Below, in pieces: positions 1 through 64,000 of a DNA stretch of 64,000 nucleotides. A program made the translations under genes and the position numbers. Origin of the DNA: Planctomycetota bacterium (GTDB lineage Bacteria > Planctomycetota > UBA11346); assembly GCA_028280785.1 (NCBI GenBank), contig JANQLF010000116.1:1-64000 (forward strand), read 5' to 3'. The notes under the pieces were generated by a model. The model saw nothing but the letters and a program-made list of their open reading frames with translations, did no database searches and was not told where the DNA came from. Within the stretch, counting starts at the first letter, position 1. Every line of letters begins with the position of its first letter.

Positions 1-1124
1 ACTGTGGATTTAAAGAGATTCACGACACCGGCAGCGGTGGTATGGAAAGTGCCGAAGACGTTACACCGAGCGCATTAAAATGGATTAAAGAACATGCCAA
101 AGAAGACGATTGGTACTTGCACGTCAACTATTGGGACCCGCATACACCGTATCGCGTGCCTGAAGAATACGGCAATCCTTTTGAGGATGAACCAATTGAA
201 GAATGGTATACGCAAGAATTAATTGATAAGCATCAGAAAAAAGCCGGTCCACATAGCATTCAAGATATTGCGATGTATGACGATTCCTGCCCAGAAAAAT
301 ATAAGCCACGTTTTCTTGGTCGCATCGACAATATGGACGACATGAAAAAATTCATCGACGGTTATGATTGTGGTATTCATTATATGGATTCACACATAGG
401 CCAATTACTCGAAGCGTTTAAAGCTGAAGGTGTTTATGACGACTTGGCTATTATTGTCAGCGCCGACCACGCCGAAAACATGGGTGAACTTGGTATTTAT
501 GCAGAGCATGCGACAGCGGATTACGTGAACTGTCGTATCCCAATGATTTTCCGTTGGCCAAACGGTGGTGCCAAAGGTCATGTCGATACCGGTCTGCATT
601 ATAATTTAGACATTGCACCAACGATTGCTGAGTTATTGGATGTCGATGATACGCATTTGCAGCTGCATTGGGATGGTAAGAGCTATGCCAAATCCATTAC
701 TGAAAAAGCCGATACCGGCTACGATCAAATTGTAATCAGTCAGTGTGCCCACGTTTGTCAACGTGGTGTGCGTTGGGGACCATATTTATATATGCGCACC
801 TATCATGATGGTTTCCATCTCTTCCCACAAGAAATGGTCTTTAATATTGAAGATGATCCGAAGGAAGAGCATAACCTGGCTGAATCGCATCCAGAATTAT
901 GTCATGAAGGTGCCTGGCGCTTATCCAAGTGGCATGATCAGATGATGGCAACTATGCCTGAGGGCTATCATGATGATCCGTTGTGGAATGTGATTAAAGA
1001 AGGCGGTCCGCTACATGCGCGCGGTCATTTAGCGACCTATTCCAAACGTCTTGAGGAAACCGGACGTGCCGAGCATGTGCCGGAATTAAAACGCCGACAT
1101 CCACGTGAATTTACAAATGTGTAA
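1..1124 (+). CDS. Sulfatase family protein, C-terminal part (5' end outside window)
   Basis: Frame is open from the window start to the stop at 1124. Alkaline-phosphatase/sulfatase features: NYWDPHTPY, VSADHAENMGELGIYAEH, DIAPTIAELL. Confidence 0.85.
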   Translation, partial: CGFKEIHDTGSGGMESAEDVTPSALKWIKEHAKEDDWYLHVNYWDPHTPYRVPEEYGNPFEDEPIEEWYTQELIDKHQKKAGPHSIQDIAMYDDSCPEKYKPRFLGRIDNMDDMKKFIDGYDCGIHYMDSHIGQLLEAFKAEGVYDDLAIIVSADHAENMGELGIYAEHATADYVNCRIPMIFRWPNGGAKGHVDTGLHYNLDIAPTIAELLDVDDTHLQLHWDGKSYAKSITEKADTGYDQIVISQCAHVCQRGVRWGPYLYMRTYHDGFHLFPQEMVFNIEDDPKEEHNLAESHPELCHEGAWRLSKWHDQMMATMPEGYHDDPLWNVIKEGGPLHARGHLATYSKRLEETGRAEHVPELKRRHPREFTNV

Positions 1125-1126
1125 AT

Positions 1127-1158
1127 AAAAAAGGGAGGCTGGATGGCCTCCCTTTTTT
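1127..1158. terminator. Bidirectional intrinsic terminator between convergent genes
   Basis: AAAAAAGGGAGGC..GGATG..GCCTCCCTTTTTT inverted repeat with A/T tracts on both sides. Confidence 0.85.
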
Positions 1159-1178
1159 AATTTCGTTGTGTAAGACAA

Positions 1179-2027
1179 TTAGTTGCCAGGGGCAGACTTC
1201 AATTTATTGAGTTGCTCATTAAGTTTGTCCGCTGATTTGGCTTCAGCCCATTTGCCGTTTATCTTTTTCAGGTTGGTCGTCACGGTTTGTTTGGTTCCAA
1301 AAATTTCAAAGCTCACAGTTACGTCTGCAGCGTCGCCATTTTGTTCGACTTTGTCGATGCTAACTGAGTTGAGCATTTTATCGATTGAAATGTCATAAAT
1401 AGCCAATGCTTCTTTAACGCCACCTAAGACAACATCACCCTTGTCGAGTAATTGGTCAAAGCTCAGCGCCTGCATGTCGCTCATTGTTTTTAAGTTGAGT
1501 TTTGTTGCGGTGCTTTGAACGACTTTCATAGCACTGCGCACCTTTTCTGGGTTAGCAACATCAGCAGATTTAATCCAGTCAGTTAAACTGCCGAGGAACA
1601 CTTTTGCTTGTTCTTTTTGTTGGGCATCAAGATCTGGAGAGTTTAAAGCGCCACCAGCTAACATGCCAACCATGCCAGCTAATTGCTCGCTATTTACTTG
1701 TGCTAATTGCGCTTCAACCATTGGCATCATTTGATCAATGAATTCACCAGAGGTGACCGATTTCATTTGTGCTTCGAAGCGTTGTTTTTCGCCTTCATTG
1801 GGTTCTTTTTTGCGTTGTTCATCCCATTTTTTTGCAGCGTCTGCTTTTTGTTCGGGAGTGAGCATATTATCAACAATGGCGGAGACGTCGTTCGATTTGA
1901 ATGCTTCGACGTTGGCCATGATCGAGCCATCAGGCGTACTCGGATCAGGTGCGGCACTGCCACCGCAGGCCTGTAAACAGATAACGCCGGCAGCAAAACC
2001 AGCCATTAAACAATGTTTCAATGTCAT
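1179..2027 (-). CDS. Hypothetical lipoprotein
   Basis: 282 aa ORF; N-terminal MTLKHCLMAGFAAGVICLQACGGS resembles a lipobox signal peptide. Confidence 0.7.
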   Translation of the reverse strand: MTLKHCLMAGFAAGVICLQACGGSAAPDPSTPDGSIMANVEAFKSNDVSAIVDNMLTPEQKADAAKKWDEQRKKEPNEGEKQRFEAQMKSVTSGEFIDQMMPMVEAQLAQVNSEQLAGMVGMLAGGALNSPDLDAQQKEQAKVFLGSLTDWIKSADVANPEKVRSAMKVVQSTATKLNLKTMSDMQALSFDQLLDKGDVVLGGVKEALAIYDISIDKMLNSVSIDKVEQNGDAADVTVSFEIFGTKQTVTTNLKKINGKWAEAKSADKLNEQLNKLKSAPGN

Positions 2028-2169
2028 AAAAATTTCCTAGATTAGGGTGAATGGTAGATGGGCCCGGAACTATAGTGGGGTGAATACTAATGTCTACATT
2101 GCTGCATGCGGGCACGACTTGATTTATCTAAGCAGCACGCCTGCCTATGCATACGTAATCTCGGGCTTT

Positions 2170-2577
2170 CTAATAAATGCCAGCTAATGTATAGATGACG
2201 ACCAAGGCGACGAAGGTCAGCGTGAGCAGGTGATATCCAGCACGTTTCCAGCTTGTATTTAAATAATCGGCAACATCAAAGACGCCTTGCAAGCCCAGAC
2301 GTACACCCCAAAAAACAACAACGTAGATGCAGAATGCGCGGCCGAGGGTGTTGTTGCTGACCAGCTCTTCGTGAAAAAGGATGCTGATGATGGCAAAGGC
2401 GATAATGGAGAGCACGACATAAGTAGCGTAGACCCAATGCATTTGTCTGTGTAAGCGTGGTAGGCTTTGCAATTCATCTGCCCAACGTAATTGCGTCGGT
2501 ACTAATGCTGAGGCAATTAAAATACTTAATTGAGCAAGGCCTGCTAAGAAAACCAAGGTGGGTAAGATCTCTGTCAT
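2170..2577 (-). CDS. Small hypothetical membrane protein
   Basis: 135 aa, several hydrophobic segments; 4-bp ATGA overlap with the upstream MBOAT-like gene. Confidence 0.65.
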   Translation of the reverse strand: MTEILPTLVFLAGLAQLSILIASALVPTQLRWADELQSLPRLHRQMHWVYATYVVLSIIAFAIISILFHEELVSNNTLGRAFCIYVVVFWGVRLGLQGVFDVADYLNTSWKRAGYHLLTLTFVALVVIYTLAGIY

Positions 2578-3446
2578 GATAATGCTCCTATCGCTTGCAT
2601 GAATGGTAGCATGATATTTTCAACAAAAATTGGTGGAAAGAGCAAATAAGCAGGGGCAATTAAAATAATTAAGGTAAATAACCATCCTTTGAATCCTTTG
2701 TCACAGTGTAATTGTCGTTGTATAAGGATGCCAAATCCTTGAATTAAAAAATAAAGTGTTGGTCCACCATAAGCGCCACCAGCAGGTACAGTGATAACTA
2801 ATTCATGTAAGAGGCCAGAAAATAAAAATCCAAGTAATAATGCAACGCGCACGTTTAATCGAGTGCGTAGTGGTTTAAATAAAAAACGATGGGTGAAATC
2901 ACGAAACGCGGTATTCCAATGTTTACCCCAAAAATCAGCAAGGTTTTGTGCCGTCAGTGGTTTATTCATAAATGGCTGTGCTTGAACACCGCGGCTGCGC
3001 CAAAAGCAACCGAGTAATTGCAAAACAGCAAAATGAAAAATTAAAGAAAAGCCAATCATCCCAATCCAACCAATAAGATAAGGATCTGCGTCAATCCGAT
3101 CTGGCAGGTAAAATAAAAAGATGCCACCAAGCGCAGCTAAGCCGATTGCGCTGAAGCTTGCTGTATTGCCGAGAATTTGTCGCTGCGCAGTTGGTCGAAG
3201 AAAACTTCGCGCATCTAAGCCTGGCCACAGATAGAGATAGGCGATGTTTTGCCACAGCGGCGCTGCCCTATGCCCTTGCCAGCTCATCCATTTGAAGCCA
3301 GCGAAAATAGCTAAGACCAGTGTCCACATATACATATAGCGTGGCCATTGATCGGGAAAGAGCACTAAGACCAGACCGAGTGGAAGCAGGGCCAGAACCC
3401 AGAGCTGCCACAATGCTTTATCCTCAATGTCTTTTATTTCTGTCAT
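2574..3446 (-). CDS. Wax-synthase-like / MBOAT-type membrane acyltransferase
   Basis: Multi-spanning; FWGKHWNTAFRDFTHRFLFKPL and SGLLHELVITVPAGG resemble wax-synthase/MBOAT_2 His-containing motifs. Confidence 0.7.
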   Translation of the reverse strand: MTEIKDIEDKALWQLWVLALLPLGLVLVLFPDQWPRYMYMWTLVLAIFAGFKWMSWQGHRAAPLWQNIAYLYLWPGLDARSFLRPTAQRQILGNTASFSAIGLAALGGIFLFYLPDRIDADPYLIGWIGMIGFSLIFHFAVLQLLGCFWRSRGVQAQPFMNKPLTAQNLADFWGKHWNTAFRDFTHRFLFKPLRTRLNVRVALLLGFLFSGLLHELVITVPAGGAYGGPTLYFLIQGFGILIQRQLHCDKGFKGWLFTLIILIAPAYLLFPPIFVENIMLPFMQAIGALS

Positions 3447-3550
3447 TACAGAAATTATAGTAACAATAAGATTGTGATCAACAAGAACTTAGAACACTGG
3501 CTAGTAACAAAAACACTTGTTGCGTTTTATAATTAAGTATTCTACATACA

Positions 3551-6331
3551 ATGAAAGTATCGTCCTATATCACACTTACTGTCCTTATCTTCCTATTCTC
3601 TGCATGTGGAGGTGGAGGTGGTTCGTCGTCTGGGTCTAAAAAAAGCGTCGAACCAAATTTAGCCCCAAGCATCACCGGTTTTAGCGATACCATTATTAGA
3701 ACCGACACGGCCACTTATACATTAAATGGAACTGATCCTGAAGGTGATGATTTAACGTATGTGATTACCACTGCACCAACATATGCAAACATAGAAATAA
3801 ATGGTGATCAACTCAAATACCTTCCGCCTACTGGATTTATTGGTATTGATACTTTTAGCATAGCTGCCAGTGATGGCGTGAATCAGAGTGATCCGGTTGA
3901 TGTAACCATTACTGTTGTGCATGAGCCGAATGCAGATCCGTATTTAGTAACAGGCGCAACTGTGCCTAGTGTGACGAGTTCTGAAAACTTTCACGCAGCG
4001 CGTTATGTATCTCAATCAGAGAACGGAGAATTCATTGCATATGCAAAGCGTGAATTGACATATGTTACAGGAACTTACTCAAGTCAAATTCATTATGTAA
4101 GAAAGAATGTGATTACCGGTGAAGAAATTGTAATAAATGAAGATGATCTAGGGGATTATTTTTACATTGCAACTGCTTCATTGGTATTAAGTGGTGATGG
4201 TCGATATGCGTTTTATTCCTCTTATTCGCGAAGATATCGAATTGATTTAGAAACCAGAACTATAGATCGATTTGATGTGCACACAGATAGTACCCCAGCA
4301 AACAGTAGCGATAATTCTTCAAGTGTATATGCAGTTCTAGCTTCTAACAATGATGGTAGTCGAATTGTTTTTCTTTCTTCCGCATCTAATTTAATTAATA
4401 GCGACTTCAATGGCAATGTCGTCGATGCATTCATGCATGATTTTAATTCTAGAAGTACACATAAAATCAGTGATAATCATATTGGTGCGACGTCAGCTGT
4501 AACTATGAGCGCAGATGGAAATACTTTTGTTTATCAGGTAGATGTGAGTGGTTCGGAGAAACTTTTTAAATACGTATATGATTTAGATTCTCACGAATTA
4601 ATATCAAAAAATGGATCTGGGGTGGAAGCAAATGGGGACTGTGAGGTGCCTGTATTGAGTGGAGATGCAAGTCATTTGATATTTAATTCCAAGGCAACTA
4701 ATTTAGACCCTATTGATGTATCTACGAACACCGACCTGTATCTTAAGAATTTAGGTACAGGTAATGCGTCCGTAGTGAATTATGATGCTTTAGACAGGCG
4801 ATTGGGTGTCAGGACTCCTTTTGACGGATCGAATATAAATAAATCTTATGATATTTCATTTGATGGTAGCAAGATAGCTCTCGAATTGAGTGATAATCTG
4901 GACGTGTTGGAAGGCGCGGCAAATTTTCCAGATGTTTATGTGAAATCGACAGATACCGGTGATTATGTAAATATCAACAGATCCAGTTCGGGTGAGTTTG
5001 GGACGTCAATGTCTTCTTATATTCAATTTGATGCAAGCGGTAGCATTGCTATTTTTCGAACGGCATCGCCAAATTTAGTTACATTAGATAATAACGGAGA
5101 CGAGGATCTATTTGTACATAAATTGAGTACTGGTGAAACATCTCTAATAAATGAGGTGTCAAGGAGTGTGGGAAGGCATGACGATATGAATGTTGGGGAT
5201 ATAGATGGAACTGGCCAATATGTAGTATATGCAACTAGGAGTGCTACGCTTACAGAAAATGATAGTGGTCCAACCATCGACATTTTTATTCACGATTGTT
5301 TTAATGGTTCTACAACGCCTTTGTACAATTTACCGCGAGCATTTTCCGCTTATAGATCATCTGAACCTAGAATAGATGATGCTGCACAGTATGTTTGTTT
5401 TATTAGTAGTATTAGAGATTTGGTTGTAGATGATACCAACTCTATTTCTGATCTAATGCTATGGAAGCGATCAGATAATTCTATTGTGCGCATTAATATA
5501 CATACGGATGGCACTGAGGCCGATGGCGAGCCAGAATCAGCTAATATTAGTCCAGATGGTACCCATGTTGTTTTTAGTTCGACCGCTACAAATATTGAGG
5601 ACAATGATGGAGACAACGTTGAGGATGTGTGCATCCGAGATATCATTGGTCAAACAACTACGTTAATAAGTGTGCATACCGACGGGACAAAAGGTAATGA
5701 TTTTTCTACAAATCCAGTGTGCAGCAATAATGGATTAGTAGTTGCCTATGAATCGCAGTCAACCAATTTGGTTGATAACGATCTCAATGCAGAGAAGGAT
5801 ATCTTTGTTCGAGCAGCTGGGACGACCACATTGATTAGCAAGCATGATGATGGAACGATTGGCAATGACACATCACGTTTTCCAGATATTGATGCATCAG
5901 GACGCTATGTGGTTTTTCAATCCGATGCAAGTAATTTGGTTGATGACGATACTAATTCTCGGTCTGATGTGTTTTTATATGACCGTAATACCGACTCGAT
6001 TAAATTAATTAGCCGACATACAGATGGAACTATTGGCAATAGAGGTAGTTACCAGCCTAAGATCAATAGCGACGGAACTCATGTTATTTTTATTAGCTCG
6101 TCTAATAATTTGATTGATGGAGATAGTGGGCTGTCGTCTTATGATATTTTTGTTCATGATATATTGTTTGATACAACAGAATTGGTTAATCCTGCAATTC
6201 ATAACGAATTGATTTATTCGACTACGTATCAAGTTCCTATGTTGGGAGTGAGCGGTAATGGATCTTTTATATCAACAGAGTGGGACTACAACATTTGGCG
6301 ATTAGCCTTAGTGCCAACAGGTTCGCTATAA
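3551..6331 (+). CDS. Large lipoprotein with cadherin-like N-terminal domain and TolB/PD40-like beta-propeller repeats
   Basis: Lipobox FLFSACGGGGG; Ig/cadherin-like block ending VDVTITV; repeated S.DG..VVF.S...NL...D.N...D.F..D....T.LIS.H.DGT..N units. Confidence 0.75.
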   Translation: MKVSSYITLTVLIFLFSACGGGGGSSSGSKKSVEPNLAPSITGFSDTIIRTDTATYTLNGTDPEGDDLTYVITTAPTYANIEINGDQLKYLPPTGFIGIDTFSIAASDGVNQSDPVDVTITVVHEPNADPYLVTGATVPSVTSSENFHAARYVSQSENGEFIAYAKRELTYVTGTYSSQIHYVRKNVITGEEIVINEDDLGDYFYIATASLVLSGDGRYAFYSSYSRRYRIDLETRTIDRFDVHTDSTPANSSDNSSSVYAVLASNNDGSRIVFLSSASNLINSDFNGNVVDAFMHDFNSRSTHKISDNHIGATSAVTMSADGNTFVYQVDVSGSEKLFKYVYDLDSHELISKNGSGVEANGDCEVPVLSGDASHLIFNSKATNLDPIDVSTNTDLYLKNLGTGNASVVNYDALDRRLGVRTPFDGSNINKSYDISFDGSKIALELSDNLDVLEGAANFPDVYVKSTDTGDYVNINRSSSGEFGTSMSSYIQFDASGSIAIFRTASPNLVTLDNNGDEDLFVHKLSTGETSLINEVSRSVGRHDDMNVGDIDGTGQYVVYATRSATLTENDSGPTIDIFIHDCFNGSTTPLYNLPRAFSAYRSSEPRIDDAAQYVCFISSIRDLVVDDTNSISDLMLWKRSDNSIVRINIHTDGTEADGEPESANISPDGTHVVFSSTATNIEDNDGDNVEDVCIRDIIGQTTTLISVHTDGTKGNDFSTNPVCSNNGLVVAYESQSTNLVDNDLNAEKDIFVRAAGTTTLISKHDDGTIGNDTSRFPDIDASGRYVVFQSDASNLVDDDTNSRSDVFLYDRNTDSIKLISRHTDGTIGNRGSYQPKINSDGTHVIFISSSNNLIDGDSGLSSYDIFVHDILFDTTELVNPAIHNELIYSTTYQVPMLGVSGNGSFISTEWDYNIWRLALVPTGSL

Positions 6332-6332
6332 C

Positions 6333-6779
6333 CTAATGCAGTGCCTTGTGGATTAGCAGATCTAAACGCTGCTTAAATTTTTTACGGTCGCGGTCTTCCA
6401 TAGGTTTTTGCCCACTTTTGGATTCTCCAGCATCGCGCATGTATTGCATCAGTTCGCGCATGGCCATGGCTTCACCGATATTATTTTCATCGCGCGTTTC
6501 ACCACGGTTGGTTAATACCAATGCACCTTTTTCAATGCAGCGTGCGGCGAGTGGAATATCATCGCTTATAACAATGTCGTTGGCAGAGACTTGATCGACA
6601 ATCCAATTATCGGCGGCATCAAAATCATCATCAACCACTTCTAAGCGGATACTTGGGTCATTGGGCATATTCATCCATTGATTCGCAACGACATATACCA
6701 TCAGTTCGAAACGCTTCGCAACTGCGTAGCATTCATTTTTGACCGGGCAGGCGTCGGCATCAATATAAATAGTAACCAT
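6333..6779 (-). CDS. YaiI/YqxD (DUF188, UPF0178) family protein
   Basis: IYIDADACPVKNECYAVAKR and VISDDIPLAARCIEKGALVLTNRGE motifs. Confidence 0.9.
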   Translation of the reverse strand: MVTIYIDADACPVKNECYAVAKRFELMVYVVANQWMNMPNDPSIRLEVVDDDFDAADNWIVDQVSANDIVISDDIPLAARCIEKGALVLTNRGETRDENNIGEAMAMRELMQYMRDAGESKSGQKPMEDRDRKKFKQRLDLLIHKALH

Positions 6780-6820
6780 GTATGCATGCTCGCGCTAAAA
6801 ATGTAACAGCAAGACTTGGT

Positions 6821-7180
6821 TTATAGGTGTGATAATTTTTCAGTAATAATGTTGATGAATGAACGGCTATTGCTGTGCTGGGCAATAGCTGTGGCATCTA
6901 GGAAAATGATGAGTTCTGATTCATTTGCTTGTTGCAATATTACTGGGTAATCAAATTGTTCAGAGTAAGTCTGCTCGAATTCATCTTTATGTAAAAAGAT
7001 AAATTCATGTTCACTTTGCTGACGAAATGCTTTCCATTCATCGCGCTCGCTCAATGTACTATGCGTTAACTGACATAATTGACATTGATAGGTGCCGGGG
7101 CTGATGATTTTGTGTGCGATATCGAGCGCTGCGTTCATTTTACCGCTATTGGCGTTATACACAAAGATGAGCTTAGCCAT
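6821..7180 (-). CDS. Conserved hypothetical protein
   Basis: MAKLIFVYNANSGKMNAALDIAHKI start at 7180; the longer ORF in the track runs into the upstream gene. Confidence 0.65.
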   Translation of the reverse strand: MAKLIFVYNANSGKMNAALDIAHKIISPGTYQCQLCQLTHSTLSERDEWKAFRQQSEHEFIFLHKDEFEQTYSEQFDYPVILQQANESELIIFLDATAIAQHSNSRSFINIITEKLSHL

Positions 7181-8042
7181 TAGATAATTTACGATCTGCC
7201 TTGGGGCTGTGTTTGAAGTATTTTTTATACACACGGGCAAAATAGTTGGAGTCATTGATGCCGACTTCTTTGGCGATGTCGCTAACACGTTTTTCGGTGC
7301 TTTGCAATAATTCCTGGGCGCGTCGCAGACGTCGTTGCAACAAGTAGTGCATTGGGCTACAGCTAAAGCAGCGCTGAAAATAACGATTCAAAGTGCTGAC
7401 CGACATAGCGGCTTTATTACTGAGTTGTTCTAAATTAATTGACGTGGCATAATTAGTATCGATGTAACGCAGCACGTCCTCTAATTGCAAGAGTGCATCA
7501 TGTTGATGCGAACTGTGCTGGCTATGCTCGCGTGCACATTCTATTAATAATAAATCAAGGCGATGCCTAATGCTTTGTTGATAGCCGGGTAATTGTTCTT
7601 CGAGTTCGCGGCGCATATCTTGAATAGACTGCATCATACGTAAACGCGTTTCATCATCGATATGTAAATGGCTGCTAAAATCATGTTGGGTGCGCAATAA
7701 GGGTTCCAGCGCAATAAATGCATTAAAGCCAGGTATCGAACGTAATTGATTGCGTTCGCACCAGGCAGCATCAATACACAAATTAATTAAATCTAAATCT
7801 TGGCATTGTTCGTAGCCGTGCTCCATGAATGGCGGGATCACAAAAACATCACCGGCTTGAATCGGCCAAGCATCATCGCGCAGTAAATGCACGCCTTCAC
7901 CACCAGTAATGATGACGAGTTCGACATAGTCGTGACGATGGAGGCTGAGTTCATCCTGTGGTTCCATGAAGACCAGGCCGACAGGGCTCTCCTGATCGTG
8001 GAGCATCAGCACCGGCGAATTCGTTTCCCTAGTGTATACCAT
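7173..8042 (-). CDS. AraC family transcriptional regulator with cupin sensor domain
   Basis: N-terminal cupin (HRHDYVELVIITGGEG); C-terminal AraC HTH (ISDIAKEVG-type block: VSDIAKEVGINDSNYFARVYKKYFKHSP). Confidence 0.9.
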   Translation of the reverse strand: MVYTRETNSPVLMLHDQESPVGLVFMEPQDELSLHRHDYVELVIITGGEGVHLLRDDAWPIQAGDVFVIPPFMEHGYEQCQDLDLINLCIDAAWCERNQLRSIPGFNAFIALEPLLRTQHDFSSHLHIDDETRLRMMQSIQDMRRELEEQLPGYQQSIRHRLDLLLIECAREHSQHSSHQHDALLQLEDVLRYIDTNYATSINLEQLSNKAAMSVSTLNRYFQRCFSCSPMHYLLQRRLRRAQELLQSTEKRVSDIAKEVGINDSNYFARVYKKYFKHSPKADRKLSNG

Positions 8043-8098
8043 GACAAGATTATGCTATAAACTTGCAAATAATGACAACAAATTACTCATAGATCTGC

Positions 8099-8124
8099 TA
8101 TAATGGCTGTTCAGGAGCAAAGTT
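8099..8124 (+). promoter_or_regulatory. Candidate -10 (TATAAT, 8099-8104) and Shine-Dalgarno (AGGAG) for the rhamnosidase gene
   Basis: TATAAT and CAGGAG upstream of ATG 8125; no good -35 seen, compatible with activator dependence. Confidence 0.5.
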
Positions 8125-10800
8125 ATGGAAGCAGTGTGTTTACGTCTCGAGAGCCTAGAGAACCCAATTGGTATAGATGAAGTGCAGCCACGTTTTTCGT
8201 GGCAGGTACAGGCAGATGGATTTGCTGCGCATCAAAGTGCTTACCAGATTCAGGTTGCTGATGAACATGGCGATGTATGGGATTCGGGGAAAATTGATTC
8301 AGATCTCAGTCATCATATTCGTTATGCTGGTGAAGCCTTGTCTCCTCTTACACGTTATCAGTGGCAGGTAAAAATTTGGGATGCAGCTGGTAATGAAAGT
8401 GAATGGGCAAGAGCAGAATTTGTAACGGCTGTCTATGAAAACCACGAGTGGCAGGCAGATTGGATTCATTATCCACTCGTTAATATGCTGCCATCTGAAT
8501 ATGTGCGTCGCTCTTTTAAGATTAATAAAGAAATTAAATCAGCATTTTTAGTAATGACCGCCAAAGGTGTATTCGATCCGTATCTTAATGGACAACGCAT
8601 TTGTGATGATTATTTATCACCTGGTTGGACTGATTATTTTAAACGCCAACATTATCGTGTTTATGATGTGAAAGAACATTTAGGGCAAGGTGAGCAATAT
8701 CTCGGTGCGATTGTTGCAGAAGGTTGGTATGCCGGTCAAGTCGGTTCGCATCGTCCGAATATCTATAGTAATTTAACCTATCTTTTAGCTGAATTGCATA
8801 TTACTTACAGCGATGGCAGCACCGAACAAATTGTTACCGACGATAAGTGGGAAATGTCTCATGGTGCTTATCTGCAAGCCAGTATTATGCATGGTGAACA
8901 CTACGATGCTCGCCTTGAACTAACTGATTGGTGTAAGGGTGGTGAAAAAGGGAATTGGAAGCCGGTTACGGTTAAATCATTTAAAGATGCCCAAGAACGG
9001 ACTTGGGATCGCAATGAGCCAGTTGCCTTATCAACAAATTTGCGCGCGCACCCAGGTGTGCCTGTTCGTGCTATAGAAACGTTTCAAGCGAAAAAAGTGC
9101 ACGAGGCAGAAGCCGGTGCGTATATTTATGATTTTGAACAAAACCTAGCAGGTGTGGTACGTTTACATTTAGATTTGCCAGCTGGTACCTGTTTGCGTTT
9201 ACGTCATGCCGAAATGATTACACCAGAAGGTAGCATGTACGTTGAAAACTTACGTTCAGCGGTGGCTACTGATATTTATATCTGCAAAGGTGGCGGTGAA
9301 ATTTATGACCCACGTTTTACCTTTCATGGTTTCCGCTATGTCGAAATCAGCGGTATTAATCAGCCATTGGATTTAGATAAGGTTGAAGTGGTAGCGCTCG
9401 GTTCGGATACGCCGGATGCAGGGACATTCTCGTGTTCCAATGACATGCTCAATCAATTGCAATCGAATATTCGTTGGACCCAACGTGCAAATTTCTTGGA
9501 AATTCCTACTGACTGCCCACAGCGTGACGAGCGTTTAGGTTGGACTGGTGATGCCCAGGTATTTATTTCAACAGCCTGTGCGAATGCTGATGTCGAATCG
9601 TTTTTCCGTAAATGGCTCAACGATATGGAAGATAGCCAACGCGAAGATGGAACCCTTCCCAATGTTATTCCCGCAACACCAATGGGTGGCAACGCTGATG
9701 CAGCCTGGGGCGATGCGATAACCGTCTGTCCGACTGATTTATATACGGCTTATGGTGATCCAGAATTATTGGCCGATTGGTATCCACGTATGAAAGCCTT
9801 CTGTGAATATTATCAATTGAATATTCAAGAAGACGGTACGCGTGGTGGCACCTTTTGTTTTGGTGACTGGTTAGCACTTGATGTTGAAGATTTTACCCAA
9901 TGTGGTGGTGGTACGCCGAAAGATTTAATTCAAACAGCTTTTTATAATTGGTCGTTCCGTTTAACTGCGCAAGCCGCTCGTCATGCTGGCAAAGAAGACG
10001 AAGCCAAAGATTTAGAAGAACGTGCAGCCAAAGCAGCGGCGGCCTTCGATAAAAAATACTTTGATGCAGATGGTAAAAGTCACTGCGATACCCAAACGTC
10101 GTATGTCTTGGCTTTGCACTTTGAATTAATTCCTGAGGAAAAGCGTCAAGCAGCTGTGAAACACTTGGTCGATAATATTCATCGTCATGACGATCACATC
10201 ACCACTGGTTTTGTAGGTGTTTCGTATTTATTACCAACTTTGGCTAAATACGGTGAATTAGATATCGCTTATAAACTACTCGAAAATAAAACCTTCCCAA
10301 GCTGGGGTTACTCCATTGAAAATGGTGCGACGACTATTTGGGAACGCTGGAATGGTTGGGTGAAGGATGTTGGACCAGGTGATCCAAATATGAACTCGTA
10401 TAGTCATTATGCCTACGGTTCGGTTGGTGCATTTATGTATGGCACGCTCGCTGGTTTAAAACCGCTTGAGCCAGGATTTAAAAAGGCATCGCTAGCGCCG
10501 TATCCAGGTGGAACGATTACTCAAGCTGCTTACACCTACGACAGTATTGTTGGTCAATGGCAGATTGATTGGGTACAGAAAGACGAGGCCTTTGATTGTG
10601 CTTTTAGCATTCCTGCGAACACCAGCGCGCTGGTTTCACTACCGGTTGCGAGTCCTGAGCAAATTCAGATTAATGGCCAGGCACTCAGTGAGCATCAGGG
10701 CATCAGCAATATTGCTGTAGTTGATGGTCGTGTGCAGTTTGATGCCCAGTCAGGTAGCTATGAAACACACGCCGCATTAGCGCTGAGTGCACAAGCTTAA
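8125..10800 (+). CDS. Alpha-L-rhamnosidase (GH78)
   Basis: FxWQV N-terminal modules; TDCPQRDERLGWTGDAQVF catalytic-region motif; WERWNGW...NSYSHYAYGSV C-terminal block. Confidence 0.95.
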   Translation: MEAVCLRLESLENPIGIDEVQPRFSWQVQADGFAAHQSAYQIQVADEHGDVWDSGKIDSDLSHHIRYAGEALSPLTRYQWQVKIWDAAGNESEWARAEFVTAVYENHEWQADWIHYPLVNMLPSEYVRRSFKINKEIKSAFLVMTAKGVFDPYLNGQRICDDYLSPGWTDYFKRQHYRVYDVKEHLGQGEQYLGAIVAEGWYAGQVGSHRPNIYSNLTYLLAELHITYSDGSTEQIVTDDKWEMSHGAYLQASIMHGEHYDARLELTDWCKGGEKGNWKPVTVKSFKDAQERTWDRNEPVALSTNLRAHPGVPVRAIETFQAKKVHEAEAGAYIYDFEQNLAGVVRLHLDLPAGTCLRLRHAEMITPEGSMYVENLRSAVATDIYICKGGGEIYDPRFTFHGFRYVEISGINQPLDLDKVEVVALGSDTPDAGTFSCSNDMLNQLQSNIRWTQRANFLEIPTDCPQRDERLGWTGDAQVFISTACANADVESFFRKWLNDMEDSQREDGTLPNVIPATPMGGNADAAWGDAITVCPTDLYTAYGDPELLADWYPRMKAFCEYYQLNIQEDGTRGGTFCFGDWLALDVEDFTQCGGGTPKDLIQTAFYNWSFRLTAQAARHAGKEDEAKDLEERAAKAAAAFDKKYFDADGKSHCDTQTSYVLALHFELIPEEKRQAAVKHLVDNIHRHDDHITTGFVGVSYLLPTLAKYGELDIAYKLLENKTFPSWGYSIENGATTIWERWNGWVKDVGPGDPNMNSYSHYAYGSVGAFMYGTLAGLKPLEPGFKKASLAPYPGGTITQAAYTYDSIVGQWQIDWVQKDEAFDCAFSIPANTSALVSLPVASPEQIQINGQALSEHQGISNIAVVDGRVQFDAQSGSYETHAALALSAQA

Positions 10801-10844
10801 TCGAATTGCATGCAAATTGTGAATATGCAAACAATGCTTCAATA

Positions 10845-10884
10845 AAGACTTACGCCAGATCATCATAGTCTGCGCGTAAGTCTT
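10845..10884. terminator. Inverted repeat, possible terminator after the rhamnosidase gene
   Basis: AAGACTTACGC...GCGTAAGTCTT, 11-bp perfect stem; weak T tract. Confidence 0.45.
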
Positions 10885-10942
10885 ACATTTAGTGAGTTGG
10901 AAAAAAAGCCATGGCGCAAAGAATAGGCAACGGAGCTTATCT

Positions 10943-12724
10943 ATGCGCCTCTTTTTTGTCCTAGTCAATATCGTTTTTGCACTACATCTTTATGCAGCTG
11001 ACGAAATTATTCCTGGTGTTAAAGATCCAGGCATTGAAACACGTCAAAAATTAAAAGAGAAATTCTTATTTAATTATTTCTCTTTAGGTACCACTGCGCC
11101 AATCGAATGGTTTGTCGAAACCCGCAACCAAAATGGCTGTAAGTGGCATTTCCGTCAGCAATATTTTTCGGGTGGTGCTGGATGGGATGGCAAAAAAGGC
11201 TCATGGGATACGGTCTTTTTACATAATTGGAATAAATGGGTTAATCCTGAAAAACGCAAAGGCGTGTGGGCCGAAAAATTTATTGAGCCAACGATTAAAG
11301 AAGGATTTATACCGTGGGTAACCATGTACAATTTAGCCCAAAGCTATCCTGCTGATTATAAACCAGGTCCTGCCCAGGCCTGTCCAGTTAACGCCAAAAA
11401 TACCACAACTATGCGTGCCTATTGGGAGCAGGTTAAATTAATCATGCAAATCTGCGATAAATTTAAACCGCATCCGATTGTCTTACATGTTGAACCTGAT
11501 GAGTGGGGTCATTTATTATTGCATGCTACCTCAGCGAGAATGGATGCAATGAGTGTTGATGTCAAAGTTGGTAGTACGGGTATGCCAGAGATGGAAGGTT
11601 TAGAAGATAATCTACGTGGCTATTCACATGCGTGGTTAAAATTACGCGCTATGTATGCACCAAGCAATGTCATTTTAATTACCAACCCATCGGCGTGGGA
11701 TCAAAATGGCAGTATGACTGCAGCGGCGTGGATAAAGGTGTGTAAAGATGCAGACGTTTTAAAATGGGATGCGGCGGTTTTAGAAACTGGCGACCGTGAT
11801 ATCGGTTGTACCCCAGGCGCAGGAAAAGGACCTCCCTATGCAACGGTCGATACCACTGGCAGTCATTTTACTAATTTAGATGAACAAATGCGCTGGATAG
11901 CTGCATTTACTAAGGGGACAAAGTTGCCGGTTTATTTTTGGCAAGTTGGTTTAGGTAATTTTTATTATCGTTCCTGTAATCAAACCCATGGTCATTTTTG
12001 TGATCGCATTGCCCAAGGTTTGCTTGAAGGGTATCCGAAAAATCCGCAGATTAGTAAGTATGTGAAAATAGGTTGTTACGGCTTCGTCTTTTCACCAGGG
12101 CAAGCCCATCAAACCCATTGCTACGATTATAAAAAAGATGGCATCACCAACCCCGATCCGATTACTGGTAATTTAGGGCATATGGCAAAATACGCTGATG
12201 ATGATGGTGGTTACATGCGTGAGCGCGCCGGTATGTATTACAAAGATCCGTATCCGATTTTGGCTGAGCGCAAAGAAACAAAGAAGAAAAAAGAAAAGAA
12301 AGAACGCAAAAAGAGAGAAAAGAAAAAGGTTGTTAAAAAAGTTGCGCCAAAACCTAGTGACGAAGCATGGAAGAAATGGTCGGCCTATTTAAAACAGCGC
12401 GCCATGGTGGCCTGCGATGCCGGCAAACGTCCAATCTTTACCTTTAGCATGTTGAAGAAAGAAGTCGAATTGCGTAAGGTCGGTGACAAGTGCGAGTTGT
12501 TTGTTCCGGCAATGAAGTCAGAGATGACCTACGATATCTTCAAGCGTTTGAAACCGGCTGATGGCAGTAATTTAGCCAAAGCTATTTTAGATAAGTCGAA
12601 CGCTGAAGATAATGCGATGCTTGGATTTTTCTTAACCTGCGAAGGGAAAGAGTCTGACGCCAAGGGCTATTTATTTAAAAGCACCGAGGCCCTACGCGAA
12701 GAGGTGGCTGGGGCGTTTAAGTAA
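10943..12724 (+). CDS. Secreted protein, possible uncharacterised glycoside hydrolase with Lys-rich linker
   Basis: Signal peptide MRLFFVLVNIVFALHLYAA at 10943 preceded by GGAG; TIM-barrel-like strings (PIVLHVEPDEWG, LPVYFWQVGLGN); KKKEKKERKKREKKKVVKK linker. Confidence 0.6.
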   Translation: MRLFFVLVNIVFALHLYAADEIIPGVKDPGIETRQKLKEKFLFNYFSLGTTAPIEWFVETRNQNGCKWHFRQQYFSGGAGWDGKKGSWDTVFLHNWNKWVNPEKRKGVWAEKFIEPTIKEGFIPWVTMYNLAQSYPADYKPGPAQACPVNAKNTTTMRAYWEQVKLIMQICDKFKPHPIVLHVEPDEWGHLLLHATSARMDAMSVDVKVGSTGMPEMEGLEDNLRGYSHAWLKLRAMYAPSNVILITNPSAWDQNGSMTAAAWIKVCKDADVLKWDAAVLETGDRDIGCTPGAGKGPPYATVDTTGSHFTNLDEQMRWIAAFTKGTKLPVYFWQVGLGNFYYRSCNQTHGHFCDRIAQGLLEGYPKNPQISKYVKIGCYGFVFSPGQAHQTHCYDYKKDGITNPDPITGNLGHMAKYADDDGGYMRERAGMYYKDPYPILAERKETKKKKEKKERKKREKKKVVKKVAPKPSDEAWKKWSAYLKQRAMVACDAGKRPIFTFSMLKKEVELRKVGDKCELFVPAMKSEMTYDIFKRLKPADGSNLAKAILDKSNAEDNAMLGFFLTCEGKESDAKGYLFKSTEALREEVAGAFK

Positions 12725-13064
12725 TTTCGTCAGAGGATGCTTCCTCACCGATTCCCAATATCTCGCAGCCGCGTTCAAACTCGCTGTTATGCAGGGCTAT
12801 ACTAGTGATATTTCCACGGCGAATATCTGGATGTAGCCCAGCTTCTTGTAATGCGTTGAGATCTGCTTGAAACTCATATTGCTGTACTGATCCCGCATAA
12901 GATTTAATGATGGACGAATTCGACCAGTATTCGTCGTTTTCATCCTCATCTGGAATATCTGGAATATTGACGAGCTCATGCTTGCCTGTCATAAATTTAT
13001 AAGCAACAATAGCGAAAATAACTAATAATATGATTGCTCTATAAATTGGCCTAAAATCATCCAT
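12717..13064 (-). CDS. Small membrane protein with DUF2007-like domain
   Basis: MDDFRPIYRAIILLVIFAIVAYKF TM segment, then YEFQADLNALQEAGLHPDIRRGN. Confidence 0.5.
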   Translation of the reverse strand: MDDFRPIYRAIILLVIFAIVAYKFMTGKHELVNIPDIPDEDENDEYWSNSSIIKSYAGSVQQYEFQADLNALQEAGLHPDIRRGNITSIALHNSEFERGCEILGIGEEASSDEIT

Positions 13065-13189
13065 ATTATAAGTTTGTATGAAAAATGGCTTTGTATTCAA
13101 TGAATATATGCAGCATTGTGTATATCTTGTATACAAGAAGTCTAATTGTCTGCGATTTTTGAACCGATAGGATCATCTCAGGAGCTCAG

Positions 13190-13570
13190 ATGGCCCAAGG
13201 ACGAAATGTACTCGGTGGTGAATTGAAGTGTTGTTGTACTGATCCAATGACTGGTTTTTACCGAACCGGTTATTGCGAAACAGGTGAGCAAGATCGCGGT
13301 GTCCACGTCGTTTGTATTGAAGCGACTGAAGAATTCTTGGAGTTCTCCGCATCCGTTGGTAATGACCTATCAACACCAATGCCACAGTATCGTTTTCCGG
13401 GTATAAAACCGGGTGATCATTGGTGTTTGTGCGCACGCCGTTGGCAAGAAGCATTCGAAGCAGGTTGTGCACCAGCAGTAGACTTAGAGGCAACGCATAT
13501 GGCTGCACTGGAATTTGTTGATTTAAAAGATTTGAAGGAGCATGCGCTCCCGAGTGCAAGTGATAATTAA
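13190..13570 (+). CDS. DUF2237 family protein
   Basis: NVLGGELKCCCTDPMTGFYRTGYCETG and PGDHWCLCARRWQEAFEAGCAP. Confidence 0.85.
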   Translation: MAQGRNVLGGELKCCCTDPMTGFYRTGYCETGEQDRGVHVVCIEATEEFLEFSASVGNDLSTPMPQYRFPGIKPGDHWCLCARRWQEAFEAGCAPAVDLEATHMAALEFVDLKDLKEHALPSASDN

Positions 13571-13575
13571 TTGTC

Positions 13576-13989
13576 ATGATTGGGTTTCAGGCTTTAAATA
13601 ATATTATGTTTAGACTTGAAAAACATGAGTCTTGGTTGGCGTACGTTCTTTGGCCATTCGTTATGTGGTTTTTCTTTATTGCCTTCAACAATTTCCAAAC
13701 TTTTTTGTATGCATTGTGGTCATCAAACGATAGCGACTATTTAAATAGGTACCGAGAGTTGCCGAGTTTATGTTGGCGGATACTGGAGCGCCTATCATTT
13801 AATTACATTTGGATTATCTACTTATTGTTTGTTTATATACTTGTATTATTATTCGGACAATTATTTAAACACCATAAATTTTATTATAAATGCATCAACC
13901 TATCTTTTATTATGTTCTTTGTAATTACAACTTTTTTAATGATTAATTTGCTGCTCACGCCACTTGGCGCCGTTCGTATGGCAGGTTAA
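13576..13989 (+). CDS. Small hypothetical membrane protein
   Basis: 137 aa ORF with hydrophobic segments; stop overlaps the convergent neighbour. Confidence 0.5.
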   Translation: MIGFQALNNIMFRLEKHESWLAYVLWPFVMWFFFIAFNNFQTFLYALWSSNDSDYLNRYRELPSLCWRILERLSFNYIWIIYLLFVYILVLLFGQLFKHHKFYYKCINLSFIMFFVITTFLMINLLLTPLGAVRMAG

Positions 13990-14801
13990 TTCCTGGCGCG
14001 TGGAGAAAGTCCCTGCAACTTGCGAAATGAGCCTGGACTCATGTTGCGATGCCGTTTAAAAATACGGCTAAAATGGTATTGATCACAAAAGCCGCATAAT
14101 TCTGCCACATCATCCAGGGTATTGGTGTCATCAAGCAAGAGTTCTTGGGCATGATCGAGGCGACACTGTAAACGAAATTGTTGAGGTGAGATACCGGCTT
14201 CTTTTTTAAAGCGTTTACGAAAGACTTGCTCGCTCATATTAAATTTTGTAGCAACGCCTTCGAGACTTAATTCTTCGCCAAGATGTGCAGATAATTCTGC
14301 ACAAACTTGTTCGCGCCATTGAATAAAGCTGTCTTGTTGACGTTGGTGCAAATGTCGTGCTTCGGCTATGAGTGCATGCAATCGACCAAATAATAAATGT
14401 TCATCACTTTGTAAGCGTCCTGCTTGTACATCTGCAACAAGACTGACAAAATCTTGTCTGAAATGTGAATCAGATCCGGTATGCCAAATCGGTTCGCTGC
14501 GTGTGTAGAGTTCTTGATCTTCTAATAATGAAAAAAGCGGACCATTAAAAACGACATAATGTTCGGACCACAATGGATCTTGTGCGCGTCTGCCATAGCG
14601 ATGGTAAAGACCTGGAAATAAAACTAAAACATCGCCAGCACTGACTTGTTGTTCAAAGCCATTGCCATCGGCGTAGTAACCGCCACCAGCATCGATCAGA
14701 ACCAAAGCATAGGAGCCGAGATCACGACCTTTGGCACCTTGCGGCCAGTAGGCGAGGCCCTTGCTGCGGATGCTGCCAGTCATCGAGATCTCATTGTTCA
14801 T
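13986..14801 (-). CDS. AraC family transcriptional regulator
   Basis: Cupin-like sensor and AraC HTH (TLDDVAELCGFCDQYHFSRIFKRHRNMSPGSFRK); MNNEISM start is likelier than the track start. Confidence 0.88.
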   Translation of the reverse strand: MNNEISMTGSIRSKGLAYWPQGAKGRDLGSYALVLIDAGGGYYADGNGFEQQVSAGDVLVLFPGLYHRYGRRAQDPLWSEHYVVFNGPLFSLLEDQELYTRSEPIWHTGSDSHFRQDFVSLVADVQAGRLQSDEHLLFGRLHALIAEARHLHQRQQDSFIQWREQVCAELSAHLGEELSLEGVATKFNMSEQVFRKRFKKEAGISPQQFRLQCRLDHAQELLLDDTNTLDDVAELCGFCDQYHFSRIFKRHRNMSPGSFRKLQGLSPRARN

Positions 14802-14903
14802 GCCGGATATCGTACCAAAAAACACAAATAGTGAAACACAAAACCCATTTTTGGCCAAATTTTGCTGATAGAATGGAACCGCTATACACAAAGGAGTTTA
14901 TAG

Positions 14904-15809
14904 ATGTCTCAACCGATTCTGACCCTCGGCAAACAAGACGTACAATTTGGTGGTGAGCACTTACAAGACATGCGCTCGAGCTATCCCGATGAAGATGTTC
15001 AAGTCCTACGTCAACGTTTAGCTGAAGACGGTTATATTTGTGTACGCGGTTTGATTCCTCGCGACGCGGTTATGGCTGCACGAAAAGTCTTATTCGATCA
15101 AATGAAAGCTGATGATGCTTTAACCCAAGAATGCACGATCGATGAACCGCGAGGTAGCGGTAAAAGTTACATGGGTCAAAAACACGTGACGCATCATCAA
15201 GACTTTTTAGGCATGGTCGAAAACCAGGCTCTGTATAATTTCTTTGATCGTTTATTTGATGAAGCCTCCGTTACCTTTGATTATAAATGGGCACGCGCGG
15301 TACCGAAGGGTGCTGCTGGTACCCAAGCACATATGGATGTGGTTTATATGGGTCGTGGTTCGCAGGAATTAAAAACCTGTTGGATACCAATTGGCGATAT
15401 TCCAATTGAAAATGGTCCAATGGCAGTCTTGCCAAAAAGCCACAATAGTTCAGCAACCCAACGCATTCGTGAAACCTATGGAGCCATGGATGTCGATCGC
15501 GATCACATTCAAGGTTGGTTTAGTGATAATTATTTAGAATTATCAGAATTAGTCGAACACCCGTGGGTAAGTAGCAGTTTTGAAGCAGGCGACGTAGTGA
15601 TTATGGGCATGTATTTAATGCACGGCAGCATTCAAAATAAAACTGATCGCGTGCGCTTTACGGTTGATACTCGCTTCCAAGAACGCTCAGCGCCAATTGA
15701 CGAACGTTGGGTTGGTGAAAATCCGATTGCCCACCGTGAGTGGTGGCGTTCGCAGCAGGATGGGACTGCTAAATCAATCGAGGAATCTCGAGCTGAGTGG
15801 GGTGTTTAG
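14904..15809 (+). CDS. Phytanoyl-CoA dioxygenase (PhyH) family protein
   Basis: QAHMDVVYMG Fe-binding HxD, GPMAVLPKSHNSS, distal H in MYLMHGSIQNKT. Confidence 0.88.
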   Translation: MSQPILTLGKQDVQFGGEHLQDMRSSYPDEDVQVLRQRLAEDGYICVRGLIPRDAVMAARKVLFDQMKADDALTQECTIDEPRGSGKSYMGQKHVTHHQDFLGMVENQALYNFFDRLFDEASVTFDYKWARAVPKGAAGTQAHMDVVYMGRGSQELKTCWIPIGDIPIENGPMAVLPKSHNSSATQRIRETYGAMDVDRDHIQGWFSDNYLELSELVEHPWVSSSFEAGDVVIMGMYLMHGSIQNKTDRVRFTVDTRFQERSAPIDERWVGENPIAHREWWRSQQDGTAKSIEESRAEWGV

Positions 15810-15818
15810 GGTAGTTTC

Positions 15819-15850
15819 TAGTACTAGTACTAGATCTAGTACTAGTACTA
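15819..15850. repeat. 32-bp perfect palindrome
   Basis: TAGTACTAGTACTAGATCTAGTACTAGTACTA equals its own reverse complement; starts 9 bp after the PhyH stop. Confidence 0.95.
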
Positions 15851-15924
15851 AATTCTAAAAACCATAACAAACACCCTTTGAACCTGACTTGCGGACTGGT
15901 GGTCGCGCACAACATGTGCGACCG

Positions 15925-18669
15925 ATGTCTGATGATCCGGTTGTTGATGCTTTAGCGCAGTTTTTAGATGATGAACAGGTGAAATCTGATCTGGCCGATC
16001 GCTTGCAGTGGGCCGGTGATGCGAGCATTTATCATATGATTCCGCGCATCGTGGTCTTTCCACGCATGGCCGAAGAAGTCCAGGTCATCATTGGTGTTGC
16101 TGCTCATTTTAATTTGCCAGTGTGCTTTCGTGCTGGTGGCACGAGTTTATCCGGGCAATCGGTGACGCGCGGTATTTTAATCGTGGTCAGTCGATTTATG
16201 CGGCGCATCCGCGTGAAAAATGATGGCGCCGAAGTCGCATGCGGACCGGGAGCTGTTGGTTCGTGGGTTAATGCGGCGTTAGCCAAATATCAAAAGCGCA
16301 TCGGTCCTGATCCAGCGAGTATCCAAGCAGCAGAAATTGGTGGCATCGTTGCCAATAACGCCAGTGGAATGTGCTGCGGTATTCATGAAAATTCGTATCA
16401 GACGGTAACTAATTTAGATTTAGTCTTGGCCAATGGTTATCGCCTACAGACCGGAACGGAACAAGACAATAAACAATTAGAAGAAGAGCAGCCTGAAATT
16501 TATGAGGGGCTTATTGCTATTCGTGATCGCGTCCGTGCTAATGAACAATTGAGTGCGCAGATTAAAAAAGCCTTTAGCACGAAAAATACCGTTGGTTATA
16601 GTCTCAATGCATTTTTAGATGCGGACGAGCCTGCAGCGATTTTGCAAAAATTAGTAGTTGGCAGTGAAGGTACCTTGGCCTTTATCAATGAAGCAACGTT
16701 TCGCACCATTGATTTACCATCACATCGATCCACTGCGCTTTTATTATTTAAAACTGTAGAAGACGCGGGTGACGCCGTGGATGCACTCGCGCAAAGTGGT
16801 GCTGCTGCTGTTGAATTATTAGATGCATTAAGCTTACGCCGCGTTGAAGAAAAATTACCAGAGGCCTTGCCTGCGGGCGATGAGACCGCTGCGTTATTGG
16901 TCGAATACCAAGAGCAAGAAGAAGCGAAATTATTGAAGCGCGTTGAAGAGGCTGAACAGCTTTGTGCGGTACTTGCCTTAGTTAGTCCTGCAAAATTCAC
17001 CGGTGACCCACATGTGCAAGCACAATTATGGTCGGTGCGCAAAGGATTATTCCCGTCAGTCGGTGCAGTGCGTAAAGCAAAAACCGCAGTGGTAATTGAA
17101 GACATCACCTTTCCAGTTGATCAACTTGCCCAAGGGGTGCGGGCACTGCGAAAAATATTTGAAGAATACGATTATAATGACGGCGTCATTTTTGGTCATG
17201 CTAAAGATGGTAATTTACATTTTACGTTAACCCCTGATTTTTCTGATGAACAAGAAGTGGATCGCTATAAACGTTTCATGGACGCTTTGGCAGAATGTGT
17301 TTTGTCGTTTGGTGGTCATTTAAAAGCGGAGCACGGCACCGGACGCAACATGGCGCCGTTTGTTGAAGCGCAGTGGGGTGTCGAAGCCGTCAATATTATG
17401 TACGCGGTTAAAGATTTATTGGACCCGAATGAATTATTGAATCCAGGTGTTTTGCTGACTGATGATAAGCAGGCGCATATTAAACATTTAAAAATCATGC
17501 CACAGGTTAACGAGATTGTTGACCGATGCATTGAATGCGGATTTTGTGAGCCTGTTTGTCCGAGTCGTGATGCAACGTTATCACCACGCCAACGTATTTC
17601 CTTATTGCGCCACGCTGCTCAAGGCCCTGAGCAAGAGCATGCGGTAGAGGAAATTTGGCAGCATAAAGGTTTAGATACCTGTGCCGCTGATGGTATGTGC
17701 GCTACAGCTTGTCCGGTCGATATTAATACCGGCGATCTAGTGAAATTTCAGCGTACACAAAAACGTGGTGGCTTTAAAAAATGGCTGGCAAAACGCGCGG
17801 CGAATAATTTTTCGTTAACCTGTTGGTCAGCGAAGCAGGGGGTGCGGGTTTTACGCTGGGTTGGCTTAAAACGTTTACCAAAACGCCAAGTGTATTTACC
17901 CAAAGCTGCGCCTGCATTTCCAAAAAAATGGACGCAAGACGGTGCACGGCGTACATTGGTGTATATGCCAAGTTGTTTAAGCCGCAGCTTTCACAGCCAT
18001 GGTTTATCTGCACCGCAAGCCTTGCAAAAAATTGCCGATGCAGCAAATATTGAATTAATAATTCCGCCAAAAGTTGGCTCGTTGTGTTGTGGGCAGCCAT
18101 TTGCCTCAAAGGGTTTTCCCGATATTGCAGATCAGATGCAGCTTCGCATTCAAGAACAATTAGCTGCGATTAAACAAGAACATGAAAAAGTATTAATTAT
18201 AGATACCAGTACCTGTGCCAGTCAATTGGAATCAATGAAAAAAGCTCTGCCTGATTGGGAGATTGTTCATCCTGCTGCGGCGTTAACCGATATATTTATT
18301 CCGGTCTTGCGTGAAAAAGATGTATTAAAAGAAGCATCGCTCGATGTGATTTTACATCCAACCTGTAGCGAACGTAAGCATAATTGGATGAGTGAGCTGA
18401 GCGCGAGTGCAAATAGCGTCGCTGATGCCATCGTACCAGCGGATGGTGGCTGTTGTGGTATGGCAGGTGATCGTGGTTGGTTGGAACCTAGTCTAACGGC
18501 CGCCGCAACCGCACGCGAAGCAGCGGAAGTAATGGCGATTACTGAGCAAAAAACGATACAAAAGTCAGCTTGCACCAATATGGCATGTGGATTAGCCCTT
18601 GAAGCGGGTACCGGTAATGCGTATGAACATCTGTGGTCATTGGTGGCCGAACAGATAAAAGAAAGCTAA
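15925..18669 (+). CDS. FAD-binding and Fe-S-binding oxidoreductase, D-lactate dehydrogenase / YdiJ-like
   Basis: FRAGGTSLSGQS FAD-binding loop; CIECGFCEPVCPS and CAADGMCATACPVD 4Fe-4S motifs; C-terminal CCG-like domain (SLCCGQPF, GGCCGMAGDRG). ATG at 15925 preferred over TTG 15889. Confidence 0.85.
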   Translation: MSDDPVVDALAQFLDDEQVKSDLADRLQWAGDASIYHMIPRIVVFPRMAEEVQVIIGVAAHFNLPVCFRAGGTSLSGQSVTRGILIVVSRFMRRIRVKNDGAEVACGPGAVGSWVNAALAKYQKRIGPDPASIQAAEIGGIVANNASGMCCGIHENSYQTVTNLDLVLANGYRLQTGTEQDNKQLEEEQPEIYEGLIAIRDRVRANEQLSAQIKKAFSTKNTVGYSLNAFLDADEPAAILQKLVVGSEGTLAFINEATFRTIDLPSHRSTALLLFKTVEDAGDAVDALAQSGAAAVELLDALSLRRVEEKLPEALPAGDETAALLVEYQEQEEAKLLKRVEEAEQLCAVLALVSPAKFTGDPHVQAQLWSVRKGLFPSVGAVRKAKTAVVIEDITFPVDQLAQGVRALRKIFEEYDYNDGVIFGHAKDGNLHFTLTPDFSDEQEVDRYKRFMDALAECVLSFGGHLKAEHGTGRNMAPFVEAQWGVEAVNIMYAVKDLLDPNELLNPGVLLTDDKQAHIKHLKIMPQVNEIVDRCIECGFCEPVCPSRDATLSPRQRISLLRHAAQGPEQEHAVEEIWQHKGLDTCAADGMCATACPVDINTGDLVKFQRTQKRGGFKKWLAKRAANNFSLTCWSAKQGVRVLRWVGLKRLPKRQVYLPKAAPAFPKKWTQDGARRTLVYMPSCLSRSFHSHGLSAPQALQKIADAANIELIIPPKVGSLCCGQPFASKGFPDIADQMQLRIQEQLAAIKQEHEKVLIIDTSTCASQLESMKKALPDWEIVHPAAALTDIFIPVLREKDVLKEASLDVILHPTCSERKHNWMSELSASANSVADAIVPADGGCCGMAGDRGWLEPSLTAAATAREAAEVMAITEQKTIQKSACTNMACGLALEAGTGNAYEHLWSLVAEQIKES

Positions 18670-18671
18670 GT

Positions 18672-20018
18672 ATGCCGCAACAACAGCGTCCAAATATTTT
18701 ATTGGTCATGACCGACCAGCAGCGCTTTGATACCATTCAAGCCTTGGGAACTAATTTTTCTGCCGAAACACCCACCATGGATTTTTTGGCGCGTGAAGGG
18801 ATTACCTTCGACAGTTGTTTTTGCACCGCGCCAATTTGTTCGCCATCGCGCTCTACGGTGATGACCGGTTTATTCCCAAGCCAAGCCGGCATGTCTGGGA
18901 ATTTATACGCACCGTGTCCACCACTGAATCCGTGCATTCCAACCATTGGCAAATTATTTCGCAACGCTGGTTACGAAACTGCTTATCATGGTAAATGGCA
19001 CATGGGTGGTGATGTCAAAGATTACGGTTTTGAAGTTGGTGAAGAAACGACACACGATGAGACTGCGCGTTTAATGGCCAGTCGTTTTTGGCGCGACCGC
19101 GACTGGATGGAAAATGAACGTCCATTCTGCCATGTTGTTTCCTTTATTAATCCACATGATCATTATTTTTATGATCCTGATAAAACAGTCGCCGACTATC
19201 AGCGTCCATGGAAGAATTTAGATCGCGATGTCAGTAATGTACCGACTCCGGCAACCAATGGCATGGTTGATTGGCCAGAAGAACGTTGGGGTGCTTACGC
19301 CGAATTTTACAGCGAGCAATTAGAGCGCCTCGATAAAGACCTCTATGAATTATTACATCAATTTAAAACTGGTGGTTTTTATAATAACTCTTGGATAATT
19401 TTCACGACCGATCACGGTGATATGGCTGGCGAACATAATTTAGCCTTTAAGGGCTCATACATGTACGAAGGCCAAGTGCGCATCCCGCTAATTATTATTC
19501 CACCAATGACGCGCTTTGCTGGCGCCGATCGCAGTGGCAGCTTTAAACACGACATTGAAACGAATAAACAAGTCAGTGCTTTGTGTAGTAATATAGATAT
19601 TTTACCAACCATGCTCGACATCGCCGGCATTGAACAGCCAGCTAATATTCCAGGAAAAAGTTTATTATCGCACGTCAAAGACGGAGTAGATGAGGATAAC
19701 CACGACTGTGTCTTTGCTGAATGGCATTTACCACCAATTCGCATGGCGCGCACATCAAAATGGAAATATGTGCGTTATTTAAAACAAGGTGAAGAATTAT
19801 ACGACCTCACCAACGATCCACATGAATGTGTGAATCTTGCTGATAATAATGAATATGTTGGTCAATTAGACGAAATGCGTGAGCGCTTAGATAAACATAT
19901 CGCCGAAACTAAAGATCCGTTTAACGACTTAGACAAGCACGAATTTATTTACAATCCAAGCGCACATACCAAGCGCGGCACCACCGATAATTTTAAATCG
20001 GGCAAGGCTGAAAAATAA
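18672..20018 (+). CDS. Sulfatase
   Basis: NILLVMTDQQRFDT; formylglycine motif CSPSR in TAPICSPSRSTVMTGL; TTDHGDMAGEH. Confidence 0.95.
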   Translation: MPQQQRPNILLVMTDQQRFDTIQALGTNFSAETPTMDFLAREGITFDSCFCTAPICSPSRSTVMTGLFPSQAGMSGNLYAPCPPLNPCIPTIGKLFRNAGYETAYHGKWHMGGDVKDYGFEVGEETTHDETARLMASRFWRDRDWMENERPFCHVVSFINPHDHYFYDPDKTVADYQRPWKNLDRDVSNVPTPATNGMVDWPEERWGAYAEFYSEQLERLDKDLYELLHQFKTGGFYNNSWIIFTTDHGDMAGEHNLAFKGSYMYEGQVRIPLIIIPPMTRFAGADRSGSFKHDIETNKQVSALCSNIDILPTMLDIAGIEQPANIPGKSLLSHVKDGVDEDNHDCVFAEWHLPPIRMARTSKWKYVRYLKQGEELYDLTNDPHECVNLADNNEYVGQLDEMRERLDKHIAETKDPFNDLDKHEFIYNPSAHTKRGTTDNFKSGKAEK

Positions 20019-20024
20019 GAACTA

Positions 20025-20819
20025 TTATTCCCAATTAGGCAGGGTGCTCGGATCAATAGCGCCCATGGCCATAAAATGTGGGTTAAGAATATTTTCTTTA
20101 TTATATTCCAAGCTGTGACCATCACTTTTTACAATCGAGCCACCGGCAGCCAATAATACAGCGTGTGCAGCAGCAGTATCCCATTCACTGGTCAATCCTA
20201 TGCGCGGATAAATATCTGCTGATCCGTCAGCGACATGGCAAATTTTTAATGATGAACCTACTGATTTACACTGAACGTTGCCACAGCGTTTAATAAATGA
20301 CTCTAATTCTTCACTCCGATGCGAACGACTTGCTACAATTTTCAATGGGTCGCTGTCTTGTTTTTCATAAACCTTAATGTCATCGCGTTTCCCTTTATCC
20401 TCCAACCAAGCGCTTTGATTAACAAGACCACCATAAGTGAGGTTTAATGCTGGGGCGTGAACGATACCTAACGTTGGTTCACAATTTTCAATTAGTGCAA
20501 TATTAACGGTAAATTCACCGTTCTTTTTGATGAATTCTTTCGTGCCATCGAGAGGATCGACGAGCCAAAACGTAGTCCAGTCCTTGCGCTCTTCATAAGT
20601 AATGCTTTTGGATTCTTCAGATAGTATGGGAATATCTGGAGTAAGTTCTTGTAGTGCACTGAAAATAATATTATGCGCGGCGGTGTCAGCGGCTGTGAGT
20701 GGAGAACGGTCATCTTTATCGACAAATGCAATATCTGTGTCTTGATAAATTTCCATAATCGCATCACCGGCCTGCTTTGCGATGCTTTGAATGTCTATTA
20801 TTAGTTTTTGTTTATCCAT
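20025..20819 (-). CDS. cysQ: 3'(2'),5'-bisphosphate nucleotidase CysQ
   Basis: DDRSPLTAADTAAH, WLVDPLDGTKEFIKKNGEFTVNIALIE, EWDTAAAHAVLLAAGG. Confidence 0.93.
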   Translation of the reverse strand: MDKQKLIIDIQSIAKQAGDAIMEIYQDTDIAFVDKDDRSPLTAADTAAHNIIFSALQELTPDIPILSEESKSITYEERKDWTTFWLVDPLDGTKEFIKKNGEFTVNIALIENCEPTLGIVHAPALNLTYGGLVNQSAWLEDKGKRDDIKVYEKQDSDPLKIVASRSHRSEELESFIKRCGNVQCKSVGSSLKICHVADGSADIYPRIGLTSEWDTAAAHAVLLAAGGSIVKSDGHSLEYNKENILNPHFMAMGAIDPSTLPNWE

Positions 20820-20827
20820 TAAGATTA

Positions 20828-21448
20828 TTATTTATTCAATCCATGAATAAAATTATGATCATGAATATAATCGACTATTTTTTGTACGCAGTCTTCCACC
20901 GATAGTTGCGACGTATCAAGTGCGATATCAGGTTTGGTGGGTGCCTCGTATGCACTGTCGATACCGGTAAAATTTTTAATCTCACCGGCGCGCACTTTTT
21001 TATACAGACCCTTAGGATCGCGTTCTTCACAAACAGCTAATGGCGTTGAAACATACACTTCGATAAATGGATGTTCACCAGCGAGTTCGCGTGCAGCCGC
21101 ACGGTCTTTGGCAAACGGCGAAATAAACGCCGTAATCGCTATCGCACCGGCGTCAGCAAATAAATTAGCTACTTCAGCACAGCGACGAATGTTTTCAGTG
21201 CGATCCTCGTCAGAGAATCCGAGATCTTTATTCAGGTGATGGCGAACATTATCCCCATCAAGCACGTAAGCGAAGCGGCCATTTTGAACCAAGTATTGCT
21301 CTAAAGCTCGGCTAACTGTGGATTTCCCTGCTCCACTCAAGCCGGTAAACCAAAAGATGCAGCCCTTTTGCTTAAGCAGCTGTTCGCGTTGTTCACGTCG
21401 AACTAAACTATGATCCCAAGTTAAGTTATCAGACTTTGGTTTACTCAT
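20828..21448 (-). CDS. cysC: Adenylylsulfate kinase CysC
   Basis: FTGLSGAGKST P-loop; DGDNVRHHLNKDLGFSDEDRTENIRR; FISPFAKDR. Confidence 0.95.
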   Translation of the reverse strand: MSKPKSDNLTWDHSLVRREQREQLLKQKGCIFWFTGLSGAGKSTVSRALEQYLVQNGRFAYVLDGDNVRHHLNKDLGFSDEDRTENIRRCAEVANLFADAGAIAITAFISPFAKDRAAARELAGEHPFIEVYVSTPLAVCEERDPKGLYKKVRAGEIKNFTGIDSAYEAPTKPDIALDTSQLSVEDCVQKIVDYIHDHNFIHGLNK

Positions 21449-21540
21449 TTGCTTGAGCCTAGTGTTTATGTCAAAATGGCTAGCCTAGATAAGCTTGTTC
21501 TTGAGCTCTTGAGATATTCACATATACATTTGGACCCTAG

Positions 21541-22311
21541 ATGAGGTTAGTTATGAGAGTTTTACTTTTGTTCATTATGATAAGTAGTGCATGTTGTTTT
21601 TCTGCTGAAGAAGGTGTGCCGGCAACTGGTGCAAACGGTTCCCCTAAAGAAGAAAAGCCTGACACCTTTAATCATGATAAAAATAAGTTTAAAGAAAAAG
21701 CAAAGAGGATGAAAGAGGAGCGTAGCCGAGTTGAACGCAATCGAGACAAGAAAAAAAAGAAATTAGTTCAGTTTGCAGCAGAGGATCTCGAAATGCTTCA
21801 TGAGATCATGGATACGGATAAAAATGGTGTCTTGAGCAAAGAAGAGCTGAGTGCTTTTAATAAAGCGCAGGAAACCTTAATTGTCAAAAAGGAAGAATTG
21901 GCTTTCAAAAGAATCGATGTTAATGGTGATGGTGTAATCAGCATAGAAGAACAGGTGAATGCAAAACTAAGTGAAATTCATGAAAAAGGCAAGAAGACGC
22001 TTTTGATGCTCAAAGAGAAAAGGCCCGAAGAATTTGCTAAACATGACACTGATGGAAATGGTGAAGTAAACGATGAAGAGTGTGCTGCTTTTACTAAGAT
22101 TCGTGAGCAAATGGAATCGGACCGAATGAAAAAGCGTGATAAAACTACTTTCATGAAAATGGATGCCGATAAAGATGGCTTGGTGACCTACCGTGAGTTG
22201 CATACTTATGTCGCGACCTTACTTAAGAAGCAGAAGGATGCAGCCAAGCAGCGCAAGGAACAAGCTGGCAAAAAAGAGATGCCCAAGCCTCAAACAAAAG
22301 AGTCAATGTAA
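21541..22311 (+). CDS. Secreted EF-hand domain protein
   Basis: Signal-like N-terminus; EF-hand loops DTDKNGVLSKEE, DVNGDGVISIEE, DTDGNGEVNDEE, DADKDGLVTYRE. Confidence 0.85.
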   Translation: MRLVMRVLLLFIMISSACCFSAEEGVPATGANGSPKEEKPDTFNHDKNKFKEKAKRMKEERSRVERNRDKKKKKLVQFAAEDLEMLHEIMDTDKNGVLSKEELSAFNKAQETLIVKKEELAFKRIDVNGDGVISIEEQVNAKLSEIHEKGKKTLLMLKEKRPEEFAKHDTDGNGEVNDEECAAFTKIREQMESDRMKKRDKTTFMKMDADKDGLVTYRELHTYVATLLKKQKDAAKQRKEQAGKKEMPKPQTKESM

Positions 22312-22346
22312 AAATAAACCCCGATTCTTAATCGGGGTTTATTTTT
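22312..22346. terminator. Bidirectional intrinsic terminator
   Basis: AAATAAACCCCGATT..AATCGGGGTTTATTTTT inverted repeat between convergent genes. Confidence 0.88.
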
Positions 22347-24525
22347 AGTATGATTCAGGAATATGTTCAAATAAGTCGCTCAGATGATCTTCGTAGCGTT
22401 TCCAACGAGCAACTGATCGTTTATAAATTGGTTGACGTACTTGCATAACGCTTGCTGTTTTAACTGCACGTTTGTTGTTTTGAAAGTCCAAACAGGTCGG
22501 ATCATATTCGATATCTAAAAAATTGAAAATACCTTTTGCAGCTGTTTCGAGATCACCCACAGAATCTTCGTAGAAAACATCGTGAATCTTACCGGGCATC
22601 TGCGCTTCCCAGTGTTTCATGAGGCGTATATAACCATCAATGCGACCTGCGATGTCTTCTGGATTGTTGGCCCAACGAATTGCTTTGAATTGAGTTATAT
22701 AGGCAGAAAGCGCTACATCGCGTAGATTACGGCGACAATTAATGATTTTAGCATTGGGAAATAAAGACATTATTAATCCTGCATGCATATAATTGTCAGG
22801 CATTTTGTCGGTGATGTATGGTTCGCCTTCTGCTAGGTCACGCATTTTATTGAGTGTTTCTTCGGCAAATGCATTTATTTGAGTTGGATTTAATTGTGTG
22901 TAACAAGCGGCTGGGATTTGTTTCATCTGCATGCGACGAGGGAGGCTGTCTGCTAATTGCGCTACGTTAGCTAGTTCTCCCGCACCAAAAATACTCGGGT
23001 GGCCTGAAACAACTTGTTCAATTAATGTTGTTCCTGATCGGGGTACGCCAATGATGAATATTGGAGTTTTGCTATTAACTCCATGTTGTGCTTTTTCTTT
23101 GATTTTTTCGGCAGTGAAATGTTCTATTTGGTTATCAATAAACTTCTTGTGGTGATCGCGATGATAGTGTTCATTTTTGTGTTCACGCACATGTTGTTGA
23201 ATAGCATTAGCGGTTCGCATAGTGGTAGCAGCTTCTTCTGCCTCTTTTTTCGCATCTAATACTGATGCCAACGTGTAATTTGCAGTCATGCGACCAACTT
23301 CATGGATGCTGAGGTTATTTGCTTGTTCTTTTAAAACAGCAACTTCTTCATCAGTTGTTTCAGCTCGTTTTGTCGCAGCGACATAGTGTAATGCAGCAGG
23401 ATTTTTGGGGTGCAATTTTAATACTTCACGTGCGAAATGAACACACTCTTCAATTTTTCCTTTTTCGTAATACCAACGTGAAGTGGTTAACAAGCAGCCT
23501 ACTCGGTCACCAGGTAACTGTTGAGCTTCTTCCAATAACTCTAGTGCTTCATCATAGCGTTGTAATTCCATGAGTGCATTGGCGTATCCGACTTTCGGGT
23601 CTGATAAGTTTGGTGCACAGTCGATGGCTCGTTTAAATGCGGCTATCGCATCATCATAACGCATACGGTCTGCATACAGACCACCTAAGAGTCCATGATA
23701 GCGTGCTTCTTTTGGTGCAAGTTTGCTTGCATGTAAAAACGCTTGCTCTGCTGGTTCTAATCTGCCAATTGATTGTAATGTTTGACCGACGTTGCAATGG
23801 GTTATGGCTAAATCTGGATTAATAGAGAGGGATCTATCATAGAGCGCCAAGGCAACATCAGGATTACCACGAACGCGAAATACATTAGCTAGATTGTTGT
23901 GTGCTTCAGGAAGCTCGGGGCCCAAGGCCGCTGCAATTTGGCATTGGCATAGTGCTTCATCAACTCGACCACAATCAAGCAGAGCTTGGCCATAATTACA
24001 TAACGCCGGAGCAAATCCTGGGCTTGCTTTGACAGCGTCTTCGAAGGCGCTTAATGCAGCCTCAATTCCTTTGGTTTGTCTCAGGAAATTTGCTAAATTA
24101 TTATAAGCACCAGTGCTCTTCGGATTTATTTCAATGGCCTTACGGAAAAGTGCTTCGATTTCCTCAGGCTCACTGCGTTTTTGCATTAAGACTACACCAA
24201 GAATATTATATGCCTCTCCAGTGTTGCTATTTAGTGCGATGGCTTTCCGTGCATGCTTTTCACATGATTCTATATCACCAACGGTACGGTAGGCATCGGC
24301 TAAATTGGAGTGATAGGTGGCTTCGCCCGGTTTTATTTCAGTGGCTGCACGCATCTTTTCGATGCCAGTATGATGGTCACCGCTTTGGTGCGCTATGACT
24401 CCAAGTAAGTGGAGGGCATCAGGATTCTTGGGGTTAATACTTAAAGCATTATTATAACATTGGATAGCTTCTTGAATGCGGCCTGCTTTATGGTGTACAA
24501 CGCCGTTATCTACTTCACTTGGCAT
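22345..24525 (-). CDS. TPR-repeat sulfotransferase
   Basis: Many TPR units; FIIGVPRSGTTLIEQVVSGHPSIFGAGEL 5'-PSB-like motif; C-terminal sulfotransferase domain. Confidence 0.9.
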   Translation of the reverse strand: MPSEVDNGVVHHKAGRIQEAIQCYNNALSINPKNPDALHLLGVIAHQSGDHHTGIEKMRAATEIKPGEATYHSNLADAYRTVGDIESCEKHARKAIALNSNTGEAYNILGVVLMQKRSEPEEIEALFRKAIEINPKSTGAYNNLANFLRQTKGIEAALSAFEDAVKASPGFAPALCNYGQALLDCGRVDEALCQCQIAAALGPELPEAHNNLANVFRVRGNPDVALALYDRSLSINPDLAITHCNVGQTLQSIGRLEPAEQAFLHASKLAPKEARYHGLLGGLYADRMRYDDAIAAFKRAIDCAPNLSDPKVGYANALMELQRYDEALELLEEAQQLPGDRVGCLLTTSRWYYEKGKIEECVHFAREVLKLHPKNPAALHYVAATKRAETTDEEVAVLKEQANNLSIHEVGRMTANYTLASVLDAKKEAEEAATTMRTANAIQQHVREHKNEHYHRDHHKKFIDNQIEHFTAEKIKEKAQHGVNSKTPIFIIGVPRSGTTLIEQVVSGHPSIFGAGELANVAQLADSLPRRMQMKQIPAACYTQLNPTQINAFAEETLNKMRDLAEGEPYITDKMPDNYMHAGLIMSLFPNAKIINCRRNLRDVALSAYITQFKAIRWANNPEDIAGRIDGYIRLMKHWEAQMPGKIHDVFYEDSVGDLETAAKGIFNFLDIEYDPTCLDFQNNKRAVKTASVMQVRQPIYKRSVARWKRYEDHLSDLFEHIPESY

Positions 24526-24769
24526 AATGATTATCCCATCAAAGGTGAGGAAGGGTTAGGCAGGATGAAGGGAATTTTGTCAAGACAATACTCAGGGTTA
24601 AGGGGTGGTGTGACGCAGCTCACTATAGGATCTTACCAAACTCCATGCCTGATGATTGACCCTGCGTGACTACGTTATAAAAGTGCTAGTTCACGTTGAA
24701 TTGGGTGATGAAAATTCTATTTCAAACTTTTTAACGTGTTTTTTAACATGACATTAAAGGACATTCCTT

Positions 24770-27196
24770 ATGAGTAAGTCGACACCGCTCACTGGACAAA
24801 ACCAAAAACATATAGCATTCCGATCTAAATATGGATTAGTAGCTGGTTTAGCAGCGATAACAGCTGTGCCGGCAACAGCTGCTGTTGAAATAACTGTAGA
24901 TACGAGCAGCGACGTGGTGAGCGCCACTGATGGTGTGACGAGTTTGCGTGAGGCCATTAATATGGCTAACAAGTCGCTGTCTTCTGATGTCATCATTAAT
25001 CTGCCTGCAGGTGACTATGAATTAGAAGGTTCTGACAACGAGGATGGCAATGCCTCGGGTGACTTGGACGTACTGAGTCATGGCAATAAGACCGTGACGA
25101 TTCGTGGTGCCGGTAGATATGCGACCTATATAGATGGTAATTCATCAGATCGTATTTTTGATTTTGCTGCAGGCGGTAACTACGTCATTGAGAAGTTAAC
25201 CCTGTCTAGTGGTTATGTAGAAGGTTCAGACGGAAGCGATGGTAGCAGTAATTATCTCGATACCTCTGGCGGAGTTTCTAAATTATTATATGGCGAAGAT
25301 GGTGGTGATGGTGGTGATGCCTATGGAGGCGCAATTCACCTCGCGGGTGGTAATTTAATTGTTCGCGACGTTGCTTTTAGTTCTTGCTATGCTGAAGGTG
25401 GAGACGCTGGTGATGGTTATGAAGCGCTGTCTTGGTTTCAAGTATATGGTGGTAATGGCGGTGACGGTGGTAACGCAGCAGGTGGGGCAATTTACGCTGA
25501 CATCGGTTCAACAGGTTCAATTTATTTAAGTAATGTTTCATTTTATTCAAACTACGCCACTGGCGGTGTTGGTGGTGATGGTGGTTCTGCCTATTATGGT
25601 GTAGGTCAAGCAGAAGGCGGCGATGGTGGTGATGGTGGTATGGCAGTGGGCGGTTCACTCTATATAGAGGGTACTGGCGCAATTACAGTTAAACATATTT
25701 ATGCTGAATCCGTTGGTGCCTATGGTAGTTCAGGTGGTGATGGAGAGACGGGCTATACCGCTGGATCAGTTGAAGGCGGTGATGGTGGCGATGGTGGATC
25801 GGCAATTGGTGGCTTTGCCTATATTGATCATAAGGGTAGTAGTGCCACAAATAATATAGCACTTTTTTCAGATGTGAATGTTTCCTCGGTATATGTTTAT
25901 GGTGGTGATGGCGGTTCCGGTGGCTCAGCAGAAAATTTTGATTATACAGGCGAAGGCGGTAATGGTGGTGATGGTGGTAACGTAGCCGGTGGTGCCATGT
26001 ATGTTGATAATCCACAATTTTTCCACTTAGGTAATTCAAGCACAGGCGATTATACCAGCTTTAGTTATATATATGCCTATGCAGGTGATGGTGGTTCCGG
26101 TGGTGATGCTAGTAATTTTTATGGAGCAGCATCTTTCTCAGGTGGTGGATCAGGCGGTGACGGCGGTGACGGTGGTGACGCATTTGGCGGAGCCATGTAT
26201 ATCAACAATGCCGATGGTTACGCCCAAATTACCAACCATTATTTCTATGTGAGCAATATTTCTGCAGGTGATGGTGGTTCCGGTGGTGATGCCTATGTAT
26301 CAAATACAGGTACTAGTGGGGGAACCGGTGGTGATGGTGGTGACGGTGGATATGTAATCGGTGGTGCACTCTACATTGAAAACATGGATAAATACACCGA
26401 AACACATCTAGGGTCGGGGGTTTCAGCTAGCGTTTGGAGTGCAAGCTCTGGATCAGGTGGTAGCCCAGGTTCTGGTGGTTGGGGTTCTGGAACCACTGGC
26501 TCAAGTGGTTCGACAACCGGTGCTTATGCTACACATTATTTTGACAGTCCAGGGACAAGCACCTTTAGCTCTGCAAGTATTGGTAATCAAGCTTGGAAAG
26601 AGCAGGGGACAACAGCAGCAGTAAGCCAAGTTTTTAATTTTGGTATTGATTTACCATTGAAGAATATCGAAGTCATGCTCTATGATTCTAACGGTAAAAT
26701 TGTGGGAAGAACCAGGACGGATAATGGTGGTGAATACTACTTCTACACTGGCTATACTGGCGATGCTCAAATGAAATTTGAAGTTGGTAATCAAACTCCA
26801 TTGGCTGAAGGTGCTGGTGCGAGTGCAAGCACTGACAGTGATAATGATATCGAAATCTCATCATCTGGATTAACAGAAACATTTACCATAAGTGGTAATG
26901 ATTTGTCAATTGACGCAGGTTTTGCCGATGCAGCTCCAAAACCAGAGTCATTTGATTTAACGGTGCACGGAACGGTACCCAACGCGTATGATGCGTTAGA
27001 CGTTTTAGTTAATGGGTCATTTATTGATACTTTAAATGGTGTCAATTCAGGTGGCACAGGTTTAAGATCATTTACAATTTCTGTAACGCTGCCACCAAAT
27101 ACAGAATATGTTGATATTCAGGCTCGTGACACCTCTGATGATAGTACGACAACTCGTCGTGTTTATGTCAGAGAAGTTCAATCAGGAGGTAACTAA
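24770..27196 (+). CDS. Giant Gly/Asp/Tyr-rich secreted surface protein (paralog 1)
   Basis: N-terminal signal-like YGLVAGLAAITAVPATAA; TSLREAIN beta-helix-type motif; repeated GGDGGDGG..AxGGAxY units; C-terminal SdrD/CNA-B-like KNIEVMLYDSNGKIVGRTRTDNGGEYYFYTGY. Confidence 0.85.
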   Translation: MSKSTPLTGQNQKHIAFRSKYGLVAGLAAITAVPATAAVEITVDTSSDVVSATDGVTSLREAINMANKSLSSDVIINLPAGDYELEGSDNEDGNASGDLDVLSHGNKTVTIRGAGRYATYIDGNSSDRIFDFAAGGNYVIEKLTLSSGYVEGSDGSDGSSNYLDTSGGVSKLLYGEDGGDGGDAYGGAIHLAGGNLIVRDVAFSSCYAEGGDAGDGYEALSWFQVYGGNGGDGGNAAGGAIYADIGSTGSIYLSNVSFYSNYATGGVGGDGGSAYYGVGQAEGGDGGDGGMAVGGSLYIEGTGAITVKHIYAESVGAYGSSGGDGETGYTAGSVEGGDGGDGGSAIGGFAYIDHKGSSATNNIALFSDVNVSSVYVYGGDGGSGGSAENFDYTGEGGNGGDGGNVAGGAMYVDNPQFFHLGNSSTGDYTSFSYIYAYAGDGGSGGDASNFYGAASFSGGGSGGDGGDGGDAFGGAMYINNADGYAQITNHYFYVSNISAGDGGSGGDAYVSNTGTSGGTGGDGGDGGYVIGGALYIENMDKYTETHLGSGVSASVWSASSGSGGSPGSGGWGSGTTGSSGSTTGAYATHYFDSPGTSTFSSASIGNQAWKEQGTTAAVSQVFNFGIDLPLKNIEVMLYDSNGKIVGRTRTDNGGEYYFYTGYTGDAQMKFEVGNQTPLAEGAGASASTDSDNDIEISSSGLTETFTISGNDLSIDAGFADAAPKPESFDLTVHGTVPNAYDALDVLVNGSFIDTLNGVNSGGTGLRSFTISVTLPPNTEYVDIQARDTSDDSTTTRRVYVREVQSGGN

Positions 27197-27198
27197 GC

Positions 27199-27612
27199 AT
27201 GCATAAGCTTAAGACTATAACTTTTATTGCTGTAATTAGCCTTGCCTTGATTGGTTGTGGCGGTGGTGGCGGATCCTCATCAGGAGGTGGTAGTGGTAGC
27301 TCATCTTCGTCTCCTACACCAGTTACTCCTAGTGTTATGACTATCACAGGCGTCGAGCTGATTGTGAATACAGATGAGGCAGTTACCGGTGTTGGTACTG
27401 GTTATGACAATGACGGGTCTACTTTATCGACCTTAGCAGATGAAGATTCGACTGTTGATACTGATACAGAAATTATCTGGGACGCTGATGGTACTGATTT
27501 ACCAACCGACCCAGGCGGTGATTCGGGCGAAGAGCTCAACATGGACGTTGAATTAACAGATGGAGATAGCAATTCGACGATCGTTGAAGTCATCGTAGCG
27601 ACTGAGCTGTAA
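27199..27612 (+). CDS. Small lipoprotein
   Basis: Lipobox ISLALIGCGGGGGSSSGGGSGSSS; lies between the two paralogs. Confidence 0.7.
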   Translation: MHKLKTITFIAVISLALIGCGGGGGSSSGGGSGSSSSSPTPVTPSVMTITGVELIVNTDEAVTGVGTGYDNDGSTLSTLADEDSTVDTDTEIIWDADGTDLPTDPGGDSGEELNMDVELTDGDSNSTIVEVIVATEL

Positions 27613-27633
27613 TCGAATATAGAAATTATATCA

Positions 27634-27663
27634 TAAAGCCCGGCTTTTTAGCTGGGCTTTTTA
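27634..27663 (+). terminator. Intrinsic terminator
   Basis: AAAGCCCGGCTTTTTAGCTGGGCTTTTT. Confidence 0.85.
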
Positions 27664-27737
27664 ATTGGCTTTTGTTATTTCAATAGAATTATACACCACA
27701 ACGCTATTGCTCTTTAGATGCGAAACGAGGTATTGGT

Positions 27738-30149
27738 ATGACTCAAAAAACACCACTCACTGGCTGTAATCAAAAGCACTTGGATTTTAGAATAAGATAT
27801 GGGCTTGTTGCAGGTCTTGCGGCCATTACGGCTGTACCAGCAACGGCAGCCGTCGAGATAAACGTTGATACTAGTAGTGACGTAGTTAGTGCAACCGATG
27901 GTGTGACGAGTCTGCGAGAAGCAATAAATCAAGCGAACAAGGCACTTTCATCAGATGTTATCATTAATCTGCCGGCAGGTACATATGAGTTGGAAGGTGC
28001 AGATCATGAGGATGGTAATGCTTCGGGTGACCTCGATGTTTTTAGTCACGGAAATAAAACCGTAACGATACGGGGTGCAGGCCGATTAGCGACAGTAATT
28101 GATGGTAATTCATCAGATCGCATATTCGACTTAGCCGCAGGTGGCAATTACGTTATTGAAAAAATGTTGCTCTATCGTGGTTACGTTGCAGGGTCATCTG
28201 GTTCAGATGGCACAAGTAATTACCTCGATACGTCAGGTGGAATTTCTAAATTATTATATGGCGAAGATGGTGGCGATGGTGGTGATGCGTATGGCGGGGC
28301 TATTCATTTAGCTGGCGGACATTTAAAGATTCATGACGTTTTCTTTTCCTCGTGTGCTGTAGAGGGAGGAGATGGGGGATCAGGTGCAAGTGCTGTTTCC
28401 TGGTTTCAAGTTTATGCGGGCGATGGTGGTAATGGCGGTAATGCGGCTGGTGGCGCAATTTATGCAGATATTGGTTCAACAGGTTCGATTAGTCTTAGCC
28501 AAGTTGATTTTACTAATATTTATGCTTATGCAGGGACTGGAGGCTCAGGTGGCTTTGCAAATGATGGTATAGGTTTTGCGCAAGCAGGTGATGGTGGTAA
28601 CGGAGGTAACGCAATTGGTGGTGCGCTTTTTATTGAAGGTACTGGGCGAATTGCCGTGCAACATATTAATGCGCAAACCTGCGGTGCATATGGCGGCTTA
28701 GGTGGTCATGGGTCTTCGGCACTTTCCGCGGGCACGGTAGAAGGTGGTGATGGTGGTGATGGTGGTGATGCAATCGGAGGTTTTGCTTACGTTGACCATA
28801 AAGGCAGCATTGCTTCAAATCACACAGCGCTTTTTTCTGATTTTTTTATGAGTTCAGTCTATGCCTCAGCTGGCGATGGTGGTAATGCTGGTGATGGTGA
28901 TCATTTTACAGTTGGTATGGGTGGTGATGGTGGTAACGGTGGTGAAGCAGCAGGTCCTTCTATTTATGTCGACAATGCTCAGTTTTTTCATTTAGGTAAT
29001 TCTAGTGAGGTCGACTATACCAGTTTTAGCTATATGTATGCGTACGGTGGTGATGGAGGATTTGGTGGTGATGCTTCAGAATCTTTAGTTGGCTCTGCAT
29101 CAGGCTGGGGAGAAGGTGGTGATGGAGGATTTGGTGGTGATGCTTATGGAGGTATGTACATTGATAATACAAATGGTTATGCCCAAGTTACTAATCATAA
29201 AATCTGGAGAAACTTTATTTATGGCGGCGTAGGCGGGGATGGTGGTAGCGCATTTGTAAATAATACATTTATTACCGTTGGCCAAGGTGGTAACGGTGGT
29301 GATGGTGGAACAATTTATGCTGCGGGTATGTATATAGAAAATATGGATAGGTATACAGAAGTTGATTTTGGCACTTCTGTAACTGGAAGTGTTTGGGGAT
29401 TAAGTGCAGGTTTGGGTGGCGTGGCAGGTAGTGGTGGTTGGAATGTAGGATCCACCGGATCTACAGGAGCTACCTTTTCTGGTACGACGTATTGGTTTGG
29501 CAGCCCATCAACCCATATTTTTAGCTCTGCTAGTGTCGGTAATCAAGCATGGAAAGAACAGGGTACTACCGCAGCAGTTAGTCAGATTTACAATTCCGGT
29601 GTAGATTTACCAATGAAAAATATTGAAGTGGTTCTTTATGACGCTACAGGAAAAATTGTAGGGAAAACAAGAACTGATGATAATGGTGAATATTATTTTT
29701 ACACAGGGTACTCTGGATCTGCTCAAATAAAATTTGATGTAGAAAATCAAACACCACTAGGTGAAGGCGCAGGTGCGAGTGCAAACACAAATAATGACAA
29801 TGATATTGAAATTACATCTTCAGGTTTAACAGAAATTTTCACCATTAGTGGTGATGACCTTACGATTGATGCCGGCTTTTCAGATGCGGCACCAAATGCG
29901 GAAAGTTTTGATTTAACTGTTCATGGTACGGTTCCAAATGCATATTCAGCAGTGTATATTCGTGTAAATGGTAGTGCATCTAGTTCTCTTGGTGGGGCGA
30001 ATTCTGGCGGTGCTGGCTTAAGAAATTTTACAGTTTCGGCTACCATACCACCAGATCTAGGATTTGTAGATTTAGTTGCTGAAACGCCAGCAGATGTTTC
30101 CACGATTCGGCGTGTTTATGTTAGAGAAGTCGAGTCGGGAGGGAATTAG
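27738..30149 (+). CDS. Giant Gly/Asp/Tyr-rich secreted surface protein (paralog 2)
   Basis: Same architecture as 24770..27196: near-identical N-terminus (YGLVAGLAAITAVPATAAVEINVDTSSDVVSATDGVTSLREAIN) and C-terminal blocks (FSSASVGNQAWKEQGTTAAVSQ; RRVYVREVESGGN). Confidence 0.88.
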   Translation: MTQKTPLTGCNQKHLDFRIRYGLVAGLAAITAVPATAAVEINVDTSSDVVSATDGVTSLREAINQANKALSSDVIINLPAGTYELEGADHEDGNASGDLDVFSHGNKTVTIRGAGRLATVIDGNSSDRIFDLAAGGNYVIEKMLLYRGYVAGSSGSDGTSNYLDTSGGISKLLYGEDGGDGGDAYGGAIHLAGGHLKIHDVFFSSCAVEGGDGGSGASAVSWFQVYAGDGGNGGNAAGGAIYADIGSTGSISLSQVDFTNIYAYAGTGGSGGFANDGIGFAQAGDGGNGGNAIGGALFIEGTGRIAVQHINAQTCGAYGGLGGHGSSALSAGTVEGGDGGDGGDAIGGFAYVDHKGSIASNHTALFSDFFMSSVYASAGDGGNAGDGDHFTVGMGGDGGNGGEAAGPSIYVDNAQFFHLGNSSEVDYTSFSYMYAYGGDGGFGGDASESLVGSASGWGEGGDGGFGGDAYGGMYIDNTNGYAQVTNHKIWRNFIYGGVGGDGGSAFVNNTFITVGQGGNGGDGGTIYAAGMYIENMDRYTEVDFGTSVTGSVWGLSAGLGGVAGSGGWNVGSTGSTGATFSGTTYWFGSPSTHIFSSASVGNQAWKEQGTTAAVSQIYNSGVDLPMKNIEVVLYDATGKIVGKTRTDDNGEYYFYTGYSGSAQIKFDVENQTPLGEGAGASANTNNDNDIEITSSGLTEIFTISGDDLTIDAGFSDAAPNAESFDLTVHGTVPNAYSAVYIRVNGSASSSLGGANSGGAGLRNFTVSATIPPDLGFVDLVAETPADVSTIRRVYVREVESGGN

Positions 30150-30201
30150 ATATATACAAAAAAATTGTTGTCATTAATTCTAGCGTTGCGTATTCTAAAT
30201 T

Positions 30202-31725
30202 TTGATTGGGAAATTATTGGCTCAAGATAATCAGATAAATAATATAGTAATAGTTGGTGGTGGGACCTCAGGTTGGATTAGCGCTGCGTTGTTATCGCAA
30301 GTTCTAGGTAAAAACCTTAATATTACCTTGGTGGAATCTGATCAGATAGCTACCATAGGTGTGGGTGAGGCTACTATCCCACCATTAATGCGATTAAATA
30401 AAATTCTTGATCTTGATGAATCAAACTTTGTATCCAGTACACAAGGAAGTTTCAAGCTTGGAATTGATTTCGTGAACTGGAAGCGTATTGGTGAACGCTA
30501 TATGCACACTTTTGGGAAAGTAGGTGTCGACTCAAAATTTTGTGATTTTCCAAGCTTATGGCGAAGAAGTTTGGCCGAGGGGAGGAGTAGTGATTTTTGG
30601 GATTATTCATTTCATTATCAAGTAGCCAGGCAGAACAAGTTTACGAAATTACCAAAAAATTTAAAAAGCATATTAGGTAAATTGCCCTATGCATATCATT
30701 TCGATGCGTCTCTTTATGCCAAGCTTTTAAAGACTTATTCAGAGGATCGCGGTGTTAAACGCATAGAGGGAATAATTGAGGACGTCAATAAGACTAAAGA
30801 GGGTTTTATTTCCTCTGTGCGCCTGGAAAACAATCAAGAAATAAAAGGTGACTTTTTTATAGATTGTTCGGGGATTCGGTCGCTGTTGTTAGGGAAAGCT
30901 TTGAATGTTGAGTTCGAAGATTGGGGAGAGTGGTTGCCGTGTGACAGTGCCCTCGCAGTGCAAACTAAGAATATACATGCACCACCGCCATATACGGTAT
31001 CCACGGCATTGCCCTGTGGCTGGCAATGGCGCATTCCTTTGCAGCATCGTACTGGTAATGGTCTCGTATATAGCAGTTGTTATTGGGATGTTGAAGAGGC
31101 AACAAAAGTGCTCTTGGAAAATGTTGAAGGTGAGCCAATTAATGAACCGCGGCTTATAAAGTTTAGAACTGGTATGCGCAAGGAACAATGGAAAAACAAT
31201 TGTGTAGGAATTGGTCTGGCTGGCGGTTTTATCGAGCCATTGGAATCAACAAGTATACACTTTATCCAGAGAGCTGTGTTGAAATTAATTAATAAATTTC
31301 CTCGCAATGGCATCAAACAAGCAGAAATAAATAGGTTTAATAGAGAACTCCACGACGAATACTATAATGTGCGTGATTTTATAATATTGCATTATCATCT
31401 CAATGAGCGGGATGAAGAGTTTTGGGTTAAATGCCGAGAAATGGATATTCCGGAAACATTAAAGGAAAAAATTGACATTTTTCACGAATGCGGAAAAAAT
31501 TTTGCTGACTCAGAAATGTTGTTTTCGCCTAGTAGCTGGTATCAGGTTATGGTGGGGCAGGGTTTAATGCCTAAAGATTACCATCCATTTGCGGACACCT
31601 TTACCGAAGAGCAAATGGAAAATAGGCTATTGAGAATTAAGAGTGCTATTGAGTTGCAGGTTTCTAAAATGTCAAGCCATGCCGAATTCATACAGAAATT
31701 TTGCCCTGCTAGGCCACCAGAATAA
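30202..31725 (+). CDS. Tryptophan-halogenase-like flavin-dependent halogenase
   Basis: GGGTSGW nucleotide-binding motif, GVGEATIPP, SFKLGI (catalytic Lys region), CGWQWRIPLQ (WxWxIP), GFIEPLESTSIHF (Glu/EPLES). TTG start at 30202. Confidence 0.92.
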   Translation: MIGKLLAQDNQINNIVIVGGGTSGWISAALLSQVLGKNLNITLVESDQIATIGVGEATIPPLMRLNKILDLDESNFVSSTQGSFKLGIDFVNWKRIGERYMHTFGKVGVDSKFCDFPSLWRRSLAEGRSSDFWDYSFHYQVARQNKFTKLPKNLKSILGKLPYAYHFDASLYAKLLKTYSEDRGVKRIEGIIEDVNKTKEGFISSVRLENNQEIKGDFFIDCSGIRSLLLGKALNVEFEDWGEWLPCDSALAVQTKNIHAPPPYTVSTALPCGWQWRIPLQHRTGNGLVYSSCYWDVEEATKVLLENVEGEPINEPRLIKFRTGMRKEQWKNNCVGIGLAGGFIEPLESTSIHFIQRAVLKLINKFPRNGIKQAEINRFNRELHDEYYNVRDFIILHYHLNERDEEFWVKCREMDIPETLKEKIDIFHECGKNFADSEMLFSPSSWYQVMVGQGLMPKDYHPFADTFTEEQMENRLLRIKSAIELQVSKMSSHAEFIQKFCPARPPE

Positions 31726-31770
31726 CTTTGTGTAGTTGAGAAGACTATACAGGGGGAGAGTTAAATTTAT

Positions 31771-32640
31771 CTAAGTTTTATAATTCAGTTGTTCAATTAA
31801 TAGCGAAGCGACTTCTTTAAATTCATTTATTAATTCAGTGGGGTCATTTTTAAATCCAACACCATATTTTGCCACCATTCCATAGAAATGTTTGCGATTG
31901 GCCTGGATAAAGCGCATATGACCAGCGCCTTCATTCACTTCTTGTTCAATAATTTTCAAATTTCCGTGTGCGTGAACAATTTTGACTTTGTCTTTGACAA
32001 TGTTTGGAACTCCATAACGCAGGTTGTATTCCGGCCATAGAGCCAAGATTCTGAGATTAGAATAGTAAAGACTCACGCGAAATGCGGCTTGATCCATTTG
32101 ATAGTTTTTGACATTTACACCAAGTTTATGTAAACGTACCCACTCCGAAAAAAAGTGCCTTGTATCATCACTTCGTTTATAGGACATCACCCCGCCATTA
32201 TATTCAGTAAAGCACGCAGGAACTGGTGGGAAAACTTTGTCTAATCCAGACTCGATAACTTTTATGTGGATGCGCTGAGGCGCGGGCATCGCCGCAATGT
32301 CGAATTGATCAAGGCAATCAAATAACTCATCGATTCTATCGGTAATCAAAGTGTCGCCATCTAAATAAAGTATGCGGTCAAAGCGCATGGATGTTAAGGC
32401 TTTAAATTTGGGGCTACGCCAGTGTTCAAAGTCATTGTGAGCTTCTACCACATCAAAGAATTTGTTTAAGTCTGTTAGCTGGCTAGCCTTTTGGAAAGTT
32501 TCTTGATCAATATGTAGGTCAATTGGTAGCTCTGGCATGTGTTGTCTCGCTGAAACAGCTGAGACCAATGTCTCGAGTAACCATGGTAATCCTGATGCAC
32601 CATAAACTATTCCTCGATCTAAACTTTTCCCGTTAGTCAT
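31771..32640 (-). CDS. GT8-like glycosyltransferase
   Basis: FDRILYLDGDTLITDRIDELF (DxD) and YNGGVMSYKRS. Confidence 0.7.
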   Translation of the reverse strand: MTNGKSLDRGIVYGASGLPWLLETLVSAVSARQHMPELPIDLHIDQETFQKASQLTDLNKFFDVVEAHNDFEHWRSPKFKALTSMRFDRILYLDGDTLITDRIDELFDCLDQFDIAAMPAPQRIHIKVIESGLDKVFPPVPACFTEYNGGVMSYKRSDDTRHFFSEWVRLHKLGVNVKNYQMDQAAFRVSLYYSNLRILALWPEYNLRYGVPNIVKDKVKIVHAHGNLKIIEQEVNEGAGHMRFIQANRKHFYGMVAKYGVGFKNDPTELINEFKEVASLLIEQLNYKT

Positions 32641-32732
32641 GGATTTAAATGTTTCCTGTATGCTTAATTGAGACTACGATACAGTCTAGACATGGGTTAA
32701 TGACCGCAAGCCTATCAAATGAATAATCGCTA

Positions 32733-35700
32733 TTAAGACAAATTTTCAGCAAGTTGTTTAATGCCTTTAAGGTCTAACTTACCACTGCCGAGTACAGGTA
32801 ATTCTTCGACTTCGTGAATATCTTTTGATTTTGGTTTGAAAATCGGTGGAAAATCATCGAGTGATTTCAGCATCTCGTTCACGTCGCACTCAACACCGGT
32901 GTGCATAACAACCAAGCGCTCACCGCGTTGTGGATCGCTCACAGCGGCGACAGCGACCATGCATTCAGCATTTATATCAGCAGCGAATTTTTGCAGACTC
33001 TCTTGAACATTATCAAGCGGAACCATTTCACCGCCAACTTTGGCGAAACGTGCTAAACGACCGGTGATGTAAATAAAGCCGTCCTCATCGACGTGGCCAA
33101 TGTCGCCGGTGTCGTAACCACCATGAATAAATACTTCTTTGGTTTTTTCTTCTTGACCCAGGTAGCCCATCATGCGTGCAGGACTACGCACAACCAGCAG
33201 ACCACTTTCACCAGCAGCTAAGCGCTCTTTGTTTTCTGGATTAACGGTGAAGACATCGATGCCTGGAAGTGGACGGCCAATCGAATTATCACGCGTACCG
33301 GTTTCTTTGACGCCGTCATGACTGGTATTTAATACATTTGCAGAAACTACCGGTGCCAGTTCGGTACAACCGTAACCCTCGAGTAATTCAGCATTATATT
33401 TTTCACGGAATTGATCGCGCAAATCAACTGGACATTTTTCCGAACCAACCATGGCAAAGCGCAAAGTCTTTAATTGTTCGGCTTCGATACGACGCATATA
33501 CGAACGTACAAAGGTTGGTGTGCTGATTAAAATGCTGGCATCATGCCCTTGAATTAATTTACCGATTGCTTTGCCATCGCGTGGATCGATTTGACAGATA
33601 GAGCCGAGACCATTGCAAACACATAACCACAAGCCAATGCTTAAACCAAAGCTGTGGAAGAATGGTAAGGGATTTAAGATGCGATCATGTTTGGCATCGA
33701 TATTTAAATGCTGGCACACAGCGCGGCTATTAAACAACATATTACGGTGACTGAGTTGCACGCCTTTTGGTTGGCCTGTTGAACCAGAGCTAAAGAGAAT
33801 CGTTGCACAGTCATCGGCACGGCCTTTACATATAACCGCTGTGGGTAGGCACATGATAGCAGCCATCCACATGATTACTTTCACCTTGCTGACGGCGCTC
33901 ATGCAATCTTCAATGAAAATCATGTTAACTGGTAGCTCGTCTAGTTTTAAATGACGCCAGTATAATTTTGAAGTGATAACGGTTTTTAAACCACTGCTGG
34001 TACACATGTAGTCGATATTTTCTTTGCCGACGGTGTGGTTGAGGTTCACACTGCAGCGACCATCCATGGCTGCGGCAATATTGACCAGGGCACCGGCGCG
34101 ACCAGGTGGCAGTAAAATACCAACGCGTTCTTCATCGTTTTCCCAATTAAATGTTGGAATCAGCGCTTTGGCCGTTGCGGCAAGGGTTAAATAATTCAGT
34201 GAACCTTTTTCTTCGATGACTGCCTGACGGAAGGGATGACGTTTGGCCCGTTTTAAAAATGCGGTAGCCAAAGTATCCTGTATCTTATCAGTATGTGCTT
34301 GTGCAGTTTCGTAAGCGAGAGCAGCCACGGCTTGTTGCGCCTCCAAGGAAGTCACCGAAGTATTCAAGGCTTCACCAATCTGTAAACGGACTCCTCGACG
34401 TGGTCGTGGGAAATCTTTGTGAATAGCGCGGCTGGCGATGCTACCGTAGAGACCATCAAGGTGTGCAGGAATAACTGGTACACCAGCACGTTTAGCGATG
34501 CGTTCCATGCCGCGTTGAAATGTATCGATTTGGCCACTGCGCGTCAGTTTGCCTTCTGGGAAAATAACAACAACTTCACCGGCTTTGGCTGCTTCAACGG
34601 CGGCGTCGATCGACGCAACAAGTGCACGTCGACCACCGTCACCGGCAATAGGGATCACACCAAGGGCGCGTAAAAAGAATCCGATAACTGGCATGTCTAA
34701 GTATTTTTTATAGACCAGGAATTTACCATGACGGGGTAGGTTAGGTCCTAGGATTAATCCGTCGACATAGCTTACGTGATTACAAACAATTAAACAGCCA
34801 CCTTGGAGTGGAATATTATCGGCACCACGGACATCTACTTTGTAACAAAAACGAGTTAATAAAACAAACGGCAGCGCAGCTAATTGGTAGCGATAAATAA
34901 AGGCGGTAATGATGGCCAGTGTGGCGCAGAAAATAGCGGTATATAAAAGGATGATTGGTGTAATGGTAAAAAAGCCAGCAACGTAAACGGTTGCGAAGCC
35001 AAGCAAGGTACCGGTTGAACCTAAGAGACCGGCAATCGCGAATAAACGCCCGCGTTCTTCTGAGCGGCTGCGTTGCTGCAACATGGTGTTGATTGGAACA
35101 ATGATTAATCCGAATCCGATACCGGTCAGCAGAATGCCCATGCTGAATGAATTAACCGTGCTATGTTGCATCGATTCTAAAACGGTCATCGCAATGACAG
35201 CTGTTTCAGCATGACATGCAGCAAAACCAGCGTAGAGCAATCCAGCTCCACTTATTAATGCACCGATACACGGAATAGCTCCAGGATAACTACGCGTGTG
35301 TAAACGACTGGCGAGTAAGCTGCCGACAATAATGCCAAGCAAGATCCAAAAACTGAGTAAAGCGTATTGAGCCTGACTTAAACCATAGGTAATCGCTATG
35401 CTTGGTAGTAAAGAAATAAGTAATGCACCAACAAACCAAAAGGCACTTAAGGCTAAAATTAATTGCCATAAACGATAACCAGAGCGCAATAAAGAAATAT
35501 GTGCCTTCACATCCCACATCGTTGATAAATTGATATTGGCATTTTGTGGTTTCAGAGGAGCAATACGAAACGCACTTAAAATACCAAGCCCAGCAATTAA
35601 TAAAGCGATGCAGGCCATCATCACGGGCATCGACATACTGCTAAACATGCTGCTGCTAATATTTATCGGATCGACTGCTGCTGTTAAAATGGTTCCAGTA

Positions 35701-36155
35701 ATAATGGCGACGGTAGTCAGTGCTTGGATTTGACCATTGGCGCGTTCTAAATGATGCTCACTGACTAACTGTGGGATAATAGCGTATTTCGCAGGCGCAT
35801 ATAATGCACTTTGTGCACCAAGTAATAAAATTGAAGCAATCATTAATGGAAAGCTGTTAATCGCTAAGGCAGAAATACCGAATAAAATAAGTATGCATTC
35901 GCTACAACGCAAAAAACGAATATAACTATGCATCGGCAAACGGTCGGCAAAAAATCCACCGAGTGGTTGGAGCACTATCATGGGTAACATGAAAACCAGA
36001 CCGAGGAGGGCAGCGCGTTGAGCACCGACTTGGCTGGATACACCGATGGCTGCCACAAAGGCAAAGGTGGTGCGGAAGAAGTTATCGTTGATGGCTCCGC
36101 AGGCCTGCGAAATCAGGTGGCCGTCGAATCCACGTTTATGAGCAATGTCGTCCAT
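32733..36155 (-). CDS. MFS (LplT-like) - PlsC acyltransferase - AMP-ligase fusion (Aas-type)
   Basis: N-terminal MFS helices; NHVSYVDGLILG and VVIFPEGKLTRSG (PlsC); FSSGSTGQPKGVQLSH and YDTGDIGHVDEDGFIYITGR (AMP-binding). Start MDDIAHKRG at 36155 preferred. Confidence 0.92.
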   Translation of the reverse strand: MDDIAHKRGFDGHLISQACGAINDNFFRTTFAFVAAIGVSSQVGAQRAALLGLVFMLPMIVLQPLGGFFADRLPMHSYIRFLRCSECILILFGISALAINSFPLMIASILLLGAQSALYAPAKYAIIPQLVSEHHLERANGQIQALTTVAIITGTILTAAVDPINISSSMFSSMSMPVMMACIALLIAGLGILSAFRIAPLKPQNANINLSTMWDVKAHISLLRSGYRLWQLILALSAFWFVGALLISLLPSIAITYGLSQAQYALLSFWILLGIIVGSLLASRLHTRSYPGAIPCIGALISGAGLLYAGFAACHAETAVIAMTVLESMQHSTVNSFSMGILLTGIGFGLIIVPINTMLQQRSRSEERGRLFAIAGLLGSTGTLLGFATVYVAGFFTITPIILLYTAIFCATLAIITAFIYRYQLAALPFVLLTRFCYKVDVRGADNIPLQGGCLIVCNHVSYVDGLILGPNLPRHGKFLVYKKYLDMPVIGFFLRALGVIPIAGDGGRRALVASIDAAVEAAKAGEVVVIFPEGKLTRSGQIDTFQRGMERIAKRAGVPVIPAHLDGLYGSIASRAIHKDFPRPRRGVRLQIGEALNTSVTSLEAQQAVAALAYETAQAHTDKIQDTLATAFLKRAKRHPFRQAVIEEKGSLNYLTLAATAKALIPTFNWENDEERVGILLPPGRAGALVNIAAAMDGRCSVNLNHTVGKENIDYMCTSSGLKTVITSKLYWRHLKLDELPVNMIFIEDCMSAVSKVKVIMWMAAIMCLPTAVICKGRADDCATILFSSGSTGQPKGVQLSHRNMLFNSRAVCQHLNIDAKHDRILNPLPFFHSFGLSIGLWLCVCNGLGSICQIDPRDGKAIGKLIQGHDASILISTPTFVRSYMRRIEAEQLKTLRFAMVGSEKCPVDLRDQFREKYNAELLEGYGCTELAPVVSANVLNTSHDGVKETGTRDNSIGRPLPGIDVFTVNPENKERLAAGESGLLVVRSPARMMGYLGQEEKTKEVFIHGGYDTGDIGHVDEDGFIYITGRLARFAKVGGEMVPLDNVQESLQKFAADINAECMVAVAAVSDPQRGERLVVMHTGVECDVNEMLKSLDDFPPIFKPKSKDIHEVEELPVLGSGKLDLKGIKQLAENLS

Positions 36156-36257
36156 GTCGCGCTCCTTTGTATCGTCTGATCTAAAGTTAACGATCGATAA
36201 CATAAAGTCAACACCCGATTACATACTCGCACGGTGCATGCTCATCGACCCTTGACC

Positions 36258-36280
36258 AGGATGCCTAAACAGGGCATCCT
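36258..36280. repeat. Inverted repeat upstream of the STAS gene
   Basis: AGGATGCC taaacag GGCATCCT. Confidence 0.6.
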
Positions 36281-36307
36281 TACGCGCTAGCAGCTAAGGG
36301 GCTCGTG

Positions 36308-36637
36308 ATGGCAGATGAACTGCAAGTACTTGATCAGGATGGGGTTAACGTCGTTACCGTTATCGAAACGGAATGCGCCCAGATTTGGTCTCTACTGCAA
36401 CCGCTGATCGAAGGCGGCAAGAAATCCTGTGTACTCGACTTTAGCAATGTGAACTATCTCAACTCAATGAGCATTGCTGCGATCATTGGTTTGAACAAGA
36501 AAGTCGCAGGGGCAGGTGGTAAATTGGCTCTGGCTAATTTGCAGGACAATATCCAGTCGGTTTTCCGCATTTTGAAGCTCGAAAAGCTCTTTGATCTCAG
36601 CTTGGACATGGCTGGGGCCAAAGCTGCCGTTTCCTAA
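36308..36637 (+). CDS. STAS-domain protein (anti-sigma-factor-antagonist-like)
   Basis: CVLDFSNVNYLNSMSIAAIIGLNKKVAGAGGKLALANLQDNIQSVFRILKLEKLFDL. Confidence 0.88.
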   Translation: MADELQVLDQDGVNVVTVIETECAQIWSLLQPLIEGGKKSCVLDFSNVNYLNSMSIAAIIGLNKKVAGAGGKLALANLQDNIQSVFRILKLEKLFDLSLDMAGAKAAVS

Positions 36638-36720
36638 ATAAGAATCGTTTTCAATCACCGAGGGCTTGATAAACAGACCACTAAGTCTGGTTAGATACGT
36701 GTTTTATAAGCCTTAGTTGC

Positions 36721-36739
36721 TTTTGGTAAAATACCAAAA
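36721..36739. promoter_or_regulatory. Palindromic candidate operator upstream of the acyl-CoA dehydrogenase gene
   Basis: TTTTGGTA-AAA-TACCAAAA perfect 8-bp arms, followed by a further TTGGTAAAA half-site. Confidence 0.45.
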
Positions 36740-36825
36740 AGATTGGTAAAAACCCAAGGCGAGTGTTGAATCCTCGCTGCCGAGGCCCATAATAGAAGAA
36801 GCATTCCACAGGAGGATTGGCTGAC

Positions 36826-38760
36826 ATGGCTGATGACGACAAAGCAAAGATGCAAGAGAACAAAGAGGTCATAGACACCACGGGTATGTCCGAGGGCAAA
36901 GCGGCTGCCTTACAAATGGCCGAAGCGGCGCGTCAGCAGTCATGGAGTAAAGCGAGTTTTAGTAAGGACTTGTTCATGGGTGATGTGGACATGGGCCTGA
37001 TTCATCCCTTCCCCTTACAACCGCAAGAAGACATCGACGCTGGTAAAGATTTTTTAGATAAATTTAAAGCAATTTTAAAAGACCAAGTTGATCCCGATCA
37101 AATCGATCGCGATGGCGAAATTCCGGATGAGATTATCGAAGCCCTCGTCGATATTGGAGCCTTTGGTATTAAAGTGCCTGAGCAATATGAAGGTCTCGGT
37201 TTATCGCAGACGAATTATTTACATGCTGCGGAATTAATGGGTAGCCGTTGTGCAAACGTGACGGTGTTGTTATCAGCACACCAAAGTATTGGTGTGTCGC
37301 AGCCCTTATTGTTATACGGTACTGAAGAGCAAAAGAAAAAATATTTACCGAAAGTTGCCAAAGACACGATTTCTGCATTTGCCTTAACTGAAATTGGTGT
37401 GGGTAGTGACCCGGCAAAAATGGAAACCAGCATTGAGCCGACCGAAGATGGTGAACATTACGTTATCAATGGTCGGAAGTTATGGTGTACGAACGGAACG
37501 CGTGCGGGTGTCATCGTGGTCATGGGACGAACACCAGATAAAGAAATTAAAGGCAAAATGCGTCGTCAGGTTTCCGCCTTTATTTTAGATATGGATACAC
37601 CAGGCATTACGATTGAACATCGTTGCCGCTTTATGGGTTTGAAATCAATTTATAATGCGGTGGTTAGCTTCGATAATGTAAAAGTGCCAAAAGAAAATTT
37701 AATAGGTGAAGAAGGTCGCGGTCTTAAAGTTGCGCTCGATACATTGAATACCGGTCGTTTAACCGTTGCTGGTGCCTGTGTTGGTATTTCCAAGCGCTGT
37801 TTAGAATTAGCCAGCGCTTGGTCACAGCAACGCGTACAATGGGGTGGTCCAATCGCCAAACACTCAGCCATCGCTGATAAAATTGGTAAAATGGCCGCGC
37901 GTATTTTTGCGATGCAGGCTTTGGTGACGTTAACTGGTCGTCTCGTTGATATGAAGAAGGCTGATATTCGTTTAGAATCAGCGATGAGTAAAATGAAGGC
38001 TACCGAAGATTCCTATTCAATAATCGATGAAGTGATGCAGATACGCAGTGGTCGCGGTTATGAAACTGCTGAGTCATTAGCTGCACGTGGTGAAAAAGGT
38101 GTATCGGTTGAACGCAATATGCGCGATGCACGTATTAATACGATTTTCGAAGGTTCGTCGGAAATCATGCGTTTAATCATCGCCCGTGATGCAATGGACC
38201 CGCATTTAGCGATTGCTGGTGATGTACTGAATTCGAAATTGCCAAAATGGACTCGCTTTAAAGCAGCATTAAAAGCTGGTTTAACCTATGCGTGGTGGTA
38301 TCCGAGCACCTTCTTGCCATTTGGCGCAAAAGGTACCAGTGGCATGCATAGCCGCTTAAAACACCAAGTGAATAGTGCTGCTCGCATTAGTCGCAAATTG
38401 GCACGGCGATTATTTCATGCCATGGCGCGCTTTGGCCCGAAACTCGAACGTGAACATATATTGCTCAAAAGGTTCGTAGATATAGGCACCGAAGTCTGCG
38501 TCATGTGCGCCGTGTCCTCGTATGCGCAGGCGCTCTATAATAAAGATAAAAATATCGAATATATTGAGCTTGCCGAGTTATATTGCAAAGAGGCGAAGTT
38601 GAACATTAAACAATTGTTTGCCGGTGTCAGCTCGAATAATGATGCCCAAGTGTATAAGATGGCACAAAAGGTCATGGAAGAAGACAAATTCGACTGGCTG
38701 ACATCAGGCATTGTTGAAGAGGATTACACAGACATCATGGGTACTGCTGACGACGAATAG
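36826..38760 (+). CDS. Acyl-CoA dehydrogenase family protein with C-terminal extension
   Basis: FALTEIGVGSDPAKMETS, YVINGRKLWCTNGT, RDARINTIFEGSSEIMRLIIARD. Confidence 0.93.
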   Translation: MADDDKAKMQENKEVIDTTGMSEGKAAALQMAEAARQQSWSKASFSKDLFMGDVDMGLIHPFPLQPQEDIDAGKDFLDKFKAILKDQVDPDQIDRDGEIPDEIIEALVDIGAFGIKVPEQYEGLGLSQTNYLHAAELMGSRCANVTVLLSAHQSIGVSQPLLLYGTEEQKKKYLPKVAKDTISAFALTEIGVGSDPAKMETSIEPTEDGEHYVINGRKLWCTNGTRAGVIVVMGRTPDKEIKGKMRRQVSAFILDMDTPGITIEHRCRFMGLKSIYNAVVSFDNVKVPKENLIGEEGRGLKVALDTLNTGRLTVAGACVGISKRCLELASAWSQQRVQWGGPIAKHSAIADKIGKMAARIFAMQALVTLTGRLVDMKKADIRLESAMSKMKATEDSYSIIDEVMQIRSGRGYETAESLAARGEKGVSVERNMRDARINTIFEGSSEIMRLIIARDAMDPHLAIAGDVLNSKLPKWTRFKAALKAGLTYAWWYPSTFLPFGAKGTSGMHSRLKHQVNSAARISRKLARRLFHAMARFGPKLEREHILLKRFVDIGTEVCVMCAVSSYAQALYNKDKNIEYIELAELYCKEAKLNIKQLFAGVSSNNDAQVYKMAQKVMEEDKFDWLTSGIVEEDYTDIMGTADDE

Positions 38761-38762
38761 TT

Positions 38763-39071
38763 ATGCAGTGTCCAAACTGTGGTGATCCGAATTATCAACA
38801 AGGGGGCAAATGCGCTGCATGCGGATTTGAACCTTTAAATGATCCTCATGTGCTTGAGAAAGGTCGGGAACAGCGTGCCACTGAAGAAAAAGAGGAATTT
38901 AATACCAACTTAATTGTTGGCGCTATTGCTTTAGCTTTTTTCCTATTTGTTTTTTGGTTTTTCCCAAGTGGTAAAAAATCTAGCGACTGGTTTACGCTAA
39001 CGTTCTGGGAAACCATTTGGGCAGTTGGTCTCGGTGTAGCGGCATTTACCATTTCATTTAAAAAACACTAA
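38763..39071 (+). CDS. Small zinc-ribbon membrane protein
   Basis: CPNCGDPNYQQGGKCAACGFEP followed by two hydrophobic segments. Confidence 0.7.
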   Translation: MQCPNCGDPNYQQGGKCAACGFEPLNDPHVLEKGREQRATEEKEEFNTNLIVGAIALAFFLFVFWFFPSGKKSSDWFTLTFWETIWAVGLGVAAFTISFKKH

Positions 39072-39790
39072 GACTGCTTGCGAAACTCGCTGGGCGTACA
39101 ATTACAATATTTTTTAAATAAGCGGCTGAAGTAGTAGGGGCTTTGAAAGCCACAGTGCTCGGCAATGTCTTGGATGTTTTGATTACTTTCGCGCAATAAT
39201 TGTTGAGCGAGTGCGAGGCGTTGTTCAATGACATAGTGCATTAACGACGTGCCCAATTCTTGTTTAAATAATTGGCGCAGATAATCGGGGCTGAGATAAA
39301 CCGAAGCCGCGATGCGCTCTATGCTCAGTGCTTCGCTAAGATTATTCTGAATAAATGTTTTTGCTTGATCAACTGGTGATGCGTTGGTGTCTGTCTGGGT
39401 TTGTTGAAACGAAAGTGCGACTAATCCGGCAAGGCAATCGAGCGTCGCTTGATGATGTGATCGTTGCAGCGTTTGATCTATCATGGCAAAAAGCGCGTCG
39501 ATTTCTTGCGTACGCGGATAAATACCGGCTTGTATGTCTTGGGCGTGGCAGCCATGTACGCCGATGCAGATTTGTTGACCTGCTATTTGGTTTTTGATCC
39601 AATGCTCCTGGCCTGGTTGATAAACAAAGACTGATGAGCCTGTATAATTCAGTGTTTGGTGTTCTTGATGCAATGACCCGCTGCATTGGTCACACCAGAC
39701 GATTTCTGTGCAAGTGTGATCGTGTGCCGAGCATTCGTGCCCGGCGGTTATATCAATTTTAAATGCGTAAATACACGAGACCTGAACCAT
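39068..39790 (-). CDS. AraC family transcriptional regulator
   Basis: AraC HTH (NIQDIAEHCGFQSPYYFSRLFKKYCNCTPSEFRK); N-terminal cupin-like region. Confidence 0.88.
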   Translation of the reverse strand: MVQVSCIYAFKIDITAGHECSAHDHTCTEIVWCDQCSGSLHQEHQTLNYTGSSVFVYQPGQEHWIKNQIAGQQICIGVHGCHAQDIQAGIYPRTQEIDALFAMIDQTLQRSHHQATLDCLAGLVALSFQQTQTDTNASPVDQAKTFIQNNLSEALSIERIAASVYLSPDYLRQLFKQELGTSLMHYVIEQRLALAQQLLRESNQNIQDIAEHCGFQSPYYFSRLFKKYCNCTPSEFRKQS

Positions 39791-39892
39791 TGTGCTTATT
39801 ATTTGCAGTTGCACTTGGCTGCCAAGCCTGCGTTCAGATTGTGCAAGAAACTACGTCAGTTTGTACATGTTCATGCAAGACATACTGTTAGA

Positions 39893-40621
39893 ATGATGCG
39901 TATGCAGATACATGAATTAGCAGAACAATTTAAGCGTGATGGCTTTGTTATCATACCTGATTTTCTTGATGCCAAGGAATGCGCAGCAATGAACCAGGCT
40001 GTGGCAGCGCATTATACGGCGGAGCGACGCAGTATAGAGGCCGCTAGTCATCAAACGGAGGCTGGCGCATTTATGCAAGCGTTTGCTTGTGATGTCATTC
40101 CGTGGGACCCCGTGAGTGAGGGCATCGCTTGCTTTAGCGCGGTCAAAAATAAAGCGATATTGCGACAAATTACCGAAGCATGTATTGGTCCTGCCTATCA
40201 TGAATCATCAAGCTTAGTGATGTATTCGTGTACCGGTGGCCGCGGACAGTCCTGGCACCAGGATTGTTTGCCAGATGCTGAGCTCGGGTTTAATGTGAAT
40301 AGATTATTTTACACCCGAGATGTGCGCGAAGAAGATGGCGCAGTTGTTGTTGTTCCCAATTCACATACCCAAGGACGTATTCCGCAAGGTGGTCATCATG
40401 AATCCATTGCTGGTGAACAAATTATTTGTCCAAAAGCTGGAAGCCTTGTTTTATTGCATGGTTGGTGTTTTCACCGTGTCTTGCCTAATTATTCGGGACG
40501 AGAACGTGTCTCGATAAATTACCGTTGCTTTCCACAGGGTGTTGATGCCAGCGTTACCGGTGTTGGTGTTTACCGCAATGGTGATGCCTATTTTCGTCAA
40601 GGCTTAGCGAAAATGCGCTAG
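39893..40621 (+). CDS. PhyH-family dioxygenase
   Basis: Start MMRMQIHELAEQFKRDGFVIIPDFL; SWHQDCLPD (HxD), VVVPNSHTQGR, LLHGWCFHRVLPNYSGRERVSINYR. Confidence 0.87.
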   Translation: MMRMQIHELAEQFKRDGFVIIPDFLDAKECAAMNQAVAAHYTAERRSIEAASHQTEAGAFMQAFACDVIPWDPVSEGIACFSAVKNKAILRQITEACIGPAYHESSSLVMYSCTGGRGQSWHQDCLPDAELGFNVNRLFYTRDVREEDGAVVVVPNSHTQGRIPQGGHHESIAGEQIICPKAGSLVLLHGWCFHRVLPNYSGRERVSINYRCFPQGVDASVTGVGVYRNGDAYFRQGLAKMR

Positions 40622-42132
40622 TGTTGCCAATTGCGTGGATGAAGACTCATCAATACGGTTAATAATTCGAGTCGACCTAACAGCATCATAAAAATACTCA
40701 GCATCAGACTGCCGTCATTAAATCCGCGAAAATTATGTGAAGGCCCAATGCTATCGAGCGCGGGTCCAATATTCGATAATGCTGAAAGTGACGCAGAAAA
40801 AGAAACGGTTAAATTATTACCAAGTAGGCAAAATCCCAGCGTTCCTAGTGCAAGGCTGACAAAATAGAGAAAGATAAAGGCATTCACTTGTGAAACGATG
40901 CGATCATTGATAGGCCTATTATTTAAAGTAATCGGCGTAACGCGATTCGGTTCCATATAACGGCGCATTTCGCGGCGAACGGATTTAAAGATCACTAAAA
41001 TACGTGCCATTTTAATGCCGCCTGAAGTGGAGCCAGCACAACCGCCAATCAACATGCATATAACTAAGACGACAATGGCAGCTTGCGGCCAAGCCCACCA
41101 AGCTTCTGGCGTGGTGTCATAGCCAGTACCATAGCCAGTACAGGAGGCAATCGAAACCACTTGAAACAAACTATCACGCATCAAGTCATGGAGTTGGCCA
41201 TCATAAATGTCGCTTTGGAACTTAAGCGTGAACGCAATAATAAACCATGCGATCAGCACCATGTAAAAAAATGAGCGTGCTTCAACATTGCGCCACAATA
41301 CTAATGGTTTGCCGCGAATGCATTGGATTAATAAAGCAAAGTTTAAGGCGCCGAGAAACATCCCGCCAATTATGATCCATTCAGCGGTGTGCGAACCGAG
41401 ACCTTCAATGCTGTTATCAAACGTCGAATAACCACCGGTGGCGATACAAGTCATGGCATGACAAACGGCATCGAAAAAGGGAACGCCGCAAGCCCGCAAG
41501 GCCAGGGCCATGCAAACAGTAAAGCCACAATAAATTCCAAGTAATAAGCGTGCGGTTGTAGCGAGGCGCGGTGCCAAGCGGTCAACACTGAGACCTGGAA
41601 TTTCTGCACGATATAACTGAAAGCCGCTACCACCCATTAATAGGGGAATTAACGCAATCGAAATAACAACAATCCCAATACCACCGAACCACTGCAGTAA
41701 GGCTCGCCAAAATAAAATACTCGCGGGTAATTTTTCAATCGGGGTTCCAACTTGTTCACCAAATTCGTTGTAGTGCTCGCCAAAAATAGTTGAGCCAGTG
41801 GTGGTGAGTCCACTCATGCCTTCAAACCACGCCTGCATAAATGAAGTATTGGGCACATCGAGCCAGATCGCCAATGCAGCAATTAAACTTGCAATAGTCC
41901 AGAAAATACTCGTAGTCGCGATGCCTTCACGAATACCTAAATCGCGTTGTGCATTTGATGAGCGACCGATGAGATAGAGCAAGCCACCAACACAGAGAAA
42001 GACACTGCCTGTCCAAATCCATGCACGAATGTCTTCTTCTTCATGAATAGCAAGCCATAGCGGTACTACGGTGCTGAGGCTTAAAAGCATCAACAATAAA
42101 CCATTAACCTTACATAATACGCGTATGTTCAT
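40618..42132 (-). CDS. TrkH-type potassium transporter
   Basis: FEGMSGLTTTGSTIF, CIATGGYSTFDNSI, IGGCAGSTSGGIKMARI pore-loop motifs. Confidence 0.92.
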   Translation of the reverse strand: MNIRVLCKVNGLLLMLLSLSTVVPLWLAIHEEEDIRAWIWTGSVFLCVGGLLYLIGRSSNAQRDLGIREGIATTSIFWTIASLIAALAIWLDVPNTSFMQAWFEGMSGLTTTGSTIFGEHYNEFGEQVGTPIEKLPASILFWRALLQWFGGIGIVVISIALIPLLMGGSGFQLYRAEIPGLSVDRLAPRLATTARLLLGIYCGFTVCMALALRACGVPFFDAVCHAMTCIATGGYSTFDNSIEGLGSHTAEWIIIGGMFLGALNFALLIQCIRGKPLVLWRNVEARSFFYMVLIAWFIIAFTLKFQSDIYDGQLHDLMRDSLFQVVSIASCTGYGTGYDTTPEAWWAWPQAAIVVLVICMLIGGCAGSTSGGIKMARILVIFKSVRREMRRYMEPNRVTPITLNNRPINDRIVSQVNAFIFLYFVSLALGTLGFCLLGNNLTVSFSASLSALSNIGPALDSIGPSHNFRGFNDGSLMLSIFMMLLGRLELLTVLMSLHPRNWQH

Positions 42133-42325
42133 AGTGATGGATGGGATTGGGCGAGTGGTCTGTCGACCAGTAAGTATCAGGATGCTGGGACGTCAACAGA
42201 GTAGTGTGTCCACTGAAATACTGAGATTTAGTTTAGATTTACGCCAGCACATTCAACCATACTCACCGTGTCAAAGCGGGCATTCTGGGCTTGTGAAGCC
42301 TTAAAAAATCGGATAGTATAAGGCT

Positions 42326-43447
42326 ATGTATCGGCTAATGTTTTTGCAGTTCTGTTTATTCTTCGCCCTCAGCAATCTGACCGCGAGTGAATTTTCAATT
42401 ATTAATTTAGCCGGTGAAGAAATAGTTTCGAAACAAGTGAAATTTAGCGACGTTGAACTTATCCATGACAAGGGTCGCATTGCCTTAAAGCAACTTGCCT
42501 CCGTTCAACAGCGCAGTGAGCAAATTGACTGGCTCAGCTATCAACAAGGGATTCTCTTGCATGATGGTTCATGGATTCCGGTGAGTATTTTGGTCGCTGG
42601 TGATAAAGATGATACCATTCAAGCATCGACTCCTTTTGGCCCTATGCTTATTCCACTGGAATTTGTTGCTGCTTGGGGTGCTTATCACTTATTAAAATCA
42701 AGCGATGAGCATGATTTTGTGATGATGAATAATAACAATAAGCTGTACGGTGAGGTTCATGGCATTAGCGACGGGAAATTGTTATTGCAGACCACCTTGA
42801 GTGAAGATCCGATACCAGCACCGATGGAAAATATACGCGCCGTGCGTTTACGCGCACAAGCACATTCCAGTAAAGGATTGTATATTAACGTTTTTACCAA
42901 TCCGCACCAACCACCGATGAAAGTCTTGCCCGGTAAACAACCAAGCCTTGCTTTCATTCCGTCGATTACTTTTGAAAACTGGCAGCAATGCCAGTCGCTG
43001 CAAGTGATCGGTGGTAACCGCACTTTTTTAAATGAACTCAAACCAAGCAATGTTATAGAAAAAGCCTTATTTGGTAAAGTCTGGCATTATAGTTTAAATA
43101 CCAACATTGATGGCAAACCTTTGTACCTGAATCAAAAACGTTACGAGCAAGCCGTCGTTATGCATAGCTACGCAAAAATCACTTGGGATATTGGTGAGGC
43201 TTACACGGCTTTTCATAGTCACATCGGTATCAGTGATCAGCTCAAGCGCGAAGGCGACTGCATCGTGCGTATTTTTGGCGACGACAAAAAATTATGGGAA
43301 AAACAAAATATTCGCGGTGCCCAAGCCGCTGAAAAAGTAGCACTCGACCTCAAAGGTGTAAAATTATTAACTATCGAAGTCGACTACGGCGAGCGCTTTG
43401 ACATCGGCGACCACGTCGCCTTCGCCGATGCTTATCTGAGTAAATAA
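42326..43447 (+). CDS. Secreted NPCBM-like domain protein
   Basis: Signal peptide; C-terminal VVMHSYAKITWDIGEAYTAFHSHIGISDQ...GDCIVRIFGDDKKLWE resembles NPCBM. Confidence 0.7.
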   Translation: MYRLMFLQFCLFFALSNLTASEFSIINLAGEEIVSKQVKFSDVELIHDKGRIALKQLASVQQRSEQIDWLSYQQGILLHDGSWIPVSILVAGDKDDTIQASTPFGPMLIPLEFVAAWGAYHLLKSSDEHDFVMMNNNNKLYGEVHGISDGKLLLQTTLSEDPIPAPMENIRAVRLRAQAHSSKGLYINVFTNPHQPPMKVLPGKQPSLAFIPSITFENWQQCQSLQVIGGNRTFLNELKPSNVIEKALFGKVWHYSLNTNIDGKPLYLNQKRYEQAVVMHSYAKITWDIGEAYTAFHSHIGISDQLKREGDCIVRIFGDDKKLWEKQNIRGAQAAEKVALDLKGVKLLTIEVDYGERFDIGDHVAFADAYLSK

Positions 43448-43543
43448 TTTTAATTTAAAATCTTCAGCGATTCCCAGATAACATACTTTTCAGCTAAGCT
43501 AAGGGTTATGTGTCTTTAAGCACGCGGCGAGTTCTCGAGCCGG

Positions 43544-43656
43544 CGAACGCCGAAGAACGGTCTGAGCTAATTGCGAAGAAATTAATGAAGCGTAGCGGAG
43601 TTAATTAGTGATGACAAAGAGAGCGAGGGGGCATGGGGGAGTATCCCCCAAAACAA
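43544..43656 (+). repeat. Intergenic repeat family R1, copy 1
   Basis: CGAACGCCGAAGAACGGTCTGAGCTAATTGCGAAGAAATT...GATGACAAAGAGAGCG...GGGGGAGTATCCCCCAAAACAA; colinear with copy 2. Confidence 0.85.
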
Positions 43657-43660
43657 GGAA

Positions 43661-44662
43661 TCAACGCCAGCGCGGCCCTTTTTTCTTTTTACTCGAATTG
43701 CGCACATTACCGCCGCTAGTTTTTTTGCTCTGCTTTTTTAAACCAGCAAGCACACGTAAATCATTGAGGTCTGGATTGACATCGAAAATTTTACGATCGC
43801 CACTAATGAGAATAGTCGCTGGCGTGCTTTCGACGCCCCAGGCTTCTTTCCAACGTTCGGAGTCACCTTTGGGAGCAGGATTTGCCCACATTAAATCCCA
43901 ATTGGTACCTTCGGCTATTTCATTCCAGGCACTCAGTGCAGAAATATATTTATGGTCGAAGCTGACGCAGACGATTTTAAAATCTTTTTGAAATTCTTCG
44001 CGTTTGAACTCTTTGCACACTTCCTTGAACTGATAAAGTTTCCAGTCATCGTTGAGCTCGGTAAAACAATAGAGTAAGTATTTTTCTTTACTCTCAGCGA
44101 CCGGATTTTTCGAATCCCCTGACAAATTATTGCCTTCCATTTGTGGTGCATCTTCGCCACGTTTTTCGTAAAGCGATACCAGCGCGGCGTAATTTTCGAA
44201 TTGGGGAATGCGAATAGTTAATTGGTCGACTAATGCACGTGCTTTACCAGTTTCACCTTTCAGTAGGTGATAGCGAATACGCACGATGTCGAGGCTGCCT
44301 TTATGTGCACTGTAAGCACTGCTGGCAAGTCCATCCATATATTGTTTCGCGTCATCAATATCATAGGTGACGTGCCAATCAGCGAGCAAATACAGCAAGC
44401 GATTATTAGCTTTGGTGCCACGAATTTTTCGTTCTAAACGTTCTAATTCAGCACCGAGACCCAGTTCTGCTTTCATGCGCTTCTCAGCTGGCAGCATGCG
44501 ATAGGCTTCGATCTTCGCTTCCATCGCTAGTAGCTGTGCTTCTGCATCATATTGCTGTTGTTGGGATAAACCCGCAGCACTCAGCACTGTACATAGACAC
44601 CAACAAAGACTCACGCGTAACATGAATGACATGTTGCGTAATTCTTGGAATTGGAAAGGCAT
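43661..44662 (-). CDS. Secreted thioredoxin-fold (TlpA-like) protein
   Basis: Signal-like N-terminus; EKYLLYCFTELNDDWKLYQFKEVCKEF...GVESTPATILISGDRKIFDVN. Lacks a CxxC at the expected position. Confidence 0.65.
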   Translation of the reverse strand: MPFQFQELRNMSFMLRVSLCWCLCTVLSAAGLSQQQQYDAEAQLLAMEAKIEAYRMLPAEKRMKAELGLGAELERLERKIRGTKANNRLLYLLADWHVTYDIDDAKQYMDGLASSAYSAHKGSLDIVRIRYHLLKGETGKARALVDQLTIRIPQFENYAALVSLYEKRGEDAPQMEGNNLSGDSKNPVAESKEKYLLYCFTELNDDWKLYQFKEVCKEFKREEFQKDFKIVCVSFDHKYISALSAWNEIAEGTNWDLMWANPAPKGDSERWKEAWGVESTPATILISGDRKIFDVNPDLNDLRVLAGLKKQSKKTSGGNVRNSSKKKKGPRWR

Positions 44663-44688
44663 ATTTGGAGTTGATTCTGTTTAGATTG

Positions 44689-44801
44689 CGAACGCCGATG
44701 AGCGGTCCGAGCTAATTGCGAGGGAATTTATGTAGTGTAACGGAATAAATTAGTGAAGACAAAGTGAGCGGGGGGCCTGGGGGCATTAGCCCCCAAAACA
44801 A
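44689..44801 (+). repeat. Intergenic repeat family R1, copy 2
   Basis: CGAACGCCGATGAGCGGTCCGAGCTAATTGCGAGGGAATTTATGTAGTGTAACGGAATAAATTAGTGAAGACAAAGTGAGCGGGGGGCCTGGGGGCATTAGCCCCCAAAACAA. Confidence 0.88.
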
Positions 44802-45059
44802 CTAGTCATCTAGCTCAAATTTGATAACTTCGACAGGGCAGCCTTCAGCTGCTTCTTCGATTTGATCAGCAAGATCATCGCCTTCATCGGCTTTGAGCGG
44901 GTTCTTCTCATCGCGGTTTTCGCTTGTTTCGCCGTCCTGACGGACTTCACCAAGGATGACGCAGGAATCTTCAGTCACCTTAAACACTTCTGGGCAGGTG
45001 GTTTCACAGGCATTGCAGACAATGCAGCCTTCCTCGATCCAAACAGCAGTAACAGCCAT
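44802..45059 (-). CDS. Ferredoxin
   Basis: CIVCNACETTCPEVFKV ... AAEGCPVEVIKFE. Confidence 0.88.
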   Translation of the reverse strand: MAVTAVWIEEGCIVCNACETTCPEVFKVTEDSCVILGEVRQDGETSENRDEKNPLKADEGDDLADQIEEAAEGCPVEVIKFELDD

Positions 45060-45213
45060 AACCTATGATCCTTCTTGTTCAGGCGTGCCTGTTGTAAGGG
45101 GCCAATGGATTTGACAAGTAGTTATGGGGTTTGGGCTGCATCAACGAGATGTATAGGCATTTCATCGCCAATAGGCGATTGCCCGGTCATAATATGCTCA
45201 AAGATGCGCATAG

Positions 45214-46164
45214 ATGCGGCGTTTCTTCACTTTTATATTTACCAAGGCCCTTGCTTCCTTGCGTTATGAAACTGCAGAACGGCTTGGGGCAGCACTTGGC
45301 CTATTGGCCTACAATCTTGGTGTTCGTCGTAAGGTAGTTGCTGATCAGATGCGTCTGTGTCTGCCACATCTATCAGTGAGCGAACGACGTCGCGCAGCAA
45401 AGCGCTGCTATGCCAGTATCGGCGCCAATGTCTTCGGCATTTTTGCAACCACAGATGACGAAGAGCCGTTTGGTTCTGGTTGGGAGCAGATGAGTCCAAG
45501 TTGGTGTCGTCTGATGGGTGAAAAATATCCCGGTGCCATTTACCTCACTTTGCATTTGGGTGCATGGGAAGCTAACGCCTGGATTACCATGAGGCATTTA
45601 CCGCCAAAACGCATGATTTGTTATGCAACTGCTCAGCGGGAAGCGTCTCTAGATAAAGAATTGAATGAACGACGCGCCCATTGTGGTGGTGAAATGGTTT
45701 TTGTTCGCGATGAAGATCGGCGCAGTGCCTTGCACACGATACGGTCTTTACGTAATGGTGAGCGTTCGGTGTATTTATTAGCTGACCAAGGACCACGTAA
45801 ACAACACGGTGAGCCCGCGTGGTTTTTAGGCCAGGCAACATATTGTCACCATGGTGCTGTGGTTTTTGCCCAACGAACAGCGGTGCCGATTATTCCTTGT
45901 GTGAGTATTCGTATTGCATCAGGAAGATTTAAATATTTTTGTGGCCGTCCATTTGATTGCACCGACCTTGATGAATCACTGGCATTACAAGTTTGTATGG
46001 ATCAATTATCAGCATTAATAGCAGCATTTCCCGGACAATATTTCTGGCATCATCGACGTTTTAAACATTATGCTGAATTAACAGCACGCGAAGCAGAGGC
46101 ATGGCGTCAACACGGTTTGCAGATACTAACGCAGCCAGAATTGGGAGTCACTGATGTACATTGA
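45214..46164 (+). CDS. Lipid A biosynthesis acyltransferase (LpxL/HtrB family)
   Basis: YLTLHLGAWEANAW (HxxxxE-like), LRNGERSVYLLADQGP, QYFWHHRRFKH. Confidence 0.85.
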   Translation: MRRFFTFIFTKALASLRYETAERLGAALGLLAYNLGVRRKVVADQMRLCLPHLSVSERRRAAKRCYASIGANVFGIFATTDDEEPFGSGWEQMSPSWCRLMGEKYPGAIYLTLHLGAWEANAWITMRHLPPKRMICYATAQREASLDKELNERRAHCGGEMVFVRDEDRRSALHTIRSLRNGERSVYLLADQGPRKQHGEPAWFLGQATYCHHGAVVFAQRTAVPIIPCVSIRIASGRFKYFCGRPFDCTDLDESLALQVCMDQLSALIAAFPGQYFWHHRRFKHYAELTAREAEAWRQHGLQILTQPELGVTDVH

Positions 46165-46501
46165 TATTTTACCCAATGATAATTTAGAAGAAGCCGTCAT
46201 GGCGACGTTTAGCGAAAAAGGCGATAAAAAGCCGATCCAACGTATTCGCCTGTGGCGCCAACAAGAGTGGCAATGGTGCGCTATTACTGGCTGGCAAGAT
46301 GAAGAAGCTTGTCAGGCTCATATTATTTTAATCGAAGAAAGTGGTGACGGCGAAGCCATGTTAGTAACTGGTGGCAATCAAGGCTTACGCATTGCGCGTA
46401 TTAAAGATGCCGATGCTGAAATGCCCGAGTGGGATCTCGATGATGACGAGCAGTGGGCTGAAGGGTTTTTAATTTGTACAATGGATATTGAGGTAGATTA
46501 A
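46154..46501 (+). CDS. Hypothetical protein
   Basis: 115 aa; overlaps the upstream stop and abuts the downstream start (apparent operon). Confidence 0.6.
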   Translation: MYIDILPNDNLEEAVMATFSEKGDKKPIQRIRLWRQQEWQWCAITGWQDEEACQAHIILIEESGDGEAMLVTGGNQGLRIARIKDADAEMPEWDLDDDEQWAEGFLICTMDIEVD

Positions 46502-47160
46502 TGAGTGAGGCAAAGAAAATACAAACGTATCCTGACGGTGCGGATCGCTTACCAGCTGGTCAACACGAAACGACAAAATGGCCAGTGCTGACTTATGGAC
46601 CAACACCCATTGTCGAAAAAGAAGATTGGCAACTACGCATGTGGGGTGCCTGCGAAAATGAAATTACTTTAAATTGGGACGATCTTAAGCAGTTTCCGTA
46701 TACGACCTTAATTGTTGATTATCATTGCGTGACTACCTGGTCGGCCATGGACATGCGTTTCGGTGGTTATTTATTGCGAGATATTTTTGCACTGGCCAAA
46801 CCAAGTGCTGACTGCACCCACGTGATGCAACATGCCTACGGTGATTACACCACGAATAATCCATACGATGTATTATTAGATGACGATGTGATGCTGGTCA
46901 CGGATTGGAATGATCAGCCACTGCCGCGCGAACATGGTGGACCGGTGCGCGTGCATGTACCGAAGCGTTGGGCCTGGAAAGGTGCGAAGTGGGTCAATGG
47001 ATTCGAATTTTTAACCCATGATGTGCGCGGGTTTTGGGAATTAAATGGCTACCACACTCACGGCGATCCCTGGGGTGCTGGTGGCGAGCGCTATTCAAGC
47101 CAAGAACAAGCCTGGGAAAAACGCAAAGAGGGTAACCGACTACGCAAAGAACAATCCTAA
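46501..47160 (+). CDS. Sulfite-oxidase-like molybdopterin oxidoreductase
   Basis: DYHCVTTWSAMDMRFGG (Cys ligand region), PREHGGPVRVHVPKRWAWKGAKWVNGFEF. Confidence 0.88.
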   Translation: MSEAKKIQTYPDGADRLPAGQHETTKWPVLTYGPTPIVEKEDWQLRMWGACENEITLNWDDLKQFPYTTLIVDYHCVTTWSAMDMRFGGYLLRDIFALAKPSADCTHVMQHAYGDYTTNNPYDVLLDDDVMLVTDWNDQPLPREHGGPVRVHVPKRWAWKGAKWVNGFEFLTHDVRGFWELNGYHTHGDPWGAGGERYSSQEQAWEKRKEGNRLRKEQS

Positions 47161-47330
47161 GCGTATCGTCGTAAACCCTGTAAACAGCAACGAAAAACAG
47201 CCGCAGTGTCTGTATTTCACAGTGTTTAGGTCGTCAATGCGTTAGACAGAGTATAGTGAAATATGCTATTTGCTTATTGCCCCGAATGCTGCTGAGCACT
47301 AGAATAGGGCATCAGGTGGAGGTCGTTTTC

Positions 47331-47681
47331 GTGGCAATCAAATTCTCTTCAGACAAAAATCCCGGTACCTCGAGTTACAAGAAAAAACAAGCTCCCGATT
47401 TGCAGGCGCAGGTTTACGAACTGCAAAGTCGCCTTGATCGCATGGCTTTAACCATGACCGCGATGTGGGAAGTGCTCACTAAAGAGACGGAAATAACTGA
47501 AGAGCAATTAATGGAAAAAATTAATGACCTCGATATCGATGATGGGGTCATGGATGGAAAAATTGACCCAGAACAACGCGTCTGCAAGCAATGCGGAAAG
47601 CCAATTAAACGTCGGCAACTGCGCTGTGGTTATTGTGAAACGTTTTCCCCGATCGAACGTCCTTTTGATGCTCTTTGGTGA
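47331..47681 (+). CDS. Zinc-ribbon hypothetical protein
   Basis: Likely GTG start at 47331 after GGTGGAGG; CKQCGKPIKRRQLRCGYC. Confidence 0.6.
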   Translation: MAIKFSSDKNPGTSSYKKKQAPDLQAQVYELQSRLDRMALTMTAMWEVLTKETEITEEQLMEKINDLDIDDGVMDGKIDPEQRVCKQCGKPIKRRQLRCGYCETFSPIERPFDALW

Positions 47682-47783
47682 ATTGGGCAAATGCGTAGCA
47701 TTTAAAAGAGCACGGGCGTGCTTTTCTATACCCTTGTGGTGCTTTGGCCCAAGAATAGGCAACTTTATGTTGCCGTGGAAATT

Positions 47784-47910
47784 CTAGGGGCTCTGCCCCT
47801 AGGACCCCCGCTTCGCTTTGCACGGTCTAGCCGCATCAAGATCCAAACTAATTTATTCCGCTTCGCTATATTAATTCCTTCGCATGTAGCTCAGATCGTT
47901 TGTCGGCGCG
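47784..47910 (-). repeat. Intergenic repeat family R1, copy 3 (inverted, with internal insertion)
   Basis: Reverse complement gives GCGCCGACAAACGATCTGAGCTACATGCGAAGGAATTAATATAGCGAAGCGGAATAAATTAG...GCGGGGGTCCTAGGGGCAGAGCCCCTAG. Confidence 0.8.
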
Positions 47911-48025
47911 AGCATTTATAAAAGTAAGCTCTTGTTAAAAAGAAGATATTAGAACTTTCCGATTCATCATACATTCTGCTTAGCTGAAATTGACATAGTA
48001 GTATTGGGTCTAGGCTTCTGAGTTC

Positions 48026-49012
48026 ATGGCAGACAACAGCTATCAAGATGTCGTTAGTAAAATGCAGGCGGCAGAACGCATTTGTATTACGACGCATATC
48101 AATCCAGATGGTGACGGTATCGGTGCAGGTCTGGCCTTGCTCTTGGCTTTGCGTGCTGGTGGTAAGCAGGTGCGTTTTATCTGCCCGAGTCCAATGGCGA
48201 AAATTTATGAATTCCTTCCCTGCTTTGATGAAATTGTGGTTTGTGATAAACCAGAAGCTGTGAAAGAACTTGGGAATGTCGGTACCTTGATCTCTTGCGA
48301 TTGTGGTGATCGCGCACGACTCGGTGTCGTCGCTGAAGCTGAACGCGATTGCTTAATCAATTTGGATCACCATGCGAGTAATGATCGTTTTGGTGATATT
48401 AATTTGGTTGATGTGCAAGCTGAAAGCACTGGCGTTGTTGTCGAAGGTGTACTTCGCGCTTTGGGTTTTGGATTAAATAAACCAATCGCTACCTGTCTGT
48501 ATACGACCATCGTTTTTGATACCGGTCGTTTCATGCACAGTAACACCACGGCACATACCTTTCGTTGGACGGCGAATTTATTAGATACCGGAATCGATGC
48601 TGCGTTAATTAATCGCAAATTAACCTATACGCGAACCAAGCATGATTTAGATGTACAGCGCTTAGCACTGGATTTTCTACTTATTGACGAGGAAGATCAG
48701 CGCATTGCTGGCATTGCTTTAAATAAAGCTGACATTGAACAAGTTGGGCGTCCGGAAGATTGGGGTGAGCTCGTCGAAATACCACGCAGTTTAGTTGGTA
48801 ATGAAATTGCATTTTTACTGCGTGAAAATGCAGACGGGGCTTCGGTCCGATGCAGTCTGCGTTCAAATCCACCTTACGCTGTTGGCCCAGTGGCTGAACA
48901 TTTTGGTGGTGGTGGACATCTGCAAGCAGCGGGATGTACCATCGAGGGTTCGATTGACGATGTGCTGAAAGTATTAGTCCCGCAGTTGCGGCAGCAAATG
49001 AACATATCGTAA
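48026..49012 (+). CDS. DHH-family phosphoesterase (NrnA-like)
   Basis: ITTHINPDGDGIGAGLAL, SCDCGDRARLG, INLDHHASNDRFGDINLV, HFGGGGHLQAAGC. Confidence 0.93.
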   Translation: MADNSYQDVVSKMQAAERICITTHINPDGDGIGAGLALLLALRAGGKQVRFICPSPMAKIYEFLPCFDEIVVCDKPEAVKELGNVGTLISCDCGDRARLGVVAEAERDCLINLDHHASNDRFGDINLVDVQAESTGVVVEGVLRALGFGLNKPIATCLYTTIVFDTGRFMHSNTTAHTFRWTANLLDTGIDAALINRKLTYTRTKHDLDVQRLALDFLLIDEEDQRIAGIALNKADIEQVGRPEDWGELVEIPRSLVGNEIAFLLRENADGASVRCSLRSNPPYAVGPVAEHFGGGGHLQAAGCTIEGSIDDVLKVLVPQLRQQMNIS

Positions 49013-49069
49013 TTTATTTCTCGAATTACAGACTGGTGGAAACACCGGTTAAATTACTATTGAGCAAAG

Positions 49070-50854
49070 ATGGCTGAATCGCAGGTAAAACGTCTGACTC
49101 TGGATTTATTGAAGCGTCATCGCGGACGCTTAATCGTCCTTCTGGTACTCACGATCATAGCATTCATGAGTATGTCAGTCAGTTATTGGTTTTTTGGCGA
49201 GGCTATTTCCGATATTAAACAACATCTCGATGTGCCTAAAGACGAATTTATGGATGTCGTCGTTTTTTGGGCAGTGCTTATTATGTGTTTTTCAATTGGT
49301 CGTGGTGTGTTTTTATTCATTACGGCGTTTTTACGCATTACCGCTATTCAAACCATTTTGCACTATTTACGCGAAACCTTATTTGATCGTGTCCAAGAGA
49401 TGGAATTGGACTGGCATCATAAGCATGGCGCAGGCGAATTGGTGACCCGGACCACCCGTGATTGTGATATGGTACGCAATGCAACGGATTCTGGTTTTCA
49501 GTTAGTGGAAATTGGAACCATGCTGTGTGGATCATTAATATTGTTATATACCTATCACTGGCAGCTATTTATTATCCCATTTATTTTAGTTGTCATCGCT
49601 ATGTTTCTGTATTATCGCCAAGCCAAGGTGATGGTCCATCTGAATAGGGCCACTGACGATGCCTATGATCACGTGACGCAAGATTTAACTGAGGGCATCG
49701 CGGGTGTTCGCGTGGTTAAAGCATTTGGCTTAGAAGCCCAACGCTCAGAGCGTTTTAGCGGACACGTGAATGAATTTATCATGCATGGTTTGCGCGCGGT
49801 TAAATATGCAGTGACGCGTATTCCGTTACCGCAATTAATGGTGGCAATGGCCCATCCATGGCTCTTGGTTTGGGGAATTCTATTAATCGAAGCAGGCGTT
49901 CGTTGTCATGCGACCGGTGATATTTTTGATGTCGGTCACTTGTTGGCCTGCTTGATGGCAGTGACTACGTTGATTTTTCGTTTAGACGGCATGGGTTCGG
50001 CGATGCGTATGATTGCCGAAGCAATTGCCTCGATGCAGCGCTTGTCCGAAGTCATTTATTCAGAGCCAAAATTAAATAGCGGTGATCAATTAATTGCTGA
50101 AGGTGCGATACATATCGACGTTAACGATATCCAAGTACAGGATGATAAGGGGCATTGGATACTGCGCGGTTGTACCTTTGATATCAAACCAGGAGAAATC
50201 GTTGCTTTAATTGGTTCGACTGGATCGGGAAAAAGCACGCTGTGTTCATTAATACCGCGCTTGAAAGATGCCTACGCTGGGTCGGTTACCTTTCGCGATG
50301 AACAAGGCGGTGAGACTGAAGTACGGAATTGTGATTTATCGAAATTACGTCGCCGCGTTCAGGTCGTGCCACAGGAAAGTTTTTTGTTTTCTGACACGAT
50401 CGCTGGCAACATGCGTATGGGTAAGCAGGACGCCAGCGATGATGAAATCTGGCAGGCCTTAATTGATGCAGGCATAGATGAGTTCGTCCGTGGTCTTGAC
50501 GATCAATTAGATACGCAGGTTGGTGAACGCGGTATGAATTTAAGTGGTGGTCAAAAGCAGCGCTTATGCTTGGCCCGTGCTTTGGTTAGTAAACCCGACG
50601 TGTTAATTTTGGATGATAGCACCAGTGCCTTGGACGCGATCACCGAAGAACATATTTTTAAATTGATGCGTGAACAAAAAAGCGGCTCATCGGTTTTGTT
50701 AGTAACGACCCGTTTATCGAGTGTTTTATTAGCCGATCGTGTTTTGTTGTTAGGTGATGGTCAAATAATTGCCAACGATACGCATCAACATTTAGCTGAG
50801 CACAATGATCGTTATCGCGGATTGCTCTGTCTCGACCAGGAGGGCTCGGTATGA
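49070..50854 (+). CDS. ABC exporter half-transporter, subunit 1 (non-canonical Walker B and H-loop)
   Basis: GSTGSGKST Walker A; LSGGQ; LILDDSTSALD; LLVTTRLSS at the H-loop position. Confidence 0.93.
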   Translation: MAESQVKRLTLDLLKRHRGRLIVLLVLTIIAFMSMSVSYWFFGEAISDIKQHLDVPKDEFMDVVVFWAVLIMCFSIGRGVFLFITAFLRITAIQTILHYLRETLFDRVQEMELDWHHKHGAGELVTRTTRDCDMVRNATDSGFQLVEIGTMLCGSLILLYTYHWQLFIIPFILVVIAMFLYYRQAKVMVHLNRATDDAYDHVTQDLTEGIAGVRVVKAFGLEAQRSERFSGHVNEFIMHGLRAVKYAVTRIPLPQLMVAMAHPWLLVWGILLIEAGVRCHATGDIFDVGHLLACLMAVTTLIFRLDGMGSAMRMIAEAIASMQRLSEVIYSEPKLNSGDQLIAEGAIHIDVNDIQVQDDKGHWILRGCTFDIKPGEIVALIGSTGSGKSTLCSLIPRLKDAYAGSVTFRDEQGGETEVRNCDLSKLRRRVQVVPQESFLFSDTIAGNMRMGKQDASDDEIWQALIDAGIDEFVRGLDDQLDTQVGERGMNLSGGQKQRLCLARALVSKPDVLILDDSTSALDAITEEHIFKLMREQKSGSSVLLVTTRLSSVLLADRVLLLGDGQIIANDTHQHLAEHNDRYRGLLCLDQEGSV

Positions 50855-52653
50855 GCGATCTTGATGTCGAAGAAGATTTAGCCAAGAAGTCATTGGACCG
50901 GGCAACGCTATTACGCCTGTGGGGATTAATGAAATCAGTGCGCTGGTTATTGATCAGCGTCATGGTGGTATCGACTTTTTTAATTCTTTGCGTTTTTGCT
51001 CGTCCCTATTTTATCGAATGGGCGATTGACTATGGCATCATAACGAGTGAAGACGACGCGATCAGTACTGATTTAGATTGGTTGTTGTTAATGGCTGCTG
51101 GTTTAGTTGGCATTTGGGTTGGTCGCTTCGGTGCATTTATTGCCAGTCGATATTTAGCCGGTGTCATGGCCTTTAAAATTTTGAACGATGTGCGTCGTCA
51201 GTTATTTGATCATGTGCACTCCTTAAGTATGCGCTTTTTTGATAAGACCAAAGTGGGCCGCATCGTTAGCCGTGCGGATAGCGATGTGAATCATATGGAA
51301 ATGGCGGTTATCGAGGGACCGGTATTAATCTACACGACCTTAGTGCGCTTTATTTTGGCTAGTACGGTCTTGTATATCTATAGCCCGCGGGTTTTATTTG
51401 CCTTGGCTCCGATTGTTCCCGTTTTGGCAGGTTCGATGTTCTTATTTCATAAAATCGGCACAGCGCTGTATGCAAAAATTACTGAAGCACGCAGTCGTGT
51501 CACCGCGCATTTGGTCGAAACCATTGGTGGTATTCGTATTTTACAGCAATTGGCTCAAGAGAAGCATAATCGTGGTGAATACGAAGAGAAATTAAATTAT
51601 CTAGACCTGCGCGTCTGGCGTGGCGCCTTGGGCTGGTCATGGTTCTTCCCATTCATTTTAATTCTGTTTATGGGCGGTTTATGCATTGTGATCTGGCAGG
51701 GTGGCACGGCACTACGTGAAGGTGAATTAACCATTGGCGAGTTTACGACTTGTACTTTTTACGTGTTTTTATTCTTAGGCCCATTAGCTGATTTAGGCAT
51801 GTTGTATGAGCATTTGGCGCGCGGTATTGCTTCGGCACAACGCATCTTTTTATTGCTCGACACCGAAGCAGAGATTGTCGATGATGGAGAGGCCTATGAC
51901 CTGAAGGAAGTCAAAGGCGAATTGGAATTTAAAGATGTGCGTTTTGCTTACAACGAAGGCGAATGGGTCTTGCATGGTGTGAATTTACAAGTGCCTGCCG
52001 GACAAAACCTAGCCATCGTTGGCCCAACCGGTCATGGCAAGTCAACCATGGTGCAATTACTCGCGCGCTTTTACGACATTCAAGAAGGCACGATCAGCAT
52101 CGATGGTCATGACATCAGCAAGGTAACCCAGGCAAGCTTACATAAAAATGTCGGCGTAGTTTTACAGGATAATATTTTATTCACCGGATCTATCTTAGAT
52201 AATTTACGTCTAGCGAAACAAGATGCGACTGACGAAGAATTAATCAAAGCCTGCAAAGATCTCAAGGCTGACGAAGTGATTGAGCGCTTGCCGAATAAAT
52301 ATGAAACCCAAGTCGGTGCACGTGGTGACCAGCTTAGTCACGGTCAACGTCAATTGGTCTGCTTAGTACGCGCTTACCTCGCTGATCCAGCAGTCTTGGT
52401 TTTAGATGAAGCGACTTCCTCGATTGATGTCTACACCGAACAACAGGTACAAAAAGCCTTATGGCGTTTATGCGAAGGCCGTACCGCGATTATTATTGCC
52501 CATCGTTTAGCAACCATCCGCGATGCTGACAGCATTATTGTGATAAACGAAGGTAACATTGTCGAACAAGGTAAACATCAAGAACTCGTCGATAGTGGTG
52601 GTAAATATGCCGAACTTTACGAAAGCTACAAAAAAGGTGGCATCGTCGAATAG
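50851..52653 (+). CDS. ABC exporter half-transporter, subunit 2 (degenerate signature)
   Basis: GPTGHGKST Walker A; LSHGQ signature; LVLDEATSSID; IIAHRLAT H-loop. ATGA overlap with subunit 1. Confidence 0.93.
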   Translation: MSDLDVEEDLAKKSLDRATLLRLWGLMKSVRWLLISVMVVSTFLILCVFARPYFIEWAIDYGIITSEDDAISTDLDWLLLMAAGLVGIWVGRFGAFIASRYLAGVMAFKILNDVRRQLFDHVHSLSMRFFDKTKVGRIVSRADSDVNHMEMAVIEGPVLIYTTLVRFILASTVLYIYSPRVLFALAPIVPVLAGSMFLFHKIGTALYAKITEARSRVTAHLVETIGGIRILQQLAQEKHNRGEYEEKLNYLDLRVWRGALGWSWFFPFILILFMGGLCIVIWQGGTALREGELTIGEFTTCTFYVFLFLGPLADLGMLYEHLARGIASAQRIFLLLDTEAEIVDDGEAYDLKEVKGELEFKDVRFAYNEGEWVLHGVNLQVPAGQNLAIVGPTGHGKSTMVQLLARFYDIQEGTISIDGHDISKVTQASLHKNVGVVLQDNILFTGSILDNLRLAKQDATDEELIKACKDLKADEVIERLPNKYETQVGARGDQLSHGQRQLVCLVRAYLADPAVLVLDEATSSIDVYTEQQVQKALWRLCEGRTAIIIAHRLATIRDADSIIVINEGNIVEQGKHQELVDSGGKYAELYESYKKGGIVE

Positions 52654-52665
52654 ATCATTTTTAGC

Positions 52666-52768
52666 AAACTAGTATGGGTCTTGGTCCGTAGCTGCGCAAC
52701 TCTTGGTTTTAGTTTACGGTCTTGGAAACTAAGACTAAGACCGAAGCCAAGACTGATACTAGTTAGCT
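52666..52768. repeat. ACTAGTA-bounded palindromic intergenic element, copy A
   Basis: AAACTAGTATGGGTCTTGGTC...GGTCTTGGAAACTAAGACTAAGACCGAAGCCAAGACTGATACTAGTTAGCTAT; similar to 58671..58752. Confidence 0.85.
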
Positions 52769-52875
52769 ATTTTCATCTTATTCTCCTTCAGTGAAAGTCT
52801 CTCTATTTCCTCTGTGATTTCCGTGATAGAATAATTATATTGACAATATTGAGTTTGTTTTAGATTGCGATCATC

Positions 52876-52962
52876 ATGAATAACTTGTGTAACATGTCCG
52901 TATCAATTATGACTCACAATGTGATCGAAAATCCGATCATAAGACGTAAGCGCATGTGCTAA
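52876..52962 (+). other. Possible 28-aa leader ORF upstream of terminator and GNAT gene
   Basis: ATG AAT AAC TTG TGT AAC ATG ... CGC ATG TGC TAA (MNNLCNMSVSIMTHNVIENPIIRRKRMC*); no clear Shine-Dalgarno. Confidence 0.25.
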
Positions 52963-52986
52963 TTTAATGTATTAACCAATCACTGT

Positions 52987-53017
52987 AAGCCGCTTGCCTA
53001 TCGCAAGCGGCTTTTTT
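52987..53017 (+). terminator. Intrinsic terminator/attenuator 13 bp before the GNAT start codon
   Basis: AAGCCGCTTG cctatcg CAAGCGGCTT then TTTT; followed by GGAG and ATG 53031. Confidence 0.88.
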
Positions 53018-53030
53018 AATGGAGTTTATC

Positions 53031-53861
53031 ATGAGCGTTAGTTTTACGAGTTGTCAAACACTCGATGATTTAGAATCTCAGATAGGTCACTGGCTACGAG
53101 AAACGCCGGCCATGTTCTGTTTGATTTGCGGTATTTTGGATAATCCGAAATTTACCTCGTGGTGTGGTGTTTTGTCAAATAACGATGAGGCAAGGGCAGT
53201 TATTTTACAATCAAGTGGTTATCCGCTCTTAATTGCGACCCCATTCGAGGTCGATCCTGATCTCATTCCACTTATTTGGCAGGAATCATTGCGAGCAGGT
53301 CGCGAGTGTATAGGCATTAATGGACCTGAATCATGGGTGCGCGTACTGGAAGCAACGAGTAAATGGAAAAGCATAGAGCCAATGGGCATTGCCTTGCATC
53401 ATTTAGTTGGTGAGCCGCAATTGTTGCATCCTTGTGATGGTAAAGCGCGCACGGCAACGGCCGATGATGCGCAAACTATTTTTGAATTTATGCATGGATT
53501 CCATGATGATGTCGATAGCAACGAAAACTCTCGAACTATAGATGTCGAAGAAATAAACAATGTTATTGATGCATATATGCTTTGGGAAGTTGACGGCGAA
53601 ATTGTCTCTATGTGTAAGCGTATCAGGCCTGTATTTGGTGGGTGCTCGATTGGCGCTGTTTACACACCTCCGCAATTTCGCGGTAAGGGTTATGCCAGCG
53701 CTGTGGTTCATGCATTATGCGAACAACTATTGCGTGAGGGCGTTACCTATATCGCGCTCTACACTGATTTAGCCAACCCGACGTCGAATAAAATATATCA
53801 TCAGATAGGTTTTCGAAAACTGAATGAGCAATTGCGTCTATTGTGGGATAAGCCTTCATAG
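53031..53861 (+). CDS. GNAT family N-acetyltransferase
   Basis: IGAVYTPPQFRGKGYASAVVHALCEQLL, ALYTDLANPTSNKIYHQIGFRKL; GGAG Shine-Dalgarno at 53021. Confidence 0.9.
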   Translation: MSVSFTSCQTLDDLESQIGHWLRETPAMFCLICGILDNPKFTSWCGVLSNNDEARAVILQSSGYPLLIATPFEVDPDLIPLIWQESLRAGRECIGINGPESWVRVLEATSKWKSIEPMGIALHHLVGEPQLLHPCDGKARTATADDAQTIFEFMHGFHDDVDSNENSRTIDVEEINNVIDAYMLWEVDGEIVSMCKRIRPVFGGCSIGAVYTPPQFRGKGYASAVVHALCEQLLREGVTYIALYTDLANPTSNKIYHQIGFRKLNEQLRLLWDKPS

Positions 53862-53883
53862 TTTCGTGGAACGCAGTAAAAAT

Positions 53884-53942
53884 GCCTGATCGGAAGTAGA
53901 ACAGTCATGCGCCTGTATTCTGTTTTCCGGTCGGGCTCTTTT
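53884..53942 (+). terminator. Probable terminator after the GNAT gene
   Basis: GCCTGATCGGAAG...TTTTCCGGTCGGGC stem (with G-U pairs) followed by TCTTTT. Confidence 0.6.
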
Positions 53943-54120
53943 GCATAAGCCTCTATTTTTCAGTCGTTTAGAAATACCCGCTCGAGTGTTCTAAAGGCAT
54001 TGTGAGGCAATTTCTTGACTCAAAAATAATTAACATATGTTAATTGTAGATTGACGCCTTCAGTACTGCGAGAATGTGGTTGAGGGGTCTGAGTTGCGAT
54101 AGATACTCGGGAGTAGGCTC

Positions 54121-56046
54121 ATGCTTATACGCTACGGATTTATTTGTTTGCTAGTTCTTTTTGCTGAATCAATGCTCATGGCACAAGATTCAGCTCATAC
54201 AAAAGTACTGTTCGAAGGTCCTGGAAATTTCAAAACTTTTTCAGGTAAAGCTTACCAGGAAAAGTCATGGAAGCTTTGTGTAGACGATTACATATACAAA
54301 GACTTTTACCCAGTGCTGAAAGATAAAAATGACTACAAAGAGCCAAAGATGCCAGCGCCAGGAAAAATGCATCCAACAGTTGGTTTTAAAAAATTTGTAG
54401 ATACGCAATTTCATGTAAACCGCACTTTCTTTTCTTGTCGTGTTCTAGAAACGAAGCGTTTTGATCAGTTGGATAAGAATTTTCAATCAGTTAAGTCAGT
54501 TATCGATTTAACAGACTGGCGTGGCCATGAAGTGCTGCGCGTTGATATAAAATCGAAGGGTGATTTGGCCTTGTGGTGGTGTCTGATTGACGCCTATTTG
54601 CAGCCACCAATTGTTGGCAATTTTACATTGAAGAAAGACACTTGGTATACCTTAGAGTTTGACTTAGATGAGGCGGTTAAAAAACGAAAATTAGATTTGT
54701 CTGATATGCAGCAAACGTGGTTGGGCACTGGGCCGGGTGCACTTGGTTCCATAGCAAATTTACGTTTAGAGAAACGTTCGGTAAAAACCACTTATCCGGT
54801 GCTCAAAGATCCCAAAGCATTCGATCTGCCTGATTTACCAGAAAAAGTTGCTGCGCCTAAATTAGATATCAAAGCAGATGTTACTCCGCTAAAAGAAACA
54901 AAGCTGTTGACCTTTAATGCTGCCTGGGAAACGCGTCTTAATGATGCAAAAAGTAATGGGCTTGTTGCTATTTTTGACCAAAATCATGTATTTGTATTGC
55001 ACAAATTATATGAAGCCTATCCAAGGCTTACCGCAGATTCCAAAGTTAAGCGCACGCAATATAATAAGCCTTTAAGTGAATTGTTTGCTGCCCAGACCTT
55101 TGACGGTGGCAAGACATGGGTAGGTATGAAAGGTGACAAAGAGCCTACATTTATTTATACCAATCGCACCGAACGCTTTAAAATTATCGATAATCGCGGC
55201 GATATTATTTCGTGGAACAATAACGGTTGTGGCAGTAAGCCTTTCGGCCCGTGGCAACGCATGAGAAAATATTCATTCGAAGGCACCAAGGGCTGGACGC
55301 GCTGGAAACAAGACCGCGTCTTAGAAGAAGAAGCGCGACACTGCACTCATGGAACGATGGATTTTGTGCGCACACCAGACGGGCGCATTTGGGGAGCATT
55401 GGGTGTAGAAGGGCGTTGGGCACCGCCAAATTTCATCAATGTACATGCGAAGTTTTCTGACACTGACGGTAAGCATTGGATTTCATGGAATCCAGGATTT
55501 ACCAGTCGTATACCCGAAATGACAGATCAACATCCTGCTGGGATTGTGCCATTTGGGAAACATGTGGCAGTGGTTAAGAGAAATCATTTTAAATCTAAAG
55601 AGCCAGCAGCCTGGACTTATTTTGATGGCAAAAAATGGGTGAAACCAATGACGTTTCCAACTAACTATATTAATAGTGTTGAATCAGTTGGTAAGAATAA
55701 TGAAACAATAGTTGTGGCGACCTATACGAAAGGTTTAGGTGTTGTGAGTTGGGATGGTGAGTCATGGAATACCGAGCTCGATGAAAATGTGAAATTGTGC
55801 AAAAGCGGCGATACGCTCATGGCTTTAGCTGTCGATGATAAGAAAAACGAATTAAACGTTTATCATCGTTTGCCCGATGGAAAATGGATTGGACCAGAGG
55901 TAATCGGGATGGAAGCAACGACTGATATTTATATACCGCGTTTTTGCCCGGCAAACCTCGCCGCAGTGGCTTATGTGCCTAAAGAAAATAAGAAGCAAAT
56001 TAAAGTGCTGATGGTACCAAATAAACTGTGGAAGGAAGCTCAATAG
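54121..56046 (+). CDS. Secreted hypothetical protein with BNR/beta-propeller-like region
   Basis: Signal peptide; FDGGKTWVGM and DTDGKHWISWNPGF Asp-box-like motifs. Confidence 0.65.
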   Translation: MLIRYGFICLLVLFAESMLMAQDSAHTKVLFEGPGNFKTFSGKAYQEKSWKLCVDDYIYKDFYPVLKDKNDYKEPKMPAPGKMHPTVGFKKFVDTQFHVNRTFFSCRVLETKRFDQLDKNFQSVKSVIDLTDWRGHEVLRVDIKSKGDLALWWCLIDAYLQPPIVGNFTLKKDTWYTLEFDLDEAVKKRKLDLSDMQQTWLGTGPGALGSIANLRLEKRSVKTTYPVLKDPKAFDLPDLPEKVAAPKLDIKADVTPLKETKLLTFNAAWETRLNDAKSNGLVAIFDQNHVFVLHKLYEAYPRLTADSKVKRTQYNKPLSELFAAQTFDGGKTWVGMKGDKEPTFIYTNRTERFKIIDNRGDIISWNNNGCGSKPFGPWQRMRKYSFEGTKGWTRWKQDRVLEEEARHCTHGTMDFVRTPDGRIWGALGVEGRWAPPNFINVHAKFSDTDGKHWISWNPGFTSRIPEMTDQHPAGIVPFGKHVAVVKRNHFKSKEPAAWTYFDGKKWVKPMTFPTNYINSVESVGKNNETIVVATYTKGLGVVSWDGESWNTELDENVKLCKSGDTLMALAVDDKKNELNVYHRLPDGKWIGPEVIGMEATTDIYIPRFCPANLAAVAYVPKENKKQIKVLMVPNKLWKEAQ

Positions 56047-56106
56047 AGACTTAATCCTAAGCACATCTAGACAACGGTTGATTGAAAATATATTTATATG
56101 TCCGTA

Positions 56107-57303
56107 ATGAGCGACCTTTCCAAAAAAGATGCTGTTAAATCGCGTGTGCGAACGCTGATTAAAGAAGGGGTTTACTTGCCTGGCAGTAAATTGCCGTCGG
56201 ATACAGAGCTGCACGAAGAATTCGACGCTAGCAAAGTAACAGTGGTTCGTGCCCTCAAGGAATTAGAAGCCGAGGGCTATGTGTATCGTCGGCGTGGTAG
56301 TGGTACTTATATTAGACAACATCGTATGGCACCGATTGTTGAGGGAAAAAAATTTCGCATTGCGATAGCCTGGTTCACTCGTGTCTTCCCTGGCAAATTG
56401 CGTGATGATGCCTTGGGTGTGATTACTCGTTCGATGCTCAAAGAGCTTGGATTAAACAATTTAAAACCGAAGTGGGCGGATAAATCCGAACATGACCAGC
56501 AAACTTGGGCACAATGGGATGCAGGGGACAGTCCGGTTTGCGTTGATGTTCTGGGGCCGTCAGCGGATTGTTTAGAACGTCATCCACCATTGGAATTAAT
56601 AAAAGAAGGTGCATACGATGCAGTTGTTTGTGTATCTTTGGATCATGAGCCGTGGTTGTCTGATTTACTCAAATTAAAAATTCCTGTTATCATTGTTGAT
56701 TTCATGTCGAGACAGTTTGACCTAAAAGCGGACCAGGTCTTTTACGATTCAGTGAGCGCCTATCAGGAAGTCGTGCACCACCTCATCAATAAAGGATGCA
56801 CAAACATTCACTTTGTTGGTGGCTTAGTGCACCCACAACTTGAGTCACGAGAAGGGCTCAGTGTAGAGGACGCGAAGCGTAAACGTTTCGATAAGAAAAA
56901 TAAAATGATCGAGCCGGATTCGTATTTTCGTCTAAGTGCTTTTAAACAAATCATGGAAGAAATGGGACGAATAGTGAACGAAAAAATGATTCACTATACG
57001 TTTTTAGGTTCCCAGGATACGGATACATTTGCTGAAACCATGGCTACACGTAAAGACGCTCCAGATGCATTTATTTGCCACAGTGCTACGCAGGCAGAAA
57101 GTATTCGCAAGGCCTTTCGTAAACAAAAGAAAAAAGTCTTAGCGATTGGCGCCGGGCAGAAGGGCAAAGCGAGCGCATTAAGCATTTTAGATGACAATGT
57201 GCAGCTCGGGCAAGTAGCCGGCGCCATTTTGATTTCACGTTTGAAGCAACCAGGGCGTATTCCACTGCGCGTCGGTGTGCCGCTTCAATTTAAATCAAAA
57301 TAA
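56107..57303 (+). CDS. GntR-type transcriptional regulator with LacI-like sensor domain
   Basis: GVYLPGSKLPSDTELHEEFDASKVTVVRALKELEAEGYVYRRRGSGTYI wHTH; C-terminal periplasmic-binding-like domain. Confidence 0.9.
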   Translation: MSDLSKKDAVKSRVRTLIKEGVYLPGSKLPSDTELHEEFDASKVTVVRALKELEAEGYVYRRRGSGTYIRQHRMAPIVEGKKFRIAIAWFTRVFPGKLRDDALGVITRSMLKELGLNNLKPKWADKSEHDQQTWAQWDAGDSPVCVDVLGPSADCLERHPPLELIKEGAYDAVVCVSLDHEPWLSDLLKLKIPVIIVDFMSRQFDLKADQVFYDSVSAYQEVVHHLINKGCTNIHFVGGLVHPQLESREGLSVEDAKRKRFDKKNKMIEPDSYFRLSAFKQIMEEMGRIVNEKMIHYTFLGSQDTDTFAETMATRKDAPDAFICHSATQAESIRKAFRKQKKKVLAIGAGQKGKASALSILDDNVQLGQVAGAILISRLKQPGRIPLRVGVPLQFKSK

Positions 57304-57334
57304 TTAAATCTTTTATTATTTGTTAAGGAATCCC

Positions 57335-58663
57335 ATGGCCAAAACACAGCCAAATATTCTCTTTATTTTTACTGATCAGCAATCAGCTTCGATGATGAGT
57401 TGTGCGGGTAACAGCTGGGTCAAGACGCCAGCTATGGATAGCATTGCTGAATCTGGTGTGCGTTTTGAACGTGCCTATTGCAGTAATCCGGTGTGCACAC
57501 CATCGCGCTTTAGTGTGTTTACGGGGCGTATGCCGAGTGAAGTTGGGATATCTTATAATGAACAAATATCGGCGGAACGTTTTGATGAAACCATGAAACG
57601 CCAAAGTCTTGGGCACTTAATGCGCGAGGCGGGTTATGATAGTGCATACGCTGGTCGGGTACATACACCGGGTTATTCGATTGACGATGTTGGTTTTGAA
57701 TTGTTGACCCGCGACAGTCGCGAGGGATTGGCAACAGATTGCGAGGAATTCATCAAACGTGAACGCGATAAGCCGTTTTTCTTATTTGCCTCGTATACCA
57801 ATCCCCATGACATTTGTTATATGGGTATCCGTGATTGCCCGAGTGATGAGTTTAAACAACGACAGCATAAATTTTTAGAAGAATTTGCTAATTTAGATGA
57901 GGCGCTATTGCTCCCTCCAGGAATAAGTGAGGAAGAATTTTTCATCAAGCATTGTCCGCCGTTACCAGCTAATTTTGAACCACAAAAAAATGAACCTGGG
58001 GCGATAGATTATTTATTACACCAGCGTCCTTTCAGGCTACATGCACGCGAGCAATATACCGACAAACAATGGCGACTGCATCGTTGGGCCTATGCGAAAT
58101 TAACAGAGCGCGTTGATTCCAATATTGCTGACTTATTACGTATGTTAAGAGAAAGTGGACAGGCTAGTAATACCATCGTTGTTTTATCGAGTGATCACGG
58201 TGATCACGATGCCTCTCACCGTTTGGAGCATAAAACCATTCCTTATGAGGAAGCTGCCAATATTCCGATGATCGCTTCTGGCCCAGGAATAAAACCAAGA
58301 TCTGTAGATAAAGACCATTTAATTTCCAATGGACTCGATCTATTACCGACCTTTTGTGATTACGCTGGCGTTGCAGCGCCAAGTGATTTGAAGGGTCGCA
58401 GTCTACGTCCAATTTTAGAAGGCAAAAATCAAGACGCTTGGCATGAATTCATTCCGATAGAATGTGAAGTCGGTCAGGCATTGGTAACGAGTACGCATAA
58501 ATACATTCGTTATGATCGCGGCAAAAACGCCGAACAATTATACGATTTACAAATGGATCACGGTGAAACCCGTAATGCTATCAATGATCCTGATCAGCAA
58601 ATTTCTTTACAAGAATTGCGAACGCGATTCGACAGTATTTATGGTGAAGTGCAGCGTTGTTAA
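57335..58663 (+). CDS. Sulfatase
   Basis: NILFIFTDQQSASMM; CTPSR formylglycine motif in CSNPVCTPSRFSVFTGR; VLSSDHGDHDASH. Confidence 0.95.
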   Translation: MAKTQPNILFIFTDQQSASMMSCAGNSWVKTPAMDSIAESGVRFERAYCSNPVCTPSRFSVFTGRMPSEVGISYNEQISAERFDETMKRQSLGHLMREAGYDSAYAGRVHTPGYSIDDVGFELLTRDSREGLATDCEEFIKRERDKPFFLFASYTNPHDICYMGIRDCPSDEFKQRQHKFLEEFANLDEALLLPPGISEEEFFIKHCPPLPANFEPQKNEPGAIDYLLHQRPFRLHAREQYTDKQWRLHRWAYAKLTERVDSNIADLLRMLRESGQASNTIVVLSSDHGDHDASHRLEHKTIPYEEAANIPMIASGPGIKPRSVDKDHLISNGLDLLPTFCDYAGVAAPSDLKGRSLRPILEGKNQDAWHEFIPIECEVGQALVTSTHKYIRYDRGKNAEQLYDLQMDHGETRNAINDPDQQISLQELRTRFDSIYGEVQRC

Positions 58664-58670
58664 TTTAGTA

Positions 58671-58752
58671 AACTAGTATGAGTCTTAGTCTTAGTTAACG
58701 GTCTTGGGTACTAAGACTAAGACCAAAGCAAAGACTGATACAAGTTAGCTAT
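58671..58752. repeat. ACTAGTA-bounded palindromic intergenic element, copy B
   Basis: AAACTAGTATGAGTCTTAGTCTTAGT..taacggtcttgggt..ACTAAGACTAAGACCAAAGCAAAGACTGATACAAGTTAGCTAT; 14-bp perfect stem at 58682-58695/58710-58723. Confidence 0.88.
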
Positions 58753-59557
58753 CTATTTTATTCTCTGCTAACACGGCCAATCGCTGCGAATAATTTATCG
58801 GCGCATGATCGCTTAAATGCTTGGGTGTGCTAAACCATAAAGTTGGATCTTTAAGGCGTTCTTTGAAGCGATCGCGTTTGCGTTCTTCGGTGCCAAGCCA
58901 AAGGGCTTCACCGATATGTTTATAGATAAAACGGTCTTTGCTTGGTGGGAGATGTGTCACGATGTCATCTCTGTTGCAGCAACGTAAATGAAAAATATGT
59001 TCAAATTGTTGTGAAAATGTTTCATCACCAACTCGTGGTGAGCCAAAGGTAAATAAGGCATTGGCTTTACAGGTGAGTGCTGCGATGGAGGCCATTGCGC
59101 CACCGAGGCTGTGACCACAGCAAATTAATTGTTTATAGGTGGGCATGTGTCTTCGTAAATGTTGCCAACATAAATCAAACGCTGCTAAAAATCCAGAATG
59201 AACTTTTCCATAATTGTCAAATTGTTCTAGCAGTGCATCAATATTGCGCAGCCAATTTTTAGGCTGGTTGGTGCCACGAAAGGCGAGTATGCAATTCTCT
59301 TGGTGCATCCAAATGCCTGCAGCAAGGTCTTCCACTTCGCACCAATAGTGTTCGCTGCACTCAATCTGGTCTAATGCGCTCTGTCGTGCATGAGCATTGG
59401 TGTTGTAAGCGAGACGCGAACATTCGCTAAACAACCAGGCAAGCTGATGCTTATTATCCACATCAAAGGCTAATTCCCCAAAGACTGCTGGGCCTTGAAA
59501 GTATTCTTCACTATCGCCTGGCGTAAAAACCGCTGACCATGTCGCATCATCTAGCAT
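58745..59557 (-). CDS. Class 3 lipase-like alpha/beta hydrolase
   Basis: LICCGHSLGGAMASIAAL nucleophile elbow; FTFGSPRVGDETF. Confidence 0.9.
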   Translation of the reverse strand: MLDDATWSAVFTPGDSEEYFQGPAVFGELAFDVDNKHQLAWLFSECSRLAYNTNAHARQSALDQIECSEHYWCEVEDLAAGIWMHQENCILAFRGTNQPKNWLRNIDALLEQFDNYGKVHSGFLAAFDLCWQHLRRHMPTYKQLICCGHSLGGAMASIAALTCKANALFTFGSPRVGDETFSQQFEHIFHLRCCNRDDIVTHLPPSKDRFIYKHIGEALWLGTEERKRDRFKERLKDPTLWFSTPKHLSDHAPINYSQRLAVLAENKIDS

Positions 59558-59631
59558 CGACGTGCAGTCTAGGCGACCAAGAATGGAATCCTATTGCTTG
59601 CTTGCCGCCGACTTTCTGCTGTGATGGACGT

Positions 59632-59817
59632 ATGGCGGTACAAATTCACTTCAGTAGTGATGACGGTGAAGAGATGGAAGAGATGTGGTCGAGTCCCGAT
59701 GCCTTTCACAACTGGGCAATTACTGAGGGCCTCTGCGGATCGTATACCGTTTATGAAGAGGATGAGGATGGCGACTGGATGGTAACCCTTAAAGGTCGGG
59801 TTGAAGGCGGACAATAA
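59632..59817 (+). CDS. Small acidic hypothetical protein
   Basis: MAVQIHFSSDDGEEMEEMW...; tightly followed by 59819. Confidence 0.5.
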   Translation: MAVQIHFSSDDGEEMEEMWSSPDAFHNWAITEGLCGSYTVYEEDEDGDWMVTLKGRVEGGQ

Positions 59818-59818
59818 T

Positions 59819-60298
59819 ATGGCAGTAACCGGCGTTTTGATCGAATTAAATCAATTACTTGTTGATGGACAGGTAGCAGATGATGCAGCCTTTCAATTAA
59901 ACCGATTAAATAAAGCGGGCGTTGCTTTGGCCTTGGTGACGCAGGATCAACAAGCAGATGCTGAAGCTGATGTTTCCTCAATAAGTGCAGATATTCCAAC
60001 GCTATCAGTATTTGGTTTGGCTGATGATGCGCCCGCCTCATGGCAGTGGCCTAAGCCAGCACAATTATTGCGTGCCTGTACTGAAAATGATATCGATATA
60101 TTTAATTCTTGGGTTATTGGTACCTCGCATGATTTATTCCGCGCAGCGAGTCAGGCTGGATTACTTGGTGGTATTTATATCGGTGATGACATGCCTGCAG
60201 AAAATCTTGGTCTACAGGTTTTAAATCATGCGCTGTCACTTGGAGATGCGCCGCGTGTTATGATTCCACCACAGGGTGGATGCTGGCACGATCATTAG
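59819..60298 (+). CDS. Degenerate HAD-like protein
   Basis: GVLIELNQLLVDG and WVIGTSHDLFRAASQAG resemble HAD motifs I and IV with catalytic Asp changed. Confidence 0.5.
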   Translation: MAVTGVLIELNQLLVDGQVADDAAFQLNRLNKAGVALALVTQDQQADAEADVSSISADIPTLSVFGLADDAPASWQWPKPAQLLRACTENDIDIFNSWVIGTSHDLFRAASQAGLLGGIYIGDDMPAENLGLQVLNHALSLGDAPRVMIPPQGGCWHDH

Positions 60299-60307
60299 TG
60301 GTGTGTT

Positions 60308-60712
60308 ATGTGGCAAACTGCAATTGTTCTTAGTATCGTCGGTGCATTAATACTTATACAGCTCTATCGTATGACGCGCGGTTTTCGTCGTTATACCGCA
60401 CGTGAATCACAACAGGCAAGCTGGATGCACTTGTTTCCCGTCAAAGAGCATCAAGAGCTCGTCCATCTCATGCTTGAAGGTTTTAGTCGCTCGTTTCTAT
60501 TTCCTGTTAGTGCTTGTTGGCACTTTCGCCCCGATGATAAAATCGCAGATATTTTAGCGACGACTGATAATAATCACACTGATCATTTACAATACGATAT
60601 GTTTCAAGTGGTTTTACAAGACCTTGGTTTAGAAGAGCGTCCACGATTTGAAGAAGTGGATTTACGCACAGTAGCTGAATTACTCATAGCAGCACGATTT
60701 AATAAGCCATGA
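60308..60712 (+). CDS. Hypothetical protein with N-terminal membrane segment
   Basis: 134 aa; TM at N-terminus; overlaps the next start. Confidence 0.55.
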   Translation: MWQTAIVLSIVGALILIQLYRMTRGFRRYTARESQQASWMHLFPVKEHQELVHLMLEGFSRSFLFPVSACWHFRPDDKIADILATTDNNHTDHLQYDMFQVVLQDLGLEERPRFEEVDLRTVAELLIAARFNKP

Positions 60713-61101
60713 GTGACAAAGAGAATGCCTTTGCTGCGCCACAAAATGATGAGCAAGCGCCGCATAATGACGCTGAATCATTAATTAAAATTCCACACCA
60801 TCTTGCTAAGTGGTTCAATGCGATCGGTACGATTTTTCTTGCTGCATCGGTGTACTTATTTAGTAAGGCCGTCGACGATATGAGTGCCTTGTATTATGTT
60901 CGACTCTTGACCTTCATTGTTGGCTTAACGGCTATGATTATCACCTTTATGTTGAAACCGACCTTAATGACCAGAGACGAGGCACAGCGTTATTATCAAG
61001 AGCGCATTGCAGCCAATCCTGAGCGACGTTCAACATTTTTTCCAGCCACAATTGTGATCGTTATTTTACTGATTGCGTTGTTAATTTTGTTAAGCGATTA
61101 A
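60709..61101 (+). CDS. Hypothetical membrane protein
   Basis: 130 aa with three hydrophobic segments. Confidence 0.55.
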   Translation: MSDKENAFAAPQNDEQAPHNDAESLIKIPHHLAKWFNAIGTIFLAASVYLFSKAVDDMSALYYVRLLTFIVGLTAMIITFMLKPTLMTRDEAQRYYQERIAANPERRSTFFPATIVIVILLIALLILLSD

Positions 61102-63539
61102 ACCCAGTTGTGAATAAAAAAGATACCCAATAAAAGATCGCTCGCTTCTCGTTTGCCAAAGCCACAGTCTCGCCAATTTTGCCTGAGTAAATCTAAATAC
61201 CAAACTCCAACACCAAATCGCTGATTACGCCAAATTAAATCATCGATCAATGCTTTGGCATCACCGCCGAATTGAATGCCGTAATGGAAGGCCGAGAGTC
61301 CAATGGCCATATCAAAAAGCGCATCCGCTGCAGCTTGATTGTCATGAACTTCATAAGCGTGCTCAAAATCCTTGCTGCGTTTAATTAGCCATGCCTGCGC
61401 TTCTTCTAAATTGGGATCTTTGCATTTGCGAACATGCTTGCGGATATCTTTGGACATGCTCTCCACGGCAGTGCCGGGTTCCTCAGATTCGCGATGGAGT
61501 TCTTGATAGAAACGTTCCGGTTCACCAAGCAGGTCACCAATCGCAACGGTTAAACTGCGCTTTAAAATCGGATTATTCGTTTCTTTCATGCGCGGTAATA
61601 TGTCATAAATGGCTGCAATTTCGCCAAGGCGTGCCAAGGCTTCGCTTGAAGCGCTGAGAACTTTGGTGTCTTTACTGTGGTGTAAAATATTGAGTAATGA
61701 TTTTGCGGCGCGGCGATCGCCGATCCAACCAAGCGTGCGCGCTGATTCACTTTGTGTTTCGCGGTCGTGATGATCGAGTTGACCGATTAAGGCATCGACA
61801 GATCTGGTGTTAGCACTTTTGCGAAGCGCGCGTGCAATATGAGGATTTAAATCAGTGTGTGGATCATCGAGTTTACATATTAACGCATCGATAGCATCGG
61901 GGCTACCAATGGCGCCGAGGGCATAAACAGCCTGCTCACGTACATCGGTGGAGGCATCATCAAGTTGCTGAATTAAATCACTAACCGCAATAGCAGTATG
62001 TTGTTGACCGAGGGTGCGCGCTGATGCAGCCCGGGCTCCTGGATTTTTACCACGACTGAGCATATAAATGTGATAAATAGATTTGCCGAGTCGTAGTGGA
62101 TTGAGAACTATCAGTCGTTTTAAAGCATCGCTAATACTCAGTTCGTTGGCGCAGGGGCGAATAAAAAATAATAAGGGCGCAGCAACCAAAACCGTAACGG
62201 TGAAAAACCCAATCATTTGCAAATGAATAAAATCAAGTGGCATCCCTAGCGGTAAGATAATTTCACTTGGATAGGCTTGCATATAATCAATGAGTGTACC
62301 GCCGATGATAGGACCGATGGCACCAGCGACACCAATGATGGTCATGAAGACGGCCATCGCTAAGGAGCGACCTGCTTTCGGTGAGAGAGAGGTGCATAAG
62401 TTTAATTGTGAAAGCATGACGCCAGAGCCAAAGGCACCACCTAAAAAGAACCCAGGCATCATCAGCCACACAATATTTGGCATGACATAATTATTAAGCC
62501 ATGGGATGTGTGCGCAGATTGAATTAACGACTGGAATATTTGCACTCAGCGTACTGATGCTATTGGTGCCCGGCATGGCTAAAAACCAGGTTAAGCCAAT
62601 AAAAACACAACAGACCATTGAAATAATGCCGAAGATACGTGAGCCGATGCGATCAATAATGTAGCCCCACATCATCGAGGTGCAGACTGCTCCAAGTGAG
62701 GCGACAATCATTAATAAAGCTTGTTGTGAATAGGTGACTTGAAAGCTGCGCTCTAAATAAATAACACCAAAAGCCCCAACGATACCCGCACCAAAGGCCC
62801 AGGCAGCCATCGATAAACACAATAGTAAAAAGTCGCGTTGCTTCAGCGGTTCGAGGATGCGCTTGCTAAACGATTCATGAGGATTGCTGTTAATCGCCTT
62901 GGGTTCAGGTACGCGCAAATGAATCACTAAATCAATGGCCCCTAAAATTATGGCTACACCAAAGACAACGATAAAGCCAATGTTTTGTCCATCATACGTA
63001 TCTAAAATAAATCCAGCAAATGCAGCAGCTACTAAACCAGCAAAGGTGATCCATAATTGACGACTAGCCCAAAAACGGCTGCGTTTTTTATCTGGCACTA
63101 AGTCTGCCATCCAGCTCAGCCATAATGGCGCAGACATATGTCCCAACGCAAAACTACAGGCCAAGGTAATAATTGTAATCCAGGCAACGGTACTGAGATC
63201 CATGCCCATCATTAATGCGGCTAGAGGAATTAATAATAATAAACGATGCAGTAATGCTAAATAAAACCAAATGTATTTGCGACTATTGGAACGTTCGGCC
63301 CATAAGGTAGCTGGTATTTGCACGCACATAGTTATTTGAAAACAAGTACCAATTAAACCAATCATCAAGCCACTGGCACCAAGATGTTCCATGAACATGG
63401 CCATCGGAAATTGCAGCACATAGGTAATCCAAATGATCCCAATAGATCCGGCTAGGACATTTAAACGAAGTCCTTGGCGAATACGACGATGGCTTATGTG
63501 ATCGCCTTGCGGCGTCAGTAGGGCCTGGGATATACTCAT
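61098..63539 (-). CDS. MFS transporter fused to HEAT-repeat domain
   Basis: 12-TM-like N-terminal part; C-terminal DVREQAVYALGAIGSPDAIDALICKLDD and ETQSESARTLGWIGDRRAAKSLLNIL HEAT units. Confidence 0.85.
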   Translation of the reverse strand: MSISQALLTPQGDHISHRRIRQGLRLNVLAGSIGIIWITYVLQFPMAMFMEHLGASGLMIGLIGTCFQITMCVQIPATLWAERSNSRKYIWFYLALLHRLLLLIPLAALMMGMDLSTVAWITIITLACSFALGHMSAPLWLSWMADLVPDKKRSRFWASRQLWITFAGLVAAAFAGFILDTYDGQNIGFIVVFGVAIILGAIDLVIHLRVPEPKAINSNPHESFSKRILEPLKQRDFLLLCLSMAAWAFGAGIVGAFGVIYLERSFQVTYSQQALLMIVASLGAVCTSMMWGYIIDRIGSRIFGIISMVCCVFIGLTWFLAMPGTNSISTLSANIPVVNSICAHIPWLNNYVMPNIVWLMMPGFFLGGAFGSGVMLSQLNLCTSLSPKAGRSLAMAVFMTIIGVAGAIGPIIGGTLIDYMQAYPSEIILPLGMPLDFIHLQMIGFFTVTVLVAAPLLFFIRPCANELSISDALKRLIVLNPLRLGKSIYHIYMLSRGKNPGARAASARTLGQQHTAIAVSDLIQQLDDASTDVREQAVYALGAIGSPDAIDALICKLDDPHTDLNPHIARALRKSANTRSVDALIGQLDHHDRETQSESARTLGWIGDRRAAKSLLNILHHSKDTKVLSASSEALARLGEIAAIYDILPRMKETNNPILKRSLTVAIGDLLGEPERFYQELHRESEEPGTAVESMSKDIRKHVRKCKDPNLEEAQAWLIKRSKDFEHAYEVHDNQAAADALFDMAIGLSAFHYGIQFGGDAKALIDDLIWRNQRFGVGVWYLDLLRQNWRDCGFGKREASDLLLGIFFIHNWV

Positions 63540-63661
63540 AATACTATGCACCAATAACGAAATGCAGTGATAAAAAAATGTATATTACAATTACAAGAAC
63601 AATTAAAATAAAGATTCTGAACGCCGACTTGTATACGTCGGGAACTCAGTGTCTACTCTTT

Positions 63662-63765
63662 ATTTCGGGGCTACGCCCCGGTCCCCCGCATGCTTTGTCT
63701 TCTCTAATTTTTTCCGTTACACTCCAAAAATTCCCTCGCATGTAGCTCGGACCGTTCATCGGCGC
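63662..63765 (-). repeat. Intergenic repeat family R1, copy 4 (inverted)
   Basis: Reverse complement gives GCGCCGATGAACGGTCCGAGCTACATGCGAGGGAATTTTTGGAGTGTAACGGAAAAAATTAGAGAAGACAAAGCATGCGGGGGACCGGGGCGTAGCCCCG. Confidence 0.88.
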
Positions 63766-63792
63766 AGGCAAGCTGCTTACGCAGCTTAAAAA

Positions 63793-64000
63793 CTAGGCGT
63801 TAAATTGATCAGTCCAAAAATCGATTTCATCTTGCGATGGTGGTAATTCATCAATACCGGGCTTATTATCTGGTATATCGTGTAGTGAATGTAAAAAGTC
63901 TACTACCGGTAGTATTTGCGCACCGAACGATTTAACCCGTGTTTGTAAATGACGGTCGTCAGTGACGACGGTAATTAAAGATTTATCTTGATAACTTAAC
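63793..64000 (-). CDS. YacP-like NYN-domain protein, C-terminal part (5' end outside window)
   Basis: Hand translation: LSYQDKSLITVVTDDRHLQTRVKSFGAQILPVVDFLHSLHDIPDNKPGIDELPPSQDEIDFWTDQFNA*. Missing from the ORF track because it lacks a start in the window. Confidence 0.6.
   Translation of the reverse strand, partial: LSYQDKSLITVVTDDRHLQTRVKSFGAQILPVVDFLHSLHDIPDNKPGIDELPPSQDEIDFWTDQFNA

Follow-up and report, generated by a model that had tools for sequence, protein, structure and literature searches.

The window, that is the whole 64,000-nt stretch of Planctomycetota DNA analysed here, contains four copies of a non-coding element of ~110–150 bp. The first lies on the forward strand at 43542–43656, and its right end (..CCCCCAAAACAA) falls 4 nt short of the stop codon of a convergent ORF (43661–44662, reverse strand). 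It is preceded by an optional 5' hairpin, P0 (43526–43541, forward strand; GGCGAGTTCTCGAGCC), that is common to many other copies in the genome. The second (44687–44801, forward strand) is the top-scoring of the window copies, and its right end (..GCPVEVIKFELDD) directly adjoins a short convergent ORF at its stop codon. The third (47779–47914) and the fourth (63660–63770) are on the reverse strand. The third carries an extra domain (TCTTGATGCGGCTAGACCGTG) between GA and CAAAG, and a second repeat module (CCACGGCAACATAAAGTTGCC..) follows its terminal hairpin; it had looked longer (47784–47910) because of this extra insert of ~21 nt. No stop codon is found beside the right end of the fourth. All four positions agree to within a few bases with those given in an earlier note on this DNA.

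The element has a five-part fold, consisting of a closing stem (P1), a conserved internal loop (GCCGA/GACAAA), the helices P2, P3 and P4 around a three-way junction, and a terminal G/C hairpin (P5) followed by the right end RAAACAA. In the second copy (all parts on the forward strand), the 5' strand of P1 (44689–44693) is partnered with 44764–44768 according to anchor-based pair counts. The nearly invariant loop strand GCCGA (44694–44698) is followed by the 5' strand of P2 (TGAGC, 44699–44703), which forms tandem G.A mismatches against 44753–44757 (GTGAA). P3 is present in a short form (44706–44725) and is longer and two-part in relatives. P4 (AATTTAT..ATAAATT) and the junction A occupy 44726–44752, and the conserved GACAAAG (44758–44764) supplies both the other loop strand and the first base of the 3' strand of P1. 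P5 (TGGGGGC-ATTA-GCCCCCA) spans 44778–44795, with the A-rich right end AAACAA at 44796–44801 on its 3' side.

The earlier note had drawn selection on structure from co-variation in the terminal hairpin of the four copies. This co-variation is real, but it is weak evidence on its own, as single window copies fold no better than dinucleotide shuffles (z of –1.3 to +0.4). The strength lies in the relatives: a typical copy there folds with a z of about –4 against shuffles, and both partners have changed in 25 of the 35 pairs. There are 297 double-sided pair changes, compared with 90 in shuffles (0 of 500 shuffles as high), and 92.6% of cells are paired, compared with 69.6% when shuffled. Selection on structure is thus supported, and the conserved fold spans the whole element rather than the terminal hairpin alone. 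Template-switch repair in DNA palindromes can also give covariation; the pairs of P1 and P2, which are long-range by the anchor-based counts, are not easily explained in this way.

A BLASTN search with one copy finds ~22 clear places in the host genome, and a covariance model returns 70 matches at E≤1 (~67 at E<0.01). The family has at least 65 copies in this genome, those in the window included. With ~67 copies and covariation in relatives, the four are not an isolated set of chance hairpins. Copies in the host genome are mostly 73–88% identical, so no recent burst is seen. The element is present in 18 of 23 genomes of the host's bacterial family and was not found in the other genomes sampled in the phylum. 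One relative (G004) carries a head-to-tail array of 15 units, and at C143 in the host genome the stacking is tail-element-tail-element. Pattern matches in viral contigs proved to be chance coding matches, and a viral origin was rejected.

The right end of the element is fixed at gene boundaries. In 23 of 63 copies it is no more than 6 nt, in either direction, from the stop codon of a convergent gene, compared with 5% of random intergenic points; the figure for the left end is 5 of 66. The stop codon is TAG in 16 of the 26 convergent stops that adjoin the element, compared with 12 of 48 in the window. Arrays of the element exactly adjoin tRNA-Leu 3' ends, and tmRNA genes are adjoined at the 5' end. 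The convergent neighbours include genes whose products are, judging from their sequences, PurC-, PstB- and AroE-like. Their proteins look complete at the C-terminus, and truncation of convergent genes by the element was rejected on this ground. Neither a target-site duplication nor a displaced tail of the convergent gene on the element's left side was detected above chance in copies of this class.

In about a fifth of copies (~15 of 65), the element separates two diverged versions, 18–125 nt long, of the 3' end of one gene. These pairs score 46–160 at the protein level, above the maximum of 45 among 783 mismatched flank pairs. With the misaligned C55 row excluded, 14 pairs (270 codons) show 104 silent and 23 replacing codon differences; the duplicated tails are under protein-level constraint. 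The gene body runs seamlessly into the new tail, and copies of this class often have no P0. Plain in-place tandem duplication of tail plus element was rejected for the pairs with many silent and zero replacing differences. Convincing tail duplications occur in the host genome only and are absent from 87 copies of relatives, where apparent cases were judged to be read-through of the element itself or low-complexity matches. Since the host genome is a draft of 316 contigs with 89.7% completeness, mixed-strain assembly effects may have contributed to the duplications seen there. Neither the fixed right end nor the duplicated tails had been remarked on in the earlier note.

The share of G-U pairs is 1.9% in the element, 9.4% after shuffling and 8.8% in the acceptor stems of tRNAs from the same loci. 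GAA, GCA and GTA triloops are frequent, and window-type copies contain tandem G.A pairs. The scarcity of G-U pairs suggests, from sequence comparison, that the element folds as single-stranded DNA rather than RNA, and the single strand would be its active form. A structured 3'-UTR RNA, one of the possibilities initially raised, fits the position just past stop codons on both strands, and the secondary structure is strong and conserved. Such an RNA, acting in stability or termination, would have spread by recombination and been retained for a regulatory role at gene ends. However, G-U pairs are ~5 times rarer than in tRNA stems and the terminal hairpin has no T-run behind it. Rfam 15 gave no element match in the window at the gathering threshold and none for the copies at E≤1; strict and permissive searches returned only tRNAs and sub-threshold matches. 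The duplicated gene tails and the 15-unit arrays are also left unexplained, and we consider an RNA element unlikely.

Based on these observations, we read the family as mobile DNA that is non-autonomous, with a right end set precisely and a left end that homologous recombination resolves, and give this favoured reading a probability of roughly 0.4. A candidate enzyme supplied in trans would recognise the folded strand and join its right end precisely to the recipient site; a single-strand-DNA transposase or recombinase would fit. The left end would have no fixed place of cutting; homologous recombination with the adjacent gene would resolve it. Surviving insertions would be those that leave the gene intact. 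Tolerated sites would lie immediately past a convergent gene's stop codon, at the border of a tRNA or tmRNA gene, and within the last 6–41 codons of a co-oriented gene if an orthologous copy of the tail, probably foreign, arrives with the element. In the last case the product would be gene body, new tail, stop codon, element and displaced old tail, in that order. A mobilising enzyme was not found in the host genome, which has only one, retron-like reverse transcriptase (RT), no TnpB, RAYT genes tied to another repeat, and tyrosine recombinases that do not consistently adjoin copies.

Other mobilising systems could account for parts of this pattern. The element could be an att-like site of an integrase- or integron-type tyrosine recombinase acting in trans, with small circles carrying a gene tail that integrate at gene and tRNA 3' ends. 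The adjoined tRNA 3' ends, tmRNA genes and housekeeping gene 3' ends are classic integration sites, a restored and a displaced tail are the textbook result of integration into a gene 3' end, and the host genome (G000) has eight Phage_integrase matches. However, the targets all differ in sequence, whereas a single integrase would use a single att site; the copies have no recombinase as a consistent neighbour, and tmRNA is adjoined at its 5' end. An attC-type crossover would also leave part of the element at the junction of body and new tail, which is seamless. We rate the att-like site as somewhat less likely than the RNA element. Very unlikely is a SINE-like retroelement, an RNA with an A-rich 3' end spreading by target-primed reverse transcription, with target duplications of variable length and with tail-class copies losing the 5' hairpin. 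The A-rich right end, the variable duplications and the frequent absence of P0 agree with it; the lack of duplication in the convergent class, the low G-U content and the silent differences between tails, not expected of a fresh copy, do not. The single RT gene in G000 is apparently a retron, and RT-based spread, whether as a group II intron, DGR or LINE-like element, was rejected for want of a cognate RT.

RNA-guided homing appears less probable still. Here the element would be a solo, omega-RNA-like guide RNA with its right flank as the guide, and a silently different tail would shield the carrier allele from cutting. The right flank is indeed often conserved coding, tRNA or tmRNA sequence, and the tails are diverged at silent sites. 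However, the tail pair at C143 is identical at 52 of 53 positions, so the carrier allele would not be protected, and TnpB (PF07282) is absent at E≤0.001 from the host genome and the element-rich relatives tested (G004, G011 and G012). A search of the host genome for IscB (RRXRR) gave no match, and control genomes likewise gave none. Least probable of all is a REP/BIME-type element mobilised by RAYT (Y1) transposases. Three Y1_Tnp genes are present in the host genome and the element is multi-hairpin DNA, but these genes are flanked by a different palindrome (CCTGGGAGCGCGGGC..GCCCGCGCTCCCAG), which argues against RAYT as the mobiliser. A REP is a palindrome of 20–40 bp with a GTAG or CGTC tag at one of its ends (PMC3733652); the element has several helices, spans 110–150 bp and lacks such a tag.

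A more specific proposal, which we put forward tentatively, is that this is a new kind of mobile DNA, in which a single strand, folded into a three-way junction, attaches to conserved gene ends by one precise end, while homologous recombination with an orthologous tail provides the other. Each successful in-gene insertion would then replace the final codons with those of a different lineage and leave the old tail behind. Literature searches turned up no mobile repeat with the pattern of the element. If the proposal is correct, a tiny non-coding element lands in essential genes, RuvB among them, by bringing a working replacement tail, which would tie small-repeat mobility to cross-species homologous recombination and to the way gene 3' ends evolve. 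With the element in 18 genomes of the family and missing from 5, the enzyme could be sought by co-occurrence, and the conserved DNA fold offers a way of testing whether interspersed repeats of bacteria function as DNA or as RNA.

The earlier suggestion of a REP/MITE-like element holds loosely, for a small, dispersed, non-coding repeat with no adjoining transposase, but not strictly. Like REP/BIME sequences mobilised by IS200/IS605-like RAYTs (PMC3733652), it is small extragenic palindromic DNA, probably mobilised in trans; unlike them, it has a conserved three-way junction rather than a tagged hairpin and duplicates gene tails. RU repeats offer a further comparison among small repeats (PMC2759123). 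Terminal inverted repeats, as in a MITE, are lacking (left end ACACGGCGAG../GGCGAACGCC, right end ..AAAACAA), as is a constant short target-site duplication, there being none in the convergent class and only diverged ones of variable length in the tail class. MITEs and repeats of the Correia, ERIC, BOX and RU type are non-coding and foldable, 100–170 bp long and present in tens of copies. The element resembles them in all these respects and differs in its ends, the right one being fixed at stop codons.

Among the elements that integrate at the 3' ends of genes are e14 and phage 21 in icd and the islands in tmRNA and tRNA genes. Those in ssrA are a documented example (PMC3146451). The element shares with this group the pairing of a restored tail with a displaced, diverged one across the insertion (~15 of 65 copies), the use of tRNA, tmRNA and housekeeping gene ends, and head-to-tail accretion; however, it is only ~130 bp, encodes no integrase and has many unrelated targets. 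The attC site of integrons consists of one imperfect hairpin that has R boxes and recombines as folded single-stranded DNA 3' of genes. The same form and position are proposed here, although the element has a three-way junction and no cassette array. In fungal mitochondria, mobile elements such as that in Allomyces atp6 introduce a foreign C-terminus into a gene, displacing the native one. These encode a homing endonuclease, whereas the element described here encodes nothing, but the arrangement is alike, with a foreign tail (in our case a putative one), the element and the displaced native tail in series.

All four copies of the dispersed repeat described in the earlier note are present, at 43542-43656 (+), 44687-44801 (+), 47779-47914 (-) and 63660-63770 (-), only a few bases away from the coordinates first proposed. 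The family is not limited to the window. In the host genome (G000, a draft of 5.68 Mb in 316 contigs, 89.7% complete) the copy at 44687 matches about 22 clear places by BLASTN, and a covariance model based on 18 copies identifies 70 matches at E<=1, about 67 of them at E<0.01, indicating a genome-wide family.

When host copies are aligned with copies from relatives, the element resolves into five parts, and the terminal G/C hairpin is just the final one. An optional 5' hairpin (P0; GGCGAGTTCTCGAGCC in the host, GGGGTCCCCGGAGCGAAGCGAGCGGGG in a second genome, G004) precedes the closing helix P1, an almost invariant internal loop (5' GCCGA, 3' GACAAA), helix P2, the dinucleotide GG, helices P3 and P4, the terminal hairpin P5 and a right end of the form RAAACAA. 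In part of the host copies, GA and CAAAG are separated by an insert domain, TCTCGATGCGGCTTGACCGTGC; such copies are found at loci L010 and L148, at C145:41551, C25:415 and C304:23699 (host contig:position), and in the window copy at 47779-47914. The longer form of the insert is a hairpin whose loop, GCACGGT, is able to pair with a downstream ACCGTGC, possibly forming a pseudoknot; the short form seems to derive from the full hairpin by deletion. Several copies have a second hairpin module, GTGAATT..GCACGGGCGTGC..AATAGGCAACTTTATGTTGCCGTGGA, within or beside their terminal hairpin. It can face either way, and its units of about 85-95 bp make up a nested repeat family. One example (47650-47778, -) adjoins the window copy at 47779-47914, and others occur at L010, L018, C116:2782, C143:5505, C151:7579, C3:7718 and C200:8769.

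Comparative data support selection on the fold. Among 43 diverse sequences, the named structure is paired in 92.6% of cells, compared with 69.6% after shuffling, and 297 cells are changed on both sides (90 shuffled). Double-sided changes occur in 25 of the 35 pairs, and the covariation score is 0.496 against 0.144. None of the shuffles reached the observed pairing, double-change or covariation values; when the partner is displaced by one column, pairing falls to about 46%. In 87 sequences from relatives, checked at fixed offsets from two anchor motifs with no alignment fitted, P1 is paired in 97-100% and P2 in 86-94%; P1 pairing was partly used in choosing these copies, so P2 is the fairer figure. 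Folding z-scores are -1.3 to +0.4 for single window copies and about -4 for a relative's copy. Because tandem G.A mismatches stand in for two P2 pairs in window-type copies, energy models undervalue them.

Only 25 of 1288 standard pairs (1.9%) are G-U, compared with 9.4% in shuffles of the same columns and 8.8% in tRNA acceptor stems from the same loci. The hairpin loops are frequently GAA, GCA or GTA closed by a C-G pair, a combination that is very stable in single-stranded DNA. Together these features are suggestive, short of proof, of a structure that is read as DNA.

A second covariance model found the element in 18 of 23 genomes of the host's family and in none of 369 sampled genomes from other families of the phylum. 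G004 contains head-to-tail arrays, one of them with 15 units at periods of 149 or 160 bp, and arrays terminate where opposite-strand tRNA genes have their 3' end. Copies adjoin the 5' end of tmRNA at loci L093 and L103, and some others adjoin tRNAs. At L017 (G000:C230:35009-38051) a copy lies at the 5' edge of tRNA-Asp within a dense array of 11 tRNA matches and one tRNA-Sec-like match.

Right ends are placed non-randomly in the host genome. In 23 of 63 host copies, a convergent frame has its stop codon no more than 6 nt from the right end; the corresponding figures are 5% for intergenic points drawn at random and 5 of 66 for left ends. In the window, the copy at 43542-43656 ends 4 nt short of the stop codon of the ORF at 43661-44662, and the right end of the copy at 44687-44801 is in direct contact with one. 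TAG accounts for 16 of 26 stops at these junctions (12 of 48 in the window), and in several copies it is built from the element's own last bases (AAACTA replacing AAACAA). The convergent proteins, which we take to include housekeeping types (PurC-, PstB-, AroE- and PurF-like), have normal C-termini, so the element lies behind these genes rather than within them. No target duplication was found at the convergent copies.

At about 15 other host copies, the left-hand gene has a normal end immediately before the element, and a second version of its last 6-41 codons, oriented as in the gene, follows the right end without a gap. Eleven of these tail pairs score 46-160 at the protein level, compared with a maximum of 45 among 783 mismatched flank pairs; four more (C55, C214, C145:4009 and C237) were spotted by eye. 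No convincing tail duplication was seen in the relatives' 87 copies. The paralogous genes at C25:415 and C261:475, ending ..NVADMDIKVGSIAGEAG, both have a 3'-end element, which is in the convergent arrangement at one of them and in the tail-duplication arrangement at the other. The thresholds applied leave twenty host copies outside both classes; some of these are broken by a second repeat or are followed immediately by a terminator hairpin or a start codon. Other repeats also occur nearby: ACCACAGATGGACACAGATG lies beside copies at C36:1724 and C222:2823 (in both orientations at C36), and sequence similar to a dispersed intergenic repeat, CTTAGTTTACGGTCTTGG..ACTAAGACTAAGACC (52701-52770 and 58683-58752, 89% identical), flanks the copy at L012. 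The window also encodes tandem paralogous glycine-rich repeat proteins of about 805 aa each (24770-27196 and 27738-30149; repeat families D1-D5), 72-76% identical over long stretches.

The 14 tail pairs compared, with 270 codons in all, show 104 silent and 23 replacing differences, and six pairs have no replacing difference. This indicates that, since their divergence, both tails have spent most of the time under selection at the protein level. Duplication of a tail in place would not give this pattern, as the displaced copy belongs to no gene. Mixed-strain assembly of the fragmented draft could in principle contribute to the pairs; however, the junction between element and displaced tail is real unless reads were misjoined at ~15 independent places. 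The simplest account of these sequences is that one tail arrived from another lineage along with the element. In RuvB, the tail in use has an unusual ending (..GLESQGNIFDK) and the displaced one (..GLETPPNQQTGFL) ends like RuvB of relatives (..GLPPPQQDPQQRLF), which makes the displaced tail the apparently native one at this locus. On C143 the displaced tail is itself followed by another element, so the event can recur.

A mechanism has to account at once for the precise right end, for a left junction that runs seamlessly within a homologous gene, and for the survival of insertions chiefly where they leave the gene intact. As the most likely one, we propose that a putative trans-acting enzyme recognises the folded single strand and links the right end to a recipient site, with the left side resolved through homologous recombination with the neighbouring gene. 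Insertion at convergent genes and tRNAs would be tolerated without rescue, and co-oriented genes would require a replacement tail. That such a tail-replacing mechanism is new in kind we consider a genuine possibility (probability about 0.3). As mobilisers, Y1/RAYT enzymes were rejected, since the genome's genes have their own, different palindrome: three RAYT-like Y1 transposase genes (L121:1947-2516, L152 and L153) are flanked by CCTGGGAGCGCGGGC..GCCCGCGCTCCCAG. The single reverse transcriptase in the genome is retron-type in appearance (L151:11626-12793, 322 aa, with an msr/msd-like hairpin-rich stretch upstream). TnpB is absent from the host genome and the element-rich relatives tested (E<=0.001). 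A search for IscB gave no match, but it gave none in the control genomes either. The eight tyrosine recombinase matches are not consistently linked to element copies.

The earlier note had considered a REP/MITE-like element or a structured 3'-UTR RNA. The element corresponds to no known Rfam RNA. Nor is it a REP, as it is missing the tag and the RAYT genes here carry another repeat, and it is not a MITE either, having neither inverted ends nor a constant duplication. The outcome is similar to that of integrative elements that restore the 3' end of a gene, but the element is far smaller, non-coding and has many targets. We place it among the small non-autonomous dispersed repeats.
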